Shown here: piece by piece, positions 1 through 64,000 of the stretch
Layout: each line of letters opens with the position of its first letter
Numbering within the stretch: position 1 is the first letter of the stretch
The notes under the pieces: generated by a model
Seen by the model: the letters and a program-made list of their open reading frames with translations, nothing else
Told to the model about the DNA's origin: nothing
Databases searched by the model: none
Made by a program: the position numbers and the translations under genes
Origin: a virus
Length of the DNA stretch: 64,000 nt
Direction: 5' to 3' (one strand)
Virus record (IMG/VR): IMGVR_UViG_3300030099_006646
Location: 1 to 64,000 of that record

Positions 1-262
1 TATATATTTTATAAAGTTCTGGGTCTCTCTCGTTGCTTTCTTCTACGACCTCTTCGACTTCTTCTATGAAGTCCAAGGGGTTTTTCATTTTGTCTTTCTC
101 TATTTTTTCGGCATCTTTGTGAGACATAAAACTTATTTCTTTTGAAAAGTCCTCTTTAAACAATTGTTCGTAAATATCAAATAGCTCTTCTGACTCTTTC
201 AGCAAATGGTTTGAAAGCTTCATTTCCATTTTTATTTTCTTATTTAAGATTTCTTCGCTCAT
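1..262 (-). CDS. Hypothetical acidic protein, 3' end cut by the window edge
   Basis: An open frame runs on the minus strand from an ATG at 260-262 to the window start without a stop, giving 87 codons. The protein begins MSEEILNKKIKMEMKLSN and is highly charged, with an acidic run around residues 68-77 (DFIEEVEEVVEE). It looks helical and has no membrane segment. It is divergent from the ClpP-like gene, with a 74-base gap between them. I do not recognise the family. It is one of only two minus-strand genes in the window. The frame is convincing because it is open throughout and its start sits beside the only sizeable gap at this end. Confidence 0.6.
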   Translation of the reverse strand, partial: MSEEILNKKIKMEMKLSNHLLKESEELFDIYEQLFKEDFSKEISFMSHKDAEKIEKDKMKNPLDFIEEVEEVVEESNERDPELYKIY

Positions 263-275
263 ACTTATTAAGTAT
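261..275. repeat. Perfect 7-bp palindrome at the start of the leftmost minus-strand gene
   Basis: ATACTTA-T-TAAGTAT is an exact inverted repeat with a one-base centre. It overlaps the ATG of the minus-strand gene and lies in the divergent gap before the ClpP-like gene. Its place would suit an operator. A 7-bp AT-rich palindrome can also arise by chance. Confidence 0.3.
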
Positions 276-336
276 TCTTCTGTTTGTTATATATTTAAAG
301 ATAGAGGCACAAACACTTCAAAAGGAAATAAAAAAA

Positions 337-957
337 ATGAAAGATATATTTTGGCTATCAAAAGAACAAGAAAACAACATCTTTGATGATGCCCAGGGCT
401 CTAGCTCTTCTTCTTCCAAGAACAAACTGGAAGTGTTAAATAATAAAATTTACTTTTACTGCAATGTAAATCATAACAACAACCTTCACTTAAACAAAGA
501 ACTTAAGACACTTGAGTCAAAACTTTTAACCTCGCAAGAGTTACTAGAAACAGAGCTTCCTGCACCTATTCACCTACACATCAGTTCTTATGGAGGGTCA
601 GTCTTTGCAGGATTTTCTTCTATCGATTATATCCTTAAGTCTAAGGTGCCTGTAATAACGATTATTGATGGATGCGCTGCTTCTGCTGCCACAATGATGA
701 GTATCTGCGGAGCAACACGACTTATGCACGAACACGCATTTATGCTTATCCATCAGCTTTCTTCTGTATCTTGGGGAAAATATGAAGAACTTAAAGACTC
801 TATGCAAAACAATGACTTGCTTATGGAAACTATCAAGAACCTTTACATTGAAAGAACAAAGATTCCTAAAAAAGAACTTGAAGAAATGCTAAAAAGAGAT
901 TTATGGTGGGACGCTAAGACCTGCTTAAAGTACGGATTAATTGACGATATTATATGA
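337..957 (+). CDS. ClpP-like serine protease
   Basis: A 206-residue ClpP/crotonase-fold protease. All three catalytic positions are visible: Ser116 in GCAASAA, His139 in MLIHQ and Asp188 in KRDLWW, followed by the family ending AKTCLKYGLID. The oxyanion-loop motif SYGGSVFAG is at about residues 84-92. The length fits ClpP (about 200). Residues 1-30 are a low-complexity Ser-rich lead. I chose the ATG at 337 because AAAGGAAA lies just upstream; a longer in-frame start at 211 would run back through the divergent gene. The stop overlaps the next start by 4 bases. Possible roles are processing of phage capsid or tail proteins, or alteration of host proteolysis. No ClpX/ClpA partner is visible. Confidence 0.85.
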   Translation: MKDIFWLSKEQENNIFDDAQGSSSSSSKNKLEVLNNKIYFYCNVNHNNNLHLNKELKTLESKLLTSQELLETELPAPIHLHISSYGGSVFAGFSSIDYILKSKVPVITIIDGCAASAATMMSICGATRLMHEHAFMLIHQLSSVSWGKYEELKDSMQNNDLLMETIKNLYIERTKIPKKELEEMLKRDLWWDAKTCLKYGLIDDII

Positions 958-1676
958 AAACTGTTTACATGTTCGATGTCGATGGAACCTTAACTCCACA
1001 CCGTCAAAGAATAAAACCTTATTTTAAAAAGTTTTTTTTGGAGTGGAGTAAGGATAAGATTTATTATCTTATAACTGGGAGCGATTTAAAAAAAATACAA
1101 TCCCAACTTCCTGAAAAAATTTTACACAACGCTAGAGGTGTGTTTACTTGCATGGGGAATGTTCTTTATATTAAAGAAGAAAAGATATATGAAAACAAGT
1201 TCAAACCTTCAAGCCGTCTACTAAATCATTTAAATAGATTTCTTAATAAAACTGGATACGTGCTAAGAACTGGAAACCACATCGAACATAGACCAGGAAT
1301 GATAAACTTTTCTATTGTTGGAAGAAATGCAACATATACACAGCGTGAAGGATATTATACTTACGACTGTAGAGTAAAAGAAAGAGAAACTATTGCCAAC
1401 TTTATCAATGAAAACTTTAAAGATGAACTGGAAGCATCAATAGGAGGCAAAATAAGCATAGATATATATCCTGCTGGTAGCGATAAAGGACAAGCTTTCC
1501 AGTGGATACATCACAAACAAGGACATGCAGGAGTTAGATATGTATTTTATGGTGATCAAGCAAAGCCAGAAGGAAACGATTGGGGAGTTGTGCAAGAAAT
1601 GAGAAAATTAAACGTAGAGCATTCATATAGATGTGTTAAGGGATATAAAGAGACTCTTTCGTTTCTAAAAAAATAA
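954..1676 (+). CDS. Phosphomannomutase of the eukaryotic HAD type
   Basis: This 240-residue protein matches the cofactor-independent eukaryotic phosphomannomutase family (HAD IIB), which interconverts mannose-6-P and mannose-1-P for GDP-mannose synthesis. Visible signatures are FDVDGTLTPHRQ with nucleophile Asp8 and acid/base Asp10, TGSDLKKIQ (41-49), HRPGMINFSIVGRNA (112-126), IGGKISIDIYP (163-173), Lys178, and a metal-binding GDQAKPEGND ending at Asp209. The length is typical (about 245). It is translationally coupled to the ClpP-like gene (ATGA overlap) and converges on the lipoprotein gene with a 4-base gap. It probably feeds the downstream sugar island, where a mannose-isomerase-like cupin and a GDP-fucose-synthase-like enzyme occur. 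A broader phosphatase role cannot be excluded. Confidence 0.85.
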   Translation: MKTVYMFDVDGTLTPHRQRIKPYFKKFFLEWSKDKIYYLITGSDLKKIQSQLPEKILHNARGVFTCMGNVLYIKEEKIYENKFKPSSRLLNHLNRFLNKTGYVLRTGNHIEHRPGMINFSIVGRNATYTQREGYYTYDCRVKERETIANFINENFKDELEASIGGKISIDIYPAGSDKGQAFQWIHHKQGHAGVRYVFYGDQAKPEGNDWGVVQEMRKLNVEHSYRCVKGYKETLSFLKK

Positions 1677-1680
1677 ACAA

Positions 1681-2496
1681 TTATCTTATTTGTATATCTA
1701 AAAGATGATCCTGATCTGTTTTCTCGATACTGGTCTTCTCTGTGCCATCAACTTCTAGAGAAACTCCATCTGGTACATGATATGGAGTATGTTTGTAAAT
1801 GTAGTTTATAAGCTCCGTATGTGTAGGTCCAAAAGATAAGTGGTGGAACCTTCTATGGACAGAGTGAATCATTCCAACCAATTTTCCTCTTTCGTTAAAT
1901 AAAGGAGAACCAGAAGAGCCTCCAATTACAGGCACTGTGTATAGCGAAAACCCCCACTTGTGCCCAGAGTATCTTCCTTCTAACACAGGAACTGTTTTAA
2001 TATTAAACATCCCTACAGGAGCCGCAACATTGTAAATTAAGTCACCCCAGATAGGAGCATCGTTTCTTTCAATCTTTACAGGTGATTTTTTTAAACTGTC
2101 TGAATATAGAATACATGTATCTAGCTTAGAGTTGAAATTTATTGTTTTTGTATCGTGTTTAACTCCATTAATATCAATAATGTAAGTTGTTTGTTTGACC
2201 TTTGCCTCGCCACCTAGATCATTTAAAATGACACCTGGATCGCAGCTATGCCCAGTCGTTAAGATATAAGACCCATGTTCATAAACCCTAACCACAGATC
2301 CACTTGATGTAGCTCCAAGTTGAAACTTCATGCAAGTTTTATTGACGCATTTTACCACATCATATTTTGCTACTACCTTTACAAAAGAATCCATCGGTAG
2401 CTTATGTTTTAAGTTAAAATGTCCATTTAATGTCCCGCCACAAGATACTAGAAACATTAAAGAAAACAACAATATAAAAGACTGAACAAACTTCAT
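1681..2496 (-). CDS. Secreted trypsin-like serine protease, predicted lipoprotein
   Basis: A 271-residue protein with an N-terminal signal peptide (residues 1-18, hydrophobic) ending in a lipobox LVSC, so Cys19 is the likely lipidated residue. The chymotrypsin-fold triad is readable: His83 in TTGHSC, Asp126 in KLDTCIL and Ser195 in GGSSGSPLF. The motif GKLVGMIHS follows the Ser as in secreted trypsin-like proteases. A charged tail follows about residue 250. AAGGAG (minus strand, 2512-2507) is 10 bases from this ATG; a TTG at 2502 would be only 4 bases away and gives two extra residues. It should be exported and anchored to the host envelope. It is transcribed against its neighbours, which suits a stand-alone accessory gene. 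Confidence 0.8.
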   Translation of the reverse strand: MKFVQSFILLFSLMFLVSCGGTLNGHFNLKHKLPMDSFVKVVAKYDVVKCVNKTCMKFQLGATSSGSVVRVYEHGSYILTTGHSCDPGVILNDLGGEAKVKQTTYIIDINGVKHDTKTINFNSKLDTCILYSDSLKKSPVKIERNDAPIWGDLIYNVAAPVGMFNIKTVPVLEGRYSGHKWGFSLYTVPVIGGSSGSPLFNERGKLVGMIHSVHRRFHHLSFGPTHTELINYIYKHTPYHVPDGVSLEVDGTEKTSIEKTDQDHLLDIQIR

Positions 2497-2506
2497 AGTC
2501 AATTTT

Positions 2507-2512
2507 CTCCTT
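2507..2512 (-). promoter_or_regulatory. Ribosome binding site of the lipoprotein protease gene
   Basis: AAGGAG on the minus strand. The spacing is 10 bases to ATG 2496 and 4 bases to TTG 2502, so the ATG is preferred. Confidence 0.6.
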
Positions 2513-2541
2513 GTAAAAATAACTAGAACTGTTTTTGTTTT

Positions 2542-2548
2542 CTATTTA
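2542..2548 (+). promoter_or_regulatory. CTATTTA element, candidate phage promoter core before phoH
   Basis: CTATTTA followed by TT lies in the 69-base divergent gap between the lipoprotein gene and phoH, 17 bases before the phoH start. The same heptamer occurs in three other intergenic gaps (38251, 47440, 59276). In this divergent gap it could also act leftwards. The promoter role is inferred only. Confidence 0.3.
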
Positions 2549-2565
2549 TTTTACAAGGAATATCC

Positions 2566-3888
2566 ATGAAAAAAACATATGTCTTTGATACGAGCGCTAT
2601 TTTAGCTGACTATAAATGTATCTATGAATATAAGAAAAATGATATTGTTATTCCTTTCAAAGTCTTAGAAGAAATCGACGCTCAAAAGAAACGTCAAGAC
2701 GGCGTAGGTTTTAATGCTAGGATGATTATTCGCGAGCTTGATTTACTCAGAGAAAAAGGAAATATTTATCGAGGAGTGAGAATAGAAAAAGGTAAAGGTC
2801 TGCTTTCTATTAGAGGTTATGATAAAAACCTCCTACCAGATGAATACAAGTTATCTAATGCCGATAATGAAATCATAGGCACCGCAATAACTGAACGGAA
2901 AAGAAACTTTGATAAGAAAGTCATCATGGTGACAAAAGACATCCACATGAGAGTTAAGTGTGACACCCTAGAGCTTCCATGTGAAGATTATGATAAAGAT
3001 AAAATACACGATAACGATGAATCATATTCCGGCATAACTGAACATGAAGTAGATGATTTACTAGTAGATTATATTTACGAAGGACGTGAAATATTTTTAG
3101 ATCAAAAAGAAATAAAAGCACACCCCAATCAGTGCATACTCTTTAAGTCAACTCAAAATCCTAAAAAATCAGCCTTGGCAAGATTTTTAAGTTATGATGA
3201 ACCTGTAAAGAAAGTTGCTCAAAACAAAAGAGGAATATGGGGAGTAAAGCCTAAAAATAAAGAACAGGTATTTGCCTCTAATCTTTTAATGGATGAAAGT
3301 ATTCCTATCGTATCCTTAGTAGGACCAGCAGGTTCGGGCAAAACACTTTTGGCAATTGCGGCTGGTTTAGAACAGACTTTAGGAACAGGTCTTTACAATA
3401 AGCTAGTTATATCTCGCCCAGTCCAGCCAGTAGGTAAAGATATTGGCTACTTACCTGGCAGCGTAGAAGAAAAGATGAATCCCTGGCTCGCGCCGATTAG
3501 AGATAACTTGGAATTTTTAATGTCCTATTCTTATTCGAAAAGAGACAACTATGAGACACTAGATACCTATATTGAATCTGGCGTAATTGAAGTAGAAGCT
3601 TTAACATACATCAGAGGTCGTTCCATAGCTAACGCTTATATTATTATTGATGAATCTCAAAACTTAACAGCGCATGAATTAAAGACTATAATAACTCGTG
3701 TAGGAGAAAATACAAAAATTATCTTAACAGGAGACGTTGAACAGATAGATAATCTCTATGTTGATCAACAATCAAATGGTCTATCCTATGCGATAGAAAA
3801 GTTTAAAGAACACGACTTAGCAGCGCATCTTACTCTTGTAAAAGGTGAAAGAAGCAAGGTTGCTACGTTAGCATCAAAAATATTATAG
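2566..3888 (+). CDS. phoH: PhoH-family ATPase with N-terminal PIN domain
   Basis: A 440-residue PIN-PhoH fusion (YlaK/PhoH2 type). The PIN ribonuclease domain spans about residues 1-150, with acidic residues at Asp8 (FDTSA), Glu35/Glu36 (VLEEIDAQ), Asp100 (ADNEIIG) and Asp125 (TKDIH). The PhoH ATPase domain has Walker A GPAGSGKT at 253-260, Walker B IIIDESQ around Asp362-Glu363, and ILTGDVEQID. Members couple ATP-driven RNA unwinding to RNA cleavage. PhoH genes are common in large phages. AAGGAA stands just before the ATG. The gene leads a plus-strand run that continues through the nuclease gene and probably into the sugar island. Confidence 0.92.
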   Translation: MKKTYVFDTSAILADYKCIYEYKKNDIVIPFKVLEEIDAQKKRQDGVGFNARMIIRELDLLREKGNIYRGVRIEKGKGLLSIRGYDKNLLPDEYKLSNADNEIIGTAITERKRNFDKKVIMVTKDIHMRVKCDTLELPCEDYDKDKIHDNDESYSGITEHEVDDLLVDYIYEGREIFLDQKEIKAHPNQCILFKSTQNPKKSALARFLSYDEPVKKVAQNKRGIWGVKPKNKEQVFASNLLMDESIPIVSLVGPAGSGKTLLAIAAGLEQTLGTGLYNKLVISRPVQPVGKDIGYLPGSVEEKMNPWLAPIRDNLEFLMSYSYSKRDNYETLDTYIESGVIEVEALTYIRGRSIANAYIIIDESQNLTAHELKTIITRVGENTKIILTGDVEQIDNLYVDQQSNGLSYAIEKFKEHDLAAHLTLVKGERSKVATLASKIL

Positions 3889-3897
3889 GAGAAAAAA

Positions 3898-4170
3898 ATG
3901 GAAACTGAGAATCCACTAGAAGAAGTTGTTGAGCCTGACAATGATTTAAAAAACATGCTTGTTGAATATGTGGGAGAAAAAAACGACCCAGAAGACCAAC
4001 TTGTCACAGTAGAGATGATTGTAGGTACTTTGGCTGATGAATTCCCAGAGCTTGTGCTAGCTGTTGCGGAGGAAAATTGGGAACGTGGTTATCACCAAGC
4101 CTTAGATGATGTAGAACTTGGAGAGAAGCTTTTTAAAGAAGAGTTAGAAAAAAGAAAAAATGAAGAATAA
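3898..4170 (+). CDS. Small acidic hypothetical protein
   Basis: A 90-residue, strongly acidic, soluble protein with a charged helical C-terminus (LGEKLFKEELEKRKNEE). It has an AGGAGA ribosome site 6-9 bases upstream. It follows phoH by 9 bases and overlaps the metallopeptidase start by 11 bases, so it belongs to the same operon. The middle contains MIVGTLADEFPELVLAVAEE, which reads as a helix rich in small hydrophobic residues. I do not recognise the family. Its position suggests an early regulatory or accessory function, but nothing in the sequence specifies one. Confidence 0.65.
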   Translation: METENPLEEVVEPDNDLKNMLVEYVGEKNDPEDQLVTVEMIVGTLADEFPELVLAVAEENWERGYHQALDDVELGEKLFKEELEKRKNEE

Positions 4171-4840
4171 GATAAAAGATATTATCATTAGTTCATACAA
4201 CAAAGCCCTTAGAGAGAGAAAAGAATTTTATTTAAATGGTGCATTGATACAAATAATCAATCCATTGAATAAATCTATAGATCTTGAGCGAATAGTACAT
4301 TTTCTACAAAGCAAAATACCAGATCAAATACTAAACTTAATCGATGTTTACTACATTGGTGATTTTGATGTATTTAAAAAAAGAAATACAAATGCCGCTT
4401 ATATGGATGGAGCAATATATCTAAGTAACAATCAGGATGGTGAAAGAGATCTTTTAGATGATATTATTCACGAACTAGGTCACGCTTTAATAGAAAAAGA
4501 TCATATTAATATTTTTGGAGATGGGTTAGTTAAGCAAGAATTTTTATCTAAAAAACAAACACTAAAAAGGATTTTAAGATCGAAAGGTTATGATATACCA
4601 AAATCATTCAATACGGTGGGCTTTTCACAAGATGTGGACGACTTTTTGTACAAAGAAGTAGGATATAAAACATTAGCAAATCTAATAAATGGCTTGTTTG
4701 TTAGCCCTTATGCTACAACATCCTTGGAAGAATATTTTTCTACAGGGCTAGAAGATTATTATCTTGGTAAATCCTTGTTATTAAAAAGTATTTCTCCTCA
4801 ACTATATAATAAAATGGAGCTTTATGATGAACTGGACTGA
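4160..4840 (+). CDS. Putative zinc metallopeptidase (HExxH)
   Basis: A 226-residue protein with the zinc-binding motif HELGH at residues 104-108, preceded by DLLDDII as usual in zincins. A plausible third ligand lies in TSLEEYFSTGLEDYY (Glu190 or Glu191), the arrangement seen in gluzincins such as the anthrax-lethal-factor-like peptidase domain. The N-terminal 100 residues form an alpha/beta lead. There is no signal peptide, so it should act in the cytoplasm or virion. It overlaps both neighbours (11 bases upstream, 17 bases downstream), implying coupled translation. The substrate is unknown. It is the third unrelated protease in the first 5 kb. The family assignment rests on the motif only. 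Confidence 0.65.
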   Translation: MKNKIKDIIISSYNKALRERKEFYLNGALIQIINPLNKSIDLERIVHFLQSKIPDQILNLIDVYYIGDFDVFKKRNTNAAYMDGAIYLSNNQDGERDLLDDIIHELGHALIEKDHINIFGDGLVKQEFLSKKQTLKRILRSKGYDIPKSFNTVGFSQDVDDFLYKEVGYKTLANLINGLFVSPYATTSLEEYFSTGLEDYYLGKSLLLKSISPQLYNKMELYDELD

Positions 4841-5159
4841 ACAGACAGATATTAATATAACAAAAGAAGACAACAGGCTGAATGTAACTTTGACTGTTAA
4901 CCACATTCATGGTAAAAGAAATTTTCAAGAAAAAACATATGAAACAGATTTTATTGTTTCTTATTTAAAAGAAAACAATATTAAGTTTAGTGAAATATTA
5001 CAAGAAACAGTAGTTTATAACTATCAAACAAAAAACAGGTGTACTGGAACTTGGATTTTTTCTTTACCAAAAACAACTAAAGTAAAAAAAACAACACAAG
5101 CCCTTGAAAATAAAGAAAATGTGCTTAAAGTGAGTAGTAAGAAAACCACTAAAAAGTAA
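4824..5159 (+). CDS. Hypothetical protein with basic tail
   Basis: A 111-residue protein starting inside the end of the metallopeptidase gene; ATGs at 4824 and 4827 are equally possible. Residues 1-80 look like mixed beta strands (NRLNVTLTVNHIHGKRNF; CTGTWIFSLP). The last 30 residues are Lys/Thr-rich (KVKKTTQ... KKTTKK), suggesting a flexible, possibly nucleic-acid-binding tail. There is no membrane segment or recognisable motif. It lies 4 bases before the PD-(D/E)XK nuclease gene, so a role alongside that nuclease is possible but unproven. Confidence 0.55.
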   Translation: MMNWTEQTDINITKEDNRLNVTLTVNHIHGKRNFQEKTYETDFIVSYLKENNIKFSEILQETVVYNYQTKNRCTGTWIFSLPKTTKVKKTTQALENKENVLKVSSKKTTKK

Positions 5160-5163
5160 TATT

Positions 5164-5940
5164 ATGCCACATATATCATTTTCTGAGCTTGTTACATGGA
5201 ACGAGTGTCCCCACAAGCACAAGCTTAAGTATGTCGAAAAAGTTCATAAGTTCTTCGGCAACGAGTTTACTGCATTTGGAACTTCTATTCACAATGTTTG
5301 TGAAGATGTTCTTCTTGACGAGACCGTTGATATGAAGAGGATCTTCTTAGAATCTATGGACAAAGAAGCAAAGTCCTTAAAACGTAAAGGTGTTCAGATT
5401 GATGAAAAGTTTTGGGGTGATCTGAAACAACAAGGAGTTCAGCTTACTAATCATATTCTACCAGCGGTTAAGAATTACTTTGGCTCCTATGAAGTTGTTT
5501 CTACCGAAGAAAAGATTCTAGAACCATCTCTGGTAGATGATGACTATGATTTTAAAGGATTTATTGACTTAGTTGTTAAAACTGACGATGGAAAATATCA
5601 TATTATTGATTGGAAATCTTGTTCATGGGGCTGGGACTTAAAGAAAAAAACTGATCCTATGGTAACTTATCAGTTAACTCTTTACAAATACTATTTTGCT
5701 CTAAAGCACGATATTGACCCAAAGATGATTGAGACACACTTTGCATTGTTAAAGCGCACGGCAAAAGACAATAACGTTGAAATTTTTCGTGTAACTTCAG
5801 GTCCAAGAAAAACGAGAAATGTCTTAACATTACTTGAAAAAGCAATCTACAATATAAAAGCTAAAACCCGCTTTAAAAATCGTTTATCGTGTCAAAACGG
5901 CAAATGCGAGTTTTACAACACAGAACACTGCAAACGATAA
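5164..5940 (+). CDS. PD-(D/E)XK nuclease, Cas4/RecB-like, with four candidate Fe-S cysteines
   Basis: A 258-residue nuclease of the PDDEXK_1 (Cas4/AddB/RecB C-terminal) type. Core motifs are His43 (SIHNV), Asp135 (GFIDLVV), Asp149-x-Lys151 (IIDWKS) and the Q-x3-Y helix Gln170/Tyr174 (TYQLTLY). Cys15 in the opening helix (WNECPHKHKLKY) and a C-terminal set Cys243-x4-Cys248-x7-Cys256 match the iron-staple layout of Cas4 and AddB, where a 4Fe-4S cluster ties the two ends together. It likely works as a DNA exonuclease in recombination, replication or host-DNA breakdown. No cas1/cas2 or CRISPR array is present, so spacer acquisition is not implied. Confidence 0.82.
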   Translation: MPHISFSELVTWNECPHKHKLKYVEKVHKFFGNEFTAFGTSIHNVCEDVLLDETVDMKRIFLESMDKEAKSLKRKGVQIDEKFWGDLKQQGVQLTNHILPAVKNYFGSYEVVSTEEKILEPSLVDDDYDFKGFIDLVVKTDDGKYHIIDWKSCSWGWDLKKKTDPMVTYQLTLYKYYFALKHDIDPKMIETHFALLKRTAKDNNVEIFRVTSGPRKTRNVLTLLEKAIYNIKAKTRFKNRLSCQNGKCEFYNTEHCKR

Positions 5941-5944
5941 GAGG
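5939..5944 (+). promoter_or_regulatory. Ribosome binding site supporting a TTG start
   Basis: AAGAGG lies 6 bases before TTG 5951. The first in-frame ATG (5963) would be 18 bases away, so the TTG start is preferred. Confidence 0.5.
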
Positions 5945-5950
5945 TATACT

Positions 5951-7210
5951 TTGACTGAAAAAATGAAGATTATAACTATTTCCGATAGCCCGATGGCTCC
6001 ATCAGGTGTTGGAACACAAACAAACTATATGATACAAAGTTTATTAAAGACTGGTAAATATCAATTTATTTCTATAGCTGGAGCCATTAAACATACGAAT
6101 TACAATCCTATCAAAACAGAAGAGTGGGGAGACGACTGGGTTGTCCTTCCAGTAGATGGTTATGGAACTCAAGAGCAAATTAGATCTATGGTCCGAAATG
6201 AAAAACCAGATGCTCTTTGGTTCATGACTGATCCCCGATTTTTCGGGTGGTTGTGGGAAATAGAAGATGAAATAAGACCTCTTTGTCCTATGATTTATTA
6301 TCATGTGTGGGACAATTACCCATACCCAAGATACAATGAGCCTCTTTATTCTTCTACTGATGTGATTGCTACAATTTCAAAAGTGACAGACAATGTAGTT
6401 AGAAACGTCGCTCCTGAAGTAGAGTGTATTCACATTCCTCATGCAGTGCCTGATGAAATTTTTATGCCCTTGGAAGAAGATGTTATTAATGCCTTGCGAA
6501 AAGATAATCTTGGTGATGAGAAAGATAAATTTATTGTTTTTTGGAACAATCGCAATGCTAGAAGAAAACAATCTGGTACTTTGATTTATTGGTGGAAGAA
6601 GTTCTTGGACAAAGTTGGATATGATAAAGCGAAACTTATCATGCATACAGATGTTCATGATCCATATGGTCAGAATCTACAATCTATTATTGAATCTTTA
6701 GGCTTGACCAATGGCGAAGTTGTATTTTCACAAAACAAAATTGGATTGCAAGACATGGCATCTTTTTATAATATGGCAGATTTGACTGTCAACATTGCCG
6801 ACGCCGAAGGATTTGGACTTGGAACACTTGAATCTCTTTCATGTGGAACGCCCATTATTGTTACAATGACAGGAGGTCTTCAAGAACAAGTTACAGATGG
6901 AGAGAACTGGTTTGGCGTTGGGATTGAACCTTCTTCTAAAGCTGTTATTGGTTCTCAAGAAATACCATATATCTATGAAGATAGAATCAATGAGGATGAT
7001 TTTGTAAACGCACTTGAGAAAATTTATAATATGACTCCAACAGAACGTAAAGAGCTAGGTGCAAAAGGCAGACAACACGTATTAAATAACTACAGCTTTG
7101 AACTTTACGGTCAACGTTGGGATGATCTTTTTCAGAAGGTCCAAAAGGACTATGGTTCCTGGGATACAAGAAAAAACTATAAAAACTGGCACTTGAAGGA
7201 GGTCAAATAA
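5951..7210 (+). CDS. Glycosyltransferase, GT4-like (GT-B fold)
   Basis: A 419-residue GT-B glycosyltransferase. The C-terminal nucleotide-sugar domain has the EX7E signature Glu286-Glu294 (AEGFGLGTLES) followed by CGTPIIVTMTGG, typical of family GT4. The N-terminal half opens with a Gly-rich acceptor loop (SDSPMAPSGVGTQTNYM). It probably transfers a hexose or deoxy-sugar onto a growing glycan in the cytoplasm. The start is TTG, chosen on Shine-Dalgarno spacing. It opens the sugar island and its stop overlaps the next start by one base. The next gene is another GT-B enzyme, so the pair may have duplicated. Donor and acceptor are unknown. Confidence 0.85.
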   Translation: MTEKMKIITISDSPMAPSGVGTQTNYMIQSLLKTGKYQFISIAGAIKHTNYNPIKTEEWGDDWVVLPVDGYGTQEQIRSMVRNEKPDALWFMTDPRFFGWLWEIEDEIRPLCPMIYYHVWDNYPYPRYNEPLYSSTDVIATISKVTDNVVRNVAPEVECIHIPHAVPDEIFMPLEEDVINALRKDNLGDEKDKFIVFWNNRNARRKQSGTLIYWWKKFLDKVGYDKAKLIMHTDVHDPYGQNLQSIIESLGLTNGEVVFSQNKIGLQDMASFYNMADLTVNIADAEGFGLGTLESLSCGTPIIVTMTGGLQEQVTDGENWFGVGIEPSSKAVIGSQEIPYIYEDRINEDDFVNALEKIYNMTPTERKELGAKGRQHVLNNYSFELYGQRWDDLFQKVQKDYGSWDTRKNYKNWHLKEVK

Positions 7211-8457
7211 TGAGAAAGAAGATTATTGTTACAGGTCCAGCTTTGTCTCAATCAGGCTACGGCGAACATACTAGATTTTTACTTAGAGCTTTAAAGAGCA
7301 GAGAGGATGTTTTTGATATCTACCTTCACAATGTAAATTGGGGTAAAACAAACTGGCTTTTTCATGACGATGACGAACGTCGATGGTTTGATTTTATTCT
7401 TCAAAAGACTGTTTTTCATACTCAAAAAGGTGGCAAATTTGATATTTCTGCTCAAGTAACAATTCCGAATGAATGGAAACCTCTAGCTCCAATCAATATC
7501 GGAGTTACTGCTGGTATTGAGACGACAAAGGTATCCCCTCAATGGATTGAAAAGTCATGGTTAGTAAATAAAATTATTACTATATCTGAACACTCAAAGC
7601 AGGTGTATGAAAGCACTTCATATCAAGCGTCGAACAATCAAACAGGAGAACAATTTATTGCTTCTTGCAAAGCACCTATCGACATTGTGCATTATCCCGT
7701 CAAGCAACCTGAATTACTTGATTTAGATATTGATTTTGAATATGATTTCAATTTTTTGACTGTAGCACAATGGGGTCCAAGAAAAAATCTTGACAATACT
7801 GTTAAATGGTTTTTGGATGAGTTTAAGAATAAAGAAGTTGGATTGATTATTAAGACAAGCGTCGCAAAGAATTGTCTTCTTGACAGAAGAATGACATTTA
7901 ATAATCTTAGGCGATTAATCGATAATGATGAAAATAGAAAATGCAAAGTCTATCTTTTACATGGATATATGTCAGATCAAGAAATCAACTCACTTTACAA
8001 TCATTCAAAAGTGAAGTGTCTTTTAAGTGCCACTCATGGCGAAGGCTTTGGTCTTCCTATCTTTGAAGCTGCTTATAATGGCTTGCCAATCATTGCGCCA
8101 TCTTGGTCTGGGCATGTGGATTTTCTTTATATGCCGAAGAAAGACAAGAACGGCAAGATTAAAAACAAGGCAATGTTCTCAAAAGTAGATTATAACTTGT
8201 CTCCTATTCCAGAACCAGTAGTTTGGGATGGGGTTCTTCAAGCAGACTCTATGTGGTGTGAACCTAAAGAAGCTTCCTTTAAACTTAAGATGAAAGACAT
8301 GGTTGATAACTGGAAGAGGCATAGCAAAAGAGCAAAAGATCTTCAAGCTTATGTTTTGGAAAACTTTAATGAAGAAAAACAGTACAAGGCGTTCACAGAT
8401 AGTATTCTATCTCTAATCGAATCACCCCAAGAAGATGAGCTTGTTGAGTTTGATTAA
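7210..8457 (+). CDS. Glycosyltransferase, GT4-like (GT-B fold)
   Basis: A 415-residue GT-B glycosyltransferase whose N-terminus (GPALSQSGYGEHTRFLLRAL) parallels the preceding enzyme. The EX7E motif is Glu278-Glu286 (GEGFGLPIFEAAYNGLPII), followed by APSWSGHVDFL. There is a strong GGAGG ribosome site, and TAATG coupling to the upstream gene. The region at about residues 310-350 (PKKDKNGKIKNKAMFSK) is an extra charged loop. It likely adds the next sugar in the same glycan. The sugar specificity cannot be read. Confidence 0.85.
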   Translation: MRKKIIVTGPALSQSGYGEHTRFLLRALKSREDVFDIYLHNVNWGKTNWLFHDDDERRWFDFILQKTVFHTQKGGKFDISAQVTIPNEWKPLAPINIGVTAGIETTKVSPQWIEKSWLVNKIITISEHSKQVYESTSYQASNNQTGEQFIASCKAPIDIVHYPVKQPELLDLDIDFEYDFNFLTVAQWGPRKNLDNTVKWFLDEFKNKEVGLIIKTSVAKNCLLDRRMTFNNLRRLIDNDENRKCKVYLLHGYMSDQEINSLYNHSKVKCLLSATHGEGFGLPIFEAAYNGLPIIAPSWSGHVDFLYMPKKDKNGKIKNKAMFSKVDYNLSPIPEPVVWDGVLQADSMWCEPKEASFKLKMKDMVDNWKRHSKRAKDLQAYVLENFNEEKQYKAFTDSILSLIESPQEDELVEFD

Positions 8458-8465
8458 GGAGACTT

Positions 8466-10076
8466 ATGAATATAGTTTACATCTCTGACTTTTTTGTGGA
8501 ACAAGTAGCCGGTGGAGGAGAACTCGTTGACGATTGTCTAATGAAGCATCTTTCTTCACGCGGCTTTTCCATTTTAAAGGTCAATTCACAAAATACAACA
8601 CAAGATTTTTTAGAAAAAAATAAAGATTCGTTCTTTATTGTCTCTAACTTCGTTGGATTAAGTCAACAAAGCAAAGATTTTCTTCAAAATTGCCGCTACA
8701 TTATCTACGAACACGATCACAAGTACATAATAGAGCGAAATCCTTCGCATTATCCAGACTTTGTTGTGCCTCCAAGCCGATTATGCAACCTTTCTTTCTA
8801 CAGAAATGCTCAAGCAGTGGTTTGTCAGTCAAAACTACACGCAGAAGTCTTACGAAAGAACATAAAATCTAACAATATTGTCTCTGCTGGTTGTACTTTA
8901 TGGTCAAAAGAGCATCTAGAGGTCTTAAGAAAGCATCTTAATACTCCAAAAACCGACAAAGCCGCTGTCTTAGACTCAACTAACCAAGTAAAAGGCACAT
9001 TCCAGGCTATTGAGCATTGCAAACGCAAGAATATTGACTATGAACTTATTAAATCACCTGATTATGACGAGTTTATTGGTCAACTTGCTTCAAAAAACTC
9101 ATTAGTTTTCTTTTCACAGGTATTAGAGAGTTTTTGTAGGCTCGTCGTAGAAGCCCGTATTCTCGATTGTAAGCTCATTACGAACAAAATGAATGGTTGT
9201 ACCTCGGAAGATTGGTTTAAAGCCTCTAAGGGGGCAAAACTCCTTGAATACGTGGAAAATAAACAAGAAGAAGTGGTTGATCTGTTCGTTTCACTTGTAA
9301 AAGGTGAGAAAAACACCGAAGTTATGCAAGAAACTGCTGATATTACAGTGATTTTGAACTCTTACAGGCGTCCATATAACCTAAAAATGCAAATAGAGGC
9401 TCTAAAAGCCCAAACAATCAAGCCAAAAGAGATTTGGTTGTGGGTAAATGCCCATGAAGACAATAAAGATTACGATTATTCCGACTTAGGGCTTGATAAA
9501 ATCTTTAATAACGACTTTAACTGGAAATTCTACGGTAGATTTGCCGGAGCACTGCTTTCAGACACCAAATACGTCGCTATTTTTGATGATGATACCATTC
9601 CAGGCACAAAATGGTTCGAAAACTGCTTAAATACGATGAAAACACACGAAGGTATCCTTGGTTCGGCTGGAATCTTGCTAAATGACAAAATTTATGTAAA
9701 ACACGACCGTTGTGGTTGGCCAACAAGGAATGAAGAGGCTATAGAGGTAGATTTAGTGGGTCATGCGTGGTTTTTTAAGCGAGATTGGCTACAATACCTC
9801 TGGAAAGAGAAGCCACCGACCTGGGATAACGCAGAAGACATACAATTTGCCTATTCTGCCCAAAAATACGGTAATATTAAGACATATTGCCCTCCACACC
9901 CTAAAAATGACATGGAAATGCACGGATCTATCATGGGAAATGAACTTGGCATCGATAATAAGGCAACTTCGACCAATTCTGCCGTTTCGCACCAACAATT
10001 CTTCTCTGAAAGGGACTTTTGTGTGCAATATGCCCTAAAAAATGGGTGGAAAACAGTACGAGGAGTCACGTTATGA
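8466..10076 (+). CDS. Two-domain glycosyltransferase: GT-B-like N-terminus plus GT2-like (GT-A) C-terminus
   Basis: A 536-residue fusion. Residues 1-290 resemble a shortened GT-B enzyme: YISDFFVEQVAGGGELVDD opening, and a late segment SQVLESFCRLVVEARILDCKL that recalls the GT4 donor site. From about residue 293 a GT-A domain begins (ITVILNSYRRPYNLKMQIEAL) with the metal-binding run Asp374-Asp375-Asp376 (IFDDDTIPG) and a later W..AEDIQF acceptor segment. The enzyme could add two sugars in series. A strong AAGGAG site precedes the ATG. The stop overlaps the epimerase start (ATGA). The N-terminal half lacks a clear EX7E motif and may be non-catalytic. Confidence 0.75.
   Translation: MNIVYISDFFVEQVAGGGELVDDCLMKHLSSRGFSILKVNSQNTTQDFLEKNKDSFFIVSNFVGLSQQSKDFLQNCRYIIYEHDHKYIIERNPSHYPDFVVPPSRLCNLSFYRNAQAVVCQSKLHAEVLRKNIKSNNIVSAGCTLWSKEHLEVLRKHLNTPKTDKAAVLDSTNQVKGTFQAIEHCKRKNIDYELIKSPDYDEFIGQLASKNSLVFFSQVLESFCRLVVEARILDCKLITNKMNGCTSEDWFKASKGAKLLEYVENKQEEVVDLFVSLVKGEKNTEVMQETADITVILNSYRRPYNLKMQIEALKAQTIKPKEIWLWVNAHEDNKDYDYSDLGLDKIFNNDFNWKFYGRFAGALLSDTKYVAIFDDDTIPGTKWFENCLNTMKTHEGILGSAGILLNDKIYVKHDRCGWPTRNEEAIEVDLVGHAWFFKRDWLQYLWKEKPPTWDNAEDIQFAYSAQKYGNIKTYCPPHPKNDMEMHGSIMGNELGIDNKATSTNSAVSHQQFFSERDFCVQYALKNGWKTVRGVTL
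10061..10065 (+). promoter_or_regulatory. Ribosome binding site fixing the epimerase start
   Basis: AGGAG lies 7 bases before ATG 10073 and rules against the longer start at 10019. Confidence 0.55.
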
Positions 10077-11080
10077 TGCTAATTTGCTTTGGAACACGCC
10101 CTGAATACATCAAAATTAAGCCTATTTTGGAGGTTTTTAAGGGTAAAATACCCCATAAAATCCTGTTTACAGGGCAACATACAGACCTTTTAGAGCATAT
10201 AAAAGACAATGTTCACCGCTTATATATTAAAGATGGACCTAATAGATTAGATTCTATTGTCACTTCTACCTTGAATAACGAGGATATTTTTAAAAATGTA
10301 ACGTCTGTTATGGTACAAGGAGACACTACATCGGCTTTTGCTATTGCTTTGGCTGCTTTTCATCGTAAAATACCCGTATTACACCTTGAGGCAGGGCTTA
10401 GAACGTATAATTTAGACCATCCTTACCCTGAAGAGTTCAATAGACAGGCAATTGGGCGCATAGCGACCTATAATCTATGTCCTACATCTAAATGTATGGC
10501 AAACTTAGAGAAAGAACACACTCCAGGTAAAAGATTTATTGTAGGCAACACAGTTTTAGATAATCTTGTTGATTTAGAGCCTTCTTTTAGTAATAACGTG
10601 ATTATAACGCTTCATAGGAGAGAAAATCATCACTGGATTGATGAATGGTTTAAAAAAATAGATAAATTGGCTGAGAAACACAAAGATTTAAACTTTATAT
10701 TACCAATTCATCCAAATCCAGCCGTTTTAAAGCACAAACACTTATTAGAACACGTAAAAGTCATTGATCCAGTGCCATACGATGAATTTATTAAGATGCT
10801 GGCGGGATGTAAGTTCGCTATAACAGATAGCGGAGGATTGCAAGAGGAACTTTCCTTTTTTGGCAAGCTTTGTATCGTATGTCGTAAGAAAACAGAGAGA
10901 ACAGAAGGTGTAGGAACCTTTGCCTACCTTTGCATGGAACCAAACAACTTAGAAGAGCTGTTTAATAGAATAAACAGCAACTATAACTCTGTTAAAGGCA
11001 TACCTTCTCCATATGGCAACGGAAAATCAGCCGAAAAGATACTAAAACTCATAAAGGATGGTTATGTCACAGGGATTTAA
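10073..11080 (+). CDS. wecB: UDP-N-acetylglucosamine 2-epimerase
   Basis: A 335-residue non-hydrolysing UDP-GlcNAc 2-epimerase that supplies UDP-ManNAc. Family blocks are all present: GTRPEYIKIKP, TGQHTDLL, QGDTTSAF, HLEAGLRT then HPYPEEFNRQAIG, GNTVLDNL, LHRRENH, IHPNP, DSGGLQEE and ERTEGVGT. It is about 30-40 residues shorter than the usual 370, with trimming spread between motifs rather than a broken end. The ATG at 10073 is supported by AGGAG at 10061-10065; a longer frame from 10019 would overlap the previous gene by 58 bases. No ManNAc dehydrogenase is visible here, so UDP-ManNAc is either used directly or oxidised by the host. Confidence 0.9.
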   Translation: MMLICFGTRPEYIKIKPILEVFKGKIPHKILFTGQHTDLLEHIKDNVHRLYIKDGPNRLDSIVTSTLNNEDIFKNVTSVMVQGDTTSAFAIALAAFHRKIPVLHLEAGLRTYNLDHPYPEEFNRQAIGRIATYNLCPTSKCMANLEKEHTPGKRFIVGNTVLDNLVDLEPSFSNNVIITLHRRENHHWIDEWFKKIDKLAEKHKDLNFILPIHPNPAVLKHKHLLEHVKVIDPVPYDEFIKMLAGCKFAITDSGGLQEELSFFGKLCIVCRKKTERTEGVGTFAYLCMEPNNLEELFNRINSNYNSVKGIPSPYGNGKSAEKILKLIKDGYVTGI

Positions 11081-11846
11081 AGAAGATTTCTTCAATCTTC
11101 TCAATAAGTTAAAGAATAATGAGCATTTTGCCTTTACTCGTTTTTCAGACGGTGAAGTATTCGTCATGGAGAACAAACATTTGATTTTACAGGAGAAATT
11201 CTGTAAAGTAGGCGATTTAATCCATAACTTTGGTTATTCAGAGGATGATCACAAAGAATTTGACCCTGAAAAGCATCAGTTCGTCCGTGAAAAGCTTATG
11301 GACGCCTTTAACTTTAAGAAAGAGAACTATTTCGTTGGAGCAGGGTGTAATAACTGCACTTGCGAGATTAGAAACCAAATTCCTTGGCTAAAAGAGATGC
11401 GACCAGGCGATGAAGAACACTGGACTTCTCCAAACCTGCTCGTTAACTCAAACTATCCTCTTTTTATCACACAGTTTGTCCCAGAGTTTAAAAATCACAA
11501 GATTGTTATGATCTGTAGCGAGAAAGCCAAGTTTGATAAAGCTCCTTTTGATGTTGTAAAAGACTTTAGGGTTGGAAAGAACTGTATTGTCAACGATCAT
11601 CATCTTGAAGAAGAAATCAAGACCTGGATGAACGAGAACAATGTTGAGAACCATTTATTTTTATTCTCTGCGTCAAGTTTAAGTGAAATACTCATTCATA
11701 AATTATTCGAACACAATGATAAGAATACCTACATGGATATTGGGACTTGTCTGCATCCATATCTTGGATTAACAGTGGAAAGAGATTATCTTAGAGCATA
11801 TTGGAACAACAAGTTTCACCCTGACCTTTTTAAGGAATGCGGTTGA
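11064..11846 (+). CDS. Putative GT-D-type glycosyltransferase (DUF1792-like)
   Basis: A 260-residue protein carrying FTRFSDGE near residues 25-31, close to the F-x-R-[FW]-G-D-G-E block of DUF1792/GT-D glycosyltransferases, where the Asp-x-Glu pair binds metal. A later segment TYMDIGTCLHPYLG fits the second conserved block with its Asp. A cysteine cluster (GAGCNNCTCE, around residue 96) is unusual. ATG 11064 was chosen because AAAGG ends 6 bases before it; an earlier ATG at 11058 touches that site. It overlaps the epimerase by 17 bases. The fold family is moderately supported; the sugar is unknown. Confidence 0.55.
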   Translation: MSQGFKEDFFNLLNKLKNNEHFAFTRFSDGEVFVMENKHLILQEKFCKVGDLIHNFGYSEDDHKEFDPEKHQFVREKLMDAFNFKKENYFVGAGCNNCTCEIRNQIPWLKEMRPGDEEHWTSPNLLVNSNYPLFITQFVPEFKNHKIVMICSEKAKFDKAPFDVVKDFRVGKNCIVNDHHLEEEIKTWMNENNVENHLFLFSASSLSEILIHKLFEHNDKNTYMDIGTCLHPYLGLTVERDYLRAYWNNKFHPDLFKECG

Positions 11847-12229
11847 TGGATTTTGTAAGCAATAAAAAAGAATATTGGAAGTTTATCTTAGATTTAAGAA
11901 ATCATCCGAGTGTTAAAGTTGGCTTTATTCAACAAGAACATATTTCAGAGGAAAGTCATATAGAATACATGAAAGAACACAGTGATAAATATTTTGTATG
12001 CTTGATTGACGGTGAACCCGCTGGGTATGTAGGAGTTATTAACAAAGATATTCGTGTAGCAACTCATCCAAAATATCAAGGACGCGGAGTAGGTAAATTT
12101 ATGATTGACGAGATAATGAAAATATATCCTAGCTCTTGTGCAAAAATAAAGATGGAAAACGAAGCAAGCATAAAACTTTTTGAAAAATGTGGCTTTAAAA
12201 AGAAATATTACATCCTGGAGAAGCAATGA
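11846..12229 (+). CDS. GNAT-family N-acetyltransferase
   Basis: A 127-residue GNAT acetyltransferase. The acetyl-CoA loop is seen in HPKYQGRGVGKFMIDEI (Q-x-x-G-x-G), preceded by a beta strand VATHP. The ending ENEASIKLFEKCGFKKK is the usual motif B. The small size and the context suggest N-acetylation of an amino sugar, as PseH and similar enzymes do in glycan loci. The ATG shares its A with the previous stop, and AAGGA lies 9 bases before it; an ATG at 11837 touches that site. It is followed by an ATGA overlap with the next glycosyltransferase. Confidence 0.8.
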   Translation: MDFVSNKKEYWKFILDLRNHPSVKVGFIQQEHISEESHIEYMKEHSDKYFVCLIDGEPAGYVGVINKDIRVATHPKYQGRGVGKFMIDEIMKIYPSSCAKIKMENEASIKLFEKCGFKKKYYILEKQ

Positions 12230-13635
12230 TTTCAAACAATAAAAAACTTAAAGACTTAGAAAATATTGATGTAATATTCTTTAGCGCTTTTGACCACAAT
12301 GAGGGAAAAAATAATCATGGATTATTTCAAATGTTCGACTTCTTTAGAAGCAACTTGAAGATAAAGTCTGTGTTTGTCAACACGCTAGAAAGTCTATACA
12401 GGAATGATATCGATATTTTTAATATTAGCCATTTAGGAGAAAATTTACCATTAGCTCAACAGATAAACTACGATTTTATGGATTCAAGCTCAAGTAATCC
12501 GTACCTTTGGCTAAACCAGTGTGATAAAACAGAAGAAGGAAGAAAAGAATATACAGAACACGCAGCCCGTATTTTAATAAAAAACTTGCCGAATCACAAA
12601 TTTATAGCCATCGCTGATAAAGCAGATATTGACTTGCCAGTACTAGAACTGATCTTAAGACACTTTAAATCAAAGGTCATTATTTTATCTGCTGTTAATA
12701 ATACATGGACCGGATATTGTGCATACCCGGATGAATACAATTGTGACAAGTTTAAAACTAAAGAGGGTTGCCGATTACCATGCCCTGCAATTTCTAGAAG
12801 AAAAGGTGGCGATGCAAGTTTTTTGTCTTCGAACTATAATGCCACAAAGGATTTTGTAGAAAGAAACAAGGAATCAGTTGTTTTGAATGTTGGTAACAAG
12901 TTTTCTTTCCAAGAAGCAAGTGAGAGTTTTATATTCAAGGATATCGAAAAAGTTTTAATACCATTAAAAAATGTTTTTTCTCACGATGATTTTGAAAAAT
13001 TATGGCTTGCTAAGAAAGATCAAAGGGAGAACTTACTTAATAATCTTAAGCAACAATCTTCTTTTAACGTGCAAAAAACAAAGTTTATTATCATGTGGTC
13101 AGCGCATGACATAGCTATAAAAAGAAAAGGTATGGATTATTTTATAACTTCTTTAAGAATACTGAAATATCTGATGAAGGTGGATAGGTTTGATGAGATG
13201 TTAGTCGTTATATCTGCACAAATTGGTGATCACGTCCTTGCTAATGAATTAAAAAAACTTAACATACCAGTAGTTTTTACTGGACATATAGATAAAAATA
13301 CTTATAATTCTATCTTAGCTGCAAGTGATGTGTATTGTTCGACTACTCTTAGCGATGCAGGACCTAGAACAACATACGAAGCTGCCGCCCTGGCTACTCC
13401 TGTAATTTCTTTTGATAAATGCAATGCTGCTGATTTTGTAAGTAATGAAAACGGAGCTTTAGTTGAAACTTATGACGTGAAAAGCTTTGCAGAGCAAATG
13501 TACAGATTCGCTAACCACAACAAAGAAGAAAAAAAGTTAACTTCACTCAATATGTATAAGACTTACGAGAACCTGATGGATACTAATAAACTTGTAGAAA
13601 AGTGGGAGGATTTCTTTAAAAAACATGGAGTATGA
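12226..13635 (+). CDS. Glycosyltransferase, GT4-like, with cysteine cluster
   Basis: A 469-residue GT-B enzyme. The C-terminal domain has DAGPRTTYEAAALATPVISF, in which Glu385 is the second Glu of EX7E and Asp377 takes the first position. The middle (about residues 163-186) holds a cysteine-rich stretch (YCAYPDEYNC ... GCRLPCP) like that of WcaC-type colanic-acid transferases, where HPxxxxGxC...C...CP motifs occur. MWSAHDIAIKRKGMDYF opens the donor domain. It likely extends the island's glycan. It overlaps the dioxygenase start by 11 bases. The AT-rich codon use is similar to the next several genes. Confidence 0.78.
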   Translation: MISNNKKLKDLENIDVIFFSAFDHNEGKNNHGLFQMFDFFRSNLKIKSVFVNTLESLYRNDIDIFNISHLGENLPLAQQINYDFMDSSSSNPYLWLNQCDKTEEGRKEYTEHAARILIKNLPNHKFIAIADKADIDLPVLELILRHFKSKVIILSAVNNTWTGYCAYPDEYNCDKFKTKEGCRLPCPAISRRKGGDASFLSSNYNATKDFVERNKESVVLNVGNKFSFQEASESFIFKDIEKVLIPLKNVFSHDDFEKLWLAKKDQRENLLNNLKQQSSFNVQKTKFIIMWSAHDIAIKRKGMDYFITSLRILKYLMKVDRFDEMLVVISAQIGDHVLANELKKLNIPVVFTGHIDKNTYNSILAASDVYCSTTLSDAGPRTTYEAAALATPVISFDKCNAADFVSNENGALVETYDVKSFAEQMYRFANHNKEEKKLTSLNMYKTYENLMDTNKLVEKWEDFFKKHGV

Positions 13636-14368
13636 AGCTTTTAAAGAAAAGGGATACCAAGTATTTCCCAATGTATTAAGTGTCAAGCAAATAGAGTTTT
13701 ATAAAAATGCAATGCTTGAAGTTTATAGCGAACAAGTAAAAGATTTTGGAGAAATCAATCTTAAGAGTATTGGTGAAGAGAATGTTGTACGCTCTCCGTT
13801 TCTACAAGATAAATCTTTTCAGTTTCTATTTTACAATGATTTTACAAAAAAAATCATTAAAGATATCTTAGGAGATCACGCAATACTAAGCTTGCAAAAT
13901 GGAATATTTATACCTCCAAAGCAAAACCATCATCAAAGTTTTTTTCATAGAGATATAATATATCAAGAGTTTACATCTTCTCGACCTTTATCAATAAACC
14001 TATACTACTGTCTAGATGACTACAACGAAGAAAACGGAGGAACTTGTTTTGTTCCACAAAGTCACAAGGTAGAGAAATTAGAATCTTTCCACAATCACGA
14101 AACCCCTGGTGTTGAAGCTGGATCTGTTATATTATTTGACTCTATGGTTTATCACAAAGCTGGAAATAACAAAACAAATCAAACAAGATGTGGTATAAAT
14201 AATATGTTCACATTGCCATTTATAAAACAACAAATAAAATATCCTTTTTGTTTAAAAGACAAGACACAAGACAAAGATTTAAATAGACTTCTTGGCTTTG
14301 AAAGCAACGAGTTTCTAAGTGTAACAAACTTTAGAGAATACCGTCTCAAAAGAAACAATAATGTCTAA
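13625..14368 (+). CDS. Phytanoyl-CoA dioxygenase-like Fe(II)/2-oxoglutarate oxygenase
   Basis: A 247-residue PhyH-family oxygenase. The iron facial triad reads His108-x-Asp110 (FFHRD) and His177 (MVYHKAG), with Arg188 (TRCGI) placed to bind 2-oxoglutarate. Between them lies the typical LDDYNEENGGTCFVPQSHK. Enzymes of this family hydroxylate small molecules, and in glycan clusters they probably hydroxylate a sugar or acyl group. It overlaps the preceding glycosyltransferase by 11 bases and the WbqC-like gene by 8, so it belongs to the operon. The substrate is inferred from context only. Confidence 0.82.
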   Translation: MEYEAFKEKGYQVFPNVLSVKQIEFYKNAMLEVYSEQVKDFGEINLKSIGEENVVRSPFLQDKSFQFLFYNDFTKKIIKDILGDHAILSLQNGIFIPPKQNHHQSFFHRDIIYQEFTSSRPLSINLYYCLDDYNEENGGTCFVPQSHKVEKLESFHNHETPGVEAGSVILFDSMVYHKAGNNKTNQTRCGINNMFTLPFIKQQIKYPFCLKDKTQDKDLNRLLGFESNEFLSVTNFREYRLKRNNNV

Positions 14369-15056
14369 TAAAATAATCATAACTCAGTCAAACTATATTC
14401 CTTGGAAGGGCTACTTTACTTCTATGAAAAAAGCCACTCATGTTATCTTGTATGATAATGCTCAATATACTAGGAGAGATTGGAGAAACAGAAATAAAAT
14501 CATAACCCCTAATGGACCTTCGTGGCTATCTATACCTATCGATGTTAAAGGCAAGTTTCATCAAAAAATAAATGAAGCAAGAGTAAAAGATAACAAATGG
14601 TCTTTGGACCATTGGAACAAGATTGTTCAAAATTACAAAAAAGCTCCTTGTTTTGATGAGTATAGTATTCACTTTAAAGACTTGTATACAAAGCAGTTGT
14701 GTGAATATGAATATTTGTCAGATATTAATAGAGTAATGCTTCAAAAGTGTATTGATTTGTTAGATATAGAGATCAAAGTCTTAGACTCAAGAGAGTTCGA
14801 CATTAGAGGCGGAAAAACTGAAAAACTTATTAATCTTTGTAATGATTTAGAGGCAAATGAGTATTTTACTGGACCTGCTGCAAAAGGTTATATGGAAGAG
14901 GACTTGTTCGAAAAGAATAATATAAAGCTAACTTATTATGATCTAGATGGTTTCCCAACATACAAACAACTATGGGATGGTTTTGATCATTATGTTAGCG
15001 TTCTTGATATGTTTTTTATTTTAGGCTCAGAAACTAAAGAACATTTTAATTGGTAG
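14361..15056 (+). CDS. WbqC-like family protein
   Basis: A 231-residue member of the WbqC family, recognisable from TQSNYIPWKGYFTSMKKA near the N-terminus, LYDNAQYTRRDWRNRNKI, and NEYFTGPAAKGYMEE in the second half. WbqC-like proteins sit in O-antigen and flagellin-glycan loci, often beside DegT aminotransferases and acyltransferases, and are thought to modify amino sugars. The exact reaction is not established. Length and blocks are complete. It overlaps the genes on both sides. It supports reading this region as synthesis of an amino-sugar-containing glycan. Confidence 0.8.
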   Translation: MSNKIIITQSNYIPWKGYFTSMKKATHVILYDNAQYTRRDWRNRNKIITPNGPSWLSIPIDVKGKFHQKINEARVKDNKWSLDHWNKIVQNYKKAPCFDEYSIHFKDLYTKQLCEYEYLSDINRVMLQKCIDLLDIEIKVLDSREFDIRGGKTEKLINLCNDLEANEYFTGPAAKGYMEEDLFEKNNIKLTYYDLDGFPTYKQLWDGFDHYVSVLDMFFILGSETKEHFNW

Positions 15057-15064
15057 AAGACGTT

Positions 15065-15706
15065 ATGAGTGATGAATTTATAAATTTTATAAGTAGAAAA
15101 AACTTTTGCGGTACAAAAGAATGGGCGCATAAGTATATTTCCAATTACTATGCAAAAGAGTTTGGAGACAAAAGAGAACAAAATTTAGTATTTGTAGAAC
15201 TTGGAGTGCGAGACGGTATTGATTTAACCATGTTTGCTGATTGGCTTTATAAATCGAAAGTTATTGGCGTGGATATAGATCCAATCACTGAGTATTCTTA
15301 CAGAGGTTACGGAAAGTGGGACAGGAGAGAAAGTGGATATGGGAAATATGATGTAAAATTTAACGAATTAAACAATATTGATTTTATACAAGCAGATGCT
15401 TATAATATAGATACTGTAAATAAATTTGATGATTTGTCGATAGATTATTTAATAGATGATGCATCCCATATACTTAAAGATCAGATAAAATGTCTAAAAT
15501 TGTATTATCCTAAAATGAAAAAAGGCGGTAAAGTTATCATAGAAGATGTAGGTTACAAATACCATCGCACTGAGCCAGGTACACCTGACGAAGCTATCTC
15601 CGCCCTCCGCAACCAATCTAAAGATTTATATGATTTTAAGTTGTTTGATTTAAGAAATCAAACAAACTATAGCTATTCTATTTTAATAGAATTGCAAAAG
15701 AGGTAA
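15065..15706 (+). CDS. Class I SAM-dependent methyltransferase
   Basis: A 213-residue Rossmann methyltransferase. Motif I is VFVELGVRDGIDLTMF, motif II ends in VIGVDIDP, then DFIQADAYN, LIDDASH and KKGGKVIIEDVG, an order common to cephalosporin-hydroxylase-like and Methyltransf_24 proteins in polysaccharide loci. It is likely an O-methyltransferase acting on a sugar. I used the ATG at 15065; a TTG at 15050 adds five residues and overlaps the WbqC stop. It is followed after 2 bases by an acyltransferase gene. The acceptor is unknown. Confidence 0.75.
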   Translation: MSDEFINFISRKNFCGTKEWAHKYISNYYAKEFGDKREQNLVFVELGVRDGIDLTMFADWLYKSKVIGVDIDPITEYSYRGYGKWDRRESGYGKYDVKFNELNNIDFIQADAYNIDTVNKFDDLSIDYLIDDASHILKDQIKCLKLYYPKMKKGGKVIIEDVGYKYHRTEPGTPDEAISALRNQSKDLYDFKLFDLRNQTNYSYSILIELQKR

Positions 15707-15708
15707 AA

Positions 15709-16374
15709 ATGAAAAATAAAAAACTAGTTCTTTTTGGCGAAGGGTTATATACAGAAATAGCTCATCAATATTTCAATGATGATACCGATTATGAGGTTGT
15801 TTGCTTCACAAAAGATGATGACCACATAAAATCTAATGAATATTTGGGGCTCCCTATGATTCCATTTTCAAAGATACAAGATCTATATCCACCAGACGAA
15901 TTTGACATGCACATTGCCCTGAGTTATACGGAGCTAAATCACTTAAGAAAAAGAAAGTTTTATGAAGCAAAAGAGAAAGGTTATAAACTTCCATCTTATA
16001 TCAGCTCTAAAAGCAGTGTCATGACCAAATATCCTATTGGAGAAAACTGTTTTATTTTTGAAGACAATACGGTACAACCATTTGTCAAGATAGAAGATAA
16101 TATTATCCTTTGGAGCGGCAATCACATTGGACATCACAGCATTATAAAGAGCCATAACTTTATAAGTTCTCATGTTGTTGTCTCTGGACAATGTACTGTC
16201 AATTCTCATTGTTTTGTTGGAGTTAATAGCACTATTGGACACATGGTTGAGATTGGCGAAGAAACGCTAGTTGGTGCTGGCTCTGTAATAACAAAGAACA
16301 CTGAAAAAGGTTCAGTGTATGTTCCAGCTAGAAGTGTCAAATTAGATAAACCAAGTAGCAGTTTTAAGCTTTAG
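15709..16374 (+). CDS. PglD/NeuD-like sugar O- or N-acyltransferase
   Basis: A 221-residue left-handed beta-helix acyltransferase. Residues 1-100 form the Rossmann-like sugar-nucleotide domain (KLVLFGEGLYTEIAHQYF). Residues about 110-205 are imperfect hexapeptide repeats (IGENCFI, IIKSHNFI, VNSHCFVGVN, IGEETLVGAGSVI), with the candidate catalytic His in GNHIGHHSII. PglD and NeuD acetylate amino sugars or sialic acids using acetyl-CoA. A good GAGG site precedes the ATG. With the GNAT and DegT-like enzymes it points to an N-acylated amino sugar. Acyl donor and acceptor are inferred. Confidence 0.82.
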   Translation: MKNKKLVLFGEGLYTEIAHQYFNDDTDYEVVCFTKDDDHIKSNEYLGLPMIPFSKIQDLYPPDEFDMHIALSYTELNHLRKRKFYEAKEKGYKLPSYISSKSSVMTKYPIGENCFIFEDNTVQPFVKIEDNIILWSGNHIGHHSIIKSHNFISSHVVVSGQCTVNSHCFVGVNSTIGHMVEIGEETLVGAGSVITKNTEKGSVYVPARSVKLDKPSSSFKL

Positions 16375-16375
16375 T

Positions 16376-17260
16376 ATGAAAGAGTGTAGTTGGAAAAAAT
16401 TAGGAATGATCTATAGAGTAGACAACGACCATCCTTGTTTGCTCACTCACGCTTCAAATCCCCTCGCTTGTCATTTGAATGATGATATATATAGAATATT
16501 TTATTCTGGCAGGGATAGTGAGAACAGGTCCTCTATTTCTTATGTTGATTATGATGTTGAACAAAGAAAGATTGTAAATGACTATAAAACTCCTATTGCA
16601 ACGCCTAAAGAAAGTACTTTCTATTCTCACGGAATAACAATAGGAAATTGCTGGAAACAGAACGGTGATGATTATATTGGATTTATGGGATGGCAACAAA
16701 AAAAAGGTCACCACTGGCGAGGAGATATTGGAAGAGTAAATTTAAGAACAAAAGAAATATCTATGCTTTTGGGCACTAACGAAGAAGACAAAGTTAGCCT
16801 ATCTTATCCTCACATTATTCATGAAAATGGGCTGTATAAGATGTGGTATGGCTCTACAATAAGCTGGACGTCTGTCAATGGAGAAATGGTTCACGTTATA
16901 AAGTACGCCACATCTAAAGATTGTGAAACTTGGGACTTTAAAGGTGTAGCAATACCTTATGAAATAGGCAAAGCGCAAGCCTTCTCTAAGCCATCCGTTT
17001 ATAAAGATGCAGATGGATATCATATGTGGTTTTCTTACAGATCAGGCGATGGTACACCATATAGAATTGGATATGCTTTTAGTAAAGATGGAGAAGACTG
17101 GTCTATGAAACAAAGTAATTTAAACATTTCTGCTAAAGGATGGGATAAAAATATGATATGCTATCCTCATGTTTTCAAGCACAAGGAAAGCTTATACATG
17201 CTTTATAATGGAGACAAATATGGCATCGCTGGTTTTGGACTAGCCAAGAAACATTATTGA
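16376..17260 (+). CDS. Five-bladed beta-propeller glycosidase-like protein
   Basis: A 294-residue protein with the repeating blade pattern of GH43/GH32/GH130-type propellers: RIFYSGRDSENRSSISYVDYD, YKMWYGSTISW, YHMWFSYRSGDGTPYRIGYAFSKDGEDW and LYMLYNGD. There is no signal peptide, so it is intracellular. Proteins of this fold occur in O-antigen loci beside WbqC and methyltransferases, where they may act as glycoside phosphorylases or non-catalytic sugar binders. Candidate acidic residues lie in ASNPLACHLND and SGRDSE, but no catalytic set is certain. It starts 1 base after the acyltransferase stop. Confidence 0.68.
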   Translation: MKECSWKKLGMIYRVDNDHPCLLTHASNPLACHLNDDIYRIFYSGRDSENRSSISYVDYDVEQRKIVNDYKTPIATPKESTFYSHGITIGNCWKQNGDDYIGFMGWQQKKGHHWRGDIGRVNLRTKEISMLLGTNEEDKVSLSYPHIIHENGLYKMWYGSTISWTSVNGEMVHVIKYATSKDCETWDFKGVAIPYEIGKAQAFSKPSVYKDADGYHMWFSYRSGDGTPYRIGYAFSKDGEDWSMKQSNLNISAKGWDKNMICYPHVFKHKESLYMLYNGDKYGIAGFGLAKKHY

Positions 17261-17267
17261 GGAATTT

Positions 17268-18110
17268 ATGATAGATTATGAAGCTAAAAGAGCAACATTA
17301 GAACTTATAAACAACATCACAGATGACGCCGAAATCGCGGCACAAGCAGATATTCTTGTTTTTTCTGAAAATAAGGATGTGATCACTAACCCCTATGATT
17401 ACGATCCCTCCGATGTGATAAATACTTTATCTGAACTTAAAGGGGATATAGATTACTTAGAGGTCGGAGTCGATCAGGGTCTCACATTTAATAATGTCAA
17501 CAATACTAATATAAAACATGGAGTCGATCCTTATGGAGCATCAGAAAACATTACACATAGAATGACTTCTCAAATGTTTTTTACAATGAATAGGCGCTTT
17601 TTTAATAACAAGTATGATGTTATTTTTTTAGATGGAATGCATCTAACAGAATTTTTAAATTATGAAATTTTTGAAAGCTTGAATATACTAAAAGATGACG
17701 GCATTATTTTATTGCATGATACGTGCCCATTCAAAGAATCTGCCCAAGCTATACTGAGAGAAGATTTTGATAATATTTTGAGAGATGTTATTTCTGCCGA
17801 CGAGAAAGAACGAATGTCGTGGCATGAAAATACAGCGAAAAATGAACCAACAGGATACAACGGAGATGTCTGGAAAAGCGTTGCTAAATTTAGAAACATC
17901 ACTGACCATACTATATTCTCTATTCCAAACGCCTGTATGAGTGTAATCATTCCAGAAAATATTAAAGCATTCAAAAAGCCACCGCTAAGGTTCTCATCTG
18001 ATATTAGCAATTTGTCTTGGATTGATTATTACCAAAATTTTGAAGTAATAATGAATCCTGTTTCAATGCAGTATTTTATAGAACATATTTCTGACTGGAT
18101 AAAGAGGTAA
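17268..18110 (+). CDS. Class I SAM-dependent methyltransferase (Methyltransf_24-like)
   Basis: A 280-residue Rossmann methyltransferase. DYLEVGVDQGLTF is motif I, HGVDPYG marks the end of strand 2, and YDVIFLDGMHLTEFLNYEIFESLNILKDDGIILLHDTCP is the typical Methyltransf_24 core. About 60 residues precede motif I. A TGAGGAA ribosome site lies 7 bases before ATG. It is a second methyltransferase of the same broad type as the one at 15065, but sequence and domain lengths differ, so recent duplication is unlikely. It presumably methylates a sugar hydroxyl or amine in the same glycan. Confidence 0.72.
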   Translation: MIDYEAKRATLELINNITDDAEIAAQADILVFSENKDVITNPYDYDPSDVINTLSELKGDIDYLEVGVDQGLTFNNVNNTNIKHGVDPYGASENITHRMTSQMFFTMNRRFFNNKYDVIFLDGMHLTEFLNYEIFESLNILKDDGIILLHDTCPFKESAQAILREDFDNILRDVISADEKERMSWHENTAKNEPTGYNGDVWKSVAKFRNITDHTIFSIPNACMSVIIPENIKAFKKPPLRFSSDISNLSWIDYYQNFEVIMNPVSMQYFIEHISDWIKR

Positions 18111-18114
18111 AATA

Positions 18115-18738
18115 ATGTTACACAATCCTTACAAAATAGTACAAATGTTTGAAGAAGAAATGGCGCACTACACAGGAGCGCCTTTTGCTGTTTCAATGAA
18201 CAGTTGCACAAATGCCTTATTCCTTGCTTGCAAGTGGATGGATGTAAAAGATAAAGAAGTTATTATTCCTAAAAGAACTTACCTGTCTCCTCCACAATCC
18301 ATCACGCAAGCAGGAGGTAAGTTAGTATTTGAAGACATTGAGTGGGAAGGAATCTACCAACTAAAGCCATTTCCAATCTATGATGCAGCCAAGCGCTTAA
18401 CCTCCAACATGTACATCCCAGGATCGTTTATGTGCCTAAGTTTTCATATCAAGAAACACCTTAAGATCGGCAAGGGTGGTATGATCCTGTGTGACGACGA
18501 AAAAGCCGTTAAATGGCTAAAAGCTAGACGCTATGAAGGTCGTACAGATGGACTTAAATATCATGAAGACATGATTGATGAAGAAGGGTGGAATATGTAC
18601 ATGACACCTGAACAAGCAGCACGAGGCTTAACTCTTATGCAGAACTATCCCGAGCACATGCCAGATATTCCAGAGAACCCACCTTACAGAGACTTGACAG
18701 AATTTGATTTATTTAAAAACATTGAGGTAAGGAAATAA
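18115..18738 (+). CDS. Half-length DegT/DnrJ/EryC1/StrS-type PLP enzyme
   Basis: A 207-residue protein that aligns with the large domain of DegT-family sugar aminotransferases, which are normally about 370 residues. Visible are MNSCTNALFLACK (phosphate cup), IPIYDAAKR-like FPIYDAAKR with Asp90, and the PLP-lysine block SFHIKKHLKIGKGGMI with Lys114 at the SFHxxK position. The usual C-terminal small domain is absent: the frame ends soon after RGLTLMQNYPEH, with a clean stop and no remnant downstream. It would transfer an amino group to a keto-sugar if active, but it may need a partner or have another role. AAGAGG precedes the ATG. Confidence 0.75.
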   Translation: MLHNPYKIVQMFEEEMAHYTGAPFAVSMNSCTNALFLACKWMDVKDKEVIIPKRTYLSPPQSITQAGGKLVFEDIEWEGIYQLKPFPIYDAAKRLTSNMYIPGSFMCLSFHIKKHLKIGKGGMILCDDEKAVKWLKARRYEGRTDGLKYHEDMIDEEGWNMYMTPEQAARGLTLMQNYPEHMPDIPENPPYRDLTEFDLFKNIEVRK

Positions 18739-18744
18739 AATTTT

Positions 18745-19500
18745 ATGAGCAAGATAGCATTGGTAGTAAATACAATAAGCAGTAATAAAGACATATGGGA
18801 TATGTTTTTCGACCAGATTGATAGACACATCTCAGATTCTTTTTTTTCAAGCAAATATATTTTTGTAGATGATTCTGGCGATCCTCTACCAGATGGGTAT
18901 AAAGTTATCAACTATGATACAACAAAGAAGTATAGAGATCAATTTTTGAGCGGCATAAAACATGTTGAAGAAGAGTATTGCATTTATATATCTGAAGATT
19001 ATATTTTGTATGAGGATGTTAAAGAAGACATAATACTAGATTATCAAAAAATATTAGATACAGTCCCAAGTTTTTCTTTTATAAGGTTTTTGAAAGGTGG
19101 TATTGCAAACATACATTACCCCAACTTTTTATGCAGGAAAGACCTGTTTGAAATGCACAATTCAATTCCATATTTTTATACAAATCAAGCAGCCTTGTGG
19201 AGGACGAGAGATTTAGAAAAAATTCACCAACATGGTCCCAACCTACACATCGCAAATAAAGATTACGAGAACTCTTTTGAATGGCAAGCTACAAAAACCT
19301 GTCAAGAGTTAGATATAAGAGGTGCCTTTTGTTATCACGGAGAATCAAAAAGAGGAGAGTATCATTATGATTGTCATGTATTTCCTCATATAGCGACTGC
19401 TCTTGTAAAAGGAAAATGGAACTTAAAAGAGTATGCAGAAGAGTTATCCCCTCTTATAAAAAAATATTCTATAGATGTGAACGAGAGAGGTACTCATTAA
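18745..19500 (+). CDS. Putative GT-A-like glycosyltransferase
   Basis: A 251-residue soluble protein. It opens with IALVVNTISSNKDIWDMFF, a beta-strand start like GT2 enzymes, and has IFVDDSGDPLPDGYKVINYD. YISEDYILYEDV at about residues 82-93 could provide the metal-binding acidic pair of a GT-A fold. A tryptophan-containing acceptor region follows (NQAALWRTRDL; SFEWQATKTCQEL). These are weak, fold-level signals, and I see no exact family. TAAGGA lies 11 bases before the ATG. The position between a DegT-like enzyme and a C-methyltransferase supports a glycan role. Confidence 0.5.
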   Translation: MSKIALVVNTISSNKDIWDMFFDQIDRHISDSFFSSKYIFVDDSGDPLPDGYKVINYDTTKKYRDQFLSGIKHVEEEYCIYISEDYILYEDVKEDIILDYQKILDTVPSFSFIRFLKGGIANIHYPNFLCRKDLFEMHNSIPYFYTNQAALWRTRDLEKIHQHGPNLHIANKDYENSFEWQATKTCQELDIRGAFCYHGESKRGEYHYDCHVFPHIATALVKGKWNLKEYAEELSPLIKKYSIDVNERGTH

Positions 19501-19515
19501 TACAGGAGACATAAT

Positions 19516-20724
19516 ATGAAATGTAGAGGATGCGGATCAGAAAATATAAATCTAGTATTAGATCTTGGAGAACAACCTTGGTGTAATGATTTTCTTACAG
19601 AGGATAAGATTGGTAAAGAAGATAAATATCCTTTGCGCTTGTGCTATTGTGAAGACTGTGAACTTTTACAACTTGACCATACTGTTCCAAAAGAAACAAT
19701 GTTTGCAGATCATCAGTATCTCTCTGGAATGACCACTACTTTAGTAAATCATTTTTATGAAGTGGCTGAAGAAAATGTCAATCAGTTTGACATGCAGGCT
19801 GACGATCTTGTAGTTGACATTGGAGGAAATGACGGTAGCCAACTTTTACAATATAAAAAGGCTGGTGTTAGCAACGTAATCAATGTAGAGTCTGCTAAGA
19901 GAGTATCTAGAATCTCTAGAGATGCTGGTGTAAAGACCATTAATGAATTCTTCAATGAAGATTGCGCCCGCCGCCACTTGGGAGAAAAATCAGTTAAGCT
20001 TTACAATGCTTCTGGTGTATTCTTCCACTTAGAAGAGTTGCACAGTGTTATTAAGGGTATTAAATACTCCCTTAGAGATGATGGAGTTTTAATCGTTCAG
20101 TTTATGTATGCTGGTGCAATGATTGAAAATGGAAACTTTGATACAATATACCACGAGCATCTATGTTATTATACTATTAGAAGTTTGAACAACCTTCTTA
20201 AACCATATGGAATGGAGATCTTTGATGCCTATGCCTCTGACATCCATAGCGGCTCTATTATAGCCAAGATTTGTCACGATAATAGCGACTTAAATGCAAA
20301 GACCGATAGGTTTTTAGCTTTGTTAGAGAAAGATAAAGAGTACACAATCCAGAGAACTTTAGAGTTTGCAGAAACCGTAAAACAAAACAGAAATGCACTA
20401 AGAGATCTTTTGGTTGATATTAAAAACAATAATGAAAGCGTCTATGTTTATGGAGCCCCAGCCAAAGGAAATACTTTATTAAATTATTTTGACATCGACA
20501 AGACGCTTGTGGATAAAGCAGTAGAAATCAATCCAATGAAAATTGGTCATTACTTACCTCAATCGCACATACCTATTTGTCAAGAAACAAAGGATGATAT
20601 ACCAGATTATTATCTTCTTTTATCTCATAATTTTGCAAAAGAAATTATAAATAAGAATCAAGACATTATTTCCCAAGGTGTCAAGTTTATCATCCCTTTT
20701 CCTAAGCTTGAGGTGATTGGTTGA
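19516..20724 (+). CDS. NDP-sugar C-methyltransferase
   Basis: A 402-residue three-part methyltransferase of the type that C-methylates NDP-keto-sugars (Methyltransf_13/12/14 architecture, as in TylC3-like enzymes). The N-terminal zinc site has Cys3 and Cys6 (CRGCGS) and a second set Cys43/45/48 (LCYCEDC), around LDLGEQPWCNDF. The SAM domain has VDIGGNDGSQLL, and IYHEHLCYYTIRSLNNLL is the hallmark catalytic block. The C-terminal domain (VYVYGAPAKGNTLLNYF) is complete. It implies a branched-chain sugar. AGGAG lies upstream. The stop overlaps the next TTG start. Confidence 0.87.
   Translation: MKCRGCGSENINLVLDLGEQPWCNDFLTEDKIGKEDKYPLRLCYCEDCELLQLDHTVPKETMFADHQYLSGMTTTLVNHFYEVAEENVNQFDMQADDLVVDIGGNDGSQLLQYKKAGVSNVINVESAKRVSRISRDAGVKTINEFFNEDCARRHLGEKSVKLYNASGVFFHLEELHSVIKGIKYSLRDDGVLIVQFMYAGAMIENGNFDTIYHEHLCYYTIRSLNNLLKPYGMEIFDAYASDIHSGSIIAKICHDNSDLNAKTDRFLALLEKDKEYTIQRTLEFAETVKQNRNALRDLLVDIKNNNESVYVYGAPAKGNTLLNYFDIDKTLVDKAVEINPMKIGHYLPQSHIPICQETKDDIPDYYLLLSHNFAKEIINKNQDIISQGVKFIIPFPKLEVIG
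20710..20716 (+). promoter_or_regulatory. Ribosome binding site supporting a TTG start
   Basis: GAGGTGA, with GAGG 7 bases before TTG 20721. There is no nearby in-frame ATG, and the TTG places the Rossmann motif at residue 7. Confidence 0.5.
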
Positions 20725-21632
20725 AGGTTTTAGTAACAGGAGCAACGGGTTTTCTTGGCAGACACCTAACACCAAAGCTAGATACGCTCGGATGGGACAT
20801 ATATTTTTCAAACACTAGAACAGCAAATCTTAATGATATTAATAACTTAAATCTTTTTAAAGACATTAAATTTGATTATATCTTTCACTTAGCGGCAGTG
20901 ACTAAAGCAGGAGATTATTGTTTAAAACACCCAGGCGACCAGTGGCTTAAAAACCAGATTATTAATACTAATATTCTAACCTACTGGGTTCAAAATCAAC
21001 CTCAAGCTAAGATGATTTGCATGGGTACAAGTTGTTCATATACACCAGATATATTTATGACCGAAGACAACTATCTTATTGGTGAACCAGATAAAGGTCT
21101 TTACACCTACGCCATGACCAAGAGAATGCTTCTTGTCGGGCTTCAATCTATTGAGAAAGAATATGGTTTGAAGTGGCTTTATTTTGTTCCTTCTACTTTA
21201 TATGGACCTGACTTTGAGCTAGACGATAATCATTTCATTTTTGATTTTATAAGAAACTGCTATAACGCAAAACATAATAATGAAGACTTTGTAATCTGGG
21301 GAACAGGAGAACAGAGAAGAGAGCTGATTTATGTAGAAGACGCTGTTGACGCTATGATAAATCTTTTAAATGAAGAGAATGAAGTTTTTAATCTAGGATC
21401 AGGAGTAGATAATTCTATAAATGAATTTGCAGAAAAAGTTTGTAAATGCTACAAGTATGATTATAATTTAGTGAAGCGTGATTTAACCAAGTACGTTGGA
21501 GTAAAAGAAAAGAAAATTGACACTACTAAAGTTGTAAAACATTTAGGAGATAAAGTTTTCTTAAAAACTTCCCTTGACAAAGGGCTTCAAAAAAGTGTAG
21601 AGTACTTTATAAAAGCAATGGAGACAAAATGA
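20721..21632 (+). CDS. GDP-L-fucose-synthase-like epimerase/reductase (extended SDR)
   Basis: A 303-residue NAD(P)-dependent SDR. GATGFLG (7-13) binds the cofactor, and Tyr130-x3-Lys134 is the SDR pair. The block MGTSCSYTPD keeps Cys105 and DDNHFIFDFIR keeps His171, matching the Cys/His acid-base pair that GDP-fucose synthase uses for epimerisation; Thr103 stands at the usual Ser. WGTGEQRRELIYVEDAVDA is the family's substrate-loop block. It should epimerise and reduce a GDP-4-keto-6-deoxy-sugar, possibly a heptose rather than mannose. No GDP-mannose 4,6-dehydratase is obvious in the window. It overlaps both neighbouring genes by 4 bases. Confidence 0.8.
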   Translation: MKVLVTGATGFLGRHLTPKLDTLGWDIYFSNTRTANLNDINNLNLFKDIKFDYIFHLAAVTKAGDYCLKHPGDQWLKNQIINTNILTYWVQNQPQAKMICMGTSCSYTPDIFMTEDNYLIGEPDKGLYTYAMTKRMLLVGLQSIEKEYGLKWLYFVPSTLYGPDFELDDNHFIFDFIRNCYNAKHNNEDFVIWGTGEQRRELIYVEDAVDAMINLLNEENEVFNLGSGVDNSINEFAEKVCKCYKYDYNLVKRDLTKYVGVKEKKIDTTKVVKHLGDKVFLKTSLDKGLQKSVEYFIKAMETK

Positions 21633-22030
21633 CTGATAGAAAATACTTACCAACCTTATCAGAGCTAATCGACCGCTTGTCGATCGTCCAGCTCAAAGAG
21701 GTGTTTATACCAGAACATAAAGAAGAATATTCACAGGAAATAAAAGATATTGTTCATGACATACAACTTTGTTTGAACGAAGGGAGTGAGATTACTGCTG
21801 AGACAATCCGAGCAATTGTTGTCTTGTCGCAAATGAACTTACATATTTGGCATAACGAATCTAACTATCGAAAAGGCATCAAGGATGGAAACAATCTTGA
21901 GCTTACTCACGGCATCAACGGAATTAGAAACACTGCTAAAAACAAGATTCAAGAGATTGTCGGAGGCAGAAAAGACTATAAGATTGACTGTCTAGCTGCT
22001 GAATTTAAAGACTGGGAAGTTAGTTGGTAA
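21629..22030 (+). CDS. Hypothetical protein of the sugar island
   Basis: A 133-residue, all-helical soluble protein starting MTDRKYLPTLSELIDRLSIVQ. The second half, with NLHIWHNESNYR, ends IRNTAKNKIQEIVGG and then KIDCLAAEF. The W-H-N-E and R-N pattern weakly recalls DUF4254 proteins found near LPS heptose genes, but I cannot confirm this. It starts by ATGA overlap with the SDR gene, and its stop shares a base with the heptose-kinase-like start, so it is translated with both. A helper role in heptose-type sugar synthesis is the simplest guess. Confidence 0.6.
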   Translation: MTDRKYLPTLSELIDRLSIVQLKEVFIPEHKEEYSQEIKDIVHDIQLCLNEGSEITAETIRAIVVLSQMNLHIWHNESNYRKGIKDGNNLELTHGINGIRNTAKNKIQEIVGGRKDYKIDCLAAEFKDWEVSW

Positions 22031-22773
22031 TGAAGGTGTTGATTGTAGGTGATGCATGTGAAGATGTGTATATCTATGGAGATTGCAATCGCCTTGCCCC
22101 TGAAGCTCCTGTGCCGGTCTTTGTTCCGCAAACTAATACATCTAATGGTGGCATGGCTTTGAACGTCTTTGCTAACCTTAAATCTCTTGGGTATGACTGC
22201 GATATACTTCACAATACTGAAGAGATTACAAAAACTAGATATGTTGATAAAAAAACTAATCATATTTTTTTACGTGTAGATACTGATGACAAAGAGCTTA
22301 ATCGCATCCAAGACGACAATCTTAATAAAGATTTTCTCAATCAGTATGATGCTATTGTTATATCAGATTATAACAAAGGTTTTCTTTCGGAAGAGGATAT
22401 AGAAAAAATTTGTTACAACCATCCTTTAACATTCATGGATACAAAAAAGAATCTTGGACGTTGGTCTAAAGATTGCACTTGGATTAAAATAAACGAAGAA
22501 GAATATCAAAAAACCTTTAATGAAATCAAACATTTAACTCATATTTTTGATGAGAAACTTATTGTCACTTTGAGTGAAAAAGGTTGTCGGTATAAGGGAG
22601 AAATATTCCCAGTAGACAAGGTAGAAATTAAAGATCTTAGTGGAGCAGGTGACACTTTTCTCGCAGGTCTTGTATGCAACTACTTAAACACTAATGACAT
22701 TAAGAAGGCGATAACTTTCGCCAATGAATGCGCTACCAAAGTAGTGCAAAGGAGAGGAGTAAATGTCGTTTAA
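22030..22773 (+). CDS. HldA-type (RfaE domain 1) PfkB-family sugar kinase
   Basis: A 247-residue PfkB kinase resembling the N-terminal domain of HldE/RfaE, which phosphorylates heptose-7-phosphate at C1. Evidence is VLIVGDACEDVYIYGDCNRLAPEAPVPVF at the start, NGGMALNVFANL, and the ATP/anion-hole block DLSGAGDTFLAGL with catalytic Asp208. The domain is about 70 residues shorter than usual. The ATG at 22030 overlaps the previous stop; an upstream TTG adds two residues. The matching nucleotidyltransferase domain is encoded separately at 23987, so the usual fused HldE is split. The exact sugar is not certain. Confidence 0.82.
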   Translation: MKVLIVGDACEDVYIYGDCNRLAPEAPVPVFVPQTNTSNGGMALNVFANLKSLGYDCDILHNTEEITKTRYVDKKTNHIFLRVDTDDKELNRIQDDNLNKDFLNQYDAIVISDYNKGFLSEEDIEKICYNHPLTFMDTKKNLGRWSKDCTWIKINEEEYQKTFNEIKHLTHIFDEKLIVTLSEKGCRYKGEIFPVDKVEIKDLSGAGDTFLAGLVCNYLNTNDIKKAITFANECATKVVQRRGVNVV

Positions 22774-23053
22774 AGAATATTATGAACACTATCTAACACT
22801 ACATCAAAACAAATGGAATCGAAGGTTGCACGTCCTTGGAAACACCGCTACCACTACATTCGTAACTCTTTGCGTTTTACATTCGCTTTGGTTTATGCTA
22901 TTATTAACGCCATTCATAGTTTATCCTTTTGCTTGGAGCGGGCACTTCTTCTTTGAGAAAAACAAGCCTGCTGCTTTTTCTAATCCTTTATGGGCTAAAG
23001 CAAGCGACTGGGTAATGCTAAAAGATATTCTAACAGGAAAAATAAGGTGGTAA
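22763..23053 (+). CDS. DUF962 / Mpo1-like membrane protein
   Basis: A 96-residue protein of the DUF962 family. It has an N-terminal HYLTLHQNKWNRRLHVLG block (His9, His14, His23), two hydrophobic segments around residues 28-57, and FAWSGHFFFEKNKPAAF, the family signature with further His. Yeast Mpo1 uses such histidines for iron-dependent alpha-oxidation of 2-hydroxy fatty acids. The phage role is unknown. AAAGGAGAGG precedes the ATG, and the gene overlaps the kinase by 11 bases. It sits inside a heptose module, so it could act on a lipid-linked glycan or lipid carrier. Confidence 0.78.
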   Translation: MSFKEYYEHYLTLHQNKWNRRLHVLGNTATTTFVTLCVLHSLWFMLLLTPFIVYPFAWSGHFFFEKNKPAAFSNPLWAKASDWVMLKDILTGKIRW

Positions 23054-23056
23054 CAA

Positions 23057-23986
23057 ATGGCTAATGTATTAATCACAGGCGGAGCAGGTTATATTGGAAG
23101 CGAGTTGGTTCAATTCCTATTGCCTGATCATAAAGTTACAGTTTTAGATAATCTTATGTATGACAGAGATTCTCTTTTAAGATACGTTTCAAATGAAAAC
23201 TTTGATTTTATCAGAGGAGATGTAAGAGACACAAAACTTTTTAAAAGTCTTTTGGATAAATCAGATATTATTATCCCTTTAGCTGCTCTTGTTGGGTTTC
23301 CTTTATGTGATAGAAGCCCTAGAGAAGCAGTTGAAATTAATTTTCAAGCCAACAACTGGCTTTCTAAAGCTAAGTCCAAAGATCAGATTGTTATTTATCC
23401 TTGCACAAATTCTGGTTACGGCAAAAGCGTAGATGGTTCCGTAGTCACTGAAAAATCGCCACTTAATCCCGTATCTTTATACGGCAAAACCAAGGTGGAT
23501 GCAGAGACTATTTTTAAAGAAACTGAAAACTGCGCTACTTTTCGTTTAGCTACAGTATGTGGACCATCCAGCAGAATGAGGACTGATCTTCTCGTAAATA
23601 ATTTTGTCCTTCGAGCACTTCGAGATAGAGTTTTAGTTCTTTACGAATGTGAATTTATGAGAAACTATGTTCACATTCATGATGTCTGCCGCTCGTTTAA
23701 GTTTTTGATTGACAACTGGAATGATTGTAAAAACGATACTTACAACCTCGGACACGATGCTATGAATATGAACAAGCTTCAACTAGCAGAAAAGATTGGC
23801 GAACATACTCCGCTTGAAATTATCAAGGCAGAGTTCACAAAAGATCCAGATGTAAGAGATTATATTGTGAGCAGTCAAAAGATCTACGACAAAGGATTCG
23901 AATGCTTGTATGATCTCGACACAAGCATTCAGCAACTTTTGAAGGCTTATAAGATTATTGACTCTCCTTGGTACGCGAACTACTAG
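23057..23986 (+). CDS. NAD-dependent nucleotide-sugar epimerase/dehydratase (extended SDR)
   Basis: A 309-residue extended SDR. GGAGYIG (8-14) is the NAD motif, VLDN follows strand 2, PLAALVG is strand 4, CTNSGYGKS carries the catalytic Ser/Thr position, and Tyr142-x3-Lys146 (LYGKTK) completes the triad. RNYVHIHDVCR and TYNLGHD are the usual late blocks. It resembles UDP-glucose 4-epimerase-like proteins. Because it lies between the heptose kinase and the nucleotidyltransferase, it may act on the activated heptose. The next start codon directly follows its stop. Confidence 0.82.
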   Translation: MANVLITGGAGYIGSELVQFLLPDHKVTVLDNLMYDRDSLLRYVSNENFDFIRGDVRDTKLFKSLLDKSDIIIPLAALVGFPLCDRSPREAVEINFQANNWLSKAKSKDQIVIYPCTNSGYGKSVDGSVVTEKSPLNPVSLYGKTKVDAETIFKETENCATFRLATVCGPSSRMRTDLLVNNFVLRALRDRVLVLYECEFMRNYVHIHDVCRSFKFLIDNWNDCKNDTYNLGHDAMNMNKLQLAEKIGEHTPLEIIKAEFTKDPDVRDYIVSSQKIYDKGFECLYDLDTSIQQLLKAYKIIDSPWYANY

Positions 23987-24391
23987 ATGAAAGTTATTTG
24001 GACTAATGGCTGTTTCGATATTCTTCATCGAGGACACGTAGAACTTTTTAAGTTTTGTAAATCACAAGGCGACTATCTTGTTGTTGGTATAGATACAGAC
24101 AGCCGCGTAAAAGAAAGTAAAGGACCCAGCCGTCCTTTCAACAGTCAAGAAGATCGTAAGTTTTTTCTTGAGGCAATCAAGTACATTGATAAGGTTGTGT
24201 TATTTTCAACCGACAACGAGCTAGGACAAAGGCTCGTTGAAAACAATGTAGACACAATGATTGTTGGTTCTGATTGGGAAGGCAAGATGGTCGTAGGGCA
24301 GGAAAAAGTTAACAAAGTTTTATTTTTTGATAGAATAGGAACATACTCTACCACAAACATTCTGGAGGCAAACAATGACGTATGTAGTTGA
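23987..24391 (+). CDS. HldE C-terminal-type (RfaE domain 2) nucleotidyltransferase
   Basis: A 134-residue cytidylyltransferase-fold enzyme. The start TNGCFDILHRGHVELF contains the HxGH motif (His14, His17). SKGPSRPFNSQEDR, VGSDWEGKMVVGQE and TYSTTNIL are the blocks of the HldE/RfaE2 domain that joins ATP to heptose-1-phosphate. The length equals the isolated domain. It abuts the SDR stop with no spacer and overlaps the HAD gene by 17 bases. With the kinase at 22030 and the phosphatase at 24375 it completes most of an NDP-heptose route; sedoheptulose-7-phosphate isomerase (GmhA) is not seen here. Confidence 0.85.
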   Translation: MKVIWTNGCFDILHRGHVELFKFCKSQGDYLVVGIDTDSRVKESKGPSRPFNSQEDRKFFLEAIKYIDKVVLFSTDNELGQRLVENNVDTMIVGSDWEGKMVVGQEKVNKVLFFDRIGTYSTTNILEANNDVCS

Positions 24392-24704
24392 CATTGATGG
24401 AACAATTTGTGAAAAGGTCTCTGGTAACGACTACACACAAGCACAGCCACTACACAATCGTATAAAGGTTATTAACCAGCTTTACGATGATGGTTGCGAG
24501 ATTATTTATTTTACTGCGAGAGGAATGGGTCGTCACAACAATGATGCTGAAAAAGCCATTGCTCAGTTTTATGACTTAACCGAAAAACAACTTGCCTCTT
24601 GGGGAGCTAAGTATCACAAGCTTATACTTGGTAAGCCTGCTGGAGATTTTTACATTGACGATAAAGGAATAAGTGCTCATGTCTACTTTGAATCAGGGTC
24701 TTGA
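24375..24704 (+). CDS. HAD-type phosphatase, capsule-biosynthesis-like
   Basis: A 109-residue minimal HAD hydrolase. VVDIDGTIC supplies Asp6 and Asp8, IYFTARGMG the motif II Thr, and GKPAGDFYIDDKG the Lys and metal-binding acid. It resembles small phosphatases found in capsule and O-antigen loci. In this context it may do the job of GmhB, removing the C7 phosphate of heptose bisphosphate between the kinase and nucleotidyltransferase steps. TGGAGG precedes the ATG. It overlaps the nucleotidyltransferase gene by 17 bases. Confidence 0.75.
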   Translation: MTYVVDIDGTICEKVSGNDYTQAQPLHNRIKVINQLYDDGCEIIYFTARGMGRHNNDAEKAIAQFYDLTEKQLASWGAKYHKLILGKPAGDFYIDDKGISAHVYFESGS

Positions 24705-24705
24705 A

Positions 24706-25047
24706 ATGAAGTTCGTCAAGAAGGGCTGGGGTTACGAGAAATGGATAGTAAACAAGTCCGAATACTGCGGAAAGCTTCTTTTCTTTATGAAAGGTAAAAG
24801 ATGCTCTTGGCATTACCACGAACTTAAAGACGAAGTTTTTTATTTACAATCAGGAAAGATGTTGGTCAAATTTTCTGACAAAGACAACATCGCCCTGGCT
24901 GAAGAACTTGTTTTGAATCCTGGAGATAACTTTCATGTATGGCGCGGACTCCGACATCAAATGATCGCCCTTAAAGATTCAGAGCTTTTTGAGTTTTCGA
25001 CTGAGCACTTTGACTCTGATTCACACAGGATTTTAAAAGGAGATTAA
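24706..25047 (+). CDS. Cupin, mannose-6-phosphate isomerase type II-like
   Basis: A 113-residue single cupin domain. It opens KFVKKGWGYEKWIVNKSEYCGK, like the isomerase domain of ManC/PMI-II proteins. The metal ligands are His36, His38 and Glu43 (SWHYHELKDEVF) with His84 (LRHQM). PMI-II converts fructose-6-P to mannose-6-P, which would feed the phosphomannomutase at 954; other sugar-isomerase or epimerase roles are possible. The ATG at 24706 begins the domain neatly; a longer frame from 24673 overlaps the HAD gene. The next gene starts immediately after its stop. Confidence 0.7.
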   Translation: MKFVKKGWGYEKWIVNKSEYCGKLLFFMKGKRCSWHYHELKDEVFYLQSGKMLVKFSDKDNIALAEELVLNPGDNFHVWRGLRHQMIALKDSELFEFSTEHFDSDSHRILKGD

Positions 25048-25998
25048 ATGAAACTTGTTGTTATTACTGGATGTCTAGGTTTAATTGGCTCATATGTCAC
25101 AAGAAAATGCCTCTCTAAGGGTTGGAAGGTCTATGGGATAGACAACCTTACCTATGCGGCAAACAAATCGTTTCTAGACGATTTTAGAAGGGATTCTAAC
25201 TTTACCTTTCTGGAAGAAGATATCGCTCAACTTAAATCTTTACCAGATTGTGATTATGTTATTAATATTGCTGCTGAATCTCACGTAGGTAATAGTATCA
25301 TTGATAGTAGCGATTTTATTGAAACAAACGTGAATGGAGTAAAAAACCTGCTAGACCTTATTCGCCGAAAACCAGACAACACTATGAAGCGCCCTGTTTT
25401 CTTTCATTTTAGCACTGATGAAGTCTACGGAGACATCGCAGAGGGCGAACACGTAGAGACAGACCCTCTTATCCCAAGTAACCCTTATTCAGCCTCTAAG
25501 GCATCATCAGATATGCTTATCTTGGCTTGGGCAAGGACTTACGGTGTAAAGTATGTTATTGTTCGTCCAACAAACAACTATGGTGAAGGACAATACCCAG
25601 AAAAACTTATTCCTTTATGTGTGAAACTCCTCCAGCGAGGAAAAAAGATCATGCTTCACGACGAAGGCGAACCAATCCGCAACTGGCTTCACGCAGAAGA
25701 TACAGCAGAAGCAGTTACAACTATTATAGAATCTGGCAAAGTAGATGAAATCTTTAACATTCCAGGCGATTTTGAACAAAAAAACTGGTTAACTGTTAAA
25801 AAAATCATTGAAGCGTACTATAATAGTGAGGTAAACTGGAAAGATTACGTGGACTTAAGCCACAAAAGACCTGGACAAGATGTTAGATATGCTCTTAACG
25901 GAGACAAACTAGAAGCACTTGGATGGAAACCTACAAAGGTTTTCGACGAAGAGATTGTAAAGCTTGTTCAGTTTTACAAAGAAAATTTCAAATGGTAA
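25048..25998 (+). CDS. RmlB-like NDP-glucose 4,6-dehydratase
   Basis: A 316-residue extended SDR close to dTDP-glucose 4,6-dehydratase. TGCLGLIGS is the NAD motif, IAAESHVGNSI follows strand 4, and the catalytic Thr123-Asp124-Glu125 (FSTDEVYG) and Tyr147-x3-Lys151 (NPYSASK) are intact. The block RPTNNYGEGQYPEKLIPL is diagnostic, then EPIRNWLHAEDTAEA. It would make a 4-keto-6-deoxy-sugar, the substrate type needed by the C-methyltransferase and the DegT-like enzyme upstream. RmlA is not visible, so the nucleotide donor is unknown. AAAGGAG precedes the ATG. This is the last gene of the sugar island. Confidence 0.85.
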   Translation: MKLVVITGCLGLIGSYVTRKCLSKGWKVYGIDNLTYAANKSFLDDFRRDSNFTFLEEDIAQLKSLPDCDYVINIAAESHVGNSIIDSSDFIETNVNGVKNLLDLIRRKPDNTMKRPVFFHFSTDEVYGDIAEGEHVETDPLIPSNPYSASKASSDMLILAWARTYGVKYVIVRPTNNYGEGQYPEKLIPLCVKLLQRGKKIMLHDEGEPIRNWLHAEDTAEAVTTIIESGKVDEIFNIPGDFEQKNWLTVKKIIEAYYNSEVNWKDYVDLSHKRPGQDVRYALNGDKLEALGWKPTKVFDEEIVKLVQFYKENFKW

Positions 25999-26008
25999 GG
26001 AGAAAAAC

Positions 26009-26185
26009 ATGAAACTTTCAAATCAAGGAATGGGCACATTAATGATGTGTTTGCAAAAATCTCTCATGGAGCAAAGCGATATTGTGCCGATTTTGCAAGA
26101 GCTAGACTTTAAAGTTGAAGATGGAGAGATTATTTGCACCAACCCTCCCAAAGTTGAGTTAAACGCGACAGAATCTGATGCCTAA
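26009..26185 (+). CDS. Small hypothetical phage protein
   Basis: A 58-residue protein (MKLSNQGMGTLMMCLQKSL...) with a strong AAGGAG site just upstream; the longer frame from 25964 overlaps the dehydratase and is rejected. It has an amphipathic Met/Leu-rich helix, then an acidic stretch (DFKVEDGEIICTNPP) and a polar end. It overlaps the next gene by 8 bases. I do not recognise a function. It heads the short cluster that leads to the late sigma factor. Confidence 0.65.
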   Translation: MKLSNQGMGTLMMCLQKSLMEQSDIVPILQELDFKVEDGEIICTNPPKVELNATESDA

Positions 26186-26441
26186 ATACTTCTACAAATG
26201 CCTAAGCGAAGACTGCAAGCAAATCATCGAAGTTGTGCATTCAATGAAAGAAAAGCTTGATATTTGCTTGTATTGCTCGGGAAGTGTAGAGAGAGTACCT
26301 ATGAATACAGTCAGCGTGTTTAAAAATACTGACAAAGATAAAAAACAAAAGACAGGCTCAATTGTCAAAAAGAGTATTGAAGATTTTAGACAAGATCTAA
26401 AAGATGAAAAGAAAAGATTAAGAGAGATAGAATATAAATGA
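26178..26441 (+). CDS. FmdB-like zinc-ribbon protein
   Basis: An 87-residue protein opening MPKYFYKCLSEDC, which resembles FmdB/zinc-ribbon-8 regulators. The zinc ligands are Cys8, Cys13, Cys30 and Cys33 (DICLYC). The C-terminal half is a charged helix (KKSIEDFRQDLKDEKKRLREIE). Such small zinc ribbons often bind nucleic acid or RNA polymerase. Its position three genes before a late sigma factor makes a transcription role plausible but unproven. It overlaps both neighbours. Confidence 0.7.
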   Translation: MPKYFYKCLSEDCKQIIEVVHSMKEKLDICLYCSGSVERVPMNTVSVFKNTDKDKKQKTGSIVKKSIEDFRQDLKDEKKRLREIEYK

Positions 26442-26860
26442 TACAAATATTTTTAACTTTATCGCTAGTCATAAACCTTATTCTTATGGCTTTTGTTGTG
26501 GGGCTTTTGCCCCTTTTGCTTTCTTTGGCTACTATTATTATAGTAACTCTTATATGGTATATTTTAAAGTTAAGAACAGAACTTTCCGATGTGTCTGAAG
26601 ATCTTGAAAAGTTTTTTAAGAAATTGGACGAATATGAAAAGCATGTAGACCAGCTACATGGCATGGAAATGTTCTATGGAGATCAAACTTTACAAGGATT
26701 GATCCGACATTCTCGTGAAATGATAAACGAGATTATTGACCTCCAAGAAAGATATTTCTTGGAAGAGGAAGAAAATTTTGACAGAGAAGAAAAAGAAGAA
26801 AACTCGCAAGAGGAAAAAGAATCTATACTTTACAGAAGTCCACCAGAAAGCGATAGTTGA
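26438..26860 (+). CDS. Two-helix membrane protein with acidic cytoplasmic domain
   Basis: A 140-residue protein. Residues about 3-44 are two closely spaced hydrophobic helices (IFLTLSLVINLILMAF; LLPLLLSLATIIIVTLIWYIL). A coiled-coil-like helix follows, then MEMFYGDQTLQGLIRHSREMINEII. The C-terminus is strongly acidic (EEEENFDREEKEENSQEEKE). The Glu-rich tail is encoded by the same DNA that encodes the Lys-rich start of the sigma factor in the +1 frame. No lysis signature is certain: two helices near the N-terminus are not enough to call a holin. The role is unknown. Confidence 0.7.
   Translation: MIQIFLTLSLVINLILMAFVVGLLPLLLSLATIIIVTLIWYILKLRTELSDVSEDLEKFFKKLDEYEKHVDQLHGMEMFYGDQTLQGLIRHSREMINEIIDLQERYFLEEEENFDREEKEENSQEEKESILYRSPPESDS
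26764..26769 (+). promoter_or_regulatory. Ribosome binding site for the sigma factor, inside the membrane-protein gene
   Basis: AGAGGA lies 8 bases before TTG 26778. No in-frame ATG exists until well into the conserved sigma domain, so this site decides the start. Confidence 0.45.
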
Positions 26861-27473
26861 GTACGCCTTAACAGATTGTCGCAAGATTAGGACAGATCTC
26901 TATATACAGTACATTGGTCCTGTTTTCGATGAGATGGTAGATAAGATTACTTATACCTATAAGTTTACTACACTACCAAACATTGAAGTTCTCAAGGACG
27001 AATGTAAGATCTGGCTTACAACCATTTTAGATAAGTTTGATCCAGAGAAAGGCTCTAAAGCCTTTTCTTACTTTAGTGTGATTACCAAGAACTGGTTTAT
27101 TCACAAGGTCAAAAAGAACTCAAAGAACCTTAAAAAAGAAGTTAGATATGATGATGTGGTGGGAGAAATAGAACAAAATTCTTTAGCTCATAGTGAATCT
27201 TATTTAGAGAAAAGAGAAAAATATGAGTTTTGGCAATCTCTAATGGGAGAACTTACCGTATGGGAAAAGCAAAATCTAAAAGAAAATGAAAGGAAAGTTC
27301 TAAACGCTATTATTGATTTATTTGATAATGTTGAAGATCTCGAAATTTTTAATAAAAAAGCTATTTATATGCATATAAGAGAACTAACAAATCTTAATAC
27401 AAAGCAGGTTGTTAACAACTTGAATAGATTAAGAGAAAAATATAGAAACTTTAAAAGAGAATATAATAAATAA
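26778..27473 (+). CDS. Late-transcription sigma factor, T4 gp55-like
   Basis: A 231-residue protein resembling the compact late sigma factors of T4-like phages. After a very basic lead (TEKKKKKTRKRKK) comes YFTEVHQKAIVEYALT, then a sigma region-2-like core ending FDPEKGSKAFSYFSVITKNWFIHKVKK. A second helical domain at about residues 160-231 has NTKQVVNNLNRLREKYRNFK, helix-turn-helix-like. It would direct host RNA polymerase to late promoters. There is no ATG start: I chose TTG 26778, which has a well-spaced ribosome site. The gene overlaps the upstream gene by 83 bases in the +1 frame. The assignment rests on resemblance and position just before the tail genes. Confidence 0.72.
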   Translation: MTEKKKKKTRKRKKNLYFTEVHQKAIVEYALTDCRKIRTDLYIQYIGPVFDEMVDKITYTYKFTTLPNIEVLKDECKIWLTTILDKFDPEKGSKAFSYFSVITKNWFIHKVKKNSKNLKKEVRYDDVVGEIEQNSLAHSESYLEKREKYEFWQSLMGELTVWEKQNLKENERKVLNAIIDLFDNVEDLEIFNKKAIYMHIRELTNLNTKQVVNNLNRLREKYRNFKREYNK

Positions 27474-27490
27474 TTTATAGGAGCATATAA

Positions 27491-27787
27491 ATGGCAAAAG
27501 TTGATCTTGATGATTGTTTGGCATCTGCATTGGAAAATGTTGAAAACGATAGAGCACTGGCTTTAACTTTGTTAACTGACCTGATGAGTTATATTAATAA
27601 AGAAGATGCACGCCATAGAGAAGTTGGATTAACGGCAGCTAAATATCTTGAAACTTTACAAAGATCGAATGAACAACTTGTAAAAATATCCTCTCTACTG
27701 CACAAAAAAACTGATACTTCCGTAGGGTTGACTGACGACATCAAGGAAGATTTATACGCCCTCATACAAGAAGAAGAAGAGGGCTAA
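27491..27787 (+). CDS. Hypothetical protein, possible late-gene accessory factor
   Basis: A 98-residue helical protein (AKVDLDDCLASALENVENDRALALTLL...) with the block HREVGLTAAKYLETLQRSNEQLVKI, then a short acidic end DLYALIQEEEEG. TAGGAG precedes the ATG. It lies directly between the late sigma factor and the tail operon. The DLYxLI-plus-acid C-terminus loosely resembles clamp-binding tails of T4 late-transcription proteins (gp55/gp33), but this is a weak analogy. A small packaging or regulatory protein is also possible. I do not recognise the family with confidence. Confidence 0.6.
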   Translation: MAKVDLDDCLASALENVENDRALALTLLTDLMSYINKEDARHREVGLTAAKYLETLQRSNEQLVKISSLLHKKTDTSVGLTDDIKEDLYALIQEEEEG

Positions 27788-27790
27788 TGA

Positions 27791-30742
27791 ATGTCGAATT
27801 TTAAAGATTATCACAATGCGTCTTCTGGATTTGATCTTGTAGAGAAGATAGCAGCCAGTACGCTTACTCCTAATATTTCTGAAGGCAAAGGACCTTTTTT
27901 GGCAAAAGTCCTAAGAGTCACTCAGATTACTGGCGATGGAGGAGATCTTACTTGGGTCGATGAGCTGAAAAATAATTTTGCCATTGAAAATCCAAACGAT
28001 CCAAACCCTTTCGAGTCTTTGAATAGGGTAATGCTTTATGGAAGAATAACATCAAAGTACCTGCCTGGTCAACCAGATTATCACGCTCACATTCCCGAGC
28101 CGAAAAAATTAGGACCTCCTGGAGAAATACCAGTTGAAGATGAAGTTTATTTGGATCTACACGATGAGTTTGTCTCTATAAATGAAACTGCCGCCTCTCA
28201 AGTTCCAAAGGTGGGGGATTTTGTTTGGGTCGATTATCTAGATAAGAAAAATAGAGAAAAGCCTGTATATGTAGGTCCACTTAAAGGCGTCTTGGCGATA
28301 GCAGGACAACCACCTTGTGGAGCCGCGCCTTCTACACCCTCTTCTACATTTAATCAAGCTGCCCCAGCCGGTGGAACAGCTCCAGGTGGAGGAAATGCGG
28401 CTCTCTTAAAAGGTAAAGCTATCTCTACTCCCCCTCCAGGAGGCAAGTATGTATTGCATGGTTATAAATTAACCGACTTCACAAAACAACCAGGAAGATT
28501 TTTAAAAGAGCCGTACAAAACTCAGTTGCAAAGGCTTGTCGCTGGGGTTGAGGTTCTTCACTGGTATCTTGAAAGTCTTTATCCTAACAGAAAGATTAAA
28601 ATTTACGACCCAAAAGCAGCCACTACATGGGGTCACGCTGAAAAATCCTCTCATAAATGGGGCTCAGGTTTAGATTTCAAAGCCACCGTCGATGGTAAAA
28701 AAATAAGCAACACAAAGACCTGGGCTATATTAATAAAACTTATATCATCAGGCAAACTACCAGACGGTGGTGTCGGCTTTTATCAGACGAATACAGGTCC
28801 TAACAAAGGAAAATCTACTACATTTGGAACAAGTTTGCCACCATCAGGATGCCCTCACTGGGACCCAGAATATCCACAACCAGGAGAAACTAAACACCCC
28901 AAAACTGTCAATCCTAAAGGATACTCAAAAAGAAAATGGTATTGGGGACATAAGAATGACAAAAGAGTTGTTAAAAAATCTTCTACTGTACAGGCTTTAT
29001 TAAAGAGACCCATCGTTCCTCGCTATGCGATGCAAGCAGTCGCTGGATTACCAGCGCCAGATTCTAAAATGCCTACCTGGGAACAAACTATTCAAATGTT
29101 ACTTAACGTTGACAAACAAACAAAAGACAATAATCCCGCACCCAACGCCAAAGTTCCTCCTTCAAAAAATACTCCTGCGTCTGTTACAAAAGGCGAAAAG
29201 CCTGAAGATAAGAAAAAGAAAGAAGAAGAAAAACCAACCACAGGTTCTGAACCTAAAAAAGAAGAGAAAAAGAAAGAGGAAATAAAAGACAAGAAAAAGA
29301 AAACAGATGCAGAGCAAGCAAAAAAAAATATCGAGAATGCAACGAAGGCGATTAACAATACTTTAAAAAAACAAGAAGAAAACAAAAAAGCTCAATCTAC
29401 AAGCCCCACCGCCGCCGCAGGACAGGCAGCAGCCGCCATAGCCGTTCAGCAAGCAACAAATTGTGCCCCAGGTCAAACCACTGGAGGTGGCACAGGCACC
29501 GGAGCCCTCGGCGGCGGACCTCCCCAAACTGGTGTTGTTAATCAAGGAACAAAAATCAAACTCCCTACAAAAGGAAAACCAAAAGCCCTTTATTCAAATG
29601 AAAATGTATCAACAGATGTATATCCCGCAGGAAAAGAAAAGAATTACACACTTCAGCACGTAAAAATGTTTGTGTTTCACGAAACCGCTGGTCACGGAAC
29701 ATCCTATAGCAATGCTGCTTCAAGAGCATCAAAGATTAAAAAAGGAAAAATGTACGCGGTAACGGACGACAACGGCAATATCACAGGTCACAAGCCCTAT
29801 ACAAACATAAAACAAGTACACTTTTGGGGAGGACGCGCTGGAGATACTGCTTTGACGACTCCATTAAATAAACTATGCGGTCATGCAAACTGGTGTAACT
29901 ATATTTCTGTTGGCATTGAGGTTATTAACATGTCCAATGTAAAAGTAAAACCAGGACGCATAGGGGATAACATCACCGAAGGATATAAGTATCTTCATCC
30001 TCTAGGCAATGTTGGAGGAACAGCACAATCTTCAGGCAAAGGAAATGGAGTTCTAAAACATGGAACAGCTATTTTCGGTAAAAATAGATTATATATGTTG
30101 CCTAGTGAAAGACAGTGCAGGATGTGTTGGGATTTGATTGTATGGCTCGCAGGTCCAAATAGACCTCATAAAAATGTAATAAATATCCCAATTCTTTTTC
30201 CGGCAACAGCAAATCATAGTAAACTATCAACCGGCTTTAAAAGTTCAGTAGGCGGCGGCTCACCAGTATTTATATGGGGAAGATTTAATCCTATGGTCGA
30301 AGGTTTTAAAACCAAGCCTCCAAAGACGTCTTGGAAAAAGTTCTGGAGAACTGGACTTCCAAGCGGCAGAAGATTCAAACCCAAGCAACACTGGCAACAA
30401 GGACTTGTGGCTCATCATCGCTGGCATCATTCTGATGGAGTATTCCAGGAGTTTTATTGCTTAGGAAGGGCTCTTGGAATGTCTTCTAAGCAGGCGTACT
30501 ATGCTGCTATTGGAGGTTTAGCTGCAACTAACAAAAAGAATAATCCAAAGTTAAACGCCGGTAGAAATAATTTTACACACTTTCCAGATCAGAAAATGGT
30601 AAACTATGGCAAGAAAATATGGGGCTCAAACGGTCCCTTAAATTGGCCACAAAAACATGCTAGCCTTGTAACTGGCAAAAAGAAATACGGAAAAAGAGAT
30701 GTTGCGAACAACAAGACAAAGTTTACAAAGCCTTTGGCGTAG
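27791..30742 (+). CDS. Multidomain baseplate hub/tail lysin: OB domain, M15 peptidase, amidase and C-terminal domain
   Basis: A 983-residue protein. Residues 35-175 look like the OB-type hub domain that starts many tail spikes (FLAKVLRV ... VGDFVWVDYL ... VYVGPL). Residues about 215-365 are an M15 D-Ala-D-Ala carboxypeptidase-like domain with zinc ligands His288 and Asp295 (SSHKWGSGLDF) and His356 (PHWD). A Lys/Glu-rich linker fills about 440-520, then an Ala/Gly/Pro-rich stretch. Residues about 615-800 match an Amidase_2-type muramoyl amidase (MFVFHETAGHG; ISVGIEVINMS). Residues about 825-983 form an unrecognised His-rich domain (AHHRWHHSDGVFQEFYC). It should cut peptidoglycan during DNA entry. 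It leads the tail operon, 3 bases after the previous stop. Confidence 0.82.
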   Translation: MSNFKDYHNASSGFDLVEKIAASTLTPNISEGKGPFLAKVLRVTQITGDGGDLTWVDELKNNFAIENPNDPNPFESLNRVMLYGRITSKYLPGQPDYHAHIPEPKKLGPPGEIPVEDEVYLDLHDEFVSINETAASQVPKVGDFVWVDYLDKKNREKPVYVGPLKGVLAIAGQPPCGAAPSTPSSTFNQAAPAGGTAPGGGNAALLKGKAISTPPPGGKYVLHGYKLTDFTKQPGRFLKEPYKTQLQRLVAGVEVLHWYLESLYPNRKIKIYDPKAATTWGHAEKSSHKWGSGLDFKATVDGKKISNTKTWAILIKLISSGKLPDGGVGFYQTNTGPNKGKSTTFGTSLPPSGCPHWDPEYPQPGETKHPKTVNPKGYSKRKWYWGHKNDKRVVKKSSTVQALLKRPIVPRYAMQAVAGLPAPDSKMPTWEQTIQMLLNVDKQTKDNNPAPNAKVPPSKNTPASVTKGEKPEDKKKKEEEKPTTGSEPKKEEKKKEEIKDKKKKTDAEQAKKNIENATKAINNTLKKQEENKKAQSTSPTAAAGQAAAAIAVQQATNCAPGQTTGGGTGTGALGGGPPQTGVVNQGTKIKLPTKGKPKALYSNENVSTDVYPAGKEKNYTLQHVKMFVFHETAGHGTSYSNAASRASKIKKGKMYAVTDDNGNITGHKPYTNIKQVHFWGGRAGDTALTTPLNKLCGHANWCNYISVGIEVINMSNVKVKPGRIGDNITEGYKYLHPLGNVGGTAQSSGKGNGVLKHGTAIFGKNRLYMLPSERQCRMCWDLIVWLAGPNRPHKNVINIPILFPATANHSKLSTGFKSSVGGGSPVFIWGRFNPMVEGFKTKPPKTSWKKFWRTGLPSGRRFKPKQHWQQGLVAHHRWHHSDGVFQEFYCLGRALGMSSKQAYYAAIGGLAATNKKNNPKLNAGRNNFTHFPDQKMVNYGKKIWGSNGPLNWPQKHASLVTGKKKYGKRDVANNKTKFTKPLA

Positions 30743-30754
30743 AAGGAAAAAACA

Positions 30755-31681
30755 ATGGTTTACATAAAAAATAATCCTTTAGATGGAAAAAACCCTTCAG
30801 AAAAGGAAAAATTTGAAAACCGAGATTTGGGTGCAGTAACTGCAAATTTAGGCGTCGGAGGCGAAGATTTATTTGAATCTATTCCTAAATATAACCAAGC
30901 CACCTGCGAGAAAGTCATTCAGGGAAAATCAGATTCTTATATTGTCTTAGGCAGAGACAGAGTAGGAAGCCTGCTACAAGGTAGAGGTATGAAGGGTGAA
31001 GCAAAAGCAGCTTCAATTGATATAGTAGTAGGAAGATATTCTGGAGCGATTCCAGAGACAGACGGCAATGGCAACTTTCGACTTTTAGATCCAAGCTTTG
31101 AGAAAGACGCAGCTAGAATATATGTTTCGCAAAAAACTGACATTGATAAAAGCTTTAATATCGCAACTGGCAAAGTTGGAAACTTTGAAAACAGATCAGG
31201 TATTGCTATGAAAGCTGATGGAATTAGATTATTATCTAGAGAAGGTATTAAATTTGTAACAAATGTAGGCACCACTAACTCCAAAGGCATAGAACCAACT
31301 CGTGTAGGTATAGACCTTATAGCGCTAAACGACGATTCAGATATGCAACCAATACCAAAAGGCGAAAACTTGGTATCTGCTTTTAATAAATTAACAAAAC
31401 ATGTTTCCGATTTAAACAAGCTTGTTGCCGGGTTTTTATTGTATCAAAATAAAATAAACCTAGCTGTAGCAGAGCACGTTCATGTAAGTCCTTTTGCGGG
31501 GTTAATAACGTCTCCGTCAGAAAGTTTAATAACAAAGATACCCGATAATATGAAAGATCTACAAAGCAATATTGATAGATCATTAAGTGTGAATAGAAAA
31601 GAACTGCAAACGTTTAAGCTTAATTTCTTAACAAAAGGGCAGAAAAAGTACATAAATAGTAAATATAATCATACGAACTAG
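30755..31681 (+). CDS. Baseplate-associated structural protein (putative)
   Basis: A 308-residue protein with a mainly beta N-terminal half. Repeating short strands around residues 60-200 include YIVLGRDRVGSLLQGRGMKG, ARIYVSQKTDIDKSF and GIAMKADGIRLLSREGIKFVT, which read like stacked beta-prism or beta-helix segments of tail-spike type. The C-terminal third is helical (LTKHVSDLNKLVAGFLLYQNKINLAVAEHVH). AGAAGGAA precedes the ATG. Its place directly after the hub/lysin suggests a spike or hub partner. No catalytic residues are visible. Confidence 0.65.
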   Translation: MVYIKNNPLDGKNPSEKEKFENRDLGAVTANLGVGGEDLFESIPKYNQATCEKVIQGKSDSYIVLGRDRVGSLLQGRGMKGEAKAASIDIVVGRYSGAIPETDGNGNFRLLDPSFEKDAARIYVSQKTDIDKSFNIATGKVGNFENRSGIAMKADGIRLLSREGIKFVTNVGTTNSKGIEPTRVGIDLIALNDDSDMQPIPKGENLVSAFNKLTKHVSDLNKLVAGFLLYQNKINLAVAEHVHVSPFAGLITSPSESLITKIPDNMKDLQSNIDRSLSVNRKELQTFKLNFLTKGQKKYINSKYNHTN

Positions 31682-31698
31682 AACTTGGAAAAAACAAA

Positions 31699-34600
31699 AT
31701 GGCAACATCCGAAAAAGATAAAATTTTAGAAGAAACAGATTTATTTAAAAATAGACCTGAGTTAACGTTCGACGCTAATAAAGAAAATTATTTTGTTTTT
31801 AACATGGCGGACATAGACAATACGGGCGGTCTTGTTGATGCTTATGATGATTTTGCAGACTTTTACGGGAATAGTAAAAGAACCATACGCTTCAAAGGAA
31901 GAAGGATGCTCAAAAAGCAACTTAAAATGCTTCCTTTTACCTTGGTTAAGACAGATAATATAGAATTTACAATATCAGATAAAAAAGGAAGAGAAAAGAT
32001 AGTTGTATTAGTCAAGGTTGTTGATAACGATCCTGTATTTTCTAAAAAAGATATCTCTGATAATCCTAAACCAGCAGACTTACCTGTACTTGATGCCTCA
32101 TACTATATTGAAAAAAGATTCTTACATCCGGTAGACCCTGAAAGAACAGACCCTCCGCAAGCCAAAGTTGTTATTGAGGCTTCCACTGGCAAGAAGAAAA
32201 AAGTAGAAGATTGGTATAAACAACCAACAGACACTATTCTAGAAACTGATGATACATTTTATGTAATCAAAGAAACTGTTAAGCAATCTTGGAAAGATGA
32301 TGTAGAACAAAGAGCAGTTTACCTTGGAACTAAAGAAGCTGCATTAGAGTTCTTTATAAAGCACTATGAGATTGAAGCCTCAAAAGAGCGCGTAGCAGAA
32401 ATGCTATATAAATCTGAAGACGCTGGAATATATGTACCTCAAAGACCAAAAGCAAAATGCAAGATGCTTGTGGGAATACCTAAGCAATTATTAACTGCTG
32501 ACGATATAATAAAAGATTTATCTAATGTAGATGTTACACATACCTTAGAAAGCCCATCACTTGGTGATTTAAGAAAAAATGTGAAAAAAATTGCGAAGTA
32601 TATGAGAGGAATTTCTAGAGAAATAAGGAAGCAAAATATAGATTTAAATGCACTTAAAGAGTCAAATAACTTTATGGCACTGTCCTTGTTTGTTATTCAA
32701 ATGTTTGAAACAAACAAAACATACCCAACGAGAGAAGATGAGCAAATAAAGATTTTCTTTGGAGGAGAAGGTCCTAGTGTTGTCGGCTTGCAAGCGTATC
32801 CAAAAGACGTCGAGGATCATCTTTTTCCATCGGACGGCGAACTTACTCCTGAAGAAAAAGCTGAGTTATCTAAGCCAGTTGATATTAAGCTTGTAAAAAG
32901 CTTTACAACTAATGTGGTTTTTGAGTGGAAAAGGTCGATGTTTTATCTCATTAATTCTGACTTAATGGCTAAAGAAATAGAAAAAACAGACCCCAAAAGT
33001 AGCAAGTGGTATGAGATCATATCAAAATATACATTCGATATGCCAGAATACAAACCATCTTCAAAAAAAACGAAAGATGAAGCTAGTGAACCTAAGAAAG
33101 TAAAAGAAGAACTAGAGACTGCCGAGGAAGAATTTTCTCACGGAATGACCCATTCAGAAAAGGAGGCGGCTCTGTCGGTAATTGGACCTGCTCTAAAGCA
33201 ATCTGTTGGAAACATACAAAGAACAATGTTTGAAAAAATAGAAGACCCTACAATAAAAAGGATTCTCAACAACATTGAGCAAATAAACTCTATTGAGTCT
33301 TTATATGGAGCCGTCCTAGATAAAATACCTACAGAAAAACTTTTACGAATGGCATCAAACGCTGTAACCTCTAAGATTCCAAAAGATGTTTTTTTAAATG
33401 GACCTATTGAAACCGTAAATAATATTGAATCAATGAACTTCTCAGCAAATAGTGCAAAAGACGCTTTACTGGGAACCGGTCTTGTAGATCAAGGTTTTCT
33501 TGGCAAAGCTTTTGATTTTTCTGATAAGATCAACGAAGGTATGTCTTTTGATTTTTCCAGCGGTGGAGACGAAATATTTGATGTCACAGAAGGAAAGGAC
33601 GAGGAAATATTTGCTTTAGTGAAGGACGTGGTTACTTCTACCGTTGTTGAGCATGTTAAAACAATACTTAGAACAATAAAGAACAATTTTTTTAATGAAT
33701 CAGAGATGGAAAAAATAAAGAAGATTGGCTCTTTTAATCTAAAAGAAAACCTAAAAAGTAACTCCTTAGCTTCTGTTAAAAATAATATAAATTCTTTATC
33801 TGGAGCTTTACTAGAGAACAAAGATGTCTCTAATATTTTGGATATTATTTCCAGTTTAGCTACTCCTCTTGAGATACTGGCTATCTTTGAAGGAAGAGGT
33901 GATCTAGATGTCATTGACATCATATGTACAGAAATATCAGAGCAATATCCATTGTTAGCAGCCAGACTTATCTCGATATACCAAAAAGAGGATTTCTTGA
34001 TGATCATGGGAAAAGATATTCTTGAAGAGGTTACTACGCTTATTGGCGAAGAAAGCATTAGACAAAAGAGGGAGGATCCTCCAAGTTTAGATTTTTGTGG
34101 AGATGATGATGCAGAAGATTTTATAGATCATTTAACAGGAAGATTTCCAGAAGAATTTTTGAAAGAACAGGAGGAAGTTAGAAAACAAAGCGCCCAGGAG
34201 CTTAAAAACTTAATAGATGATATTAGTACTGCATTAGAAAACGGCGATATAGAAGATTTTCTATTCGGAGGAAAGATAAAAGAGCTGCTAAATTCTATAG
34301 TTGAAGACAATAGAAGCTCTGACGTAATGTTAGACATGGTTGTAAGGGCATATTTTGGACCAATTCAAGCAATATACGCTTTGGAAGCCTTAACTCCTGG
34401 AGATATTTTTATGAGAGAGAGTATCGTCGAGGATACTGATAAAAAGGCGCAGTTACCAATGGAGATTCAGGTACAAATAAACAGGTTACTAGCAGTTGGT
34501 CAAGAAGATACAGCAAAAAAAATAAAGAAAAAAGCCGCCGATGGCAAAAAGAAGATCGCTATTAGCTTAAAAAATAACGTAAAAGAGCTTTATGAAAACT

Positions 34601-37600
34601 TTTTTAATGGACCTGCTGGAATTGAAAAAGAAGACTCTTATAGGATAGGACTTGGCAATAAAAATATGACTATATCTTTTTCGAATATGAAGTCATATGA
34701 TTCAAAATCCGATCCCTTAACAGGGTCGTTAGAAGAGCCAATATATAAATGGGACACAGATCCGCCGACCCCAGACTTTGCAACTTTTTCTGTAAAAGCG
34801 ATGTTAAACAATAAAATGGCTATCAATTCTGCAAAAGAAATAAAACTAAAAGAAACCATAATGCACAAAAAAGGATATTTGAATGTAGAAAACATAGACA
34901 TGTCTCCTCGCAAAGCAGGGTTTTTATCTTTCGTGAAAGAAATAATAGAAGAATCGATGCCTTCAAACCTGTACACGCCCACCACACTTCAAAAAGCTTT
35001 AGATGATTTAAAGCACCCTCTGTTTGACTATTCAACGAAACAATATATTAATTTTCTAGCCAGAGAAGCATCTAAGTCTCCATTTTTCAAAATACCAGTT
35101 TTAAAAAAGCTAAAGTTTACTCCAACCGATGGAGATACTAGAGTACCTCCTCTTGCTTGCGACCAGCTTGAAACAGAAGAAGCTGCGAAGGTACAAACAA
35201 ATCAAGACGATCTTATAGAGGAAATAATATTACTAGAAGATATAGAATACAGATTTAGCGAAAGAAGGAAATATTTTTCTTCTCTACAAAGAGAGCGAGG
35301 TCAAAAAATATACAACAGAACAGATATTGAAAATGCAATGTTAATGGAAATTACTGAAAGCTTTTTTAAGGTTCTTGCTTTAGAGTTTTTAATATCGGGA
35401 GTGTTTATTTTTTCAGAAATAAAGATCGAGTCCTTGATAGAAGATAAAAATAACTTTAAGATTATGCAAGATATTATGTTCTTTACTATGCAAAGATTAG
35501 GAGATGAGTTCAGAAATAAATTTTCAGAATATCTCGAACAATATATAGAGTTAAAAAAGGACATGTTAGATGAAGACTCTCTAGTTGGAGAGGAAAACTC
35601 TGAACAGAATTTAGATGATCTTTACAATATAAATAAATCAGATAAGAGCGCTATTATAAACTACATATTCAAAGAACAACTTTCTAACGTATTTGGACCT
35701 TTCCAAAAGTCGGTACAACTTTTATCAGACAAACAAAATCTTGAGATAAATGAGTTTTTAGATATTATCCCTAACCTTGATATTGCCGAAAGCTCAATAA
35801 CCCCTCCAGGCAAGGGCAGATTTACTGCACAGTTGCTGTCGAGCGACCCGTTATCGCTAGTAAGAAAAGTAGGCGGCTTTATTTTAGAAAAATACATTAG
35901 AGTAGATTACCAGCCTACTAAACAAAATCCAAAACTAACAGATTTTCTTTTTGGAAGAAGTAATGTTTTAAAAATACCATCTCAAGATTTAGATGGTAAC
36001 TTTATGTGGCTAATAGGCGGAACTGAACAGCAAGTAGAAACCGATTTAACTAATAAATATTTTAATAGATCGGCAGATAAAATCTGGGCAGAAGCAAACA
36101 AAAATCTTTATAATAACAAGTATAATTTGTATAAGAAAAGAGTTGGAGGCATGTGGAAAGTTCTTTCAAAAAGCGAAATATTCAATATTATAAAAACACA
36201 GTATAGCGCTAAGGGCACAGAATTTGGAGCGACACTTCCTGATTATGAAGAGTTTCTAGGCGAACTGCAAGAAATTAACTACACCCCAGAAGCTGAAAAC
36301 GTTGCTTATGAATATCCAAACTATCTTGGAGCTGTCAAGCTGTCTGCATTTGAAGAAATGCAAGACTTTGTAAGAAAAGATATAAATGCAGAACTTACAA
36401 AAAAACTAGAATCAAGTATTGAAAAATACGAAACCTTAGCAAATTCTACTTATATATTCAACACTCTTAACGAAGAAGTGTTAGATTTAAAAACAGTGTG
36501 GAACGCAGAATATAATATTTTAACAAACAAACTTGACGTATATATTGAGAAAAATATTGCTCCGTATTCTACCACAATGCTATTCCCACAAATTCCTGGG
36601 ATATCGCCTTTACCTCCAATTACAGATGAACCTTTCTTCAAATGGAAGGAATCTGAAACTAAACTAAAGGAAATGTTCTCACCCAGCCCGGATAAGCTTT
36701 ACGGAGTTCTTAGCGGAGCACTACAACTAGCTAAAAAAGATATTATTGATGATCTTTATCCAAAGATGATTGAACGACGTGATAATCTGGATAAACTATT
36801 AAACGATTATAAAAAAGGGAAAATAAAGGTACAGATTGACGATGAAGATATATCTACTATTTACGAACATTTTTCAGAACTCGACAAAAGAATAAAGACT
36901 TTAAAAGAATTAGATATTGTTAAAAATTTCGATGAACTAGACACTATAACTGATAAACTTGAGGAAAAAATCAACGAACTGGAAGACTTTTTAGATGAAT
37001 ATGCATATGACACCGATCCAAAAGAATTTTTCCTCTCCCAACTCGCCGCCGCTGAAGAAGCTCAACAAAAAGCTTTTGGCGATTACAATACATTCGGAGT
37101 AGCTGGCTCACATACAGAAATGTTCAAGCCTTTAAAATATGGAATTAGATTGAGCTATGTATATCCAGGAACTGTCGGCGCACCACCTCCGAGCATAGAA
37201 AATATTAGAAAAAATATTAGGAAAGTGGTAGGAGATCCAAGAAATTGGTACAATCGCGATGAAAAGTATCTAAACACACAAGAGATTTACTGGAAAGATA
37301 AAGAAAAACAATCTGTTGATAATGTTGAAATTTACTCATTACCTTTGCTAGAGATTGAAGACAAGGTAGAAAATTATTTTGAGACACTCCCTCCAAAGCC
37401 ATCTGAGGGCAGATTCGATAAAGAACCTGAAAAGAATAGCTCAATTCCATTAATACAAGAAGAAATCGTACAAAGATTTCCATTAGATTCTTTAAAGAAG
37501 AAGATGATTAATAGCGAAACGTACAATATGATAATGTCAGAGATGTACAGCTACGGAGATTTCGTTACAGCTCTTGGTGCATACTCTTCACTACATTCTC

Positions 37601-38238
37601 TTGGAGATATTTTTCAAAATCTTAACCTTGGTATATTTTCTGGAACAAAAATTAACCTTAAAAATGCATTTGAATCTGTTTATGAGAGTAAAGACTTTTC
37701 CTATATTAACGATGAAAGCCTCACGGCAGATATTATGAAAAATAATATCGTTAAGATGACAAACACAGCGGAAGAACCCTCAAAAGAAGAAGGTTTCCCC
37801 AAGACTGATTTTGGATACGCAGCCGCTTTTGCAGCAAAAACAGGCATGGTTATATTAAAACATTTCGTTGAAAAAACTGACCCTGCTATCATTAGAGCAA
37901 AACAAATACAAGAAATGGTTGTTAAAGCAGCGGAAATAGGAGAGGAGATAAGTGAAGACATAGATGAGTTAGCAAATATTTCACCTACAGGAGTAGACTC
38001 TGCCGCCGCTCTTGCAGCTAAAGAAGGAATGTTGCTTCCCATTGTAATGTTCGGAGTTAGACCCATGCCTCCAATCCCATTCCCAATAGGAGACCCTACT
38101 GCTCCATTAACAGGACCCGGAGCAGCCTATCTAGCTCTTGCTGCCGCTGGTGCAGGATCTAGCGTCATGTCTTCAGGAGATACACCACAAGACGTTATAG
38201 AAAAGGAAAACCCAGATAAAAAATGTGACGATAAATAA
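31699..38238 (+). CDS. Giant virion structural protein (2179 residues), probably tail or baseplate
   Basis: The largest gene in the window, one unbroken frame. The N-terminus (about 1-300) is mixed alpha/beta and the middle is mostly helical. A charged linker lies near residues 455-480 (SSKKTKDEASEPKKVKEE), and a coiled-coil-like stretch near 1732-1775 (ITDKLEEKINELEDFLDEY). The C-terminus from about 2040 has Ala/Gly/Pro-rich hydrophobic segments (AAFAAKTGMVILKHF; AALAAKEGMLLPIVMFG; GAAYLALAAAGAGSS) that could insert in or contact membrane. It lies between the hub genes and gp25. It could be a tape-measure-like or baseplate-spanning protein; I recognise no named family. Confidence 0.7.
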   Translation: MATSEKDKILEETDLFKNRPELTFDANKENYFVFNMADIDNTGGLVDAYDDFADFYGNSKRTIRFKGRRMLKKQLKMLPFTLVKTDNIEFTISDKKGREKIVVLVKVVDNDPVFSKKDISDNPKPADLPVLDASYYIEKRFLHPVDPERTDPPQAKVVIEASTGKKKKVEDWYKQPTDTILETDDTFYVIKETVKQSWKDDVEQRAVYLGTKEAALEFFIKHYEIEASKERVAEMLYKSEDAGIYVPQRPKAKCKMLVGIPKQLLTADDIIKDLSNVDVTHTLESPSLGDLRKNVKKIAKYMRGISREIRKQNIDLNALKESNNFMALSLFVIQMFETNKTYPTREDEQIKIFFGGEGPSVVGLQAYPKDVEDHLFPSDGELTPEEKAELSKPVDIKLVKSFTTNVVFEWKRSMFYLINSDLMAKEIEKTDPKSSKWYEIISKYTFDMPEYKPSSKKTKDEASEPKKVKEELETAEEEFSHGMTHSEKEAALSVIGPALKQSVGNIQRTMFEKIEDPTIKRILNNIEQINSIESLYGAVLDKIPTEKLLRMASNAVTSKIPKDVFLNGPIETVNNIESMNFSANSAKDALLGTGLVDQGFLGKAFDFSDKINEGMSFDFSSGGDEIFDVTEGKDEEIFALVKDVVTSTVVEHVKTILRTIKNNFFNESEMEKIKKIGSFNLKENLKSNSLASVKNNINSLSGALLENKDVSNILDIISSLATPLEILAIFEGRGDLDVIDIICTEISEQYPLLAARLISIYQKEDFLMIMGKDILEEVTTLIGEESIRQKREDPPSLDFCGDDDAEDFIDHLTGRFPEEFLKEQEEVRKQSAQELKNLIDDISTALENGDIEDFLFGGKIKELLNSIVEDNRSSDVMLDMVVRAYFGPIQAIYALEALTPGDIFMRESIVEDTDKKAQLPMEIQVQINRLLAVGQEDTAKKIKKKAADGKKKIAISLKNNVKELYENFFNGPAGIEKEDSYRIGLGNKNMTISFSNMKSYDSKSDPLTGSLEEPIYKWDTDPPTPDFATFSVKAMLNNKMAINSAKEIKLKETIMHKKGYLNVENIDMSPRKAGFLSFVKEIIEESMPSNLYTPTTLQKALDDLKHPLFDYSTKQYINFLAREASKSPFFKIPVLKKLKFTPTDGDTRVPPLACDQLETEEAAKVQTNQDDLIEEIILLEDIEYRFSERRKYFSSLQRERGQKIYNRTDIENAMLMEITESFFKVLALEFLISGVFIFSEIKIESLIEDKNNFKIMQDIMFFTMQRLGDEFRNKFSEYLEQYIELKKDMLDEDSLVGEENSEQNLDDLYNINKSDKSAIINYIFKEQLSNVFGPFQKSVQLLSDKQNLEINEFLDIIPNLDIAESSITPPGKGRFTAQLLSSDPLSLVRKVGGFILEKYIRVDYQPTKQNPKLTDFLFGRSNVLKIPSQDLDGNFMWLIGGTEQQVETDLTNKYFNRSADKIWAEANKNLYNNKYNLYKKRVGGMWKVLSKSEIFNIIKTQYSAKGTEFGATLPDYEEFLGELQEINYTPEAENVAYEYPNYLGAVKLSAFEEMQDFVRKDINAELTKKLESSIEKYETLANSTYIFNTLNEEVLDLKTVWNAEYNILTNKLDVYIEKNIAPYSTTMLFPQIPGISPLPPITDEPFFKWKESETKLKEMFSPSPDKLYGVLSGALQLAKKDIIDDLYPKMIERRDNLDKLLNDYKKGKIKVQIDDEDISTIYEHFSELDKRIKTLKELDIVKNFDELDTITDKLEEKINELEDFLDEYAYDTDPKEFFLSQLAAAEEAQQKAFGDYNTFGVAGSHTEMFKPLKYGIRLSYVYPGTVGAPPPSIENIRKNIRKVVGDPRNWYNRDEKYLNTQEIYWKDKEKQSVDNVEIYSLPLLEIEDKVENYFETLPPKPSEGRFDKEPEKNSSIPLIQEEIVQRFPLDSLKKKMINSETYNMIMSEMYSYGDFVTALGAYSSLHSLGDIFQNLNLGIFSGTKINLKNAFESVYESKDFSYINDESLTADIMKNNIVKMTNTAEEPSKEEGFPKTDFGYAAAFAAKTGMVILKHFVEKTDPAIIRAKQIQEMVVKAAEIGEEISEDIDELANISPTGVDSAAALAAKEGMLLPIVMFGVRPMPPIPFPIGDPTAPLTGPGAAYLALAAAGAGSSVMSSGDTPQDVIEKENPDKKCDDK

Positions 38239-38250
38239 TAAAAATATAAG

Positions 38251-38257
38251 CTATTTA
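38251..38257 (+). promoter_or_regulatory. CTATTTA element, candidate late promoter core before gp25
   Basis: CTATTTAGATTATA follows an A/T-rich run in the 39-base gap between the giant gene and the gp25-like gene, ending 20 bases before the start. It matches the elements at 2542, 47440 and 59276. The promoter role is inferred. Confidence 0.4.
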
Positions 38258-38277
38258 GATTATATGAGGTTCATTGT

Positions 38278-38658
38278 ATGGCTTTAGGATATTCTGTAAA
38301 ATTACCACTTACAACAACAGTTGCTCATTATGACATGATCAACAATATATATAAAAATGTAAAACAAAATTTTAGAAACCTATTACTAACTTCGCCGGGA
38401 GAAAGGGTAATGATTCCTAATTTTGGCGTCGGCATAAGAAGATACTTGTTTGAAAATGATCCATCTTTTATAGCTGACGAATTAAACTCCGTCATACGAG
38501 AACAGGTTAACTCTTTTATGAGTTTTTTAGTAATAGAAGATATTAGCTTCGCAACAAAAGCAGACAACGATCAATTAAAAGACAATGAACTAGCTGTAAG
38601 AATAATTTACTCTGTTCCAGGTATCTCTCTGAGAGACAGCATTATAGTTGCTCCTTAA
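38278..38658 (+). CDS. Baseplate wedge protein, gp25-like
   Basis: A 126-residue member of the GPW/gp25 family, the lysozyme-like-fold wedge subunit that links baseplate to sheath in contractile tails. The diagnostic central block is LLLTSPGERVMIPNFGVGIRRYLFEND, followed by IREQVNSFMSFLVIEDI and a C-terminal strand pair. The length is normal (about 130). GAGG stands 10 bases before the ATG. The gene is followed by the gp6-like wedge gene, the standard order in T4-like and other contractile systems, so this pair anchors the identification of the tail region. Confidence 0.9.
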   Translation: MALGYSVKLPLTTTVAHYDMINNIYKNVKQNFRNLLLTSPGERVMIPNFGVGIRRYLFENDPSFIADELNSVIREQVNSFMSFLVIEDISFATKADNDQLKDNELAVRIIYSVPGISLRDSIIVAP

Positions 38659-38678
38659 AATAATATGGATTAAAACAA

Positions 38679-40484
38679 ATGGCAAAAAAATTTAAACCTC
38701 CAATAGACTATACATCGAGAGATTTTGATTCAATCAAGAGATCTTTAATAAACTACGCAAAAAAATATTACCCTAATACTTCTAATGATTTTAATGAAGC
38801 CTCTTTTGGCGCATTAATGGTGGATATGGTATCTTATATTGGAGATATAATGTCTTTTTACTTAGATTATCAAGCAAACGAGTCTTTTGTAGAATCAGCT
38901 ATTGAGTTTAAAAATGTTATAAGACTAGCAGAGCAGATGGGGTATAAATATGAACCAGAGGTCACAGCATACGGAACAGTCGCTATTTTTGTTAAAGTCC
39001 CAGCCAACACATCAGGATTAGGACCAGACACTGATTATATCCCTATTCTAAAAAGAAATTCAAAACTTACATCTACACAAAACACTAGTTTTATTTTAAC
39101 CTCAGATGTTGATTTTAAAAACGCCAACAACCAAGTGCTTGTTTCTGACGTGGACGCCGCAACCGGAACTCCAACTCATTATGCTATTAAAGCGTATGGC
39201 GAAGTTATTTCTGGCGACGTCGGTGTTGAAAGATTTGTTGTAGGTGATTATACGCCTTTTTTAAAACTTACAATGGAAACGAATAGTGTGGCAGAAATAC
39301 TTTCAGTTGTAGATTCAGATGGAAATGATTATTATCAAGTAGACTATCTTTCGCAAGACATAGTTTATCTTGATTCCTTGAACACAAACACAGAGGACAG
39401 AGATTATGTCTCGAATATTTTAAAGCCTGCTTCTGTTCCTAGAAGATTTGTATTGAAGCAAGACCCAACCAGTGTATCGTTACAGTTTGGACAAGGTTCT
39501 TCAACAGACGCCATAACTGAAAATGATGATAAATTAGATCCAAATAAAGTAGCTTTAAAGATGCACGGGAAAAAATATATTTCTGAGTCTTCTTTTGACC
39601 CTACCGTGCTGGTGAAAAACAATAACTTGGGAGTTGCTCCTGAAAATACTACTGTAAGTGTTTTTTATAGAACTAATTTGACCAACAATGTAAACGCAGG
39701 GGTTGATTCTGTCAATAGATTTGTTTCTGCTGATTTCGAATTTGAAAATCCTGAGCTTTTAACAGACTCGATAGTACAAGGCATTGTTACAACTGCCGAA
39801 GTTTCTAATGAGGAGCCTATTGTTGGGACAATATCAGACCCAGGCTTACGAGAAATTAAGATTAGAGCAAAAAATAGCTTTGCTACGCAAAACAGAGCAG
39901 TTACTAAAAAAGATTATCTATCTTTAGTATATTCTATGCCAAGTCGTTTTGGTTCTGTTGCCAGGGCGATGATAAAGCAAGATAAAGATTCTTTCAAAAG
40001 AAATCTTAATCTTTATGTTGTATCTCTCGGTCTTGACGCAACTCTCTTTACTACAAAAAGAAAAATAAAAGCAAATTTAAAAAATTGGCTTGCTCAATAT
40101 AAGATGTTAAACGATACAATAGATATTATTGACGCTAAGATTTTAAATCTTGGAATAGAATATAAAGCGATAGGACAGAGAAACGTCAACAAGCTTGATT
40201 TAATACAAGATATAAATGATGCTTTACGTCAGGCATTTATTGAACATCCACAAATTGGCGAATCTTTTTTTATAACAGATGTTTATAATGTGATAAACTC
40301 TGTACCAGGAGTTGTAGATGCCGACGACGTAGAAATATTCATACCCAGAGGAGAACTTTATTCCGACTTCACCATCGATTTGGATAATTATATCTCTCCC
40401 GATGGCAGATCTATAAAAGTGCCAGATGATGTTATTTGGGAGATAAAATTTATAGGTACAGACATTAAAGGAACAATTTTGTAA
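38679..40484 (+). CDS. Baseplate wedge protein, gp6 / baseplate J-like
   Basis: A 601-residue protein. The N-terminus is typical for gp6 of marine T4-like phages: KFKPPIDYTSRDFDSIKRSLINYAK, then a conserved Asp/Gly block (MVDMVSYIGDIMSFYLDYQANESF). The mid and late regions include GTISDPGLREIKIRAKNSFATQNRAVTKKDYLSLV, the baseplate-J core, and a C-terminal NVINSVPGVVDADDVEIF. gp6 dimers form the ring that holds the wedges together. The size agrees with T4 gp6 (660). It couples to the next gene by TAATG. Confidence 0.88.
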   Translation: MAKKFKPPIDYTSRDFDSIKRSLINYAKKYYPNTSNDFNEASFGALMVDMVSYIGDIMSFYLDYQANESFVESAIEFKNVIRLAEQMGYKYEPEVTAYGTVAIFVKVPANTSGLGPDTDYIPILKRNSKLTSTQNTSFILTSDVDFKNANNQVLVSDVDAATGTPTHYAIKAYGEVISGDVGVERFVVGDYTPFLKLTMETNSVAEILSVVDSDGNDYYQVDYLSQDIVYLDSLNTNTEDRDYVSNILKPASVPRRFVLKQDPTSVSLQFGQGSSTDAITENDDKLDPNKVALKMHGKKYISESSFDPTVLVKNNNLGVAPENTTVSVFYRTNLTNNVNAGVDSVNRFVSADFEFENPELLTDSIVQGIVTTAEVSNEEPIVGTISDPGLREIKIRAKNSFATQNRAVTKKDYLSLVYSMPSRFGSVARAMIKQDKDSFKRNLNLYVVSLGLDATLFTTKRKIKANLKNWLAQYKMLNDTIDIIDAKILNLGIEYKAIGQRNVNKLDLIQDINDALRQAFIEHPQIGESFFITDVYNVINSVPGVVDADDVEIFIPRGELYSDFTIDLDNYISPDGRSIKVPDDVIWEIKFIGTDIKGTIL

Positions 40485-42016
40485 TGGCTATTAGAAGATA
40501 CACAGCAACTAAAGATAATACTATATCTGATGCTTTTAAGTCTAACTTAAGCGGAACAGCTACTGGCTCAAACATGGGCTTCGCGGATACATTAGAAGTA
40601 TTCTCCATTTATGGACAAGTTTCAAGTTCTTCGGGCTTTACGAAGGAACGTTCAAGGATTTTGATTAAATTCCCAGTCACAGGAACTTCTGGCATTGAAG
40701 CAGATAGAGATTCAGGGTTAATACCAGCATCTGGTAATGTAAATTTTTACTTGAACATGTATAATGCTATAACTCCCAACACGTTGCCAAAAGATTTTAC
40801 TTTAAACATCTATGCATTAGATGCTGCTTGGAATGAGGGCAGTGGACTAGACATGGAAGAATATAAAGATGAGGGAACATCCAACTGGACCAATAGAGTA
40901 GATAACGTAGCTTGGTCAAATACAGGTGGTTCTTTTCAAAACACAGCTTCCACCGCACCTTGGAATGCAAACGCTACATTCCAAAACGGAGACGAAGATA
41001 TGTCTATCGATGTTACTCCTTATGTAGAGTCCTGGATCAAAGGAACTGGCGGCGGCGGTTTTGAAAACTACGGATTTCTCGTCGCCCTAACTCCAATTGA
41101 GGAAAGCGCTTCGTTGTCTTACTATGATAAGAAGTTCTTTGCACGCAGTAGCGAATATTTCTTCAAACGCCCTGTCATCGAAGCACGCTGGAACAGTTGC
41201 GAAGGTGATGATAGAGGAAACTTCTTTTTTTCAAGCTCTCTTGCCACTGCGGCAAATAATATAAATACTCTTTATCTATACAACTACGTCAGAGGACAAC
41301 TTCAAGATATCCCTGGGCTGGGCAGTGATAAGTACGTCTATGTAAGTCTTTTTTCTGGCTCATTAAATAATGATGCCCCTTCTGGAGATGCTTTGATTTT
41401 GTCTGCCGACAACGATGGCAGAGTAAGAGCAGCAGCACCCACAGTCGTGACAGGTGGAATTGTCTCTACAGGTATCTATACCGCTTCTTTTGCCTTTACA
41501 GGCTCAACAACTTTGACTGATGTATTTGATGTTTGGTTTACTGGAAGCCATTCCACAGCAGATGCGACTAAAGCAACTATCCAGTTCCATACAGGAAATA
41601 TTATTCCTAATACGCTTGATTCTTCAAATATAAACCCCACGCCAACTTATGTTACAAAAGTTACAAATTTAAAACCATCCTATACGACAAGTGAAGAACC
41701 AAAGCTCAGAGTGTATACTAGAGAGAAGAATTGGTCACCAACAATATATACAGTAGCTAATTCTGAAATCCAAACTGACATTGTAAATCAAGCCTATTAC
41801 AGAGTGACGCGAGTTGTTGATGATTTAGAAGTTATCTCTTATGGTACAGGAAGCGATCAACAGACTAAGCTCTCATATGACGTTAGTGGAAATTACTTTG
41901 ATCTTGATATGTCTCTTTTGGAATCGGGTTATATGTATAACTTAAAGTTCGCTTATTACTTAAACGGCGTTTACAAGGAACAGCCAGAGACCTTCAAGTT
42001 TAGAGTGGAGGATTAA
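40484..42016 (+). CDS. Baseplate/tail structural protein
   Basis: A 510-residue beta-rich protein. The N-terminal 220 residues resemble DNRLRE-type or jelly-roll stalk domains: IRRYTATKDNTISDAF, RSRILIKFPV, NFYLNMYN, FTLNIYALDAAWNEGSG, then ENYGFLVALTP and RPVIEARW. The second half has Ser/Gly/Thr-rich strands (YVSLFSGSL; YTASFAFTGSTTL) typical of receptor-side tail proteins. It is coupled to gp6 by a one-base overlap and followed within 2 bases by a GTG-started giant. It probably sits on the outer wedge. It is not clearly homologous to T4 gp7 or gp8. Confidence 0.65.
   Translation: MAIRRYTATKDNTISDAFKSNLSGTATGSNMGFADTLEVFSIYGQVSSSSGFTKERSRILIKFPVTGTSGIEADRDSGLIPASGNVNFYLNMYNAITPNTLPKDFTLNIYALDAAWNEGSGLDMEEYKDEGTSNWTNRVDNVAWSNTGGSFQNTASTAPWNANATFQNGDEDMSIDVTPYVESWIKGTGGGGFENYGFLVALTPIEESASLSYYDKKFFARSSEYFFKRPVIEARWNSCEGDDRGNFFFSSSLATAANNINTLYLYNYVRGQLQDIPGLGSDKYVYVSLFSGSLNNDAPSGDALILSADNDGRVRAAAPTVVTGGIVSTGIYTASFAFTGSTTLTDVFDVWFTGSHSTADATKATIQFHTGNIIPNTLDSSNINPTPTYVTKVTNLKPSYTTSEEPKLRVYTREKNWSPTIYTVANSEIQTDIVNQAYYRVTRVVDDLEVISYGTGSDQQTKLSYDVSGNYFDLDMSLLESGYMYNLKFAYYLNGVYKEQPETFKFRVED
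42007..42011 (+). promoter_or_regulatory. Ribosome binding site supporting a GTG start
   Basis: GGAGG lies 7 bases before GTG 42019. The next gene begins there with PIKDLFNDI. Confidence 0.6.
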
Positions 42017-42018
42017 AA

Positions 42019-45000
42019 GTGCCAATAAAAGATTTATTTAATGATATCAATAGAATAGGCACTACTACAACTTCTTCTGTACCGAGTCATGCTAAAGTTC
42101 AAGAAGAAATAGAATCCATATCCTATGCATATGAAGTTCAAAGAGATAAAGATAGATTCATACCTCATGTAGATTACTCTAAACCAGAAAATTTTGCTAA
42201 ATATGGATCTGCCGAAGAGTATTATAAAGTTGCCATCGAATCGATCTACAATTACTATCCTTATGATGGCTCCTTGAAAGAGAAAGAAGAATGGTATAAT
42301 AATGCCACTTACTTTGAGACTTTTATTTTTGATAAAGAATATCCAAGGACTAATGGATATGCACTACTATCAGCAGATGGATGGGGGACACAAGCGTCAA
42401 CGAACAGTGGCTACGGTCTTCCAAATGATCTAGAATACATCTCTTTCAAAAGTGGACCTAATAAGAAGAATATTTGGGACGAAGGGAAAAAAAGAGAAGA
42501 AAATCTAAAGTTTGCATTATCTGGCGGAGTAACCATAGAATTTTGGCTAAAGAAAGACGCTTACGCTACCGCCCTTACAAACAGAGAAGTTATTTTCGAT
42601 TTATGGAATAGCAAACACAGCAATGAGCATGATTATGGTCGTTTAAGAATTGAACTGTCTGGCACATCCCCAGGTCCAGTTTTTAGATTAACAGCTCTTT
42701 CAGGTGCAACGGGTTTCCACAATGCTCCCATCGGTACAACCGTAACGCCGTCTACTGTCGCAAGTTCCGAATGGTCTCATTATGCCTTTACTATACAAAA
42801 CACAGGCTCAACAATCGCCGTGGAAATGTACAGAAACGGCGCGTATGTCGAAACAGTGCTAACTGGTTCAGGAATTGATCATGTCACAGGTTCTATATAT
42901 GCCTATATTGGCGCAAATACAACACCACCTAAGTATACTTTAGCAGCTACAGGCTCAGGTAAGCTATCTGGCTCTATTGATGACTTTAGATACTGGAAAA
43001 CCAAAAGAAGCGCAAGAGACATTGGAAGATATTATATCTCACAGGTCGGCGGCGGCACGAACACAGATGATGCCAATGTAGATTTAGGATTATATTTCAA
43101 GTTTAATGAAGGTATATCGAACATAGCCAATATTGATAGCACTGTACTTGATTACTCTGGTCGTCTAAGTAATGGATCTTGGACCGGATACGACGCCCAT
43201 TCTAGAAATACTGGCTCTGCAATGGTTTCATCCGGCAAAGCAGATTTTGAGTTTAAAGATCCAATTATTTATAGTTCACATCCAGATGTAGTTGCTTTCA
43301 AAGAACTAAAAACAACACTAGGCGAGCGACACGATATACAAAACTTTTCTTCAATGTATAAGAGTATACCAGCTTGGATAGTTGAAGATGACGAAGAGTC
43401 AGGGCAAGAATTAAAAAAACTAACTCAAATAATGTCCAGTTATTTTGATGAACTACACAATCAAATTGAAAATCTACCATCTTTGAAAAACATACAATAC
43501 CCTTCAGGCAGTGTTTTAACTGGTAGTTTTAAGCCCTACCCATTCTCAAAAAGACTTTTAACCTCTCACGGACTCGATGTTCCTGAGTTGTTTGTTGATA
43601 CAAGCATTATTGAAAACTTTCTCTCTCGCGATGAAGAAAAGAAATTTGAAGATAAAATCTACAATACTAAAAATCTAATATATCAAAATATCTATAACAA
43701 TCTTTTGTTTATCCTAAAATCGAAAGGAACTGAAAAATCTATAAACAATCTTATTAGAGCGTTTGGTGCCAACGAAGATATCATTAATGTAAATGTTTAC
43801 GGCAAGGAAACTGACTATGAGTTTAGAAAAAATGTCAAGTATAAATCAATAAGAAAAAAGCTTATCGATTTTGACAAGCCGGATAGAAACTTAGCCACAA
43901 TATACAATTACAAATCAGGATCAGGCACTACTTCATATATTTCAGGTTCAGACCCAGGCGGTCTGTACGTGGCGAACACTGTAGAGGCAGAAATCGTATT
44001 TCCAAGAAAAGTAGAGGAAGGTATTGATGGGTATTATAGCTTTCCAAACCTAACTTCTTCTTTGTTCGGACAACACACCGCAGATACTTCTCTGCCTGAA
44101 AATAATCTAGGATGGAATGTGCTGGATCACGCCGGTTTCCAAGTTTATGCTGTTAGGAATAAACATAATTCAAAAGATGCTTATTTTGTCTTAACTGGCT
44201 CTCTTATCTCTCCTATGGTAACAAATGTTTACAAAGATGTATACGATGAGGAGAAGTGGAATTTTGCTGTTAGGATTAGACCTTCTTCTTCTTTTGGTAA
44301 TCTTGTATCAGATGGAGGTTCTCTTGGCTATAGAGTTGAGTTTTATGGAGTAAACCAGAGGCTTGGAAATATTGAAAATGAGTTTATCTTATCTTCATCC
44401 ATGTCAGTTGATAATGGTAAAAGCTTCTTAAGTTCTTCAAAGAGAGTATACGCGGGCGCTCATAGGACTAATTTTTCTGGAAGCTTATTAGACTTGACTG
44501 ATATAAAGCTATCTTATTTAAGATTCTGGATGGATGATATAAAAGATCACACTATTAAAGATCATGCGATTGGTATGTACTCATATGGTCCGAGTAACCC
44601 TTACAAAAATTCTGCTGTAACCGATACAAGCCTTGGGCAAGTAGAAATACCGGAACTTGAAACCTTAGCACTTAATTGGGATTTTAAAAATGTCTCATCT
44701 TCCGCAGATTCAAGTGGGATTATTTTTGTTGATGATTTTTCTTCTGGTTCTAGTGATTTAATTAATCGCTATGGCTGGATTGGAAATATTACAAAACAAC
44801 TTTATACTGCACGAGTTGATAAACTAAATGCCAATGAAAACAATGTTGGAATAACAGATTTTATTCTTACAACTCAAAACAGATTACCAGAAGAGTTTAT
44901 TAGCTCTGATATGATTTCAATTGGTGAAGACAGTGATCAGATCTTTACTAAAGATACAAGACCTGTTGATTACTTTTTCTCTATTGAAAACAGTATGTAT

Positions 45001-47430
45001 AGAGTTATCTCAGAGGAGATAATCAATATCTTTTCTTCTATAATCGATTTTAATAATCTTGTCGGAGAGCCGGTCAATAGATATAGAAAAGAATACAAAG
45101 ACTTAGGCAAACTTAGACAGCTTTTCTTTGAAAGAGTAGAAAACAAGCCAGATATTGAAAGATATTTAGATTACTTTAAACATGTTGATTCTTTTATCCA
45201 GGAGATGCTAGAACAACTCATCCCAGCTTCTTCTAATGTATCTGATTCGGTCTTAAACATGGTTGAAAGTCATGTCTTAGAAAGAAATAAATATGATCAT
45301 AAATTCCCAACACTTGAGAGCAAGCAACCAGACCCTATAACTACTATACAAGGTATAAATGAACTTCTCTACAACTGGAAGTTTGGTCACGCTCCAATAA
45401 CCAACAAGCAGGGTGATAACTGCACTTACTGGCATGAACTTGCTGAAAGAGCAGGTTCTGTTATTACGTCTGGAGATGCAACAGTAGATTCTCAAAGAGA
45501 GACAATAAAAACAGTTGTAAACACAGAAGTATCTGGCTCAACCTATGCGACAAGAAAGCTTGGAAAGAGTTATCGTTTTGCTACAAAACTATCTAACGAC
45601 ATTGAAGGCGGATCTAATATAAAATCGAATAACCTGTTTAACTTCCACAGACAAGCTATTAAGTTTAATAGCAGTCAGGACTTTATTAAGTTTCCTTTTT
45701 CAGAGATTCAGTCAAATAAAAACTGTGATGAAGATAGAACCCCAGAAGAACTTAGAAAAAGAAATGTAATATTAAAAGCAACTACAACTTCTAAAGGCGA
45801 AGCAATAGATGCGAATGATTATCAAGATGGAAAAGCCAACCTTCTTCTTCCTTTTACAATTTTCTCTTCTTCAGTAAACACGGGGTATCTTGGGTATTTA
45901 CAGACTGGCGCAAGTGCCTCTTTTGAAAACATGCATAGAGATGTTGTAGGTAGAAATAATCAAAGACCGTTACAAGGACCATTTACTGAAAAATATGTCG
46001 GTGGATTGCAATACAGGCACGCCCCCTTAAACTATTCTGCCTCTGCTGTGACAAACCCCGGCAGCACCGCAAGATCTTTAGATACTCCCTCTACAAGACC
46101 CGAGGGTTGGTATCTTAAAATTCCAATCACCGAGGGCTCTAGTTTAAGCCTCTTGAGCGAATCTTTTAGTGGAACTGACCCTGTGGGCTGGACTAATGTT
46201 GGAAGTACCGCTACAGGACCTTCTGGGTGGATTCTAACGCATTCTGGTCCAACCCCTTCGGCAGGAACTGGTCCAAACTCTGCTTTTGATGGAACTCATT
46301 ACGCTTATGCTGAGACATCGACACCAAACCACCCCGGCGCACTCTTTGGACTTGTGACTCCAAAACTTGATGCAGATGATGTTGCAGTTACTGACTTTAG
46401 TGCTTCTTTCTATTACCATATGCATGGTGTAAATGTTGGTAACTTAAAAGTTCAGCATTCTCAAGATCCTACGTTTGGCGGAGGTATCACTGATTTATCT
46501 GTTGTTTGGGATTTTGTAGGCGACCCTACAACTGCAAATACTTTTATTGCTGGGCAACAACAAGCTAACGCTAGTGATGCTTACATTAAAGCTCAAATAG
46601 ATTTATCATCTTACGCAGGAACAGAATTTTATCTCCGATTCCTCTACCAAGGTGGTATTACATATCTTTCTGATGTTGCTATTGATGCGATTGAGGTTTC
46701 TGGTACTGCTGCTGGATCTATGTTTAAGCTTTTGGACCCGGCTTACGACAGCTTCACTGCAATGCGTGCTGTTTATTACCGTGATGAGGTGGCAAAAAGA
46801 CCTCTAAATATTAGAAACATTAAGATGACATCATCTTCTCCCACTATTATTGGAAACTACTCTAACAATTATGAAGTTGTAAACACTTCAGGGCGTAATA
46901 TTAACAACATCTGGTTTGTACAAAACAGCGGCAATGTTGCGTCGATCACTGCCGAGTCAGTGTTTATTTCTTCGTCTTTTGATTACGCATTAGCTAATAG
47001 AGATACACTTCAAGATGGAAGCAGAAACAAAACCGTTATTGTGGAAAGGTTTTCTGCTCCTGGTGGCGCAGAAGTGATGAGTCGCGGCTTTTTAGATGTT
47101 GCTTCTGAAACTTACTCTGTATACAACTGCCTTAACTACAGGAATTCAACTGTACGAAATAACTTAAATCTTTGGAATAAACATCATAGTATATTTGGAG
47201 GGACAAGTAGTTTTGGAACACCTCAAACAACTGGTTCTTATCACAAGGTACAAAGAAACACAGGAAAGAGAATTGAATGGGAAGGCGGCGTAGCTTTAAC
47301 TGGATCTGAGTCCATAATGAACGTCATAACAGCTTCTTATTATGATAATGGCTTTATAACTCATCAAATACCGCAAACTGACTCTGCATATTCTTGGATT
47401 ACAGGCTCCATTATACAATCCGTAATTTAG
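42019..47430 (+). CDS. Giant tail protein with LamG-like and MAM-like domains (1803 residues)
   Basis: It begins with GTG. Residues about 145-375 form a LamG/concanavalin-like jelly roll (GVTIEFWLKKDAY, SSEWSHYAFTIQN, IAVEMYRNGAYVET, GSIDDFRYWKTKRSARDIG). Residues about 1380-1563 resemble a MAM domain: SESFSGTDPVGWTNVG opening, WILTHSGPTPSAGTGP, then FSASFYYHMHGVNVGNLKV, WDFVGDP, and closing YLSDVAIDAIEVSG. Both look like modules placed in a longer structural scaffold. Helical segments around 440-620 and 1000-1130 (FINI-like IINIFSSIIDFNNLVG) belong to the scaffold. It likely binds host-surface carbohydrate or protein. Confidence 0.72.
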   Translation: MPIKDLFNDINRIGTTTTSSVPSHAKVQEEIESISYAYEVQRDKDRFIPHVDYSKPENFAKYGSAEEYYKVAIESIYNYYPYDGSLKEKEEWYNNATYFETFIFDKEYPRTNGYALLSADGWGTQASTNSGYGLPNDLEYISFKSGPNKKNIWDEGKKREENLKFALSGGVTIEFWLKKDAYATALTNREVIFDLWNSKHSNEHDYGRLRIELSGTSPGPVFRLTALSGATGFHNAPIGTTVTPSTVASSEWSHYAFTIQNTGSTIAVEMYRNGAYVETVLTGSGIDHVTGSIYAYIGANTTPPKYTLAATGSGKLSGSIDDFRYWKTKRSARDIGRYYISQVGGGTNTDDANVDLGLYFKFNEGISNIANIDSTVLDYSGRLSNGSWTGYDAHSRNTGSAMVSSGKADFEFKDPIIYSSHPDVVAFKELKTTLGERHDIQNFSSMYKSIPAWIVEDDEESGQELKKLTQIMSSYFDELHNQIENLPSLKNIQYPSGSVLTGSFKPYPFSKRLLTSHGLDVPELFVDTSIIENFLSRDEEKKFEDKIYNTKNLIYQNIYNNLLFILKSKGTEKSINNLIRAFGANEDIINVNVYGKETDYEFRKNVKYKSIRKKLIDFDKPDRNLATIYNYKSGSGTTSYISGSDPGGLYVANTVEAEIVFPRKVEEGIDGYYSFPNLTSSLFGQHTADTSLPENNLGWNVLDHAGFQVYAVRNKHNSKDAYFVLTGSLISPMVTNVYKDVYDEEKWNFAVRIRPSSSFGNLVSDGGSLGYRVEFYGVNQRLGNIENEFILSSSMSVDNGKSFLSSSKRVYAGAHRTNFSGSLLDLTDIKLSYLRFWMDDIKDHTIKDHAIGMYSYGPSNPYKNSAVTDTSLGQVEIPELETLALNWDFKNVSSSADSSGIIFVDDFSSGSSDLINRYGWIGNITKQLYTARVDKLNANENNVGITDFILTTQNRLPEEFISSDMISIGEDSDQIFTKDTRPVDYFFSIENSMYRVISEEIINIFSSIIDFNNLVGEPVNRYRKEYKDLGKLRQLFFERVENKPDIERYLDYFKHVDSFIQEMLEQLIPASSNVSDSVLNMVESHVLERNKYDHKFPTLESKQPDPITTIQGINELLYNWKFGHAPITNKQGDNCTYWHELAERAGSVITSGDATVDSQRETIKTVVNTEVSGSTYATRKLGKSYRFATKLSNDIEGGSNIKSNNLFNFHRQAIKFNSSQDFIKFPFSEIQSNKNCDEDRTPEELRKRNVILKATTTSKGEAIDANDYQDGKANLLLPFTIFSSSVNTGYLGYLQTGASASFENMHRDVVGRNNQRPLQGPFTEKYVGGLQYRHAPLNYSASAVTNPGSTARSLDTPSTRPEGWYLKIPITEGSSLSLLSESFSGTDPVGWTNVGSTATGPSGWILTHSGPTPSAGTGPNSAFDGTHYAYAETSTPNHPGALFGLVTPKLDADDVAVTDFSASFYYHMHGVNVGNLKVQHSQDPTFGGGITDLSVVWDFVGDPTTANTFIAGQQQANASDAYIKAQIDLSSYAGTEFYLRFLYQGGITYLSDVAIDAIEVSGTAAGSMFKLLDPAYDSFTAMRAVYYRDEVAKRPLNIRNIKMTSSSPTIIGNYSNNYEVVNTSGRNINNIWFVQNSGNVASITAESVFISSSFDYALANRDTLQDGSRNKTVIVERFSAPGGAEVMSRGFLDVASETYSVYNCLNYRNSTVRNNLNLWNKHHSIFGGTSSFGTPQTTGSYHKVQRNTGKRIEWEGGVALTGSESIMNVITASYYDNGFITHQIPQTDSAYSWITGSIIQSVI

Positions 47431-47439
47431 TGAAAACAA

Positions 47440-47446
47440 CTATTTA
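47440..47446 (+). promoter_or_regulatory. CTATTTA element in a 14-base repeat, candidate late promoter core
   Basis: It is part of AAAACAACTATTTA (47433-47446), which is identical to 59269-59282. It fills the 24-base gap between two giant tail genes and ends 8 bases before the ATG, so any transcript leader would be extremely short. Confidence 0.4.
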
Positions 47447-47454
47447 GACATAAG

Positions 47455-50400
47455 ATGAACGACGAGAATTTAACATTTGTAAGTGCAAGTAACTTTGGAA
47501 GCTATATGGCTTCTTCGAGCGTCAACGCAACTGCACATAGAGTATGGGGCGCTACTTATGAAGATAAAGCAAACTCAGGATTTGTCCCAACTAATTTTGT
47601 AGGAATCAATGCAAATATCCAAGAGGCTGTCTCTTCTTCCTTTAATACTTTAGGATATCCTGCGTCTGTCCCTGTCATACTCCAAGCACAACAAGGGGCT
47701 GTAAGCTTTGTAAGCGGCAGTGATCAATATTTTGATGCAGGTAATCAAACAGCGTTTAGCTTTGGTAACGGCTCGCAAGATAGTGTTTTTTCTGTTAATT
47801 TTTGGATTAAGTGTGATGACCTTACAAGCGGAGCATATCAATACATTGCTGCTAAAAGTGAACAATCGCCGTCCAATTACGAATATGAGATTTATATTCA
47901 GAACTCACCAGCAGGAACTCTTAAGGTTAGATTATATGATGATAGCGCAGGAAGCTATATTCAGGCGTACACCACCAACAGCTTGAGCGCTTACGAAGGA
48001 GAGTTCTTCCATGTAACAATCACATATAACGCCAACGAGTCGGCATCAGGTATAAAAATTTATATTAATGGCGTATCAGTTAGTACTACCGGAGCCAGTT
48101 CGGGCACTTATACTGCAATGGAAGTCACCGACGCCAAATTAAATCTTGCAAGAGGGCGCGAAAACAATAGTAACGAATTCCAAGGCAAGCTGGCTAATTT
48201 TATGCTTTGGAGTAGAGAGTTGTCTGCGGACGATGCACTATCTCTATATAATAATGGATGCCCCACTCTGGCAAATAATGGTGTAGGTATATCTAATACC
48301 GGCTTGGTTGCCTGGTACAAGTTGGACGACTTAAGTGGTGCCGATAGCTCGGGCAATAACTATAATGGATCTTTTCCTAATAGCGCTACAGTAAGCAATA
48401 GAATGGTTTCTTTTGATTGTTATTCTCCACACACATCAAGCTATATTAATTCAGCGTTTATTCAACGAGCTGCGGACCCTAACAGTCCTTCTTATATTGA
48501 AGGTGGGCAAGTATTAAACGCCCTTATCCTCCACCGTCAAGGTCCTTATGGTTGGCCAAGTTGGAAACAAGTCCGCGTAGGAAACCACCCAGTAAATCGA
48601 GTTCACAGAAAAAACAATATATTCTCTTATGTTGAAAAAAGCTCTTTACAATCAACAGGTTATATATTTTCATATGGAACTCCCCCTTTCCCGTTTGTAT
48701 TCGCAGAAGATCCAGTTGGCTTTAATCTTACTGAATCTTGTGTATCTAGCAAACATAGACCAATACAGCACTCGTTTGTTGTAAAACAAAATGGCGAGCT
48801 AGTAAATTTAAATCTTAAGCATTCTTATGGAAATCTTGAAGAGCATTATACAAATGAGAAGATCAATATAAGGTTGAAGTTTAATGGAGATTTCCCAGAG
48901 CAGTTCACAAAAATCTATGATGATCTTAAAGAAATATACATCGATAAGAAATTTACTTATGATTTTGATGACGTTGCTCAGAACTTTGCCGAAGCCTTAA
49001 CCGAAGAAGAAGAAAAAGAAAACCCTTACGGAATGGATGTTCCTTTTAAAAAATGGGTCAACATGACTTATACCGAATGTGTATTTCCAAAGCAACAAAA
49101 CACTTTCCTTGCAAAAGCAAGAAAAAGAACCCAATATGCGGAAGTTTCAGGTTTAGGTTCAAATGGTTATGATAGAAGAGATTTTAGAACTTTCTGGAAA
49201 GATGATTTAAATGATAGAGCCATCCGTACAAATACTGTGTCTTTAAACTCTCAAGGCTTCCCAACAGCCTTTGTACAAAGCCTCTGGTCTTTAGATACGG
49301 GTGGTACAGAGCCATTTCACGCCGCCGTTCTTAACAAAAATAGCTCATCATTTGGAGAGCTTTTAGTTGCCAGAACACCCTTGAAAGGACCTGGCGGACC
49401 TATGGCTGCTGGAGGTTTTTACGACACAACTGCGTCTCTCTCTTTATACAGGTTTCAAGGCGGAGGAACTCCAACTCCACCCGATAGGTTTCTTTATGGC
49501 ATACCTTTATATGCCACTGATCAGATATCAGGAAAGAAACCTTTTTTCAACTCCTATGAAGATTTCGCGGAAGACATCAGAGGTATAGGCAAAGATTACT
49601 CTATCTTACCAGAGTTTCGTATTTCTGACCACATGGATTATTATGTAAGACAGAAAGAAGGAAATTTTTTGGCTAGAAACGATGCTTTTCTTTCTATGAT
49701 TGGGGGAAACATTACATCTAGCGCAGATCAAGAAGAGTCTACAACAGGAGGTAGGAATACTATTAATGTTCCATCGACCAGACCTCCAGGTATTGATGAA
49801 AATTTCTTTATTGAATACTCGCATTCTGATTTTCTCAAATATTTTCAAAAAGTTGCTGACGATCATCAAGAAGAAGGCGAAGTTAAAAGCTATACATTTT
49901 CAATGAAAGGAATAAAAAAGCTTCTTCCATATAAAGGATTTTATCCACATCAAAGAACACTCCAGCTAGGAACTATTTTGTCTCAATCGTATGGTTCTGT
50001 ATTATCTGGTTCACACGTAAGAGATGCCTCTATGGTTCCACCGCAAGCGACCGAGACAGCAATTTTAAATTCTTTTTTAAGACCGCTTGCAGCCCCTGGT
50101 ATAATGTTTAACTCTATTAAATCATCTTTGGCAGTTGATTATCCTGTTTTTACAGGTTCAGTAGGCATAACCGTCTCCACAGATAGTACTTTTTCTCTTA
50201 AATACATTAGCAGTGCCCCTAACTTCCGATTGCCATTCGAAACAATAATCCAGCCCGATACTTATATACCGACAGTAAAAAAAGCAGAACTAGATGCAGG
50301 CACTTTTATACAGAAATCTATCATTATGGACGAACCCATCGGCGGCGCAGGAACACTATTTTCTTTTGCAAAAACTGGACTAGGCGCTCCTTTATATTCT

Positions 50401-51945
50401 CTTGCGGCTAATAACTTTTTTGGTGAAATACCTAGATTTTTCTTAAAAGATGAAAAATTTACTGATTTCATATCTAAACCACAAGGGCAGTTTAAATCAG
50501 TTGAGGCAGGAAAATCTTATTACATGGATGTAGTTGTTAGAAAAACTAGTGATATGGTCTTGTCCGAGGGACAAGCCCTTCTTGGTGCCGGTGATTATAA
50601 TTTTAGCCAAACAAAAGGAGCTTATTATGGACCACCTTTGTCTTCTTCTGTAGCGGGCAACGTCGGCTCTAATGTCAGAGATCCAGCTTACGCACCTTAC
50701 ACTCCTCCATATTTTTATGAAGATTCTATAGCAAGAATTAAATACACTCCAACAACCTCTGGTCAACCGACACTAAGCGATATTCTATCAAATTCAGAAA
50801 TTAATACTGAGTATACAGGCTCTTCTGTTATACTTGGATTTAACGATATTGCATCAAAAGCAAAAATGACCATATCCGCTTCTGTTAATCTATTTGGAAG
50901 ATCTCGCTACAAAAAAGTTAACTACTCAACAAACATAGGTCCAGATGGCAATTACATACCCACTAGCATAGAAGACACAGACGCCTTTTCTTTCGACGCA
51001 TGGTCTATTGGAACGAAATTTGAATGTCCTGCTTTAAACTTTTCTGCTTCTACTGATTTCCATAGCGCATCTACAGGTAAAGGTTTATGGGCTGGATACG
51101 GGTCCTTACCAACCGGCTCCACAGGACTCTGGCTTGAGCTTAAAGAAAGCTTTGCATTTAGGAGTTCTGTCTCAGATGTTGATGCTACCTTGACAGGATC
51201 TTTAATAGACATTTGCGGCTTCCAAACAAATCAAAAGCGTATTGGAAGACCAGCCCATAAAAAAGTCATTTCTGAAGCTATTATTGCTATTCCGTTTACC
51301 TACGAAACACATAAACCAGGCAACGCAACAACCTTAAAGTACCCTGAGACCGATAAAAGATTCTTTAGGATACCAATAGGAACCTACAATCAAGCTTTAA
51401 AACAAAGCCAAGAGGGAGTACCTCCCGAAGAAGCGGTCCTTGGTGCTGGACAGACTTCTGCCGAATCTATTGTCAATATGATCAATAAGATGCAGAAATA
51501 TAACTTACCTCCTCAGTTTGATTTCCTTACATTCCCAGACCTTAAGCCTTTTGTTATGTATATTTTTGAGTTTGAGCATTCTTTAACCCAGCAAGACCTA
51601 ACAGATATCTGGCAAGGTTTGATGCCGGAAATATCCAGAACGGCTCAAGAAGATGAAGTTATTGTTTCTCATAAAGCAGGGCATACAGAGTTCTTTGGAG
51701 GAAAAAGATTACCAAACACAACTCGGTGGATGCTATTTAAAGTCAAGAGAAAGGCTGAAAAAAGCTACTTTGCAGTAACAGCAGATGCAGAAGACGATCA
51801 AAGGTTTAAGTTTAAGTTTGGCAACGAAGAAAAAGCCCCAGAATATAGTTATAACTGGCCATATGACTTTTTCTCACTTGTCGAATTGGCTAAAATGGAA
51901 GTAGATATAGAGTTTGGACCAAAAAAGAAGGCATTTGAAGACTAA
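47455..51945 (+). CDS. Large tail protein with LamG-like domain (1496 residues)
   Basis: Residues about 82-310 form a LamG-like jelly roll: VSFVSGSDQYFDAGN, FSVNFWIKCDD, GEFFHVTITYNANESASGIKIYINGVSV, GKLANFMLWSRELSADDALSLYNNG and GLVAWYKLDD. The domain interrupts a scaffold that reads NTLGYPAS before it and SFDCYSPHTSSYINSAF after it. The long remainder is a mixed alpha/beta structural region with a late segment PPQFDFLTFPDLKPFVMYIFEFEHSLTQQDL. The ribosome site is weak (ATAAG). The next gene starts directly after the stop. It is probably an outer tail protein contacting surface glycans; no enzymatic motif is seen. Confidence 0.7.
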   Translation: MNDENLTFVSASNFGSYMASSSVNATAHRVWGATYEDKANSGFVPTNFVGINANIQEAVSSSFNTLGYPASVPVILQAQQGAVSFVSGSDQYFDAGNQTAFSFGNGSQDSVFSVNFWIKCDDLTSGAYQYIAAKSEQSPSNYEYEIYIQNSPAGTLKVRLYDDSAGSYIQAYTTNSLSAYEGEFFHVTITYNANESASGIKIYINGVSVSTTGASSGTYTAMEVTDAKLNLARGRENNSNEFQGKLANFMLWSRELSADDALSLYNNGCPTLANNGVGISNTGLVAWYKLDDLSGADSSGNNYNGSFPNSATVSNRMVSFDCYSPHTSSYINSAFIQRAADPNSPSYIEGGQVLNALILHRQGPYGWPSWKQVRVGNHPVNRVHRKNNIFSYVEKSSLQSTGYIFSYGTPPFPFVFAEDPVGFNLTESCVSSKHRPIQHSFVVKQNGELVNLNLKHSYGNLEEHYTNEKINIRLKFNGDFPEQFTKIYDDLKEIYIDKKFTYDFDDVAQNFAEALTEEEEKENPYGMDVPFKKWVNMTYTECVFPKQQNTFLAKARKRTQYAEVSGLGSNGYDRRDFRTFWKDDLNDRAIRTNTVSLNSQGFPTAFVQSLWSLDTGGTEPFHAAVLNKNSSSFGELLVARTPLKGPGGPMAAGGFYDTTASLSLYRFQGGGTPTPPDRFLYGIPLYATDQISGKKPFFNSYEDFAEDIRGIGKDYSILPEFRISDHMDYYVRQKEGNFLARNDAFLSMIGGNITSSADQEESTTGGRNTINVPSTRPPGIDENFFIEYSHSDFLKYFQKVADDHQEEGEVKSYTFSMKGIKKLLPYKGFYPHQRTLQLGTILSQSYGSVLSGSHVRDASMVPPQATETAILNSFLRPLAAPGIMFNSIKSSLAVDYPVFTGSVGITVSTDSTFSLKYISSAPNFRLPFETIIQPDTYIPTVKKAELDAGTFIQKSIIMDEPIGGAGTLFSFAKTGLGAPLYSLAANNFFGEIPRFFLKDEKFTDFISKPQGQFKSVEAGKSYYMDVVVRKTSDMVLSEGQALLGAGDYNFSQTKGAYYGPPLSSSVAGNVGSNVRDPAYAPYTPPYFYEDSIARIKYTPTTSGQPTLSDILSNSEINTEYTGSSVILGFNDIASKAKMTISASVNLFGRSRYKKVNYSTNIGPDGNYIPTSIEDTDAFSFDAWSIGTKFECPALNFSASTDFHSASTGKGLWAGYGSLPTGSTGLWLELKESFAFRSSVSDVDATLTGSLIDICGFQTNQKRIGRPAHKKVISEAIIAIPFTYETHKPGNATTLKYPETDKRFFRIPIGTYNQALKQSQEGVPPEEAVLGAGQTSAESIVNMINKMQKYNLPPQFDFLTFPDLKPFVMYIFEFEHSLTQQDLTDIWQGLMPEISRTAQEDEVIVSHKAGHTEFFGGKRLPNTTRWMLFKVKRKAEKSYFAVTADAEDDQRFKFKFGNEEKAPEYSYNWPYDFFSLVELAKMEVDIEFGPKKKAFED

Positions 51946-52989
51946 ATGGAATTTTTCAATCAAAAAGAAGAAGTAATAGATATCAAGCTAACTCAATACG
52001 GCAAGAGATTGCTCGCCAAAGGTGAGTTTTCGCCAATGTATTACGCCTTTTTTGATAAAGATATTGTTTACAACTCTGAATTTGGTGGCTTTACCGAACC
52101 TCAAAACAATGCAGAAACAAGAATCAAAGAGGAAACCCCTCGATTAAAAGTTCAGCACAACTTTATTGGAGTTGAAACACAGTTTCATGAGCTGAAAGAG
52201 ATTATAAGAAAAGAAGAAAAATATACAGATGTCCATATTAAAGAGAAGTTGCAAGATATAGAAAATAAGTATTTTGCTTTAGATTCAGCAGTCGGTAATA
52301 CAAGAGTTGGAAGTTTGTACAATCCTGCATGGGAAGTTAAATTTTATAATCAAAACTTGTCTAGCTCTGCGAGCATGATAACAGGGTCTACTACTCCAAA
52401 CATAAAAATACCCCAACTAGAAGGCGAGTTAGAATTTGTAACATTTATGTCTAAAGATGCGAGTCTTGTTGAAGATGCAGTCACTGATTTTACGGTGGAA
52501 GTTCCAAGCGACCAGGAGGAACTTGAAGGCGCTCCGCTTGAGTTTGAAGACGGGTCTATCATAGCCTTGCAACAAGATTTTATGTTACTAGGTATAGATG
52601 AAAAGAACACTGAGTTCCTTCACGAAAACTTTGAAATAGAGGTTTTCATGGAAGAAACTATAACTGGAGATCAAGCCAGCACAGGAATGAACGATAACCA
52701 AAAAACAACAAAACTAATTCCACTTCAGTTTTACCCAGAAGATGAAGAAAAAAGAACAGAACTTCAAGAGAAAGGAATCTACCCTGACACGAACACTAAT
52801 TTTGTTGAATATTATTTTGATATATTAATAGATGACGCTATACCTACCACTATCTTGTGTCAGAATATTGGTGAAGATGAAAAGAAATCTATTTACGTTA
52901 GACAGATATTTACATGTGACGACGATGTAGATCCTAATGTTTACGCCGACATATACGAACAAGATGATATAGGGGAGCCTTGCGAATGA
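51946..52989 (+). CDS. Virion structural protein with LTxxG(K/R)xxLAKG module
   Basis: A 347-residue acidic protein. Residues 11-27 (IDIKLTQYGKRLLAKG) share the pattern LTxxG(K/R)xxLAKG with the protein at 59326, followed in both by a F/Y-rich strand and an Asp-Ile-x-Tyr turn (FFDKDIVY). The centre has LEGELEFVTFMSKDAS and Glu-rich segments; the C-terminus ends in acidic YEQDDIGEPCE. It starts immediately after the previous stop and overlaps the next gene by 4 bases. The module recurs in tail-associated proteins, so a structural role is likely, but the exact part is unknown. Confidence 0.65.
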   Translation: MEFFNQKEEVIDIKLTQYGKRLLAKGEFSPMYYAFFDKDIVYNSEFGGFTEPQNNAETRIKEETPRLKVQHNFIGVETQFHELKEIIRKEEKYTDVHIKEKLQDIENKYFALDSAVGNTRVGSLYNPAWEVKFYNQNLSSSASMITGSTTPNIKIPQLEGELEFVTFMSKDASLVEDAVTDFTVEVPSDQEELEGAPLEFEDGSIIALQQDFMLLGIDEKNTEFLHENFEIEVFMEETITGDQASTGMNDNQKTTKLIPLQFYPEDEEKRTELQEKGIYPDTNTNFVEYYFDILIDDAIPTTILCQNIGEDEKKSIYVRQIFTCDDDVDPNVYADIYEQDDIGEPCE

Positions 52990-55900
52990 CATTACCAATA
53001 GACAACGCAACTCTTTTAGGGGATTTTGTTCCTAATGTTTATATCAGCAGGATTATGTTGAGCTACGGTACTCAAACAACAACAGTCCGTGGCGACAGTC
53101 CTCATTATGATATACCAACAAAAGAACAGTATCAGGCAAATGTAGCTCAACAGCAAATAGGTTCTCCTACTATAGATCCACTTGGAAATGACGGTCTAGG
53201 TGGGCAAATGCAACTTGGACAAACGACCCTGTACGAATCAGTATACTCTGGTCTTTACGGAGCAGAAAAAAAGAAAACTGGCATTTCAACTTACTCTAAT
53301 GATGATCCTGGTAAAAACAATAAAACACTCAAGGTAAGAGTAGACTTGGTTGTAAAAGATGTAATAGAAAACAAACTTTTATCTAACTGGTTTAATGAAG
53401 AAAAGCTAAAGGAATATATTAATTTGTCTATTGTTCAATCAACGGATGTAAAATCTACAGAAATGCTGGATTCTATAGATCCTGCTGTAGATTTTGGATG
53501 GTACGGCTTGACCTCTATACCAGGGAAAACTTCTTTAAAAACAATAAACTTAGGAGAAATATATCCCTCGAATGGAGAAGGAGAGACAAGCCCTGCTCAC
53601 AATCAGGGTGGTACTAAGGTTCAATATGACCCCAATCGCTTTAACTCCTACGAATACACAACAAATGATTTAGGACAAAGAGTATATAACATAACATTCT
53701 CTACTACTTTTACCGTTGAGAAGCCAAACGTTAATCACTTGGCATACTTTGTTGTTGCTAACGTCGATAAGAAATTCTTTGAAGACTCTTTTGAACCTTC
53801 TATTGATATTGGAAATGTTCCAGGTCTATACAAGCACTTGACTGGCAAAAAGGCTTTCGAGTTTGTTATCAAGGATGGAAAAACAATCACAGATGCGTAC
53901 TATTATGTTGATAGAGACAATGCGGTATGGCTTGGTGACATTCATTTCATGTATAACCTTCCAGAAGAGGGGCTTGTTTCAGCAAAACAAGTAGCTTCTC
54001 TCAGGGAAGACCAATTGGTAAATATGGTTGGTATTCCAATGAAAGGCAAGACTCATGCTGAAGGACTTGCTTCGGTAGACAGCGAAGAGGACATGTTCTT
54101 AACAGAAGTAAAAGCAACGAACACTACAATACAAGACTTTAGACAAAGAGACGTGGTAGATAAACTAGATATAGATTTTTCTGAAGCAAACAAACTTTTC
54201 TCAGCAAAAGATATAACAGAGGAAAAATTCAAAAATCAAAAGATAGCAGACGGAACTGTATTCCATACTGATTTTTGGGCATCACGAGATATGGACAATA
54301 GACTTAACTTTTGCTTTGGTGTTGACATGAGAGCATTGCTTGTAAAGTATTCTCAATATTCTAAGTTATGGGAGAATCTCTCTAAAAAAGATAAACACTC
54401 CTTATTAATAAGCAAATTTTTCAAAAGCTTGACAATCGTGAGAAAAAGAGTGAAAGCTATTGATGACACTAATCTTTTTGATGAAAATATTCCAGTTCAA
54501 AAAATCGCCAAACGGGGTTATTCTTCTCCTAAAACCGGACTCGTTACTAAGCTGTCTATCGAGTTAGGAGGAGCACCCGGATATGAATACTGTTTTTTCA
54601 GTGGATACGACGAATCTATGAGAGATATATCTGATGGCTTTTATCAATACGGAATAAAGTTTACTTTTGAGGATACATTAAAAAAACTAATTTTAAAGAA
54701 AATAAGAAGCTTGGAGACATCCTTAAAGCTTGCAAAACAATTATATACTATTTCTACACAGCCTCAATATTACAATCTTATATCTGACACATACACGAAG
54801 CTTTATAAAGAAGAACAAAACGATGAGTATTTTGGCATTATTCCTGATCTGCTTAGTAAATTTAATCAAATGTACTCTTTAGTTACAAGCACTAATAGTG
54901 TCAAAAAAGAGGGCTTCTTAGAAAACTTGTTAAACATCTCCTCTCCAAATACAGGAACCCCAGATGGGCTAGAGTTTATTATCAACATGATTGAAGAGTT
55001 TTTGGAAAAAATATTGTCTATCTTTTCTTTGAAAAGTGTATCTGCAATATCAGACTCAGGGACGAACGCATACAGCCCTTCAGGAGTTAAATCTTCAAAG
55101 CAAATAGCCTTTTTAGATGGAGAGACTTATTTTGGTGAAATATTTGACGCTAGTATGAGAAACAGTGGCTATGAATATCTATCTTATGGAGTGCAATCAG
55201 AACTGCCAGAAAAGCTAGGTATTAAAAGAATATCTTATTTAGATTTTGAAGAAAGAGCACTTGCCGAAAATCTAAAGTATTTTACAGATGAAACTGCGGC
55301 AGTGCCAATTAAACTAAAATACAAGAACAAAGGGATTCAATTTGAATCTAACTTGATAGAAGATAAATATACGTTTCTCTCGCCTTCTTGTATAAAAATG
55401 CCAGAGTCAGGAAAGATAATAACACTGCCATTTACTTCACCTGAAGACCCCAATTATGATTCCCAGTCTTCTCCTGTAAACATACAGTATGAAGCTTTGA
55501 ATAGTTTTTATCTAGAGATAATAAAAAAACTCTTGATAGGTCAAGACGCTGGCGTGTTATTAAATAAAAACAACACTGCTCAATCGCAAAAGTCACTCTT
55601 GACTAGTGTTTTATCCGCCAAGGGCTTGTCATTTGGACTTGCTGCAACAGAAGGTATACCTGCAAAAGAAGCGCTGGTGCAGCAATTAATAGAGAACGAT
55701 GGTCCCCTTGTTCAAGCCGTCATACCTCAGTTAGAATTAGATGAAGAAAAACAAGTCCCCCCTGAGTTTGTAGAAGAACCAAACTACAATGATGCACTGT
55801 TTTTTATGTCAAACCCAAACAACAGAAAAGATAATATTAAGCTATTTGAACAGTTTCCAACATTCTTGAAAGCACTAAGAGGAAATGGATTTCTTCCTTT

Positions 55901-56561
55901 AAACGAAAACGATCTTAAAGGAATACCAAATCATTTTAAACAGTTAATCACATTAGACCCTAGTCCAGAGGATACAGGAGTAGACACAACTTACCTAAAA
56001 GATAACTTAAACTTTTTTGAAAACAATATAGAAAACATAGGTGACCTAGCAACTGGTAAAAACAATTTTGGTATTTTTATTAACTACTTCAATCTTGTTC
56101 AAATAGAATATCTAGAAGGATTTATTTTCAACAACATTAAAGGACCACACTGGAGCAAATTAACACCAGAAACATTCAGTAATATAAAATCTAATGACAA
56201 ACCAGTGCTTTGCAGACTAAGATATTACACTAATAAAAAACTTGGAGTTACAAGAGATAGTGCTGTTGATCTTCCCATATATGATAAGTATTTTATCCTA
56301 GCTTCTATGAAGGAGCTTTCTCATTTGCCTAATTACAAAGGCGGTGATGAGATGATAAAAGATTTTAATAAAATGTCAAAGCATAAGAAAACTATGGATA
56401 ACGTTGACTCAGAGAATTTAGGCGCAGGCGGTCCATCCAAAGGTAAAAAGGCAAATGAAAAAAGCAAAAAACTTGGCACCACTCTGAGCGTTGAGGGAGG
56501 CTTCACGGGTGATGGCTTCAACAGCGGCGCAGGCGGCGGCGGCATGGGCGGCTCTTATTAA
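52986..56561 (+). CDS. Large virion structural protein (1191 residues), Gly-rich C-terminus
   Basis: It begins MTLPIDNATLLGDFVPNVYISR; the ATG at 52986 is 8 bases after AGGGGAG, whereas a TTG at 52980 is too close to it. The first 400 residues are beta-rich with hub-like strands (YNITFSTTFTVEKPNVNHLAYFVVANV). The middle is helical (KLILKKIRSLETSLKLAKQLY; FIINMIEEFLEKILSIFSL). The last 60 residues are Lys-rich, then Gly-rich (GAGGGGMGGSY), a flexible tail. There is no recognised domain and no catalytic motif. Its place in the row of tail genes makes it a baseplate or tail structural protein. Confidence 0.65.
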   Translation: MTLPIDNATLLGDFVPNVYISRIMLSYGTQTTTVRGDSPHYDIPTKEQYQANVAQQQIGSPTIDPLGNDGLGGQMQLGQTTLYESVYSGLYGAEKKKTGISTYSNDDPGKNNKTLKVRVDLVVKDVIENKLLSNWFNEEKLKEYINLSIVQSTDVKSTEMLDSIDPAVDFGWYGLTSIPGKTSLKTINLGEIYPSNGEGETSPAHNQGGTKVQYDPNRFNSYEYTTNDLGQRVYNITFSTTFTVEKPNVNHLAYFVVANVDKKFFEDSFEPSIDIGNVPGLYKHLTGKKAFEFVIKDGKTITDAYYYVDRDNAVWLGDIHFMYNLPEEGLVSAKQVASLREDQLVNMVGIPMKGKTHAEGLASVDSEEDMFLTEVKATNTTIQDFRQRDVVDKLDIDFSEANKLFSAKDITEEKFKNQKIADGTVFHTDFWASRDMDNRLNFCFGVDMRALLVKYSQYSKLWENLSKKDKHSLLISKFFKSLTIVRKRVKAIDDTNLFDENIPVQKIAKRGYSSPKTGLVTKLSIELGGAPGYEYCFFSGYDESMRDISDGFYQYGIKFTFEDTLKKLILKKIRSLETSLKLAKQLYTISTQPQYYNLISDTYTKLYKEEQNDEYFGIIPDLLSKFNQMYSLVTSTNSVKKEGFLENLLNISSPNTGTPDGLEFIINMIEEFLEKILSIFSLKSVSAISDSGTNAYSPSGVKSSKQIAFLDGETYFGEIFDASMRNSGYEYLSYGVQSELPEKLGIKRISYLDFEERALAENLKYFTDETAAVPIKLKYKNKGIQFESNLIEDKYTFLSPSCIKMPESGKIITLPFTSPEDPNYDSQSSPVNIQYEALNSFYLEIIKKLLIGQDAGVLLNKNNTAQSQKSLLTSVLSAKGLSFGLAATEGIPAKEALVQQLIENDGPLVQAVIPQLELDEEKQVPPEFVEEPNYNDALFFMSNPNNRKDNIKLFEQFPTFLKALRGNGFLPLNENDLKGIPNHFKQLITLDPSPEDTGVDTTYLKDNLNFFENNIENIGDLATGKNNFGIFINYFNLVQIEYLEGFIFNNIKGPHWSKLTPETFSNIKSNDKPVLCRLRYYTNKKLGVTRDSAVDLPIYDKYFILASMKELSHLPNYKGGDEMIKDFNKMSKHKKTMDNVDSENLGAGGPSKGKKANEKSKKLGTTLSVEGGFTGDGFNSGAGGGGMGGSY

Positions 56562-56576
56562 TAAAAGGTAACAATA

Positions 56577-59243
56577 ATGCCAGAACAATACACATCTGAA
56601 AATGAAAAGCAACTTTTATCAAAAAATAAAAGAAACAGGTTTGTCAATAAATCTATTGCAGAGTTTATAAACCCTGCTACTGGACTAGTATCAAAAGAAA
56701 GTGTAACAGACAACTTTAGAAGCGATGTAATGAACTATTGGAAATGGAATGATGTAGCGGGAGCTGTAACGTATAATACTCCTCTACAAATGTCTCAGAC
56801 TCCAGAGTATGCAGTAAACGATTCTAAAAAGAAAATAATGAAATTCCTCAGTGCTGATTTAGGGGCAAAAGTATCTTTAAGAAAAATCCAACAAACAATA
56901 GACAATAACATTCCCGGTCAGATTGAGGAGCTTTATGAGGTTTATATTAATGGCACAGATGCAGAAATAGCGCAAACAAGCCCGTTTGTCGCTGAAGCCC
57001 CGGTAACTTGGTGGAGAGACTGGTGTTTATCAAAGTTCTCTAATGGCGCTATGAATGAAGACATAGTTTTTAGTATGAACAGACCTGAGACAAAAACTCT
57101 AAATGAAGAAACGTCTTTTTTCGAAAGAAACTTTGTGAAAATTAAAGGAAACTACAATTATCTTAAACTAGGATATGAAAAGTTAATCAGTGGATTGAGA
57201 GATGATGTTTTAGATGATGATCCAGAAGTTTTTAATGAAAAAGTTCTTCCAAATCTATACACTTACATGTCCGTCGTGAGTGTCAACAATAAAATTATTA
57301 GTGCCAATAAAAACCAGAAAAACGCTAACCCGAATCCAACTAAAATAATCGGTAAGTTTAAAAATCATCTTACTTTAAATGGACTACTTGAAGATTTTGA
57401 TACAGAGTCTTTGTTCTATAAGGAGACTAAAAATGATAAAGAGCCTTTTACCTATAATAGATTCGACTTGGCAAACAACAGTATTAGTAATTATTTAGAT
57501 CTTTGGACAGACGCGGCAGCTTTCAGAAACAAGATGCACATGAATGCTGATTCTTTTCTAGAGGAAGCCCAAGCAGGATACAGTGAAATACTTTTTTCTG
57601 AAGCTGATTTTAATATAATAAACAATTATAACTCGGCGGCTTCTATGTTCCCTATGAATATACAAATTCAAATTGAACCTGAGCAAAATAAATCTGTGTT
57701 TAGAGCGCTTAAAGCTACTAAGTATAATCCTTTTATGTTGAGATATATTGCCACTAGCGAAGGAAGTCTCGGCTTTGACTCTTTGTCATCAAATGAAGAA
57801 ATAACTGAGGACACACCTCTTACTTCTTTACCTTTCAGTGATTTTCTCGAACAAGCTAAAAACGGAGACTTAGCACTCGACCCTGGTTTAAAAAAGGATT
57901 ACGTCTACATTGGATCTGCGAACGATGAGTATGACTTTGAAGCCCCGCAGAACAGCTTGTTTACGAAATTAATGTCACTAGGTCTTGAATCAAAAATGAA
58001 TTCTTTGATAAACTCCACTTCACGAACCTGGGAAGACATTCTACAAGGAGATGAATGTTACGAAGAGACAGTTGTATATGAAGTTGAAAAGTGGACCGCA
58101 GGCGGCGGTGGACAATTACTAAATAAGGTTCAGACCTTCTATCTGCCTAATGATGATACAGATATGATAGAGATGTTTGATACGCAAGTAAAATATAATA
58201 AATTTTATGTGTATAGGATATATGCCCACAAGGTCGTATTCGGCACACAATACCAGTATAATCTAGGAGAAGCTTCTATATCTGTTACTCCAAGCAAAAA
58301 GTCTGCTTTATTAACAGTCACGACAAGTCCATCGATAAAAATCATTAGAGTTCCTTACTATAATGTAGATCAGTTTGGTCTTGACATAACCGGTCCAGGG
58401 ACTGGAGTATTTTCACTCCCCTCACATAATACAACTATTGTTATAGATGAAGCTCCTCTTCCTCCTGAGATCGAGTTTGTCCCTTATATCAAAACTCCCT
58501 CTACATTGCTTATAAATCTAAAAGACACCATAGGGACAATGAAACAACTTTATCGCCCTATAGAAGAACAAGATGTTGAACAGTACCAAGTCTTACTAGA
58601 AAACCAGCTTAAAAACGACTATAACCTAAGCAAAGAAGAGCTTGCTGAAATCGACATATTCAACAATGAAGTGTTTTTTAAATCCGAAGAACCATCACAA
58701 TATTTGCAGATTTTTCAAACTGTCATAAAACCAACTAGTTATAGTGATTTTCAAGATTCTGAAAAACAACTATTAAACGGACCAAATAATTCTGTTAAAG
58801 TAGACTTAAATTTCAATCAAAAATATTATTTCACTTTCCGAGCTATAGATTATCACGGAAAGTTTTCTAACCCTACTGATGTTTACGAAGTAGAAATAAA
58901 AGAAGAAGATAATTTTGCTTATCCGGTGATTAGAATCTTCAACATAGAAGAAGAAACGAAAGCTGATCTTTTAAAGAAAAAAGAACAAGAAACAAACTTT
59001 TCAACAAAAGGTAAAAAATATATTCATATTAAACCAGCATACCACCAGTGGATAATGAAAGAAAAATATGTCGAAGAAGATTATGATAGCGCATTCGACA
59101 TTCCTGATTTTGAAATAGGTGAAGCAGAAGAATCAGTCTTCAGAAAAGACAGGAGATTTAAGATCAGACTAACGTCTAAAAAGACGGGCAGAAAAATAGA
59201 CTTAAATGTCAAATTTAAACAAAGACAAGAAAAACTTTACTAG
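56577..59243 (+). CDS. Virion structural protein (888 residues) with FN3-like C-terminal strand set
   Basis: AAAAGGTAA precedes the ATG. The N-terminal 450 residues are helical and mixed (SENEKQLLSKNKRNRFVNKSI; WWRDWCLSKFSNGAM). The C-terminal half contains beta strands resembling a fibronectin-III domain near residues 740-780: KYYFTFRAIDYHGKFSNPTDVYEVEI. The end is very charged (FKIRLTSKKTGRKIDLNVKFKQRQ). It precedes an 82-base gap carrying a candidate late promoter and so closes one transcription block. The structural role is inferred from context. Confidence 0.65.
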   Translation: MPEQYTSENEKQLLSKNKRNRFVNKSIAEFINPATGLVSKESVTDNFRSDVMNYWKWNDVAGAVTYNTPLQMSQTPEYAVNDSKKKIMKFLSADLGAKVSLRKIQQTIDNNIPGQIEELYEVYINGTDAEIAQTSPFVAEAPVTWWRDWCLSKFSNGAMNEDIVFSMNRPETKTLNEETSFFERNFVKIKGNYNYLKLGYEKLISGLRDDVLDDDPEVFNEKVLPNLYTYMSVVSVNNKIISANKNQKNANPNPTKIIGKFKNHLTLNGLLEDFDTESLFYKETKNDKEPFTYNRFDLANNSISNYLDLWTDAAAFRNKMHMNADSFLEEAQAGYSEILFSEADFNIINNYNSAASMFPMNIQIQIEPEQNKSVFRALKATKYNPFMLRYIATSEGSLGFDSLSSNEEITEDTPLTSLPFSDFLEQAKNGDLALDPGLKKDYVYIGSANDEYDFEAPQNSLFTKLMSLGLESKMNSLINSTSRTWEDILQGDECYEETVVYEVEKWTAGGGGQLLNKVQTFYLPNDDTDMIEMFDTQVKYNKFYVYRIYAHKVVFGTQYQYNLGEASISVTPSKKSALLTVTTSPSIKIIRVPYYNVDQFGLDITGPGTGVFSLPSHNTTIVIDEAPLPPEIEFVPYIKTPSTLLINLKDTIGTMKQLYRPIEEQDVEQYQVLLENQLKNDYNLSKEELAEIDIFNNEVFFKSEEPSQYLQIFQTVIKPTSYSDFQDSEKQLLNGPNNSVKVDLNFNQKYYFTFRAIDYHGKFSNPTDVYEVEIKEEDNFAYPVIRIFNIEEETKADLLKKKEQETNFSTKGKKYIHIKPAYHQWIMKEKYVEEDYDSAFDIPDFEIGEAEESVFRKDRRFKIRLTSKKTGRKIDLNVKFKQRQEKLY

Positions 59244-59275
59244 TAATAAAAACTTTTACAAATGAATAAAAACAA

Positions 59276-59282
59276 CTATTTA
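59276..59282 (+). promoter_or_regulatory. CTATTTA element in a 14-base repeat, candidate late promoter core
   Basis: It lies in the largest tail-region gap (59244-59325) within AAAACAACTATTTA (59269-59282), identical to 47433-47446. TAAAAAGTGTG follows and an AAGGAG ribosome site comes 25-30 bases later. It includes TATTTATA, the reverse complement of the T4 late core TATAAATA. Confidence 0.45.
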
Positions 59283-59325
59283 TAAAAAGTGTGTGTAATG
59301 TCTAATTATACAAGGAGATAAAATA

Positions 59326-60255
59326 ATGGGCTTTCTAGACAACAGCGGTGACATCATTCTTGATGCAGTTTTAACAGATACAGGGCGCTTTCGCTTGGCT
59401 AAGGGCGACGGGAGCTTTAAGATTACAAAGTTTGCTTTAGGTGACGATGAAATCGATTATTCAAAGTATGACAAGAATCACCCAAGTGGTTCCGCTTATT
59501 ACGACTTAGATATCATGCAAACACCAGTTTTTGAGGCTTTCACGAATAACGCATCCAGCATGAAATCTAGATTAACGTCTATGGCTAGAAATAACTTGCT
59601 TTACCTACCTATCATCAAGATAAACGAGCAAAATCCTGAAAACGCCAGATATGCAGTAAACAATTCTTTTTTGGTCGCTGTTGACCAAACAACCGAAACT
59701 CAGCTTTTTAACGATGGTACTACAAACACAAGCGGCATTCTCCAAGGACAAACACTTACAAAAGGAAATTTTATTCTTCTTGAGCAGGGTCTTGATACAA
59801 CAGAAATACCCGATAGTGTAACCATCGATTCAGATCTTGTTGAATCGCAATATATCATTGAGATTGATAATAGATTTGGAAAAGTCGCTACAACAAAAAA
59901 TAGCTCCATTGCAAACCCTTCTTACATTGACGATGATAATATCGCCAGCTACTTCTTTTCATTATCGCAGAATAATGACTATGTAATGGACAGTTGGACG
60001 GGTAAGATTAATCCAGACAAAAACACTCAAGCAAACGTCAAAGGCATTCGAGGTCCAAAAGGAACTAGATTTGAGTTTATGATTGCTTCTTCTTTGGATT
60101 TGGCAACAAGCACATACTTATTTGAAACTCTTGGCGGCTCCGGTTATCCAATCGGTTCTAATAACTACCGCTTTATTGATTCGAATATTAGGATTATCGG
60201 TGGAACCACTGGGTACACACTTGATATTCCAATTAGATACATTAAGGCACAATAA
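59326..60255 (+). CDS. Virion structural protein with LTxxG(K/R)xxLAKG module
   Basis: A 309-residue protein with a strong AAGGAG site. It begins GFLDNSGDIILDAVLTDTGRFRLAKG, then FKITKFALGDDEIDYSKYD, an N-terminal module shared in pattern with the 347-residue protein at 51946. The middle is a set of beta strands (NNSFLVAVDQTTETQLF; QYIIEIDNRFGKVATT). The C-terminus ends GGTTGYTLDIPIRYIKAQ. The strong ribosome site and candidate late promoter suggest high expression, as for an abundant tail or fibre component. The exact structural part is not identified. Confidence 0.68.
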   Translation: MGFLDNSGDIILDAVLTDTGRFRLAKGDGSFKITKFALGDDEIDYSKYDKNHPSGSAYYDLDIMQTPVFEAFTNNASSMKSRLTSMARNNLLYLPIIKINEQNPENARYAVNNSFLVAVDQTTETQLFNDGTTNTSGILQGQTLTKGNFILLEQGLDTTEIPDSVTIDSDLVESQYIIEIDNRFGKVATTKNSSIANPSYIDDDNIASYFFSLSQNNDYVMDSWTGKINPDKNTQANVKGIRGPKGTRFEFMIASSLDLATSTYLFETLGGSGYPIGSNNYRFIDSNIRIIGGTTGYTLDIPIRYIKAQ

Positions 60256-60267
60256 CGAGGAACACAA

Positions 60268-61413
60268 ATGGCTACAACTTTTAAGACACTTACAAACAAC
60301 GACGTAACTTCAACAAGAACTCTCTTGCACGAAGCTATACCTATCACTGGCTCTATTGTGTCAGGTACTTACAATGGCGCAGGCACAGTTGTCTTGGGCT
60401 CAGAAGAAAATATTAAAACCTATTCTCACGGTATGTTCCAATCTGTATATGATTATCCTTACCTTAGTTCCTCGGCTAATCATATTTTTGATATTACACT
60501 TGGCTACTCTACTGGAGGGAACTCTCTTTCTGCTTCAAGTAATACGCAAAACTCTAAGAAAGTTAATATTTACAATGAGTTATCTCAAGTTCTCGCCGGG
60601 TACGACGCCACAGGTTCTGTTTTGCGTTTCGATGAAGATGGAAATATTGTAGACGGCGGAACAAAATTAGATAACTGCTTCTTTCTTAACTTTTCTCGTT
60701 TGCTAAATAAGGATGAGATCAAAAAAGGATCTTTTAATCTTCAACTAGGAGTAGAGCCTGCATACAGTCAAGTACCAGGCGGCACAACATCCACTAAGCT
60801 AATTTCAATCCAAGATATTAGCGGAACAAGCGGCTATAAAGTAAACTCCCCAGCCGGTGAATATGGTGTCTTGTTTGCTACCGGATCAAACCACGCTCAG
60901 GGCACAGTTATCAGCGGCTCTGGACTTGTTGGCGACGGCAATCCTTGTGGTCTTATTTTCTATCAAGCTGGTATTGCAGTTATTTCAGGATCTGTTTTTA
61001 ACGACGAGGCTGACGGAGGAGTTTTGGCTAATTCTCTTGGAACTAGCAGGCTAGGATCTACCGCTGGGCAAACAGGTTTTAATGCAGTCACTGGATCTTC
61101 TATCAATACCATTGCCGATGGAATCAGAAACAGAATTTATAATGTTTCGTTCAACAATACCACAGAACTTAACTCAACAATTTATTTCTGTAGAGCTAAT
61201 CATAATGATTTCAACTACAGCTCAAATCCAACTTACTTAAATAATAGTAAAATTAGGGTTAAGAATCTCTCAACAGATGCACCTGTTTCATATATTACAA
61301 CAGTTGGTCTTTATTCTGCTGATAATGAGTTGCTCGCTGTGGCAAAACTTTCTGAACCTCTCAAGAAAACCCCCGAGACAGAACTTACACTAAGAGTAAG
61401 ATTGGATTACTAG
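60268..61413 (+). CDS. Tail/fibre structural protein, first of a tandem paralogous pair
   Basis: A 381-residue beta-rich protein (ATTFKTLTNNDVTSTRTLLHEAIPITGS). ACGAGGAA precedes the ATG. The segments IKKGSFNLQLG, GLIFYQAGIAVISGSVF, SSNPTYLNNSKI and the ending DNELLAVAKLSEPLKKTPE match, in the same order, segments of the next gene (IKKGSVDLKFY, GTVLYDQGIILLTGSW, SNNPTFLETST, DKNLIAIAKLANPIKKTEE). The many TGS/SGS turns are typical of these tail proteins. It is probably an outer tail or fibre protein. Confidence 0.65.
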   Translation: MATTFKTLTNNDVTSTRTLLHEAIPITGSIVSGTYNGAGTVVLGSEENIKTYSHGMFQSVYDYPYLSSSANHIFDITLGYSTGGNSLSASSNTQNSKKVNIYNELSQVLAGYDATGSVLRFDEDGNIVDGGTKLDNCFFLNFSRLLNKDEIKKGSFNLQLGVEPAYSQVPGGTTSTKLISIQDISGTSGYKVNSPAGEYGVLFATGSNHAQGTVISGSGLVGDGNPCGLIFYQAGIAVISGSVFNDEADGGVLANSLGTSRLGSTAGQTGFNAVTGSSINTIADGIRNRIYNVSFNNTTELNSTIYFCRANHNDFNYSSNPTYLNNSKIRVKNLSTDAPVSYITTVGLYSADNELLAVAKLSEPLKKTPETELTLRVRLDY

Positions 61414-61423
61414 GCGTCATGCT

Positions 61424-62626
61424 ATGGCTTTATACAAATTTGGACCAAACGATGTTTTTGTTAGTAGATTAAAGACGTATCCACATACAAATTTTTTAAT
61501 CTACTCTGGTTCATATTATTACAACAGCAAGACAGCTCAATCTGGCGCTTTTTCAAACCCTGTTAAGAACGTCCCGGTTGGGAACATTAGTCTTTATGAA
61601 CTAAACATTGATAGACCTTCGGATAGCCTTATCTATCCTTTTACTACCAAAGAAGGTAGCTTAGATTCTTTTAACACTGTATCTACTAATGATTTCATGG
61701 GCTTTGACTATGGAGACACAATCACTGGTAGTTATTTTTTATCTGCTACTATCGATAGAAGGTTTTATTTAGAATATGTAGCCGACTTGCCTATTCCTAC
61801 TTCTAACGTATCTTATCGCCCACACATAATGGCACTTAAAAACACAACAAACGACTACATGCGCTTAAGTCCTCATTATGAATATTCAGCTTCGCTTACT
61901 AACCCTCTGGGAGGTTGGGATAAAGATAGGCAAATGATGACCATGATTAGCATTCCATCTATTTTTTATGGTTCATCAATCAAGAAAGGCTCGGTGGACT
62001 TAAAATTTTACACGACAGGCACTTTAGCGGGACAGCTATTAGATTACTATAAAAATGGCGAACTTATACAGTTTTCAGGCGCAGTCCCAGCCAATGACGG
62101 AAAATGTGCAGGCACCGTCCTTTACGATCAGGGGATTATCTTACTAACAGGTTCTTGGACCATTTCTGGTCACAGGGAACAGTTTAGGGATGGTGCTACA
62201 CAGTACAATACTGCTTGGGTTTACTTCGGAGCGTCAGGGTCTGCTGGTAACAATTACCTTTTGAACTCTAGTTTTACGTTAGATTTTAAAGGAACAGAAA
62301 AAATTCCTAATATTACAATGCTTGCCCACGCACCTCAGAACAAACTAAACAACTCAAACAACCCTACATTTCTTGAGACAAGTACAAATGCGAACGCTTA
62401 TGTCACCGGCTCAACGATTTATAAAGAATATGACAGTTTAGGTGTTAAAAATATCGTAAAAAGCCCTTATAATAATTATACTGCAAGTTTTCAAAGAGAA
62501 ACTTACATTTCAGAAATAGGAATATACGATAAGGACAAAAATCTTATTGCGATTGCAAAGTTAGCTAATCCAATAAAGAAAACAGAAGAAAAAGATTTTA
62601 CTTTTAAATTGTCCGTAGACATATAA
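61424..62626 (+). CDS. Tail/fibre structural protein, second of a tandem paralogous pair
   Basis: A 400-residue beta-rich protein (ALYKFGPNDVFVSRLKTYPHTNFLIYSGS). The C-terminal two thirds follow the same order of motifs as the preceding gene, so the two arose by an old duplication. The N-terminal third differs and may give a different partner or receptor contact. The last segment (YISEIGIYDKDKNLIAIAKLANPIKK) is a conserved ending. It is followed 9 bases later by the RuvC-like gene, marking the switch from structural to DNA-metabolism genes on the same strand. Confidence 0.65.
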   Translation: MALYKFGPNDVFVSRLKTYPHTNFLIYSGSYYYNSKTAQSGAFSNPVKNVPVGNISLYELNIDRPSDSLIYPFTTKEGSLDSFNTVSTNDFMGFDYGDTITGSYFLSATIDRRFYLEYVADLPIPTSNVSYRPHIMALKNTTNDYMRLSPHYEYSASLTNPLGGWDKDRQMMTMISIPSIFYGSSIKKGSVDLKFYTTGTLAGQLLDYYKNGELIQFSGAVPANDGKCAGTVLYDQGIILLTGSWTISGHREQFRDGATQYNTAWVYFGASGSAGNNYLLNSSFTLDFKGTEKIPNITMLAHAPQNKLNNSNNPTFLETSTNANAYVTGSTIYKEYDSLGVKNIVKSPYNNYTASFQRETYISEIGIYDKDKNLIAIAKLANPIKKTEEKDFTFKLSVDI

Positions 62627-62635
62627 GTTAGATAT

Positions 62636-63172
62636 TTGATTTTAGCCCTAGACATTTCAACCAGCATTACAGGAGTAACAATACTTGAAAAAGATGGAAC
62701 TCTTGTTTATAATGATGCATGGGACACACGAAAATACAAAAACTTTTTCGAAAAGGTAGAGTATGTTGAGAAGAACATTAAAAAGCTTCATAATAACGGC
62801 TTCGGAATCAGAAGAGTATATATTGAGCAATCTCTCCAGTCTTTCAGATCTGGATTCTCGTCGGCTAAAACTCTGTCAACTCTCGCTCGTTTTAATGGGG
62901 TGGTGTCATGGCTGGTATATCGAATATTGCAGATTGAGCCACAGTACTTAGCTGCGACTTCTGCTCGCAAGCTATGCGGCATTAAAGTTCCACGAGGAAC
63001 AAAAGCAAAACAAGTTGTTATACAGCACATTCTAGATAATGTCCCAGAAATTCAAATAGAGTATACAAAGCAAAACAACATTAAGCCTCATTGTTACGAC
63101 AAGGCAGATAGTTGGGTTATTGCTAAAGCAGGGCTTATACAATGTCAACAGGAAGAAAAACAGCAATCATAA
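62636..63172 (+). CDS. RuvC-like Holliday junction resolvase
   Basis: A 178-residue RNase H-fold nuclease. The acidic positions are Asp6 (ILALDISTSITG), Glu64 (VYIEQSL), and Asp155 and Asp158 near the end (CYDKADSW), matching the D-E-D-D set of RuvC. The length is as in RuvC (about 170). The start is TTG, the only codon that begins the first strand correctly; its ribosome site is weak. It would cut branched DNA before packaging, the job of gp49 in T4. The 3' end overlaps the primase gene by 31 bases. Confidence 0.82.
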   Translation: MILALDISTSITGVTILEKDGTLVYNDAWDTRKYKNFFEKVEYVEKNIKKLHNNGFGIRRVYIEQSLQSFRSGFSSAKTLSTLARFNGVVSWLVYRILQIEPQYLAATSARKLCGIKVPRGTKAKQVVIQHILDNVPEIQIEYTKQNNIKPHCYDKADSWVIAKAGLIQCQQEEKQQS

Positions 63173-64000
63173 AGGATATCTTTGGGGCTTGTTACGGCTC
63201 CGGTTCCGAAATGCTGTTTCACTGCCCTAAATGTGAACACCACAAGCGCAAACTTTCTATTAACATAGAAAAGGATGCTTGGAAGTGCTGGGTTTGCGAT
63301 TGGTCAGGACGAAACTTAACCAAGATTGTCCGCCGCTATGGCGACCTTTATCACAAGAAGAAATGGTCAGAACTTGTAAATAAAGTCGAACTTGCTTCTT
63401 TTGAAGAAAAGATGTTTGCTATCGAGGAAGAAGAACCAGAACAAAGGGTCGAACTTCCAAAAGAGTTTAAGTCTTTAGCCAACAAAGCCGTTCCTCGTTC
63501 AGCAGGACAAGCCCTTCGTTACTTGCGAGAAAGAGGAATAAAAAAAGACGACATTATAAGATGGAAGATTGGTTATTGTGAAGACGGAGAATTTGCCAAG
63601 CGAATCATCATACCATCCTTTTCCTTAAATGGTCATAGCAACTACTTTATTGCCCGTTCCTACGATGGGCACTGGAAAAGATACCTAAACCCCAAGGCAT
63701 CCCGTAACATCGTTTTTAACCACCTTTTCTTGGACTTTGAGGACGATCTAACAATAGTCGAGGGAGCATTTGACGCAATCGTCGCAGGACCTAATGCAGT
63801 TCCCCTTCTAGGCTCAACCCTTCGTGAAACATCCAAGTTATTCCACGAGATTGTAAGAAACGATACAACAGTCTACATGGCTCTTGACCCTGACGCAAAA
63901 GCAAAAGAACACAAAATAATCGAACTTTTGTTAAAATACGGCGTCCAAGTCTACAAAATAAATCTAAATGATTACGATGATGTAGGAGAAATGACTCCCG
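63142..64000 (+). CDS. DNA primase with zinc finger and Toprim domain, cut by the window end
   Basis: An open frame of 286 codons runs off the window. Residues 28-52 hold a CHC2-like zinc ribbon: Cys28-x2-Cys31 (HCPKC) and Cys49-x2-Cys52 (KCWVC). A linker follows, then IGYCEDGEFAKRIIIPSF and FIARSYDGHWKRYLNP, the usual DnaG/gp4 RNA-polymerase subdomain. The Toprim signatures are Glu207 (TIVEGAFDAIVAG) and Asp249-x-Asp251 (ALDPDA). It would synthesise RNA primers at the fork. A helicase domain could follow, as in T7 gp4, but lies beyond the window. The ATG at 63142 lies inside the RuvC-like gene. Confidence 0.85.
   Translation, partial: MSTGRKTAIIKDIFGACYGSGSEMLFHCPKCEHHKRKLSINIEKDAWKCWVCDWSGRNLTKIVRRYGDLYHKKKWSELVNKVELASFEEKMFAIEEEEPEQRVELPKEFKSLANKAVPRSAGQALRYLRERGIKKDDIIRWKIGYCEDGEFAKRIIIPSFSLNGHSNYFIARSYDGHWKRYLNPKASRNIVFNHLFLDFEDDLTIVEGAFDAIVAGPNAVPLLGSTLRETSKLFHEIVRNDTTVYMALDPDAKAKEHKIIELLLKYGVQVYKINLNDYDDVGEMTP

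What the first reader, a model, noticed from the sequence alone, without database searches (positions are those of the whole stretch)
1681..2496. Phage-encoded lipoprotein with a complete trypsin-like catalytic triad
A lipobox signal peptide followed by an intact His83/Asp126/Ser195 set predicts a protease anchored in the host envelope during infection. It is on the opposite strand from its neighbours and behaves as a stand-alone accessory gene. It could cleave receptors or incoming phage proteins (superinfection exclusion) or condition the envelope for lysis.
Basis: partly seen in the sequence, partly recalled or inferred. Interest (0 to 1): 0.6.

Follow-up and report, generated by a model that had tools for sequence, protein, structure and literature searches.

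The report
Virus-only membrane-anchored protease of phages
A family of uncultivated bacterial viruses carries, almost always at the same spot in the genome, a gene for a protein-cutting enzyme that looks built to be exported and fixed by a fat anchor to the infected cell's envelope; no cellular relative was found, and it probably cuts host envelope proteins, perhaps to prepare the cell for bursting.

Summary
The minus-strand gene at 1681-2496 encodes a 271-aa lipobox protein with a Trypsin_2 domain (E 2.5e-11) and the named His83/Asp126/Ser195. It is not chance. At least 169 loci in viral contigs encode relatives. In 72 distinct aligned members the triad is invariant (72/72), the lipid Cys is kept in 71, and two Cys pairs predict disulfides and so an extracytoplasmic site. 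The model matches HtrA/DegS protease domains but has no PDZ domain.

'Stand-alone accessory gene' is wrong. The gene sits divergent to PhoH in 71/78 loci. Sampling by PhoH instead finds it in 56/63. It is close to a core gene of a T4-like, PhoH-marked phage lineage. No relative was found in 84,980 prokaryote genomes or 50,697 phage records.

A CTAGTTA element, a variant of the phage's late-promoter-like CTATTTAT motif, lies 11-46 nt upstream in 46/71 (expected about 1). In the window's phage and a close relative the same element precedes an exported lytic-transglycosylase-like gene and a thioredoxin-like lipoprotein. Three relocated copies lie beside a peptidoglycan hydrolase gene. I favour a late envelope-conditioning protease over superinfection exclusion. 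Substrate, timing and activity are untested.

The parts
1681..2496 (-). Gene for the lipid-anchored trypsin-like protease, 271 aa (stop codon included)
2443..2496 (-). Signal peptide, residues 1-18
   Evidence: sequence; lipobox scan of the family
2440..2442 (-). Lipobox Cys19, predicted lipidation site (LVSC|GG)
   Evidence: 71/72 homologues
1870..2292 (-). Trypsin_2 domain, residues 69-209
   Evidence: Pfam PF13365 E 2.5e-11; Foldseek to HtrA1/DegS
2248..2250 (-). His83, catalytic
   Evidence: 72/72
2119..2121 (-). Asp126, catalytic
   Evidence: 72/72
1912..1914 (-). Ser195, catalytic, in GGSSGSP
   Evidence: 72/72
2332..2349 (-). Cys50 and Cys55, predicted disulfide; lost together in three members
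2242..2244 (-). Cys85, two residues after the catalytic His; invariant, possible partner of Cys128
   Evidence: 72/72; pairing inferred
2113..2115 (-). Cys128, two residues after the catalytic Asp; invariant, possible partner of Cys85
   Evidence: 72/72; pairing inferred
2507..2512 (-). Ribosome-binding site AAGGAG
   Evidence: sequence
2519..2526 (-). CTAGTTAT element, conserved upstream of the protease gene across the family
2542..2549 (+). CTATTTAT late-promoter-like motif of the divergent PhoH gene
2566..3888 (+). PIN-PhoH ATPase gene, conserved divergent neighbour
954..1676 (+). HAD/phosphomannomutase-like gene, convergent neighbour in close relatives
211..957 (+). ClpP-like protease gene, frequent neighbour

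Best explanation
The gene makes a phage-specific lipoprotein whose mature part is a single active trypsin-fold (HtrA-type) serine protease domain. Inferred steps: it is exported by Sec, lipidated at Cys19 and, with no Asp at +2, probably sorted to the outer membrane facing the periplasm; its disulfides form there. It is made in the later part of infection from its own divergent promoter and cleaves host envelope proteins. The most likely purpose is to dismantle or condition the envelope together with exported peptidoglycan hydrolases before lysis. Shown by sequence: lipobox, triad, cysteines, purifying selection, fixed gene position, conserved upstream element, predicted fold. Inferred: activity, location, timing, substrate, role in lysis. 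I put about 0.85 on 'active, exported, lipid-anchored protease acting on envelope proteins' and about 0.45 on the late envelope-conditioning role; the confidence below is for the whole statement.
For: Trypsin_2 above the curated cutoff. Triad 72/72 and lipid Cys 71/72 across members with median pairwise identity 35%. C50 and C55 vary together and C85/C128 are invariant, so an oxidising compartment. AF2 mean pLDDT 80; Foldseek top hits are HtrA1 and DegS-deltaPDZ protease domains, probability 1.00, TM by target about 0.7. Late side: CTATTTAT stands upstream of the tail sheath and of a gene just ahead of the capsid gene, and near the prohead protease, with CTATTTA before the tail tube; the variant CTAGTTA lies 11-46 nt before the protease in 46/71 members, against 45 sites in 1.286 Mb elsewhere in the same loci, about 185-fold. 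In G000 and G008 the same element precedes an exported SLT-like gene (its orthologue in G016 is a weak SLT match, E 2.5e-4) and a thioredoxin/glutaredoxin-like lipoprotein. In two relocated copies (L025, L026) the neighbouring divergent block is a small membrane protein plus an Amidase_2 endolysin-type gene; in L065 an M15 peptidoglycan peptidase, with an SLT gene nearby.
Against: No expression, localisation or activity data. The motif is only inferred to be a late promoter, and CTAGTTA is not the exact late form. The shared element with the SLT-like and thioredoxin-like genes was seen in G000 and G008 only, not in G009, G016 or G011. In the usual PhoH location no lysis gene is adjacent, and other relocated copies (L059, L092, L094, L184) have no hydrolase next to them. 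The host is unknown, so the sorting rule is assumed.
Confidence: 0.45

Rival explanations
1. Superinfection exclusion by proteolysis: the lipoprotein cuts the phage receptor, or an incoming phage protein in the periplasm, so that infected cells and debris no longer take up phage.
For: Phage lipoproteins acting at the outer membrane from the periplasmic side are known: T5 Llp blocks FhuA (PMC9586334). Lipid anchor and periplasmic face fit. A late-made version could still protect progeny from sticking to debris.
Against: The upstream element looks late rather than early, while exclusion proteins are commonly early (PMC9586334). Near-universal retention (56/63) and strong conservation over hosts that probably differ is unusual for a receptor-specific function.
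Confidence: 0.25
2. Envelope quality control: a phage-supplied DegP/HtrA-like protease removes misfolded envelope proteins so that a heavily infected cell survives long enough.
For: Closest folds are HtrA-type. The phage also carries GroEL, a GroES-like protein, Hsp20 and FKBP genes, so it invests in protein folding.
Against: No PDZ domain and no NCBIfam HtrA model near its cutoff (20 bits against 416 for degP_htrA_DO, in a relative). Most bacteria have their own HtrA (established knowledge).
Confidence: 0.2
3. Virion-associated or processing enzyme: the protease is packaged or matures a phage protein.
For: In two contigs of another phage type the gene follows a very large protein that may be a virion component (L092, L094).
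Against: Conserved signal peptide and lipobox export it away from capsid assembly; the phage has its own T4-type prohead protease and ClpP-like protease.
Confidence: 0.05

Closest known systems
HtrA/DegP/DegS serine proteases (MEROPS S1C), protease domain
   Same: Trypsin fold, His-Asp-Ser triad, extracytoplasmic site, envelope anchoring as in DegS; best PDB fold hits; no Asp at the 189-equivalent (Pro189), so not trypsin-like Arg/Lys specificity (inferred).
   Different: No PDZ domain, lipid anchor instead of a transmembrane helix, two predicted disulfides, about 16-19% identity, family signature GMIHS, virus-only in the searches made.
V8/glutamyl endopeptidase and exfoliative-toxin type S1B proteases
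   Same: GGxSGSP active-site motif and weak sequence similarity.
   Different: The specificity His of V8 falls one position off (I210 aligns with it, by hand alignment); lipoprotein; no significant sequence match.
Phage superinfection-exclusion lipoproteins (T5 Llp)
   Same: Phage-encoded, lipid-anchored, expected at the outer membrane from inside (PMC9586334).
   Different: Llp is a small blocking protein without a protease domain and is made early.
Outer-membrane spanin lipoproteins
   Same: Phage lipoprotein of the envelope, possibly late and lysis-linked.
   Different: Spanins are small and non-enzymatic (own knowledge); this is a protease domain of about 250 residues.
Trypsin-like peptidases annotated in other phages (e.g. 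uncultured Caudovirales, Rhizobium phage AF3; PHROG 9683)
   Same: Fold and Trypsin_2-type domain.
   Different: Only weak profile matches (E 1e-4 to 5e-8); no tblastn match in INPHARED.

Membership tests
Trypsin-like serine peptidase (Pfam Trypsin_2, clan PA, S1) | Curated profile score above cutoff | tested here: met
   44.9 bits against 27.6
Trypsin-like serine peptidase (Pfam Trypsin_2, clan PA, S1) | Conserved His-Asp-Ser triad | tested here: met
   72/72
Trypsin-like serine peptidase (Pfam Trypsin_2, clan PA, S1) | Two-barrel chymotrypsin fold | tested here: met
   AF2 pLDDT 80 and Foldseek to HtrA/DegS domains; triad geometry itself not measured
Trypsin-like serine peptidase (Pfam Trypsin_2, clan PA, S1) | Proteolytic activity | not testable with these tools
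   needs an assay
HtrA family (DegP/DegQ/DegS) | C-terminal PDZ domain | tested here: not met
   no PDZ hit; about 60 residues after the Trypsin_2 domain, the last 20-30 disordered in the model
HtrA family (DegP/DegQ/DegS) | Score above NCBIfam HtrA models | tested here: not met
   no hit for the window protein; at best 20 bits against 416 for a relative
HtrA family (DegP/DegQ/DegS) | Trimeric assembly | not tested
   no complex was modelled
Bacterial-type lipoprotein | Signal peptide with lipobox and invariant Cys | tested here: met
   78 of 80 loci, 2 partial (and reading of its exceptions); Cys 71/72
Bacterial-type lipoprotein | Lipidation and membrane location | not testable with these tools
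   globomycin or palmitate labelling needed
Superinfection-exclusion lipoprotein | Blocks adsorption or DNA entry | not testable with these tools
   needs a host
Superinfection-exclusion lipoprotein | Early expression | tested here: inconclusive
   upstream element resembles the late class but no transcript data
Phage lysis protein | Located in or co-regulated with a lysis cassette | tested here: inconclusive
   beside a peptidoglycan hydrolase in L025, L026, L065 only; shared element in G000 and G008 only

The most novel reading that the evidence does not exclude
A dedicated phage lysis or egress enzyme of a new kind: a virus-only, lipid-anchored protease that, with an exported transglycosylase and a thiol-disulfide lipoprotein under a shared late element, breaks down the protein part of the host envelope in a whole lineage of uncultivated T4-like phages.
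Probability: 0.2. Interest if true: 0.75.

Novelty: new variant of a known kind. Interest (0 to 1): 0.52.

Why it matters
Phages are known to attack peptidoglycan and to block receptors with lipoproteins; a conserved, lipid-anchored protease in the host envelope is, as far as the searches here went, undescribed. Because it is nearly universal in a large lineage and has no cellular relative found, it points to a regular step of infection that has been missed, and it is small enough to be tested directly.

Tried and rejected
Chance match or decayed gene: rejected by conservation and dN/dS. Recently acquired accessory gene: rejected by synteny and the reverse PhoH sampling. Host-derived HtrA: no relative in genome contigs in two scans, though those scans need near-exact conserved peptides and would miss distant relatives. 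PADLOC: only weak hits to protease domains of defence proteins, E down to 2e-7 for relatives, read as shared fold. Cultured relatives with the protease: none in INPHARED; the nearest phages by terminase are Flavobacterium phage immuto (44%) and Microcystis phage Mel-JY01 (44%); the first 50 kb of each shows no protease of this kind in the annotation. Literature: eight searches found no paper on a phage lipoprotein protease. Host: could not be identified; TTGAAA-N17-TATAAT-like sites upstream of early-type genes suggest ordinary sigma-70 promoters rather than Bacteroidota ones (inference). First AF2 model with 7 sequences was poor (pLDDT 68) and was replaced.

Full report
What is there. The gene on the minus strand at 1681-2496 encodes 271 residues, starting at ATG 2496 behind AAGGAG. 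It begins with a signal peptide ending in LVSC19 and carries a Trypsin_2 domain at residues 69-209 (E 2.5e-11, 44.9 bits, cutoff 27.6). The window is the first 64 kb of a virus record of 158,608 bp, G000, with a T4-type portal, major head protein, tail sheath, tail tube and prohead protease. The nearest terminases in named phages are only 44% identical.

Is it real and functional? Three scans of viral contigs gave 7, 15 and then 169 relatives, of which 80 were kept. In 72 distinct aligned members, pairwise identity down to 26% and median 35%, H83, D126, S195, C85, C128, N156 and the GSSGS core are invariant; C19 is kept in 71, C50 in 68 and C55 in 69. In three members C50 and C55 are lost together, as expected of a disulfide; C85 and C128 sit two residues after the catalytic His and Asp and may clamp them together, which is an inference. 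The lipobox is present in 78 of 80 loci, counting two read by eye, and the other two are partial. The residue after the lipid Cys is A, G, V, S, T or R, never Asp, which under the E. coli rule means outer-membrane sorting. dN/dS between close relatives is about 0.05-0.09.

Fold. AlphaFold2 on the 14-sequence alignment gave pLDDT 80 and pTM 0.75. Foldseek against PDB puts HtrA1 and DegS-deltaPDZ protease domains first with probability 1.00, and the profile search reaches Deg8 at E 1.5e-7. There is no PDZ domain. Residue 189 is Pro, not Asp, so Arg/Lys specificity is unlikely, and position 194 is Ser, so trypsin-like zymogen activation is unlikely; both are inferences from alignment.

Not a stand-alone accessory gene. 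PhoH lies directly upstream and divergent in 71 of 78 loci. To avoid sampling on the protease itself I searched with an alignment of PhoH: 56 of 63 loci with enough flank carry the protease next door. The PhoH query was itself built from protease-bearing loci, so it favours their lineage. Of the seven without it, one carries a relative elsewhere in its record and one carries a very distant lipobox protein with a Trypsin_2 domain (E 4.4e-16) instead. The gene is therefore close to a core gene of the lineage. No relative was found in 84,980 prokaryote species genomes or 50,697 phage records.

Regulation. In G000 the motif aCTATTTAT occurs mostly on the coding strand, between genes, 11-60 nt upstream of starts that include the tail sheath and a gene just ahead of the capsid gene, with the shorter CTATTTA before the tail tube. 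I read it as the late promoter. TTGAA-N-TATAAT sites precede GroEL, PurA and others. Upstream of the protease, CTAGTTA occurs within 100 nt in 46 of 71 members where shuffles predict 1.06, at 11-46 nt from the start, and only 45 times in 1.286 Mb elsewhere in the same loci; CTATTTA takes its place in several others. Members are related, so these counts are not independent, but median identity of 35% makes simple shared descent of the short spacer unlikely. In G000 and its relative G008 the other CTAGTTAT sites that stand between genes right before a start are those of an exported SLT-like gene (115920) and a thioredoxin/glutaredoxin-like lipoprotein (141153). This sharing is not seen in G009, G016 or G011, so it is weak support, although in G016 these last two genes are neighbours.

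Context of moved copies. L025 and L026 have the protease next to a small membrane protein and an Amidase_2 gene; L065 next to an M15 peptidase with an SLT gene in the same stretch. Other moved copies (L059, L092, L094, L184) do not show this.

Mechanism. The evidence supports an active, exported, lipid-anchored protease. The late-type element and the moved copies tilt me to envelope conditioning before lysis; superinfection exclusion and quality control remain open. Exclusion proteins are generally early (PMC9586334).

Novelty. Trypsin-like proteases and lipoproteins are both known in phages; the combination as a conserved, virus-only core gene is new as far as I could search. I rate it a new variant of a known kind.

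Noticed in passing
G000 141153-141596 (outside the window); L186, L187, L190: A second phage lipoprotein, thioredoxin/glutaredoxin-like with CxxC, found in 5 of 16 related records besides G000; it could serve disulfide formation in the envelope.
   Followed up: partly
G000 115920-116510; L187 1939-2532: Exported protein with an SLT-like ESGYNP motif, adjacent to the thioredoxin-like lipoprotein in G016.
   Followed up: partly
whole record G000, e.g. 59276, 83864, 90603: Likely phage-specific late promoter motif aCTATTTAT, 32 CTATTTA on + against 6 on -.
   Followed up: partly
window 4160-4840: Small zincin-like protein (HELGH) conserved in the same block next to PhoH in most related loci.
   Followed up: no
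window 3898-4170: 90-aa protein of no known family, conserved between PhoH and the zincin-like gene in most loci.
   Followed up: no
G000 134874-136445, 115602-115865, 137981-138397, 109161-109592: Phage-encoded GroEL, GroES-like, Hsp20 and FKBP genes in one genome.
   Followed up: no
G000 119842, 126937, 130229, 141656: Host-like metabolic genes: a PALP-family (cysteine synthase-like) gene and, by reading the sequence only, PEP carboxykinase-, IMP dehydrogenase- and adenylosuccinate synthase-like genes.
   Followed up: no
window 5951-13635: Several glycosyltransferase genes downstream of the protease block, conserved with it.
   Followed up: no
G000 138495-139130: PAP2-superfamily membrane phosphatase, a possible envelope lipid enzyme.
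   Followed up: no
L185 1189-1923: Very distant lipobox protein with a Trypsin_2 domain in a phage that lacks the usual gene beside PhoH; possible replacement.
   Followed up: partly
L092, L094: Members of the protease family behind a 1350-aa protein in an apparently different phage type.
   Followed up: no

What the first reader, a model, noticed from the sequence alone, without database searches (positions are those of the whole stretch)
5951..25998. 20-kb, 25-gene glycan biosynthesis island in a contractile-tail phage
From 5951 to 25998 nearly every gene fits the synthesis of one decorated glycan: epimerase, dehydratase, C-methyltransferase, DegT-like enzyme, acyltransferases, dioxygenase, O-methyltransferases and about five to six glycosyltransferases. 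Start/stop overlaps are nearly continuous, so the block behaves as one or a few operons. No flippase, polymerase, ligase or initiating phosphoglycosyltransferase is visible. That argues against a complete O-antigen system and for glycosylation of phage proteins, or for hijacking a host lipid-linked precursor. This is the best candidate for an undescribed system here.
Basis: partly seen in the sequence, partly recalled or inferred. Interest (0 to 1): 0.75.

Follow-up and report, generated by a model that had tools for sequence, protein, structure and literature searches.

The report
Swappable sugar-making gene block in phages
A marine tailed phage carries 25 adjacent genes for making and attaching unusual sugars, at a genome position where dozens of related uncultured phages carry different combinations of such genes, which suggests that these viruses build their own distinctive sugar coats, probably on virus proteins, although the target is not proven.

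Summary
5951-25998 holds exactly 25 co-directional genes, almost all for nucleotide-sugar synthesis, decoration and transfer, inside a 158.6-kb phage contig. It is not a misassembly: the same flanks (PhoH and PD-(D/E)XK nuclease on the left, RmlB-like and late sigma factor on the right) recur in independent viral contigs.

It is not an undescribed kind. Marine cyanomyoviruses (P-SSM2, S-SM2, S-SSM7) carry 'LPS' clusters. Four genes here are homologues of that module (split HldE-like kinase and nucleotidyltransferase, HAD, cupin). Flavobacterium phage immuto has a smaller block at the same site.

What is new: the locus is polymorphic. A left GT/epimerase/acetyltransferase block is widely kept. 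The right half ranges from 1.8 to 13.4 kb and draws on 63 protein families in 30 loci; one 5.9-kb cassette here is a transferable unit. Core genes are under strong purifying selection (dN/dS 0.02-0.14), so they are not stuffer DNA. None of 1,977 ORFs in 88 phage loci looks like a flippase, polymerase or ligase. A 207-aa mini-DegT with intact PLP residues occurs in at least 588 viral contigs.

Best reading: cytosolic assembly of a variable, heptose-type or C-methylated deoxysugar glycan on phage proteins (about 0.5). Host-surface modification is the main rival (about 0.33).

The parts
2542..2549 (+). presumptive late promoter element CTATTTAT ahead of PhoH, head of the co-directional run that contains the island
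   Evidence: motif 15 (+) vs 2 (-) in the contig, 13 of 15 intergenic although only 3.1% of the contig is intergenic, mostly just upstream of structural genes; inferred, not mapped
2566..3888 (+). PhoH-like/PIN protein, left flank
   Evidence: Pfam PhoH E=2.6e-51; same flank in 36 of 80 related loci
5164..5940 (+). PD-(D/E)XK nuclease, conserved left boundary
   Evidence: PF12705; precedes GT genes also in immuto and Mel-JY01
5951..7210 (+). GT4 glycosyltransferase (GT4a)
   Evidence: PF00534 1.3e-14
7210..8457 (+). GT4 glycosyltransferase (GT4b)
   Evidence: PF00534 1.3e-9
8466..10076 (+). glycosyltransferase with a C-terminal GT2 domain
   Evidence: PF00535 1.8e-5; in 58 of 80 loci
10076..11080 (+). 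UDP-GlcNAc 2-epimerase (WecB-like)
   Evidence: TIGR00236 232 bits, above the 210 cut-off
11058..11846 (+). GT-D (DUF1792-like) glycosyltransferase, motif FxRFSDGE
   Evidence: AF2 model (pLDDT 69) to PDB 4pfx E=9e-7
11837..12229 (+). GNAT acetyltransferase
   Evidence: PF00583 1.3e-13
12226..18110 (+). transferable cassette: GT4, PhyH dioxygenase, WbqC, methyltransferase, NeuD-type acetyltransferase, GINT1-like, methyltransferase
   Evidence: no intact copy in L002-L007 (only isolated weak homologues); largely present as a block in L028 (66-90%), parts in L080 and L104
18115..18738 (+). mini-DegT, 207 aa, with PLP Lys114 and Asp90
   Evidence: A2 alignment; 79 of 80 homologues are 198-236 aa; K114 and D90 invariant in 81 of 81
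18745..19500 (+). GT-A-fold glycosyltransferase, no sequence family
   Evidence: AF2 model (pLDDT 69) to many GT-A structures
19516..20724 (+). sugar C-methyltransferase (Methyltransf_13/14)
   Evidence: PF08484 4.7e-38; dN/dS 0.018-0.027
20721..21632 (+). GDP-fucose-synthase-like SDR (EPI1)
   Evidence: NF047922 132 bits, below cut-off; PDB GDP-L-fucose synthase 1.6e-25
21629..22030 (+). 133-aa protein of unknown family, very conserved (77-95%)
   Evidence: no PHROG
22024..22773 (+). PfkB kinase, HldE domain-I-like, compact
   Evidence: best NCBIfam rfaE_dom_I 128 bits, below cut-off; PDB heptose-7-P kinase; P-SSM2/S-SM2 homologues 43-54%
22763..23053 (+). Mpo1-like 2-hydroxy-fatty-acid dioxygenase, the only TM protein of the island
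   Evidence: PF06127 5e-30
23057..23986 (+). NAD-dependent epimerase/dehydratase (EPI2)
   Evidence: PF01370 6.5e-27
23987..24391 (+). nucleotidyltransferase, HldE domain-II-like
   Evidence: best NCBIfam rfaE_dom_II 104 bits, below cut-off
24375..24704 (+). HAD phosphatase (EcbF/BcbF-like)
   Evidence: TIGR01689 5e-9, below cut-off; PHROG 1238
24673..25047 (+). cupin
   Evidence: PF07883 9e-8; 67-69% identical to P-SSM2/S-SM2 'cysteine dioxygenase'
25048..25998 (+). dTDP-glucose 4,6-dehydratase-like (RmlB), conserved right boundary
   Evidence: TIGR01181 300 bits, cut-off 365; PDB 2hun 7.5e-67, STDEVYGD and YSASK motifs retained
26736..27473 (+). late sigma factor (gp55-like), right flank
   Evidence: phrog_234; conserved neighbour in relatives

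Best explanation
This is a polymorphic phage glycosylation locus. Phage enzymes take host NDP-sugars and a host sugar phosphate (probably sedoheptulose/heptose-7-P) and make rare activated sugars: UDP-ManNAc through WecB, an HldE-type activated heptose through PfkB, HAD and the nucleotidyltransferase, and a 4-keto/C-methylated/reduced deoxysugar through RmlB, cupin, C-MT and an Fcl-like SDR. Six soluble glycosyltransferases then assemble the glycan stepwise in the cytosol, most likely on phage proteins (tail or capsid) made in the same late phase. The right half and one internal cassette are exchanged as modules between phages, giving each lineage its own glycan, as in bacterial serotype loci but without export genes. 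Shown: gene content, conserved site, module exchange, purifying selection, absence of membrane machinery. Inferred: sugar identities, late expression, virion target.
For: Gene functions. Constant flanks with a swapped interior: 30 loci, right half 1.8-13.4 kb and 4-20 genes, 63 families among 350 proteins, co-occurrence counts in 80 loci. Core dN/dS 0.018-0.14 versus 0.07-0.10 for the flanking sigma factor. Zero ORFs with 4 or more TM segments among 1,977 in 88 phage loci, where the same scan finds 9 in E. coli rfbX and 6 in wbbH. No PF02397 in the contig. The locus lies co-directionally between PhoH, headed by a late-type promoter motif, and the gp55/tail genes; the early-type motif is not properly placed in it. 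Bacterial homologues of C-MT, EPI1 and EPI2 sit with HddA/HddC-like heptose genes. Precedent for soluble virus-encoded virion glycosylation: chloroviruses (PMC5408694) and Megavirinae clusters of 6-33 genes (PMC10117803).
Against: No virion glycan has been measured. The Mpo1-like membrane enzyme acts on 2-hydroxy fatty acids in its known relatives and hints at a lipid. No protein-glycosylation signature (acceptor motif or initiating protein GT) was identified. The late promoter is inferred, lies 3.4 kb upstream, and is found at PhoH in only 5 of 18 relatives. HldE-type proteins score below curated cut-offs, and GmhA is absent from the contig. The contig may be incomplete.
Confidence: 0.5

Rival explanations
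1. The enzymes modify the host's LPS, capsule or glycolipid during infection, using the host's lipid carrier and flippase, for example to block superinfecting phages (the standing proposal for cyanophage LPS genes).
For: Homology to bacterial O-antigen/capsule enzymes. Shared module with cyanophage 'LPS' clusters, for which host-surface modification has been proposed (PMC9602691). Mpo1-like lipid enzyme conserved in the core. Lineage-specific variation fits receptor diversity.
Against: No membrane GT, initiating transferase, flippase or polymerase in the contig, and no polytopic protein in 88 related loci. Co-linear with late tail genes.
Confidence: 0.33
2. The cluster is filler DNA for headful packaging with no selected function, a possibility raised for cyanophage LPS clusters (PMC3037559).
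For: Variable size and content of the right half.
Against: Intact frames, dN/dS 0.018-0.14 in core genes, conserved active-site residues, and the same genes kept in many contigs.
Confidence: 0.03
3. The glycosyltransferases sugar-modify phage DNA bases, as in T-even phages.
For: Many GTs in a T4-related phage; WecB and epimerases could supply donors.
Against: No thymidylate-synthase-family (hydroxymethylase) gene in the contig. The large set of deoxysugar and acyl decorators is not known from DNA modification (own knowledge).
Confidence: 0.04
4. Bacterial DNA joined to a phage by misassembly.
For: Gene families look bacterial.
Against: Same flanks and gene order in many independent viral contigs; homologues in isolated phages.
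Confidence: 0.01

Closest known systems
LPS gene clusters of T4-like marine cyanophages (P-SSM2, S-SM2, S-SSM7; T4-GC 304-308)
   Same: Split HldE-like nucleotidyltransferase and PfkB, HAD and cupin genes homologous at 41-69%; S-SM2 has about 25 glycan genes in 20 kb; one P-SSM2 cluster also lies near phoH (PMC3037559).
   Different: Different phage lineage (terminase 30-32% to cyanophages versus 44% to Immutovirus). Different site (PDDEXK/PhoH to gp55), different GT set, mini-DegT, C-methyltransferase.
Flavobacterium phage vB_FspM_immuto glycan block (NC_055915, 49-60 kb)
   Same: Same left boundary (PDDEXK, then GT4a, GT4b), mini-DegT 41%, related terminase, isolated phage.
   Different: Smaller block (about 11 kb), no HldE/C-MT module, different right context.
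Megavirinae fibril-glycosylation clusters and chlorovirus capsid glycosylation
   Same: Virus-encoded NDP-sugar pathways plus mostly soluble cytosolic GTs, clade-specific gene sets (PMC10117803, PMC5408694). Functional analogy only.
   Different: Eukaryotic giant viruses; glycans chemically demonstrated there, not here; no homology of the locus tested.
Bacterial O-antigen/capsule (Wzx/Wzy) loci
   Same: Conserved flanks with a variable centre; same enzyme classes.
   Different: No flippase, polymerase, ligase or initiating transferase; phage-borne.
DegT/DnrJ/EryC1/StrS sugar aminotransferases (e.g. perosamine synthetase 3bn1)
   Same: PLP lysine and aspartate, N-terminal and central motifs.
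   Different: About 207 aa instead of about 370, with a central segment and the C-terminal domain missing.

Membership tests
Wzx/Wzy O-antigen or capsule locus | initiating phosphoglycosyltransferase | tested here: not met
   PF02397 absent from the contig while the control rings in 9 of 14 genomes
Wzx/Wzy O-antigen or capsule locus | polytopic flippase/polymerase/ligase or ABC permease | tested here: not met
   0 of 1,977 ORFs in 88 loci with 4 or more TM; rfbX 9 and wbbH 6 in the control
Wzx/Wzy O-antigen or capsule locus | NDP-sugar enzymes plus GTs, conserved flanks, variable centre | tested here: met
Cyanomyovirus LPS module (T4-GC 304-307) | homologues of nucleotidyltransferase, PfkB, HAD and cupin in one cluster | tested here: met
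   41-69% identity in P-SSM2 and S-SM2 loci
Cyanomyovirus LPS module (T4-GC 304-307) | cyanophage genome, cluster near hli03 and/or phoH | tested here: inconclusive
   phoH-proximal, but terminase nearest to Immutovirus; host unknown; psbA and hli not searched
Virus-encoded virion glycosylation (Megavirinae/chlorovirus type) | virus-encoded NDP-sugar enzymes and soluble GTs | tested here: met
Virus-encoded virion glycosylation (Megavirinae/chlorovirus type) | glycan present on virion protein | not testable with these tools
   needs glycoproteomics
HldE-type ADP-heptose pathway | heptose-7-P kinase and heptose-1-P adenylyltransferase | tested here: inconclusive
   best NCBIfam models rfaE_dom_I/II but below cut-offs
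HldE-type ADP-heptose pathway | GmhA isomerase encoded | tested here: not met
   SIS_2 PF13580 absent from the contig; could be supplied by the host
DNA base glycosylation | hydroxymethylase of the thymidylate-synthase family | tested here: not met
   PF00303 absent from the contig
DegT aminotransferase | PLP-lysine and PLP-aspartate | tested here: met
   K114 and D90 invariant in 81 of 81
DegT aminotransferase | full-length fold of about 370 aa | tested here: not met
   198-236 aa in 79 of 80 homologues

The most novel reading that the evidence does not exclude
A widespread group of aquatic contractile-tail phages carries a serotype-like locus that glycosylates its own virion proteins entirely in the host cytosol, with module swapping giving each phage a distinct coat, and with a minimal 207-aa DegT enzyme as a recurrent component: a prokaryotic-virus counterpart of giant-virus glycosylation.
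Probability: 0.42. Interest if true: 0.8.

Novelty: new variant of a known kind. Interest (0 to 1): 0.52.

Why it matters
A published comparison of cyanophages left open whether phage LPS-type clusters are functional or stuffer DNA (PMC3037559). Here the core genes of such a cluster are shown to be under strong purifying selection, with intact catalytic residues, at a fixed site in many phages. The total lack of export machinery turns the old 'LPS' label into a testable alternative: self-glycosylation of virions. The locus also defines a compact DegT family in at least 588 viral contigs that could reveal a minimal PLP sugar enzyme.

Tried and rejected
Megablast to phages found only a 33-nt match. 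The first genome-contig scan with a single C-MT found nothing; the alignment-based scan found two Verrucomicrobia MAGs. Misassembly rejected. DNA glycosylation considered, but no PF00303. A TATAAATA late promoter was tested first: 7 on +, none intergenic; the strand-biased motif proved to be CTATTTAT. A first count of the motif upstream of PhoH in relatives (8 of 33) was flawed by invalid start positions; recounted as 5 of 18. Sequence search of 11058 and 18745 against PDB was uninformative; fold search was not. Literature searches for phage virion glycosylation returned nothing usable in the held library; the 2005 P-SSM2 paper was not held. A phylum-wide cellular search for mini-DegT was not possible; in the one Verrucomicrobia genome reached, the DegT matches lie in 369- and 382-aa frames.
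Full report
OBSERVATION. The window is the first 64 kb of a 158,608-bp IMG/VR virus contig. Between 5951 and 25998 there are exactly 25 co-directional ORFs with gaps of at most 15 nt. Pfam assigns most of them to nucleotide-sugar synthesis, decoration or transfer. Two ORFs without sequence families, 11058 and 18745, were modelled with AlphaFold2 (mean pLDDT about 69) and matched GT-D (PDB 4pfx, E=9e-7) and GT-A folds respectively. This gives six likely glycosyltransferases. NCBIfam passes its curated cut-off for WecB (10076-11080) and for the NeuD/PglB/VioB acetyltransferase (15709). RmlB-, HldE- and Fcl-like assignments are the best models but fall below cut-off.

NOT A MISASSEMBLY. Fourteen viral contigs carry the C-methyltransferase. 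Several of them carry most of the island in the same order between the PDDEXK/PhoH genes and the gp55-like late sigma factor. In those 80, GNAT is beside or near it in 66, the GT-D gene in 63, GT2 in 58, WecB in 49, GT4a/GT4b in 38-39, PhoH in 36 and PDDEXK in 35, despite many truncated contigs.

MODULAR LOCUS. In 30 loci that reach from mini-DegT to gp55, the interval varies from 1.8 to 13.4 kb and 4 to 20 genes; its 350 proteins fall into 63 families, 18 of them in one locus only. The 5.9-kb stretch 12226-18110 (GT4, PhyH, WbqC, MT, NeuD-type, GINT1-like, MT) has no intact counterpart in L002-L007; only isolated weak homologues of single genes appear there. L004 has mini-DegT directly followed by the 18745 homologue. 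The cassette reappears largely intact in L028 at 66-90% identity, and in part in L080 and L104. The window itself lacks a gene of about 320 aa that lies between 18745 and the C-methyltransferase in L002-L004, L006, L007, L017 and L018. Synonymous divergence to L007 ranges from 0.24 to saturation between neighbouring genes, which points to recombination.

SELECTION. Pairwise dN/dS of island core genes against L007/L002 is 0.018-0.14 where dS is not saturated, compared with 0.07-0.10 for the flanking sigma factor. This argues against the 'stuffer DNA' possibility that was left open for cyanophage LPS clusters (PMC3037559). Cassette genes could not be tested this way.

CHEMISTRY (inferred). PfkB 22024 and nucleotidyltransferase 23987 look like the two halves of HldE. 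With HAD 24375 and cupin 24673 they are homologues of the P-SSM2/S-SM2 module. In a Verrucomicrobia MAG the homologues of C-MT, EPI1 and EPI2 lie with HddA- and HddC-like genes, again pointing to activated heptose. RmlB-like 25048 keeps the STDEVYGD and YSASK motifs. RmlB, C-MT and an Fcl-like reductase are the usual kit for C-methylated deoxysugars (own knowledge). No NTP_transferase (PF00483) or SIS_2/GmhA is encoded in the contig, so starting nucleotide sugars and heptose phosphate would come from the host.

WHERE THE GLYCAN GOES. No PF02397 enzyme is in the contig. Kyte-Doolittle scanning finds no ORF with four or more TM segments among 1,977 in 88 related loci, while the same scan gives 9 for E. 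coli RfbX and 6 for WbbH. No thymidylate-synthase-family gene is present, which disfavours DNA glycosylation. A strand-biased motif CTATTTAT (15 + / 2 -, 13 of 15 intergenic) precedes structural genes and PhoH, while TTGA-N18/19-TTATAAT precedes replication genes (gene roles partly by eye). The island follows the PhoH copy of the former. This favours late expression, but the motif is found at PhoH in only 5 of 18 relatives with a readable start. I therefore rank cytosolic glycosylation of phage proteins first (0.5) and host-surface modification through host carriers second (0.33). The conserved Mpo1-like membrane dioxygenase is unexplained and is the best argument for a lipid target.

MINI-DEGT. 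The 18115 protein aligns to perosamine synthetase in two blocks, with a shortened middle and no C-terminal domain. It keeps the PLP lysine (K114) and aspartate (D90) in 81 of 81 sequences, and 79 of 80 homologues are 198-236 aa long. It also occurs in immuto. In the one bacterial genome reached, DegT matches lie in 369- and 382-aa frames.

COMPARISON. Closest known are cyanomyovirus LPS clusters (PMC3037559, PMC9602691) and the Immutovirus block. By analogy only, giant-virus systems with 6-33-gene glycan clusters work in the proposed way (PMC10117803, PMC5408694). The verdict is a new variant of a known kind.

CAVEATS. Contigs are uncultured assemblies, host unknown. G000 may be incomplete. 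Relatives were fetched through single genes, so frequencies are conditional on that gene. ORF calling was mechanical.

Noticed in passing
22763-23053: Mpo1-like (DUF962) membrane dioxygenase, a fatty-acid alpha-oxidation family, sits inside a sugar operon and is conserved in most loci that keep the HldE-type module; its role is unexplained.
   Followed up: partly
21629-22030: A 133-aa protein with no Pfam (above cut-off) or PHROG family is among the most conserved genes of the island (77-95%).
   Followed up: no
genome positions 65745, 118220, 118590, 140523 (beyond the window): Four unrelated-looking proteins begin with the same K-I-[TS]-K..L..II.EE helix, possibly a targeting tag such as a capsid-targeting sequence.
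   Followed up: no
genome 134874-136445, 141656-142654, 130229-131296, 119842-120690: By eye, GroEL-, adenylosuccinate-synthase-, IMP-dehydrogenase- and cysteine-synthase-like genes in the rest of the contig; immuto also carries groEL and Mel-JY01 guaB.
   Followed up: no
whole contig: Two promoter classes are readable: early TTGA-N18/19-TTATAAT and presumptive late CTATTTAT, the latter differing from the T4 TATAAATA consensus.
   Followed up: partly
L027:13050-14699: A close relative's right half carries a carbamoyltransferase-like gene (by eye), a class also found in the P-SSM2 cluster; L028 carries a NodZ-like gene (by eye).
   Followed up: no
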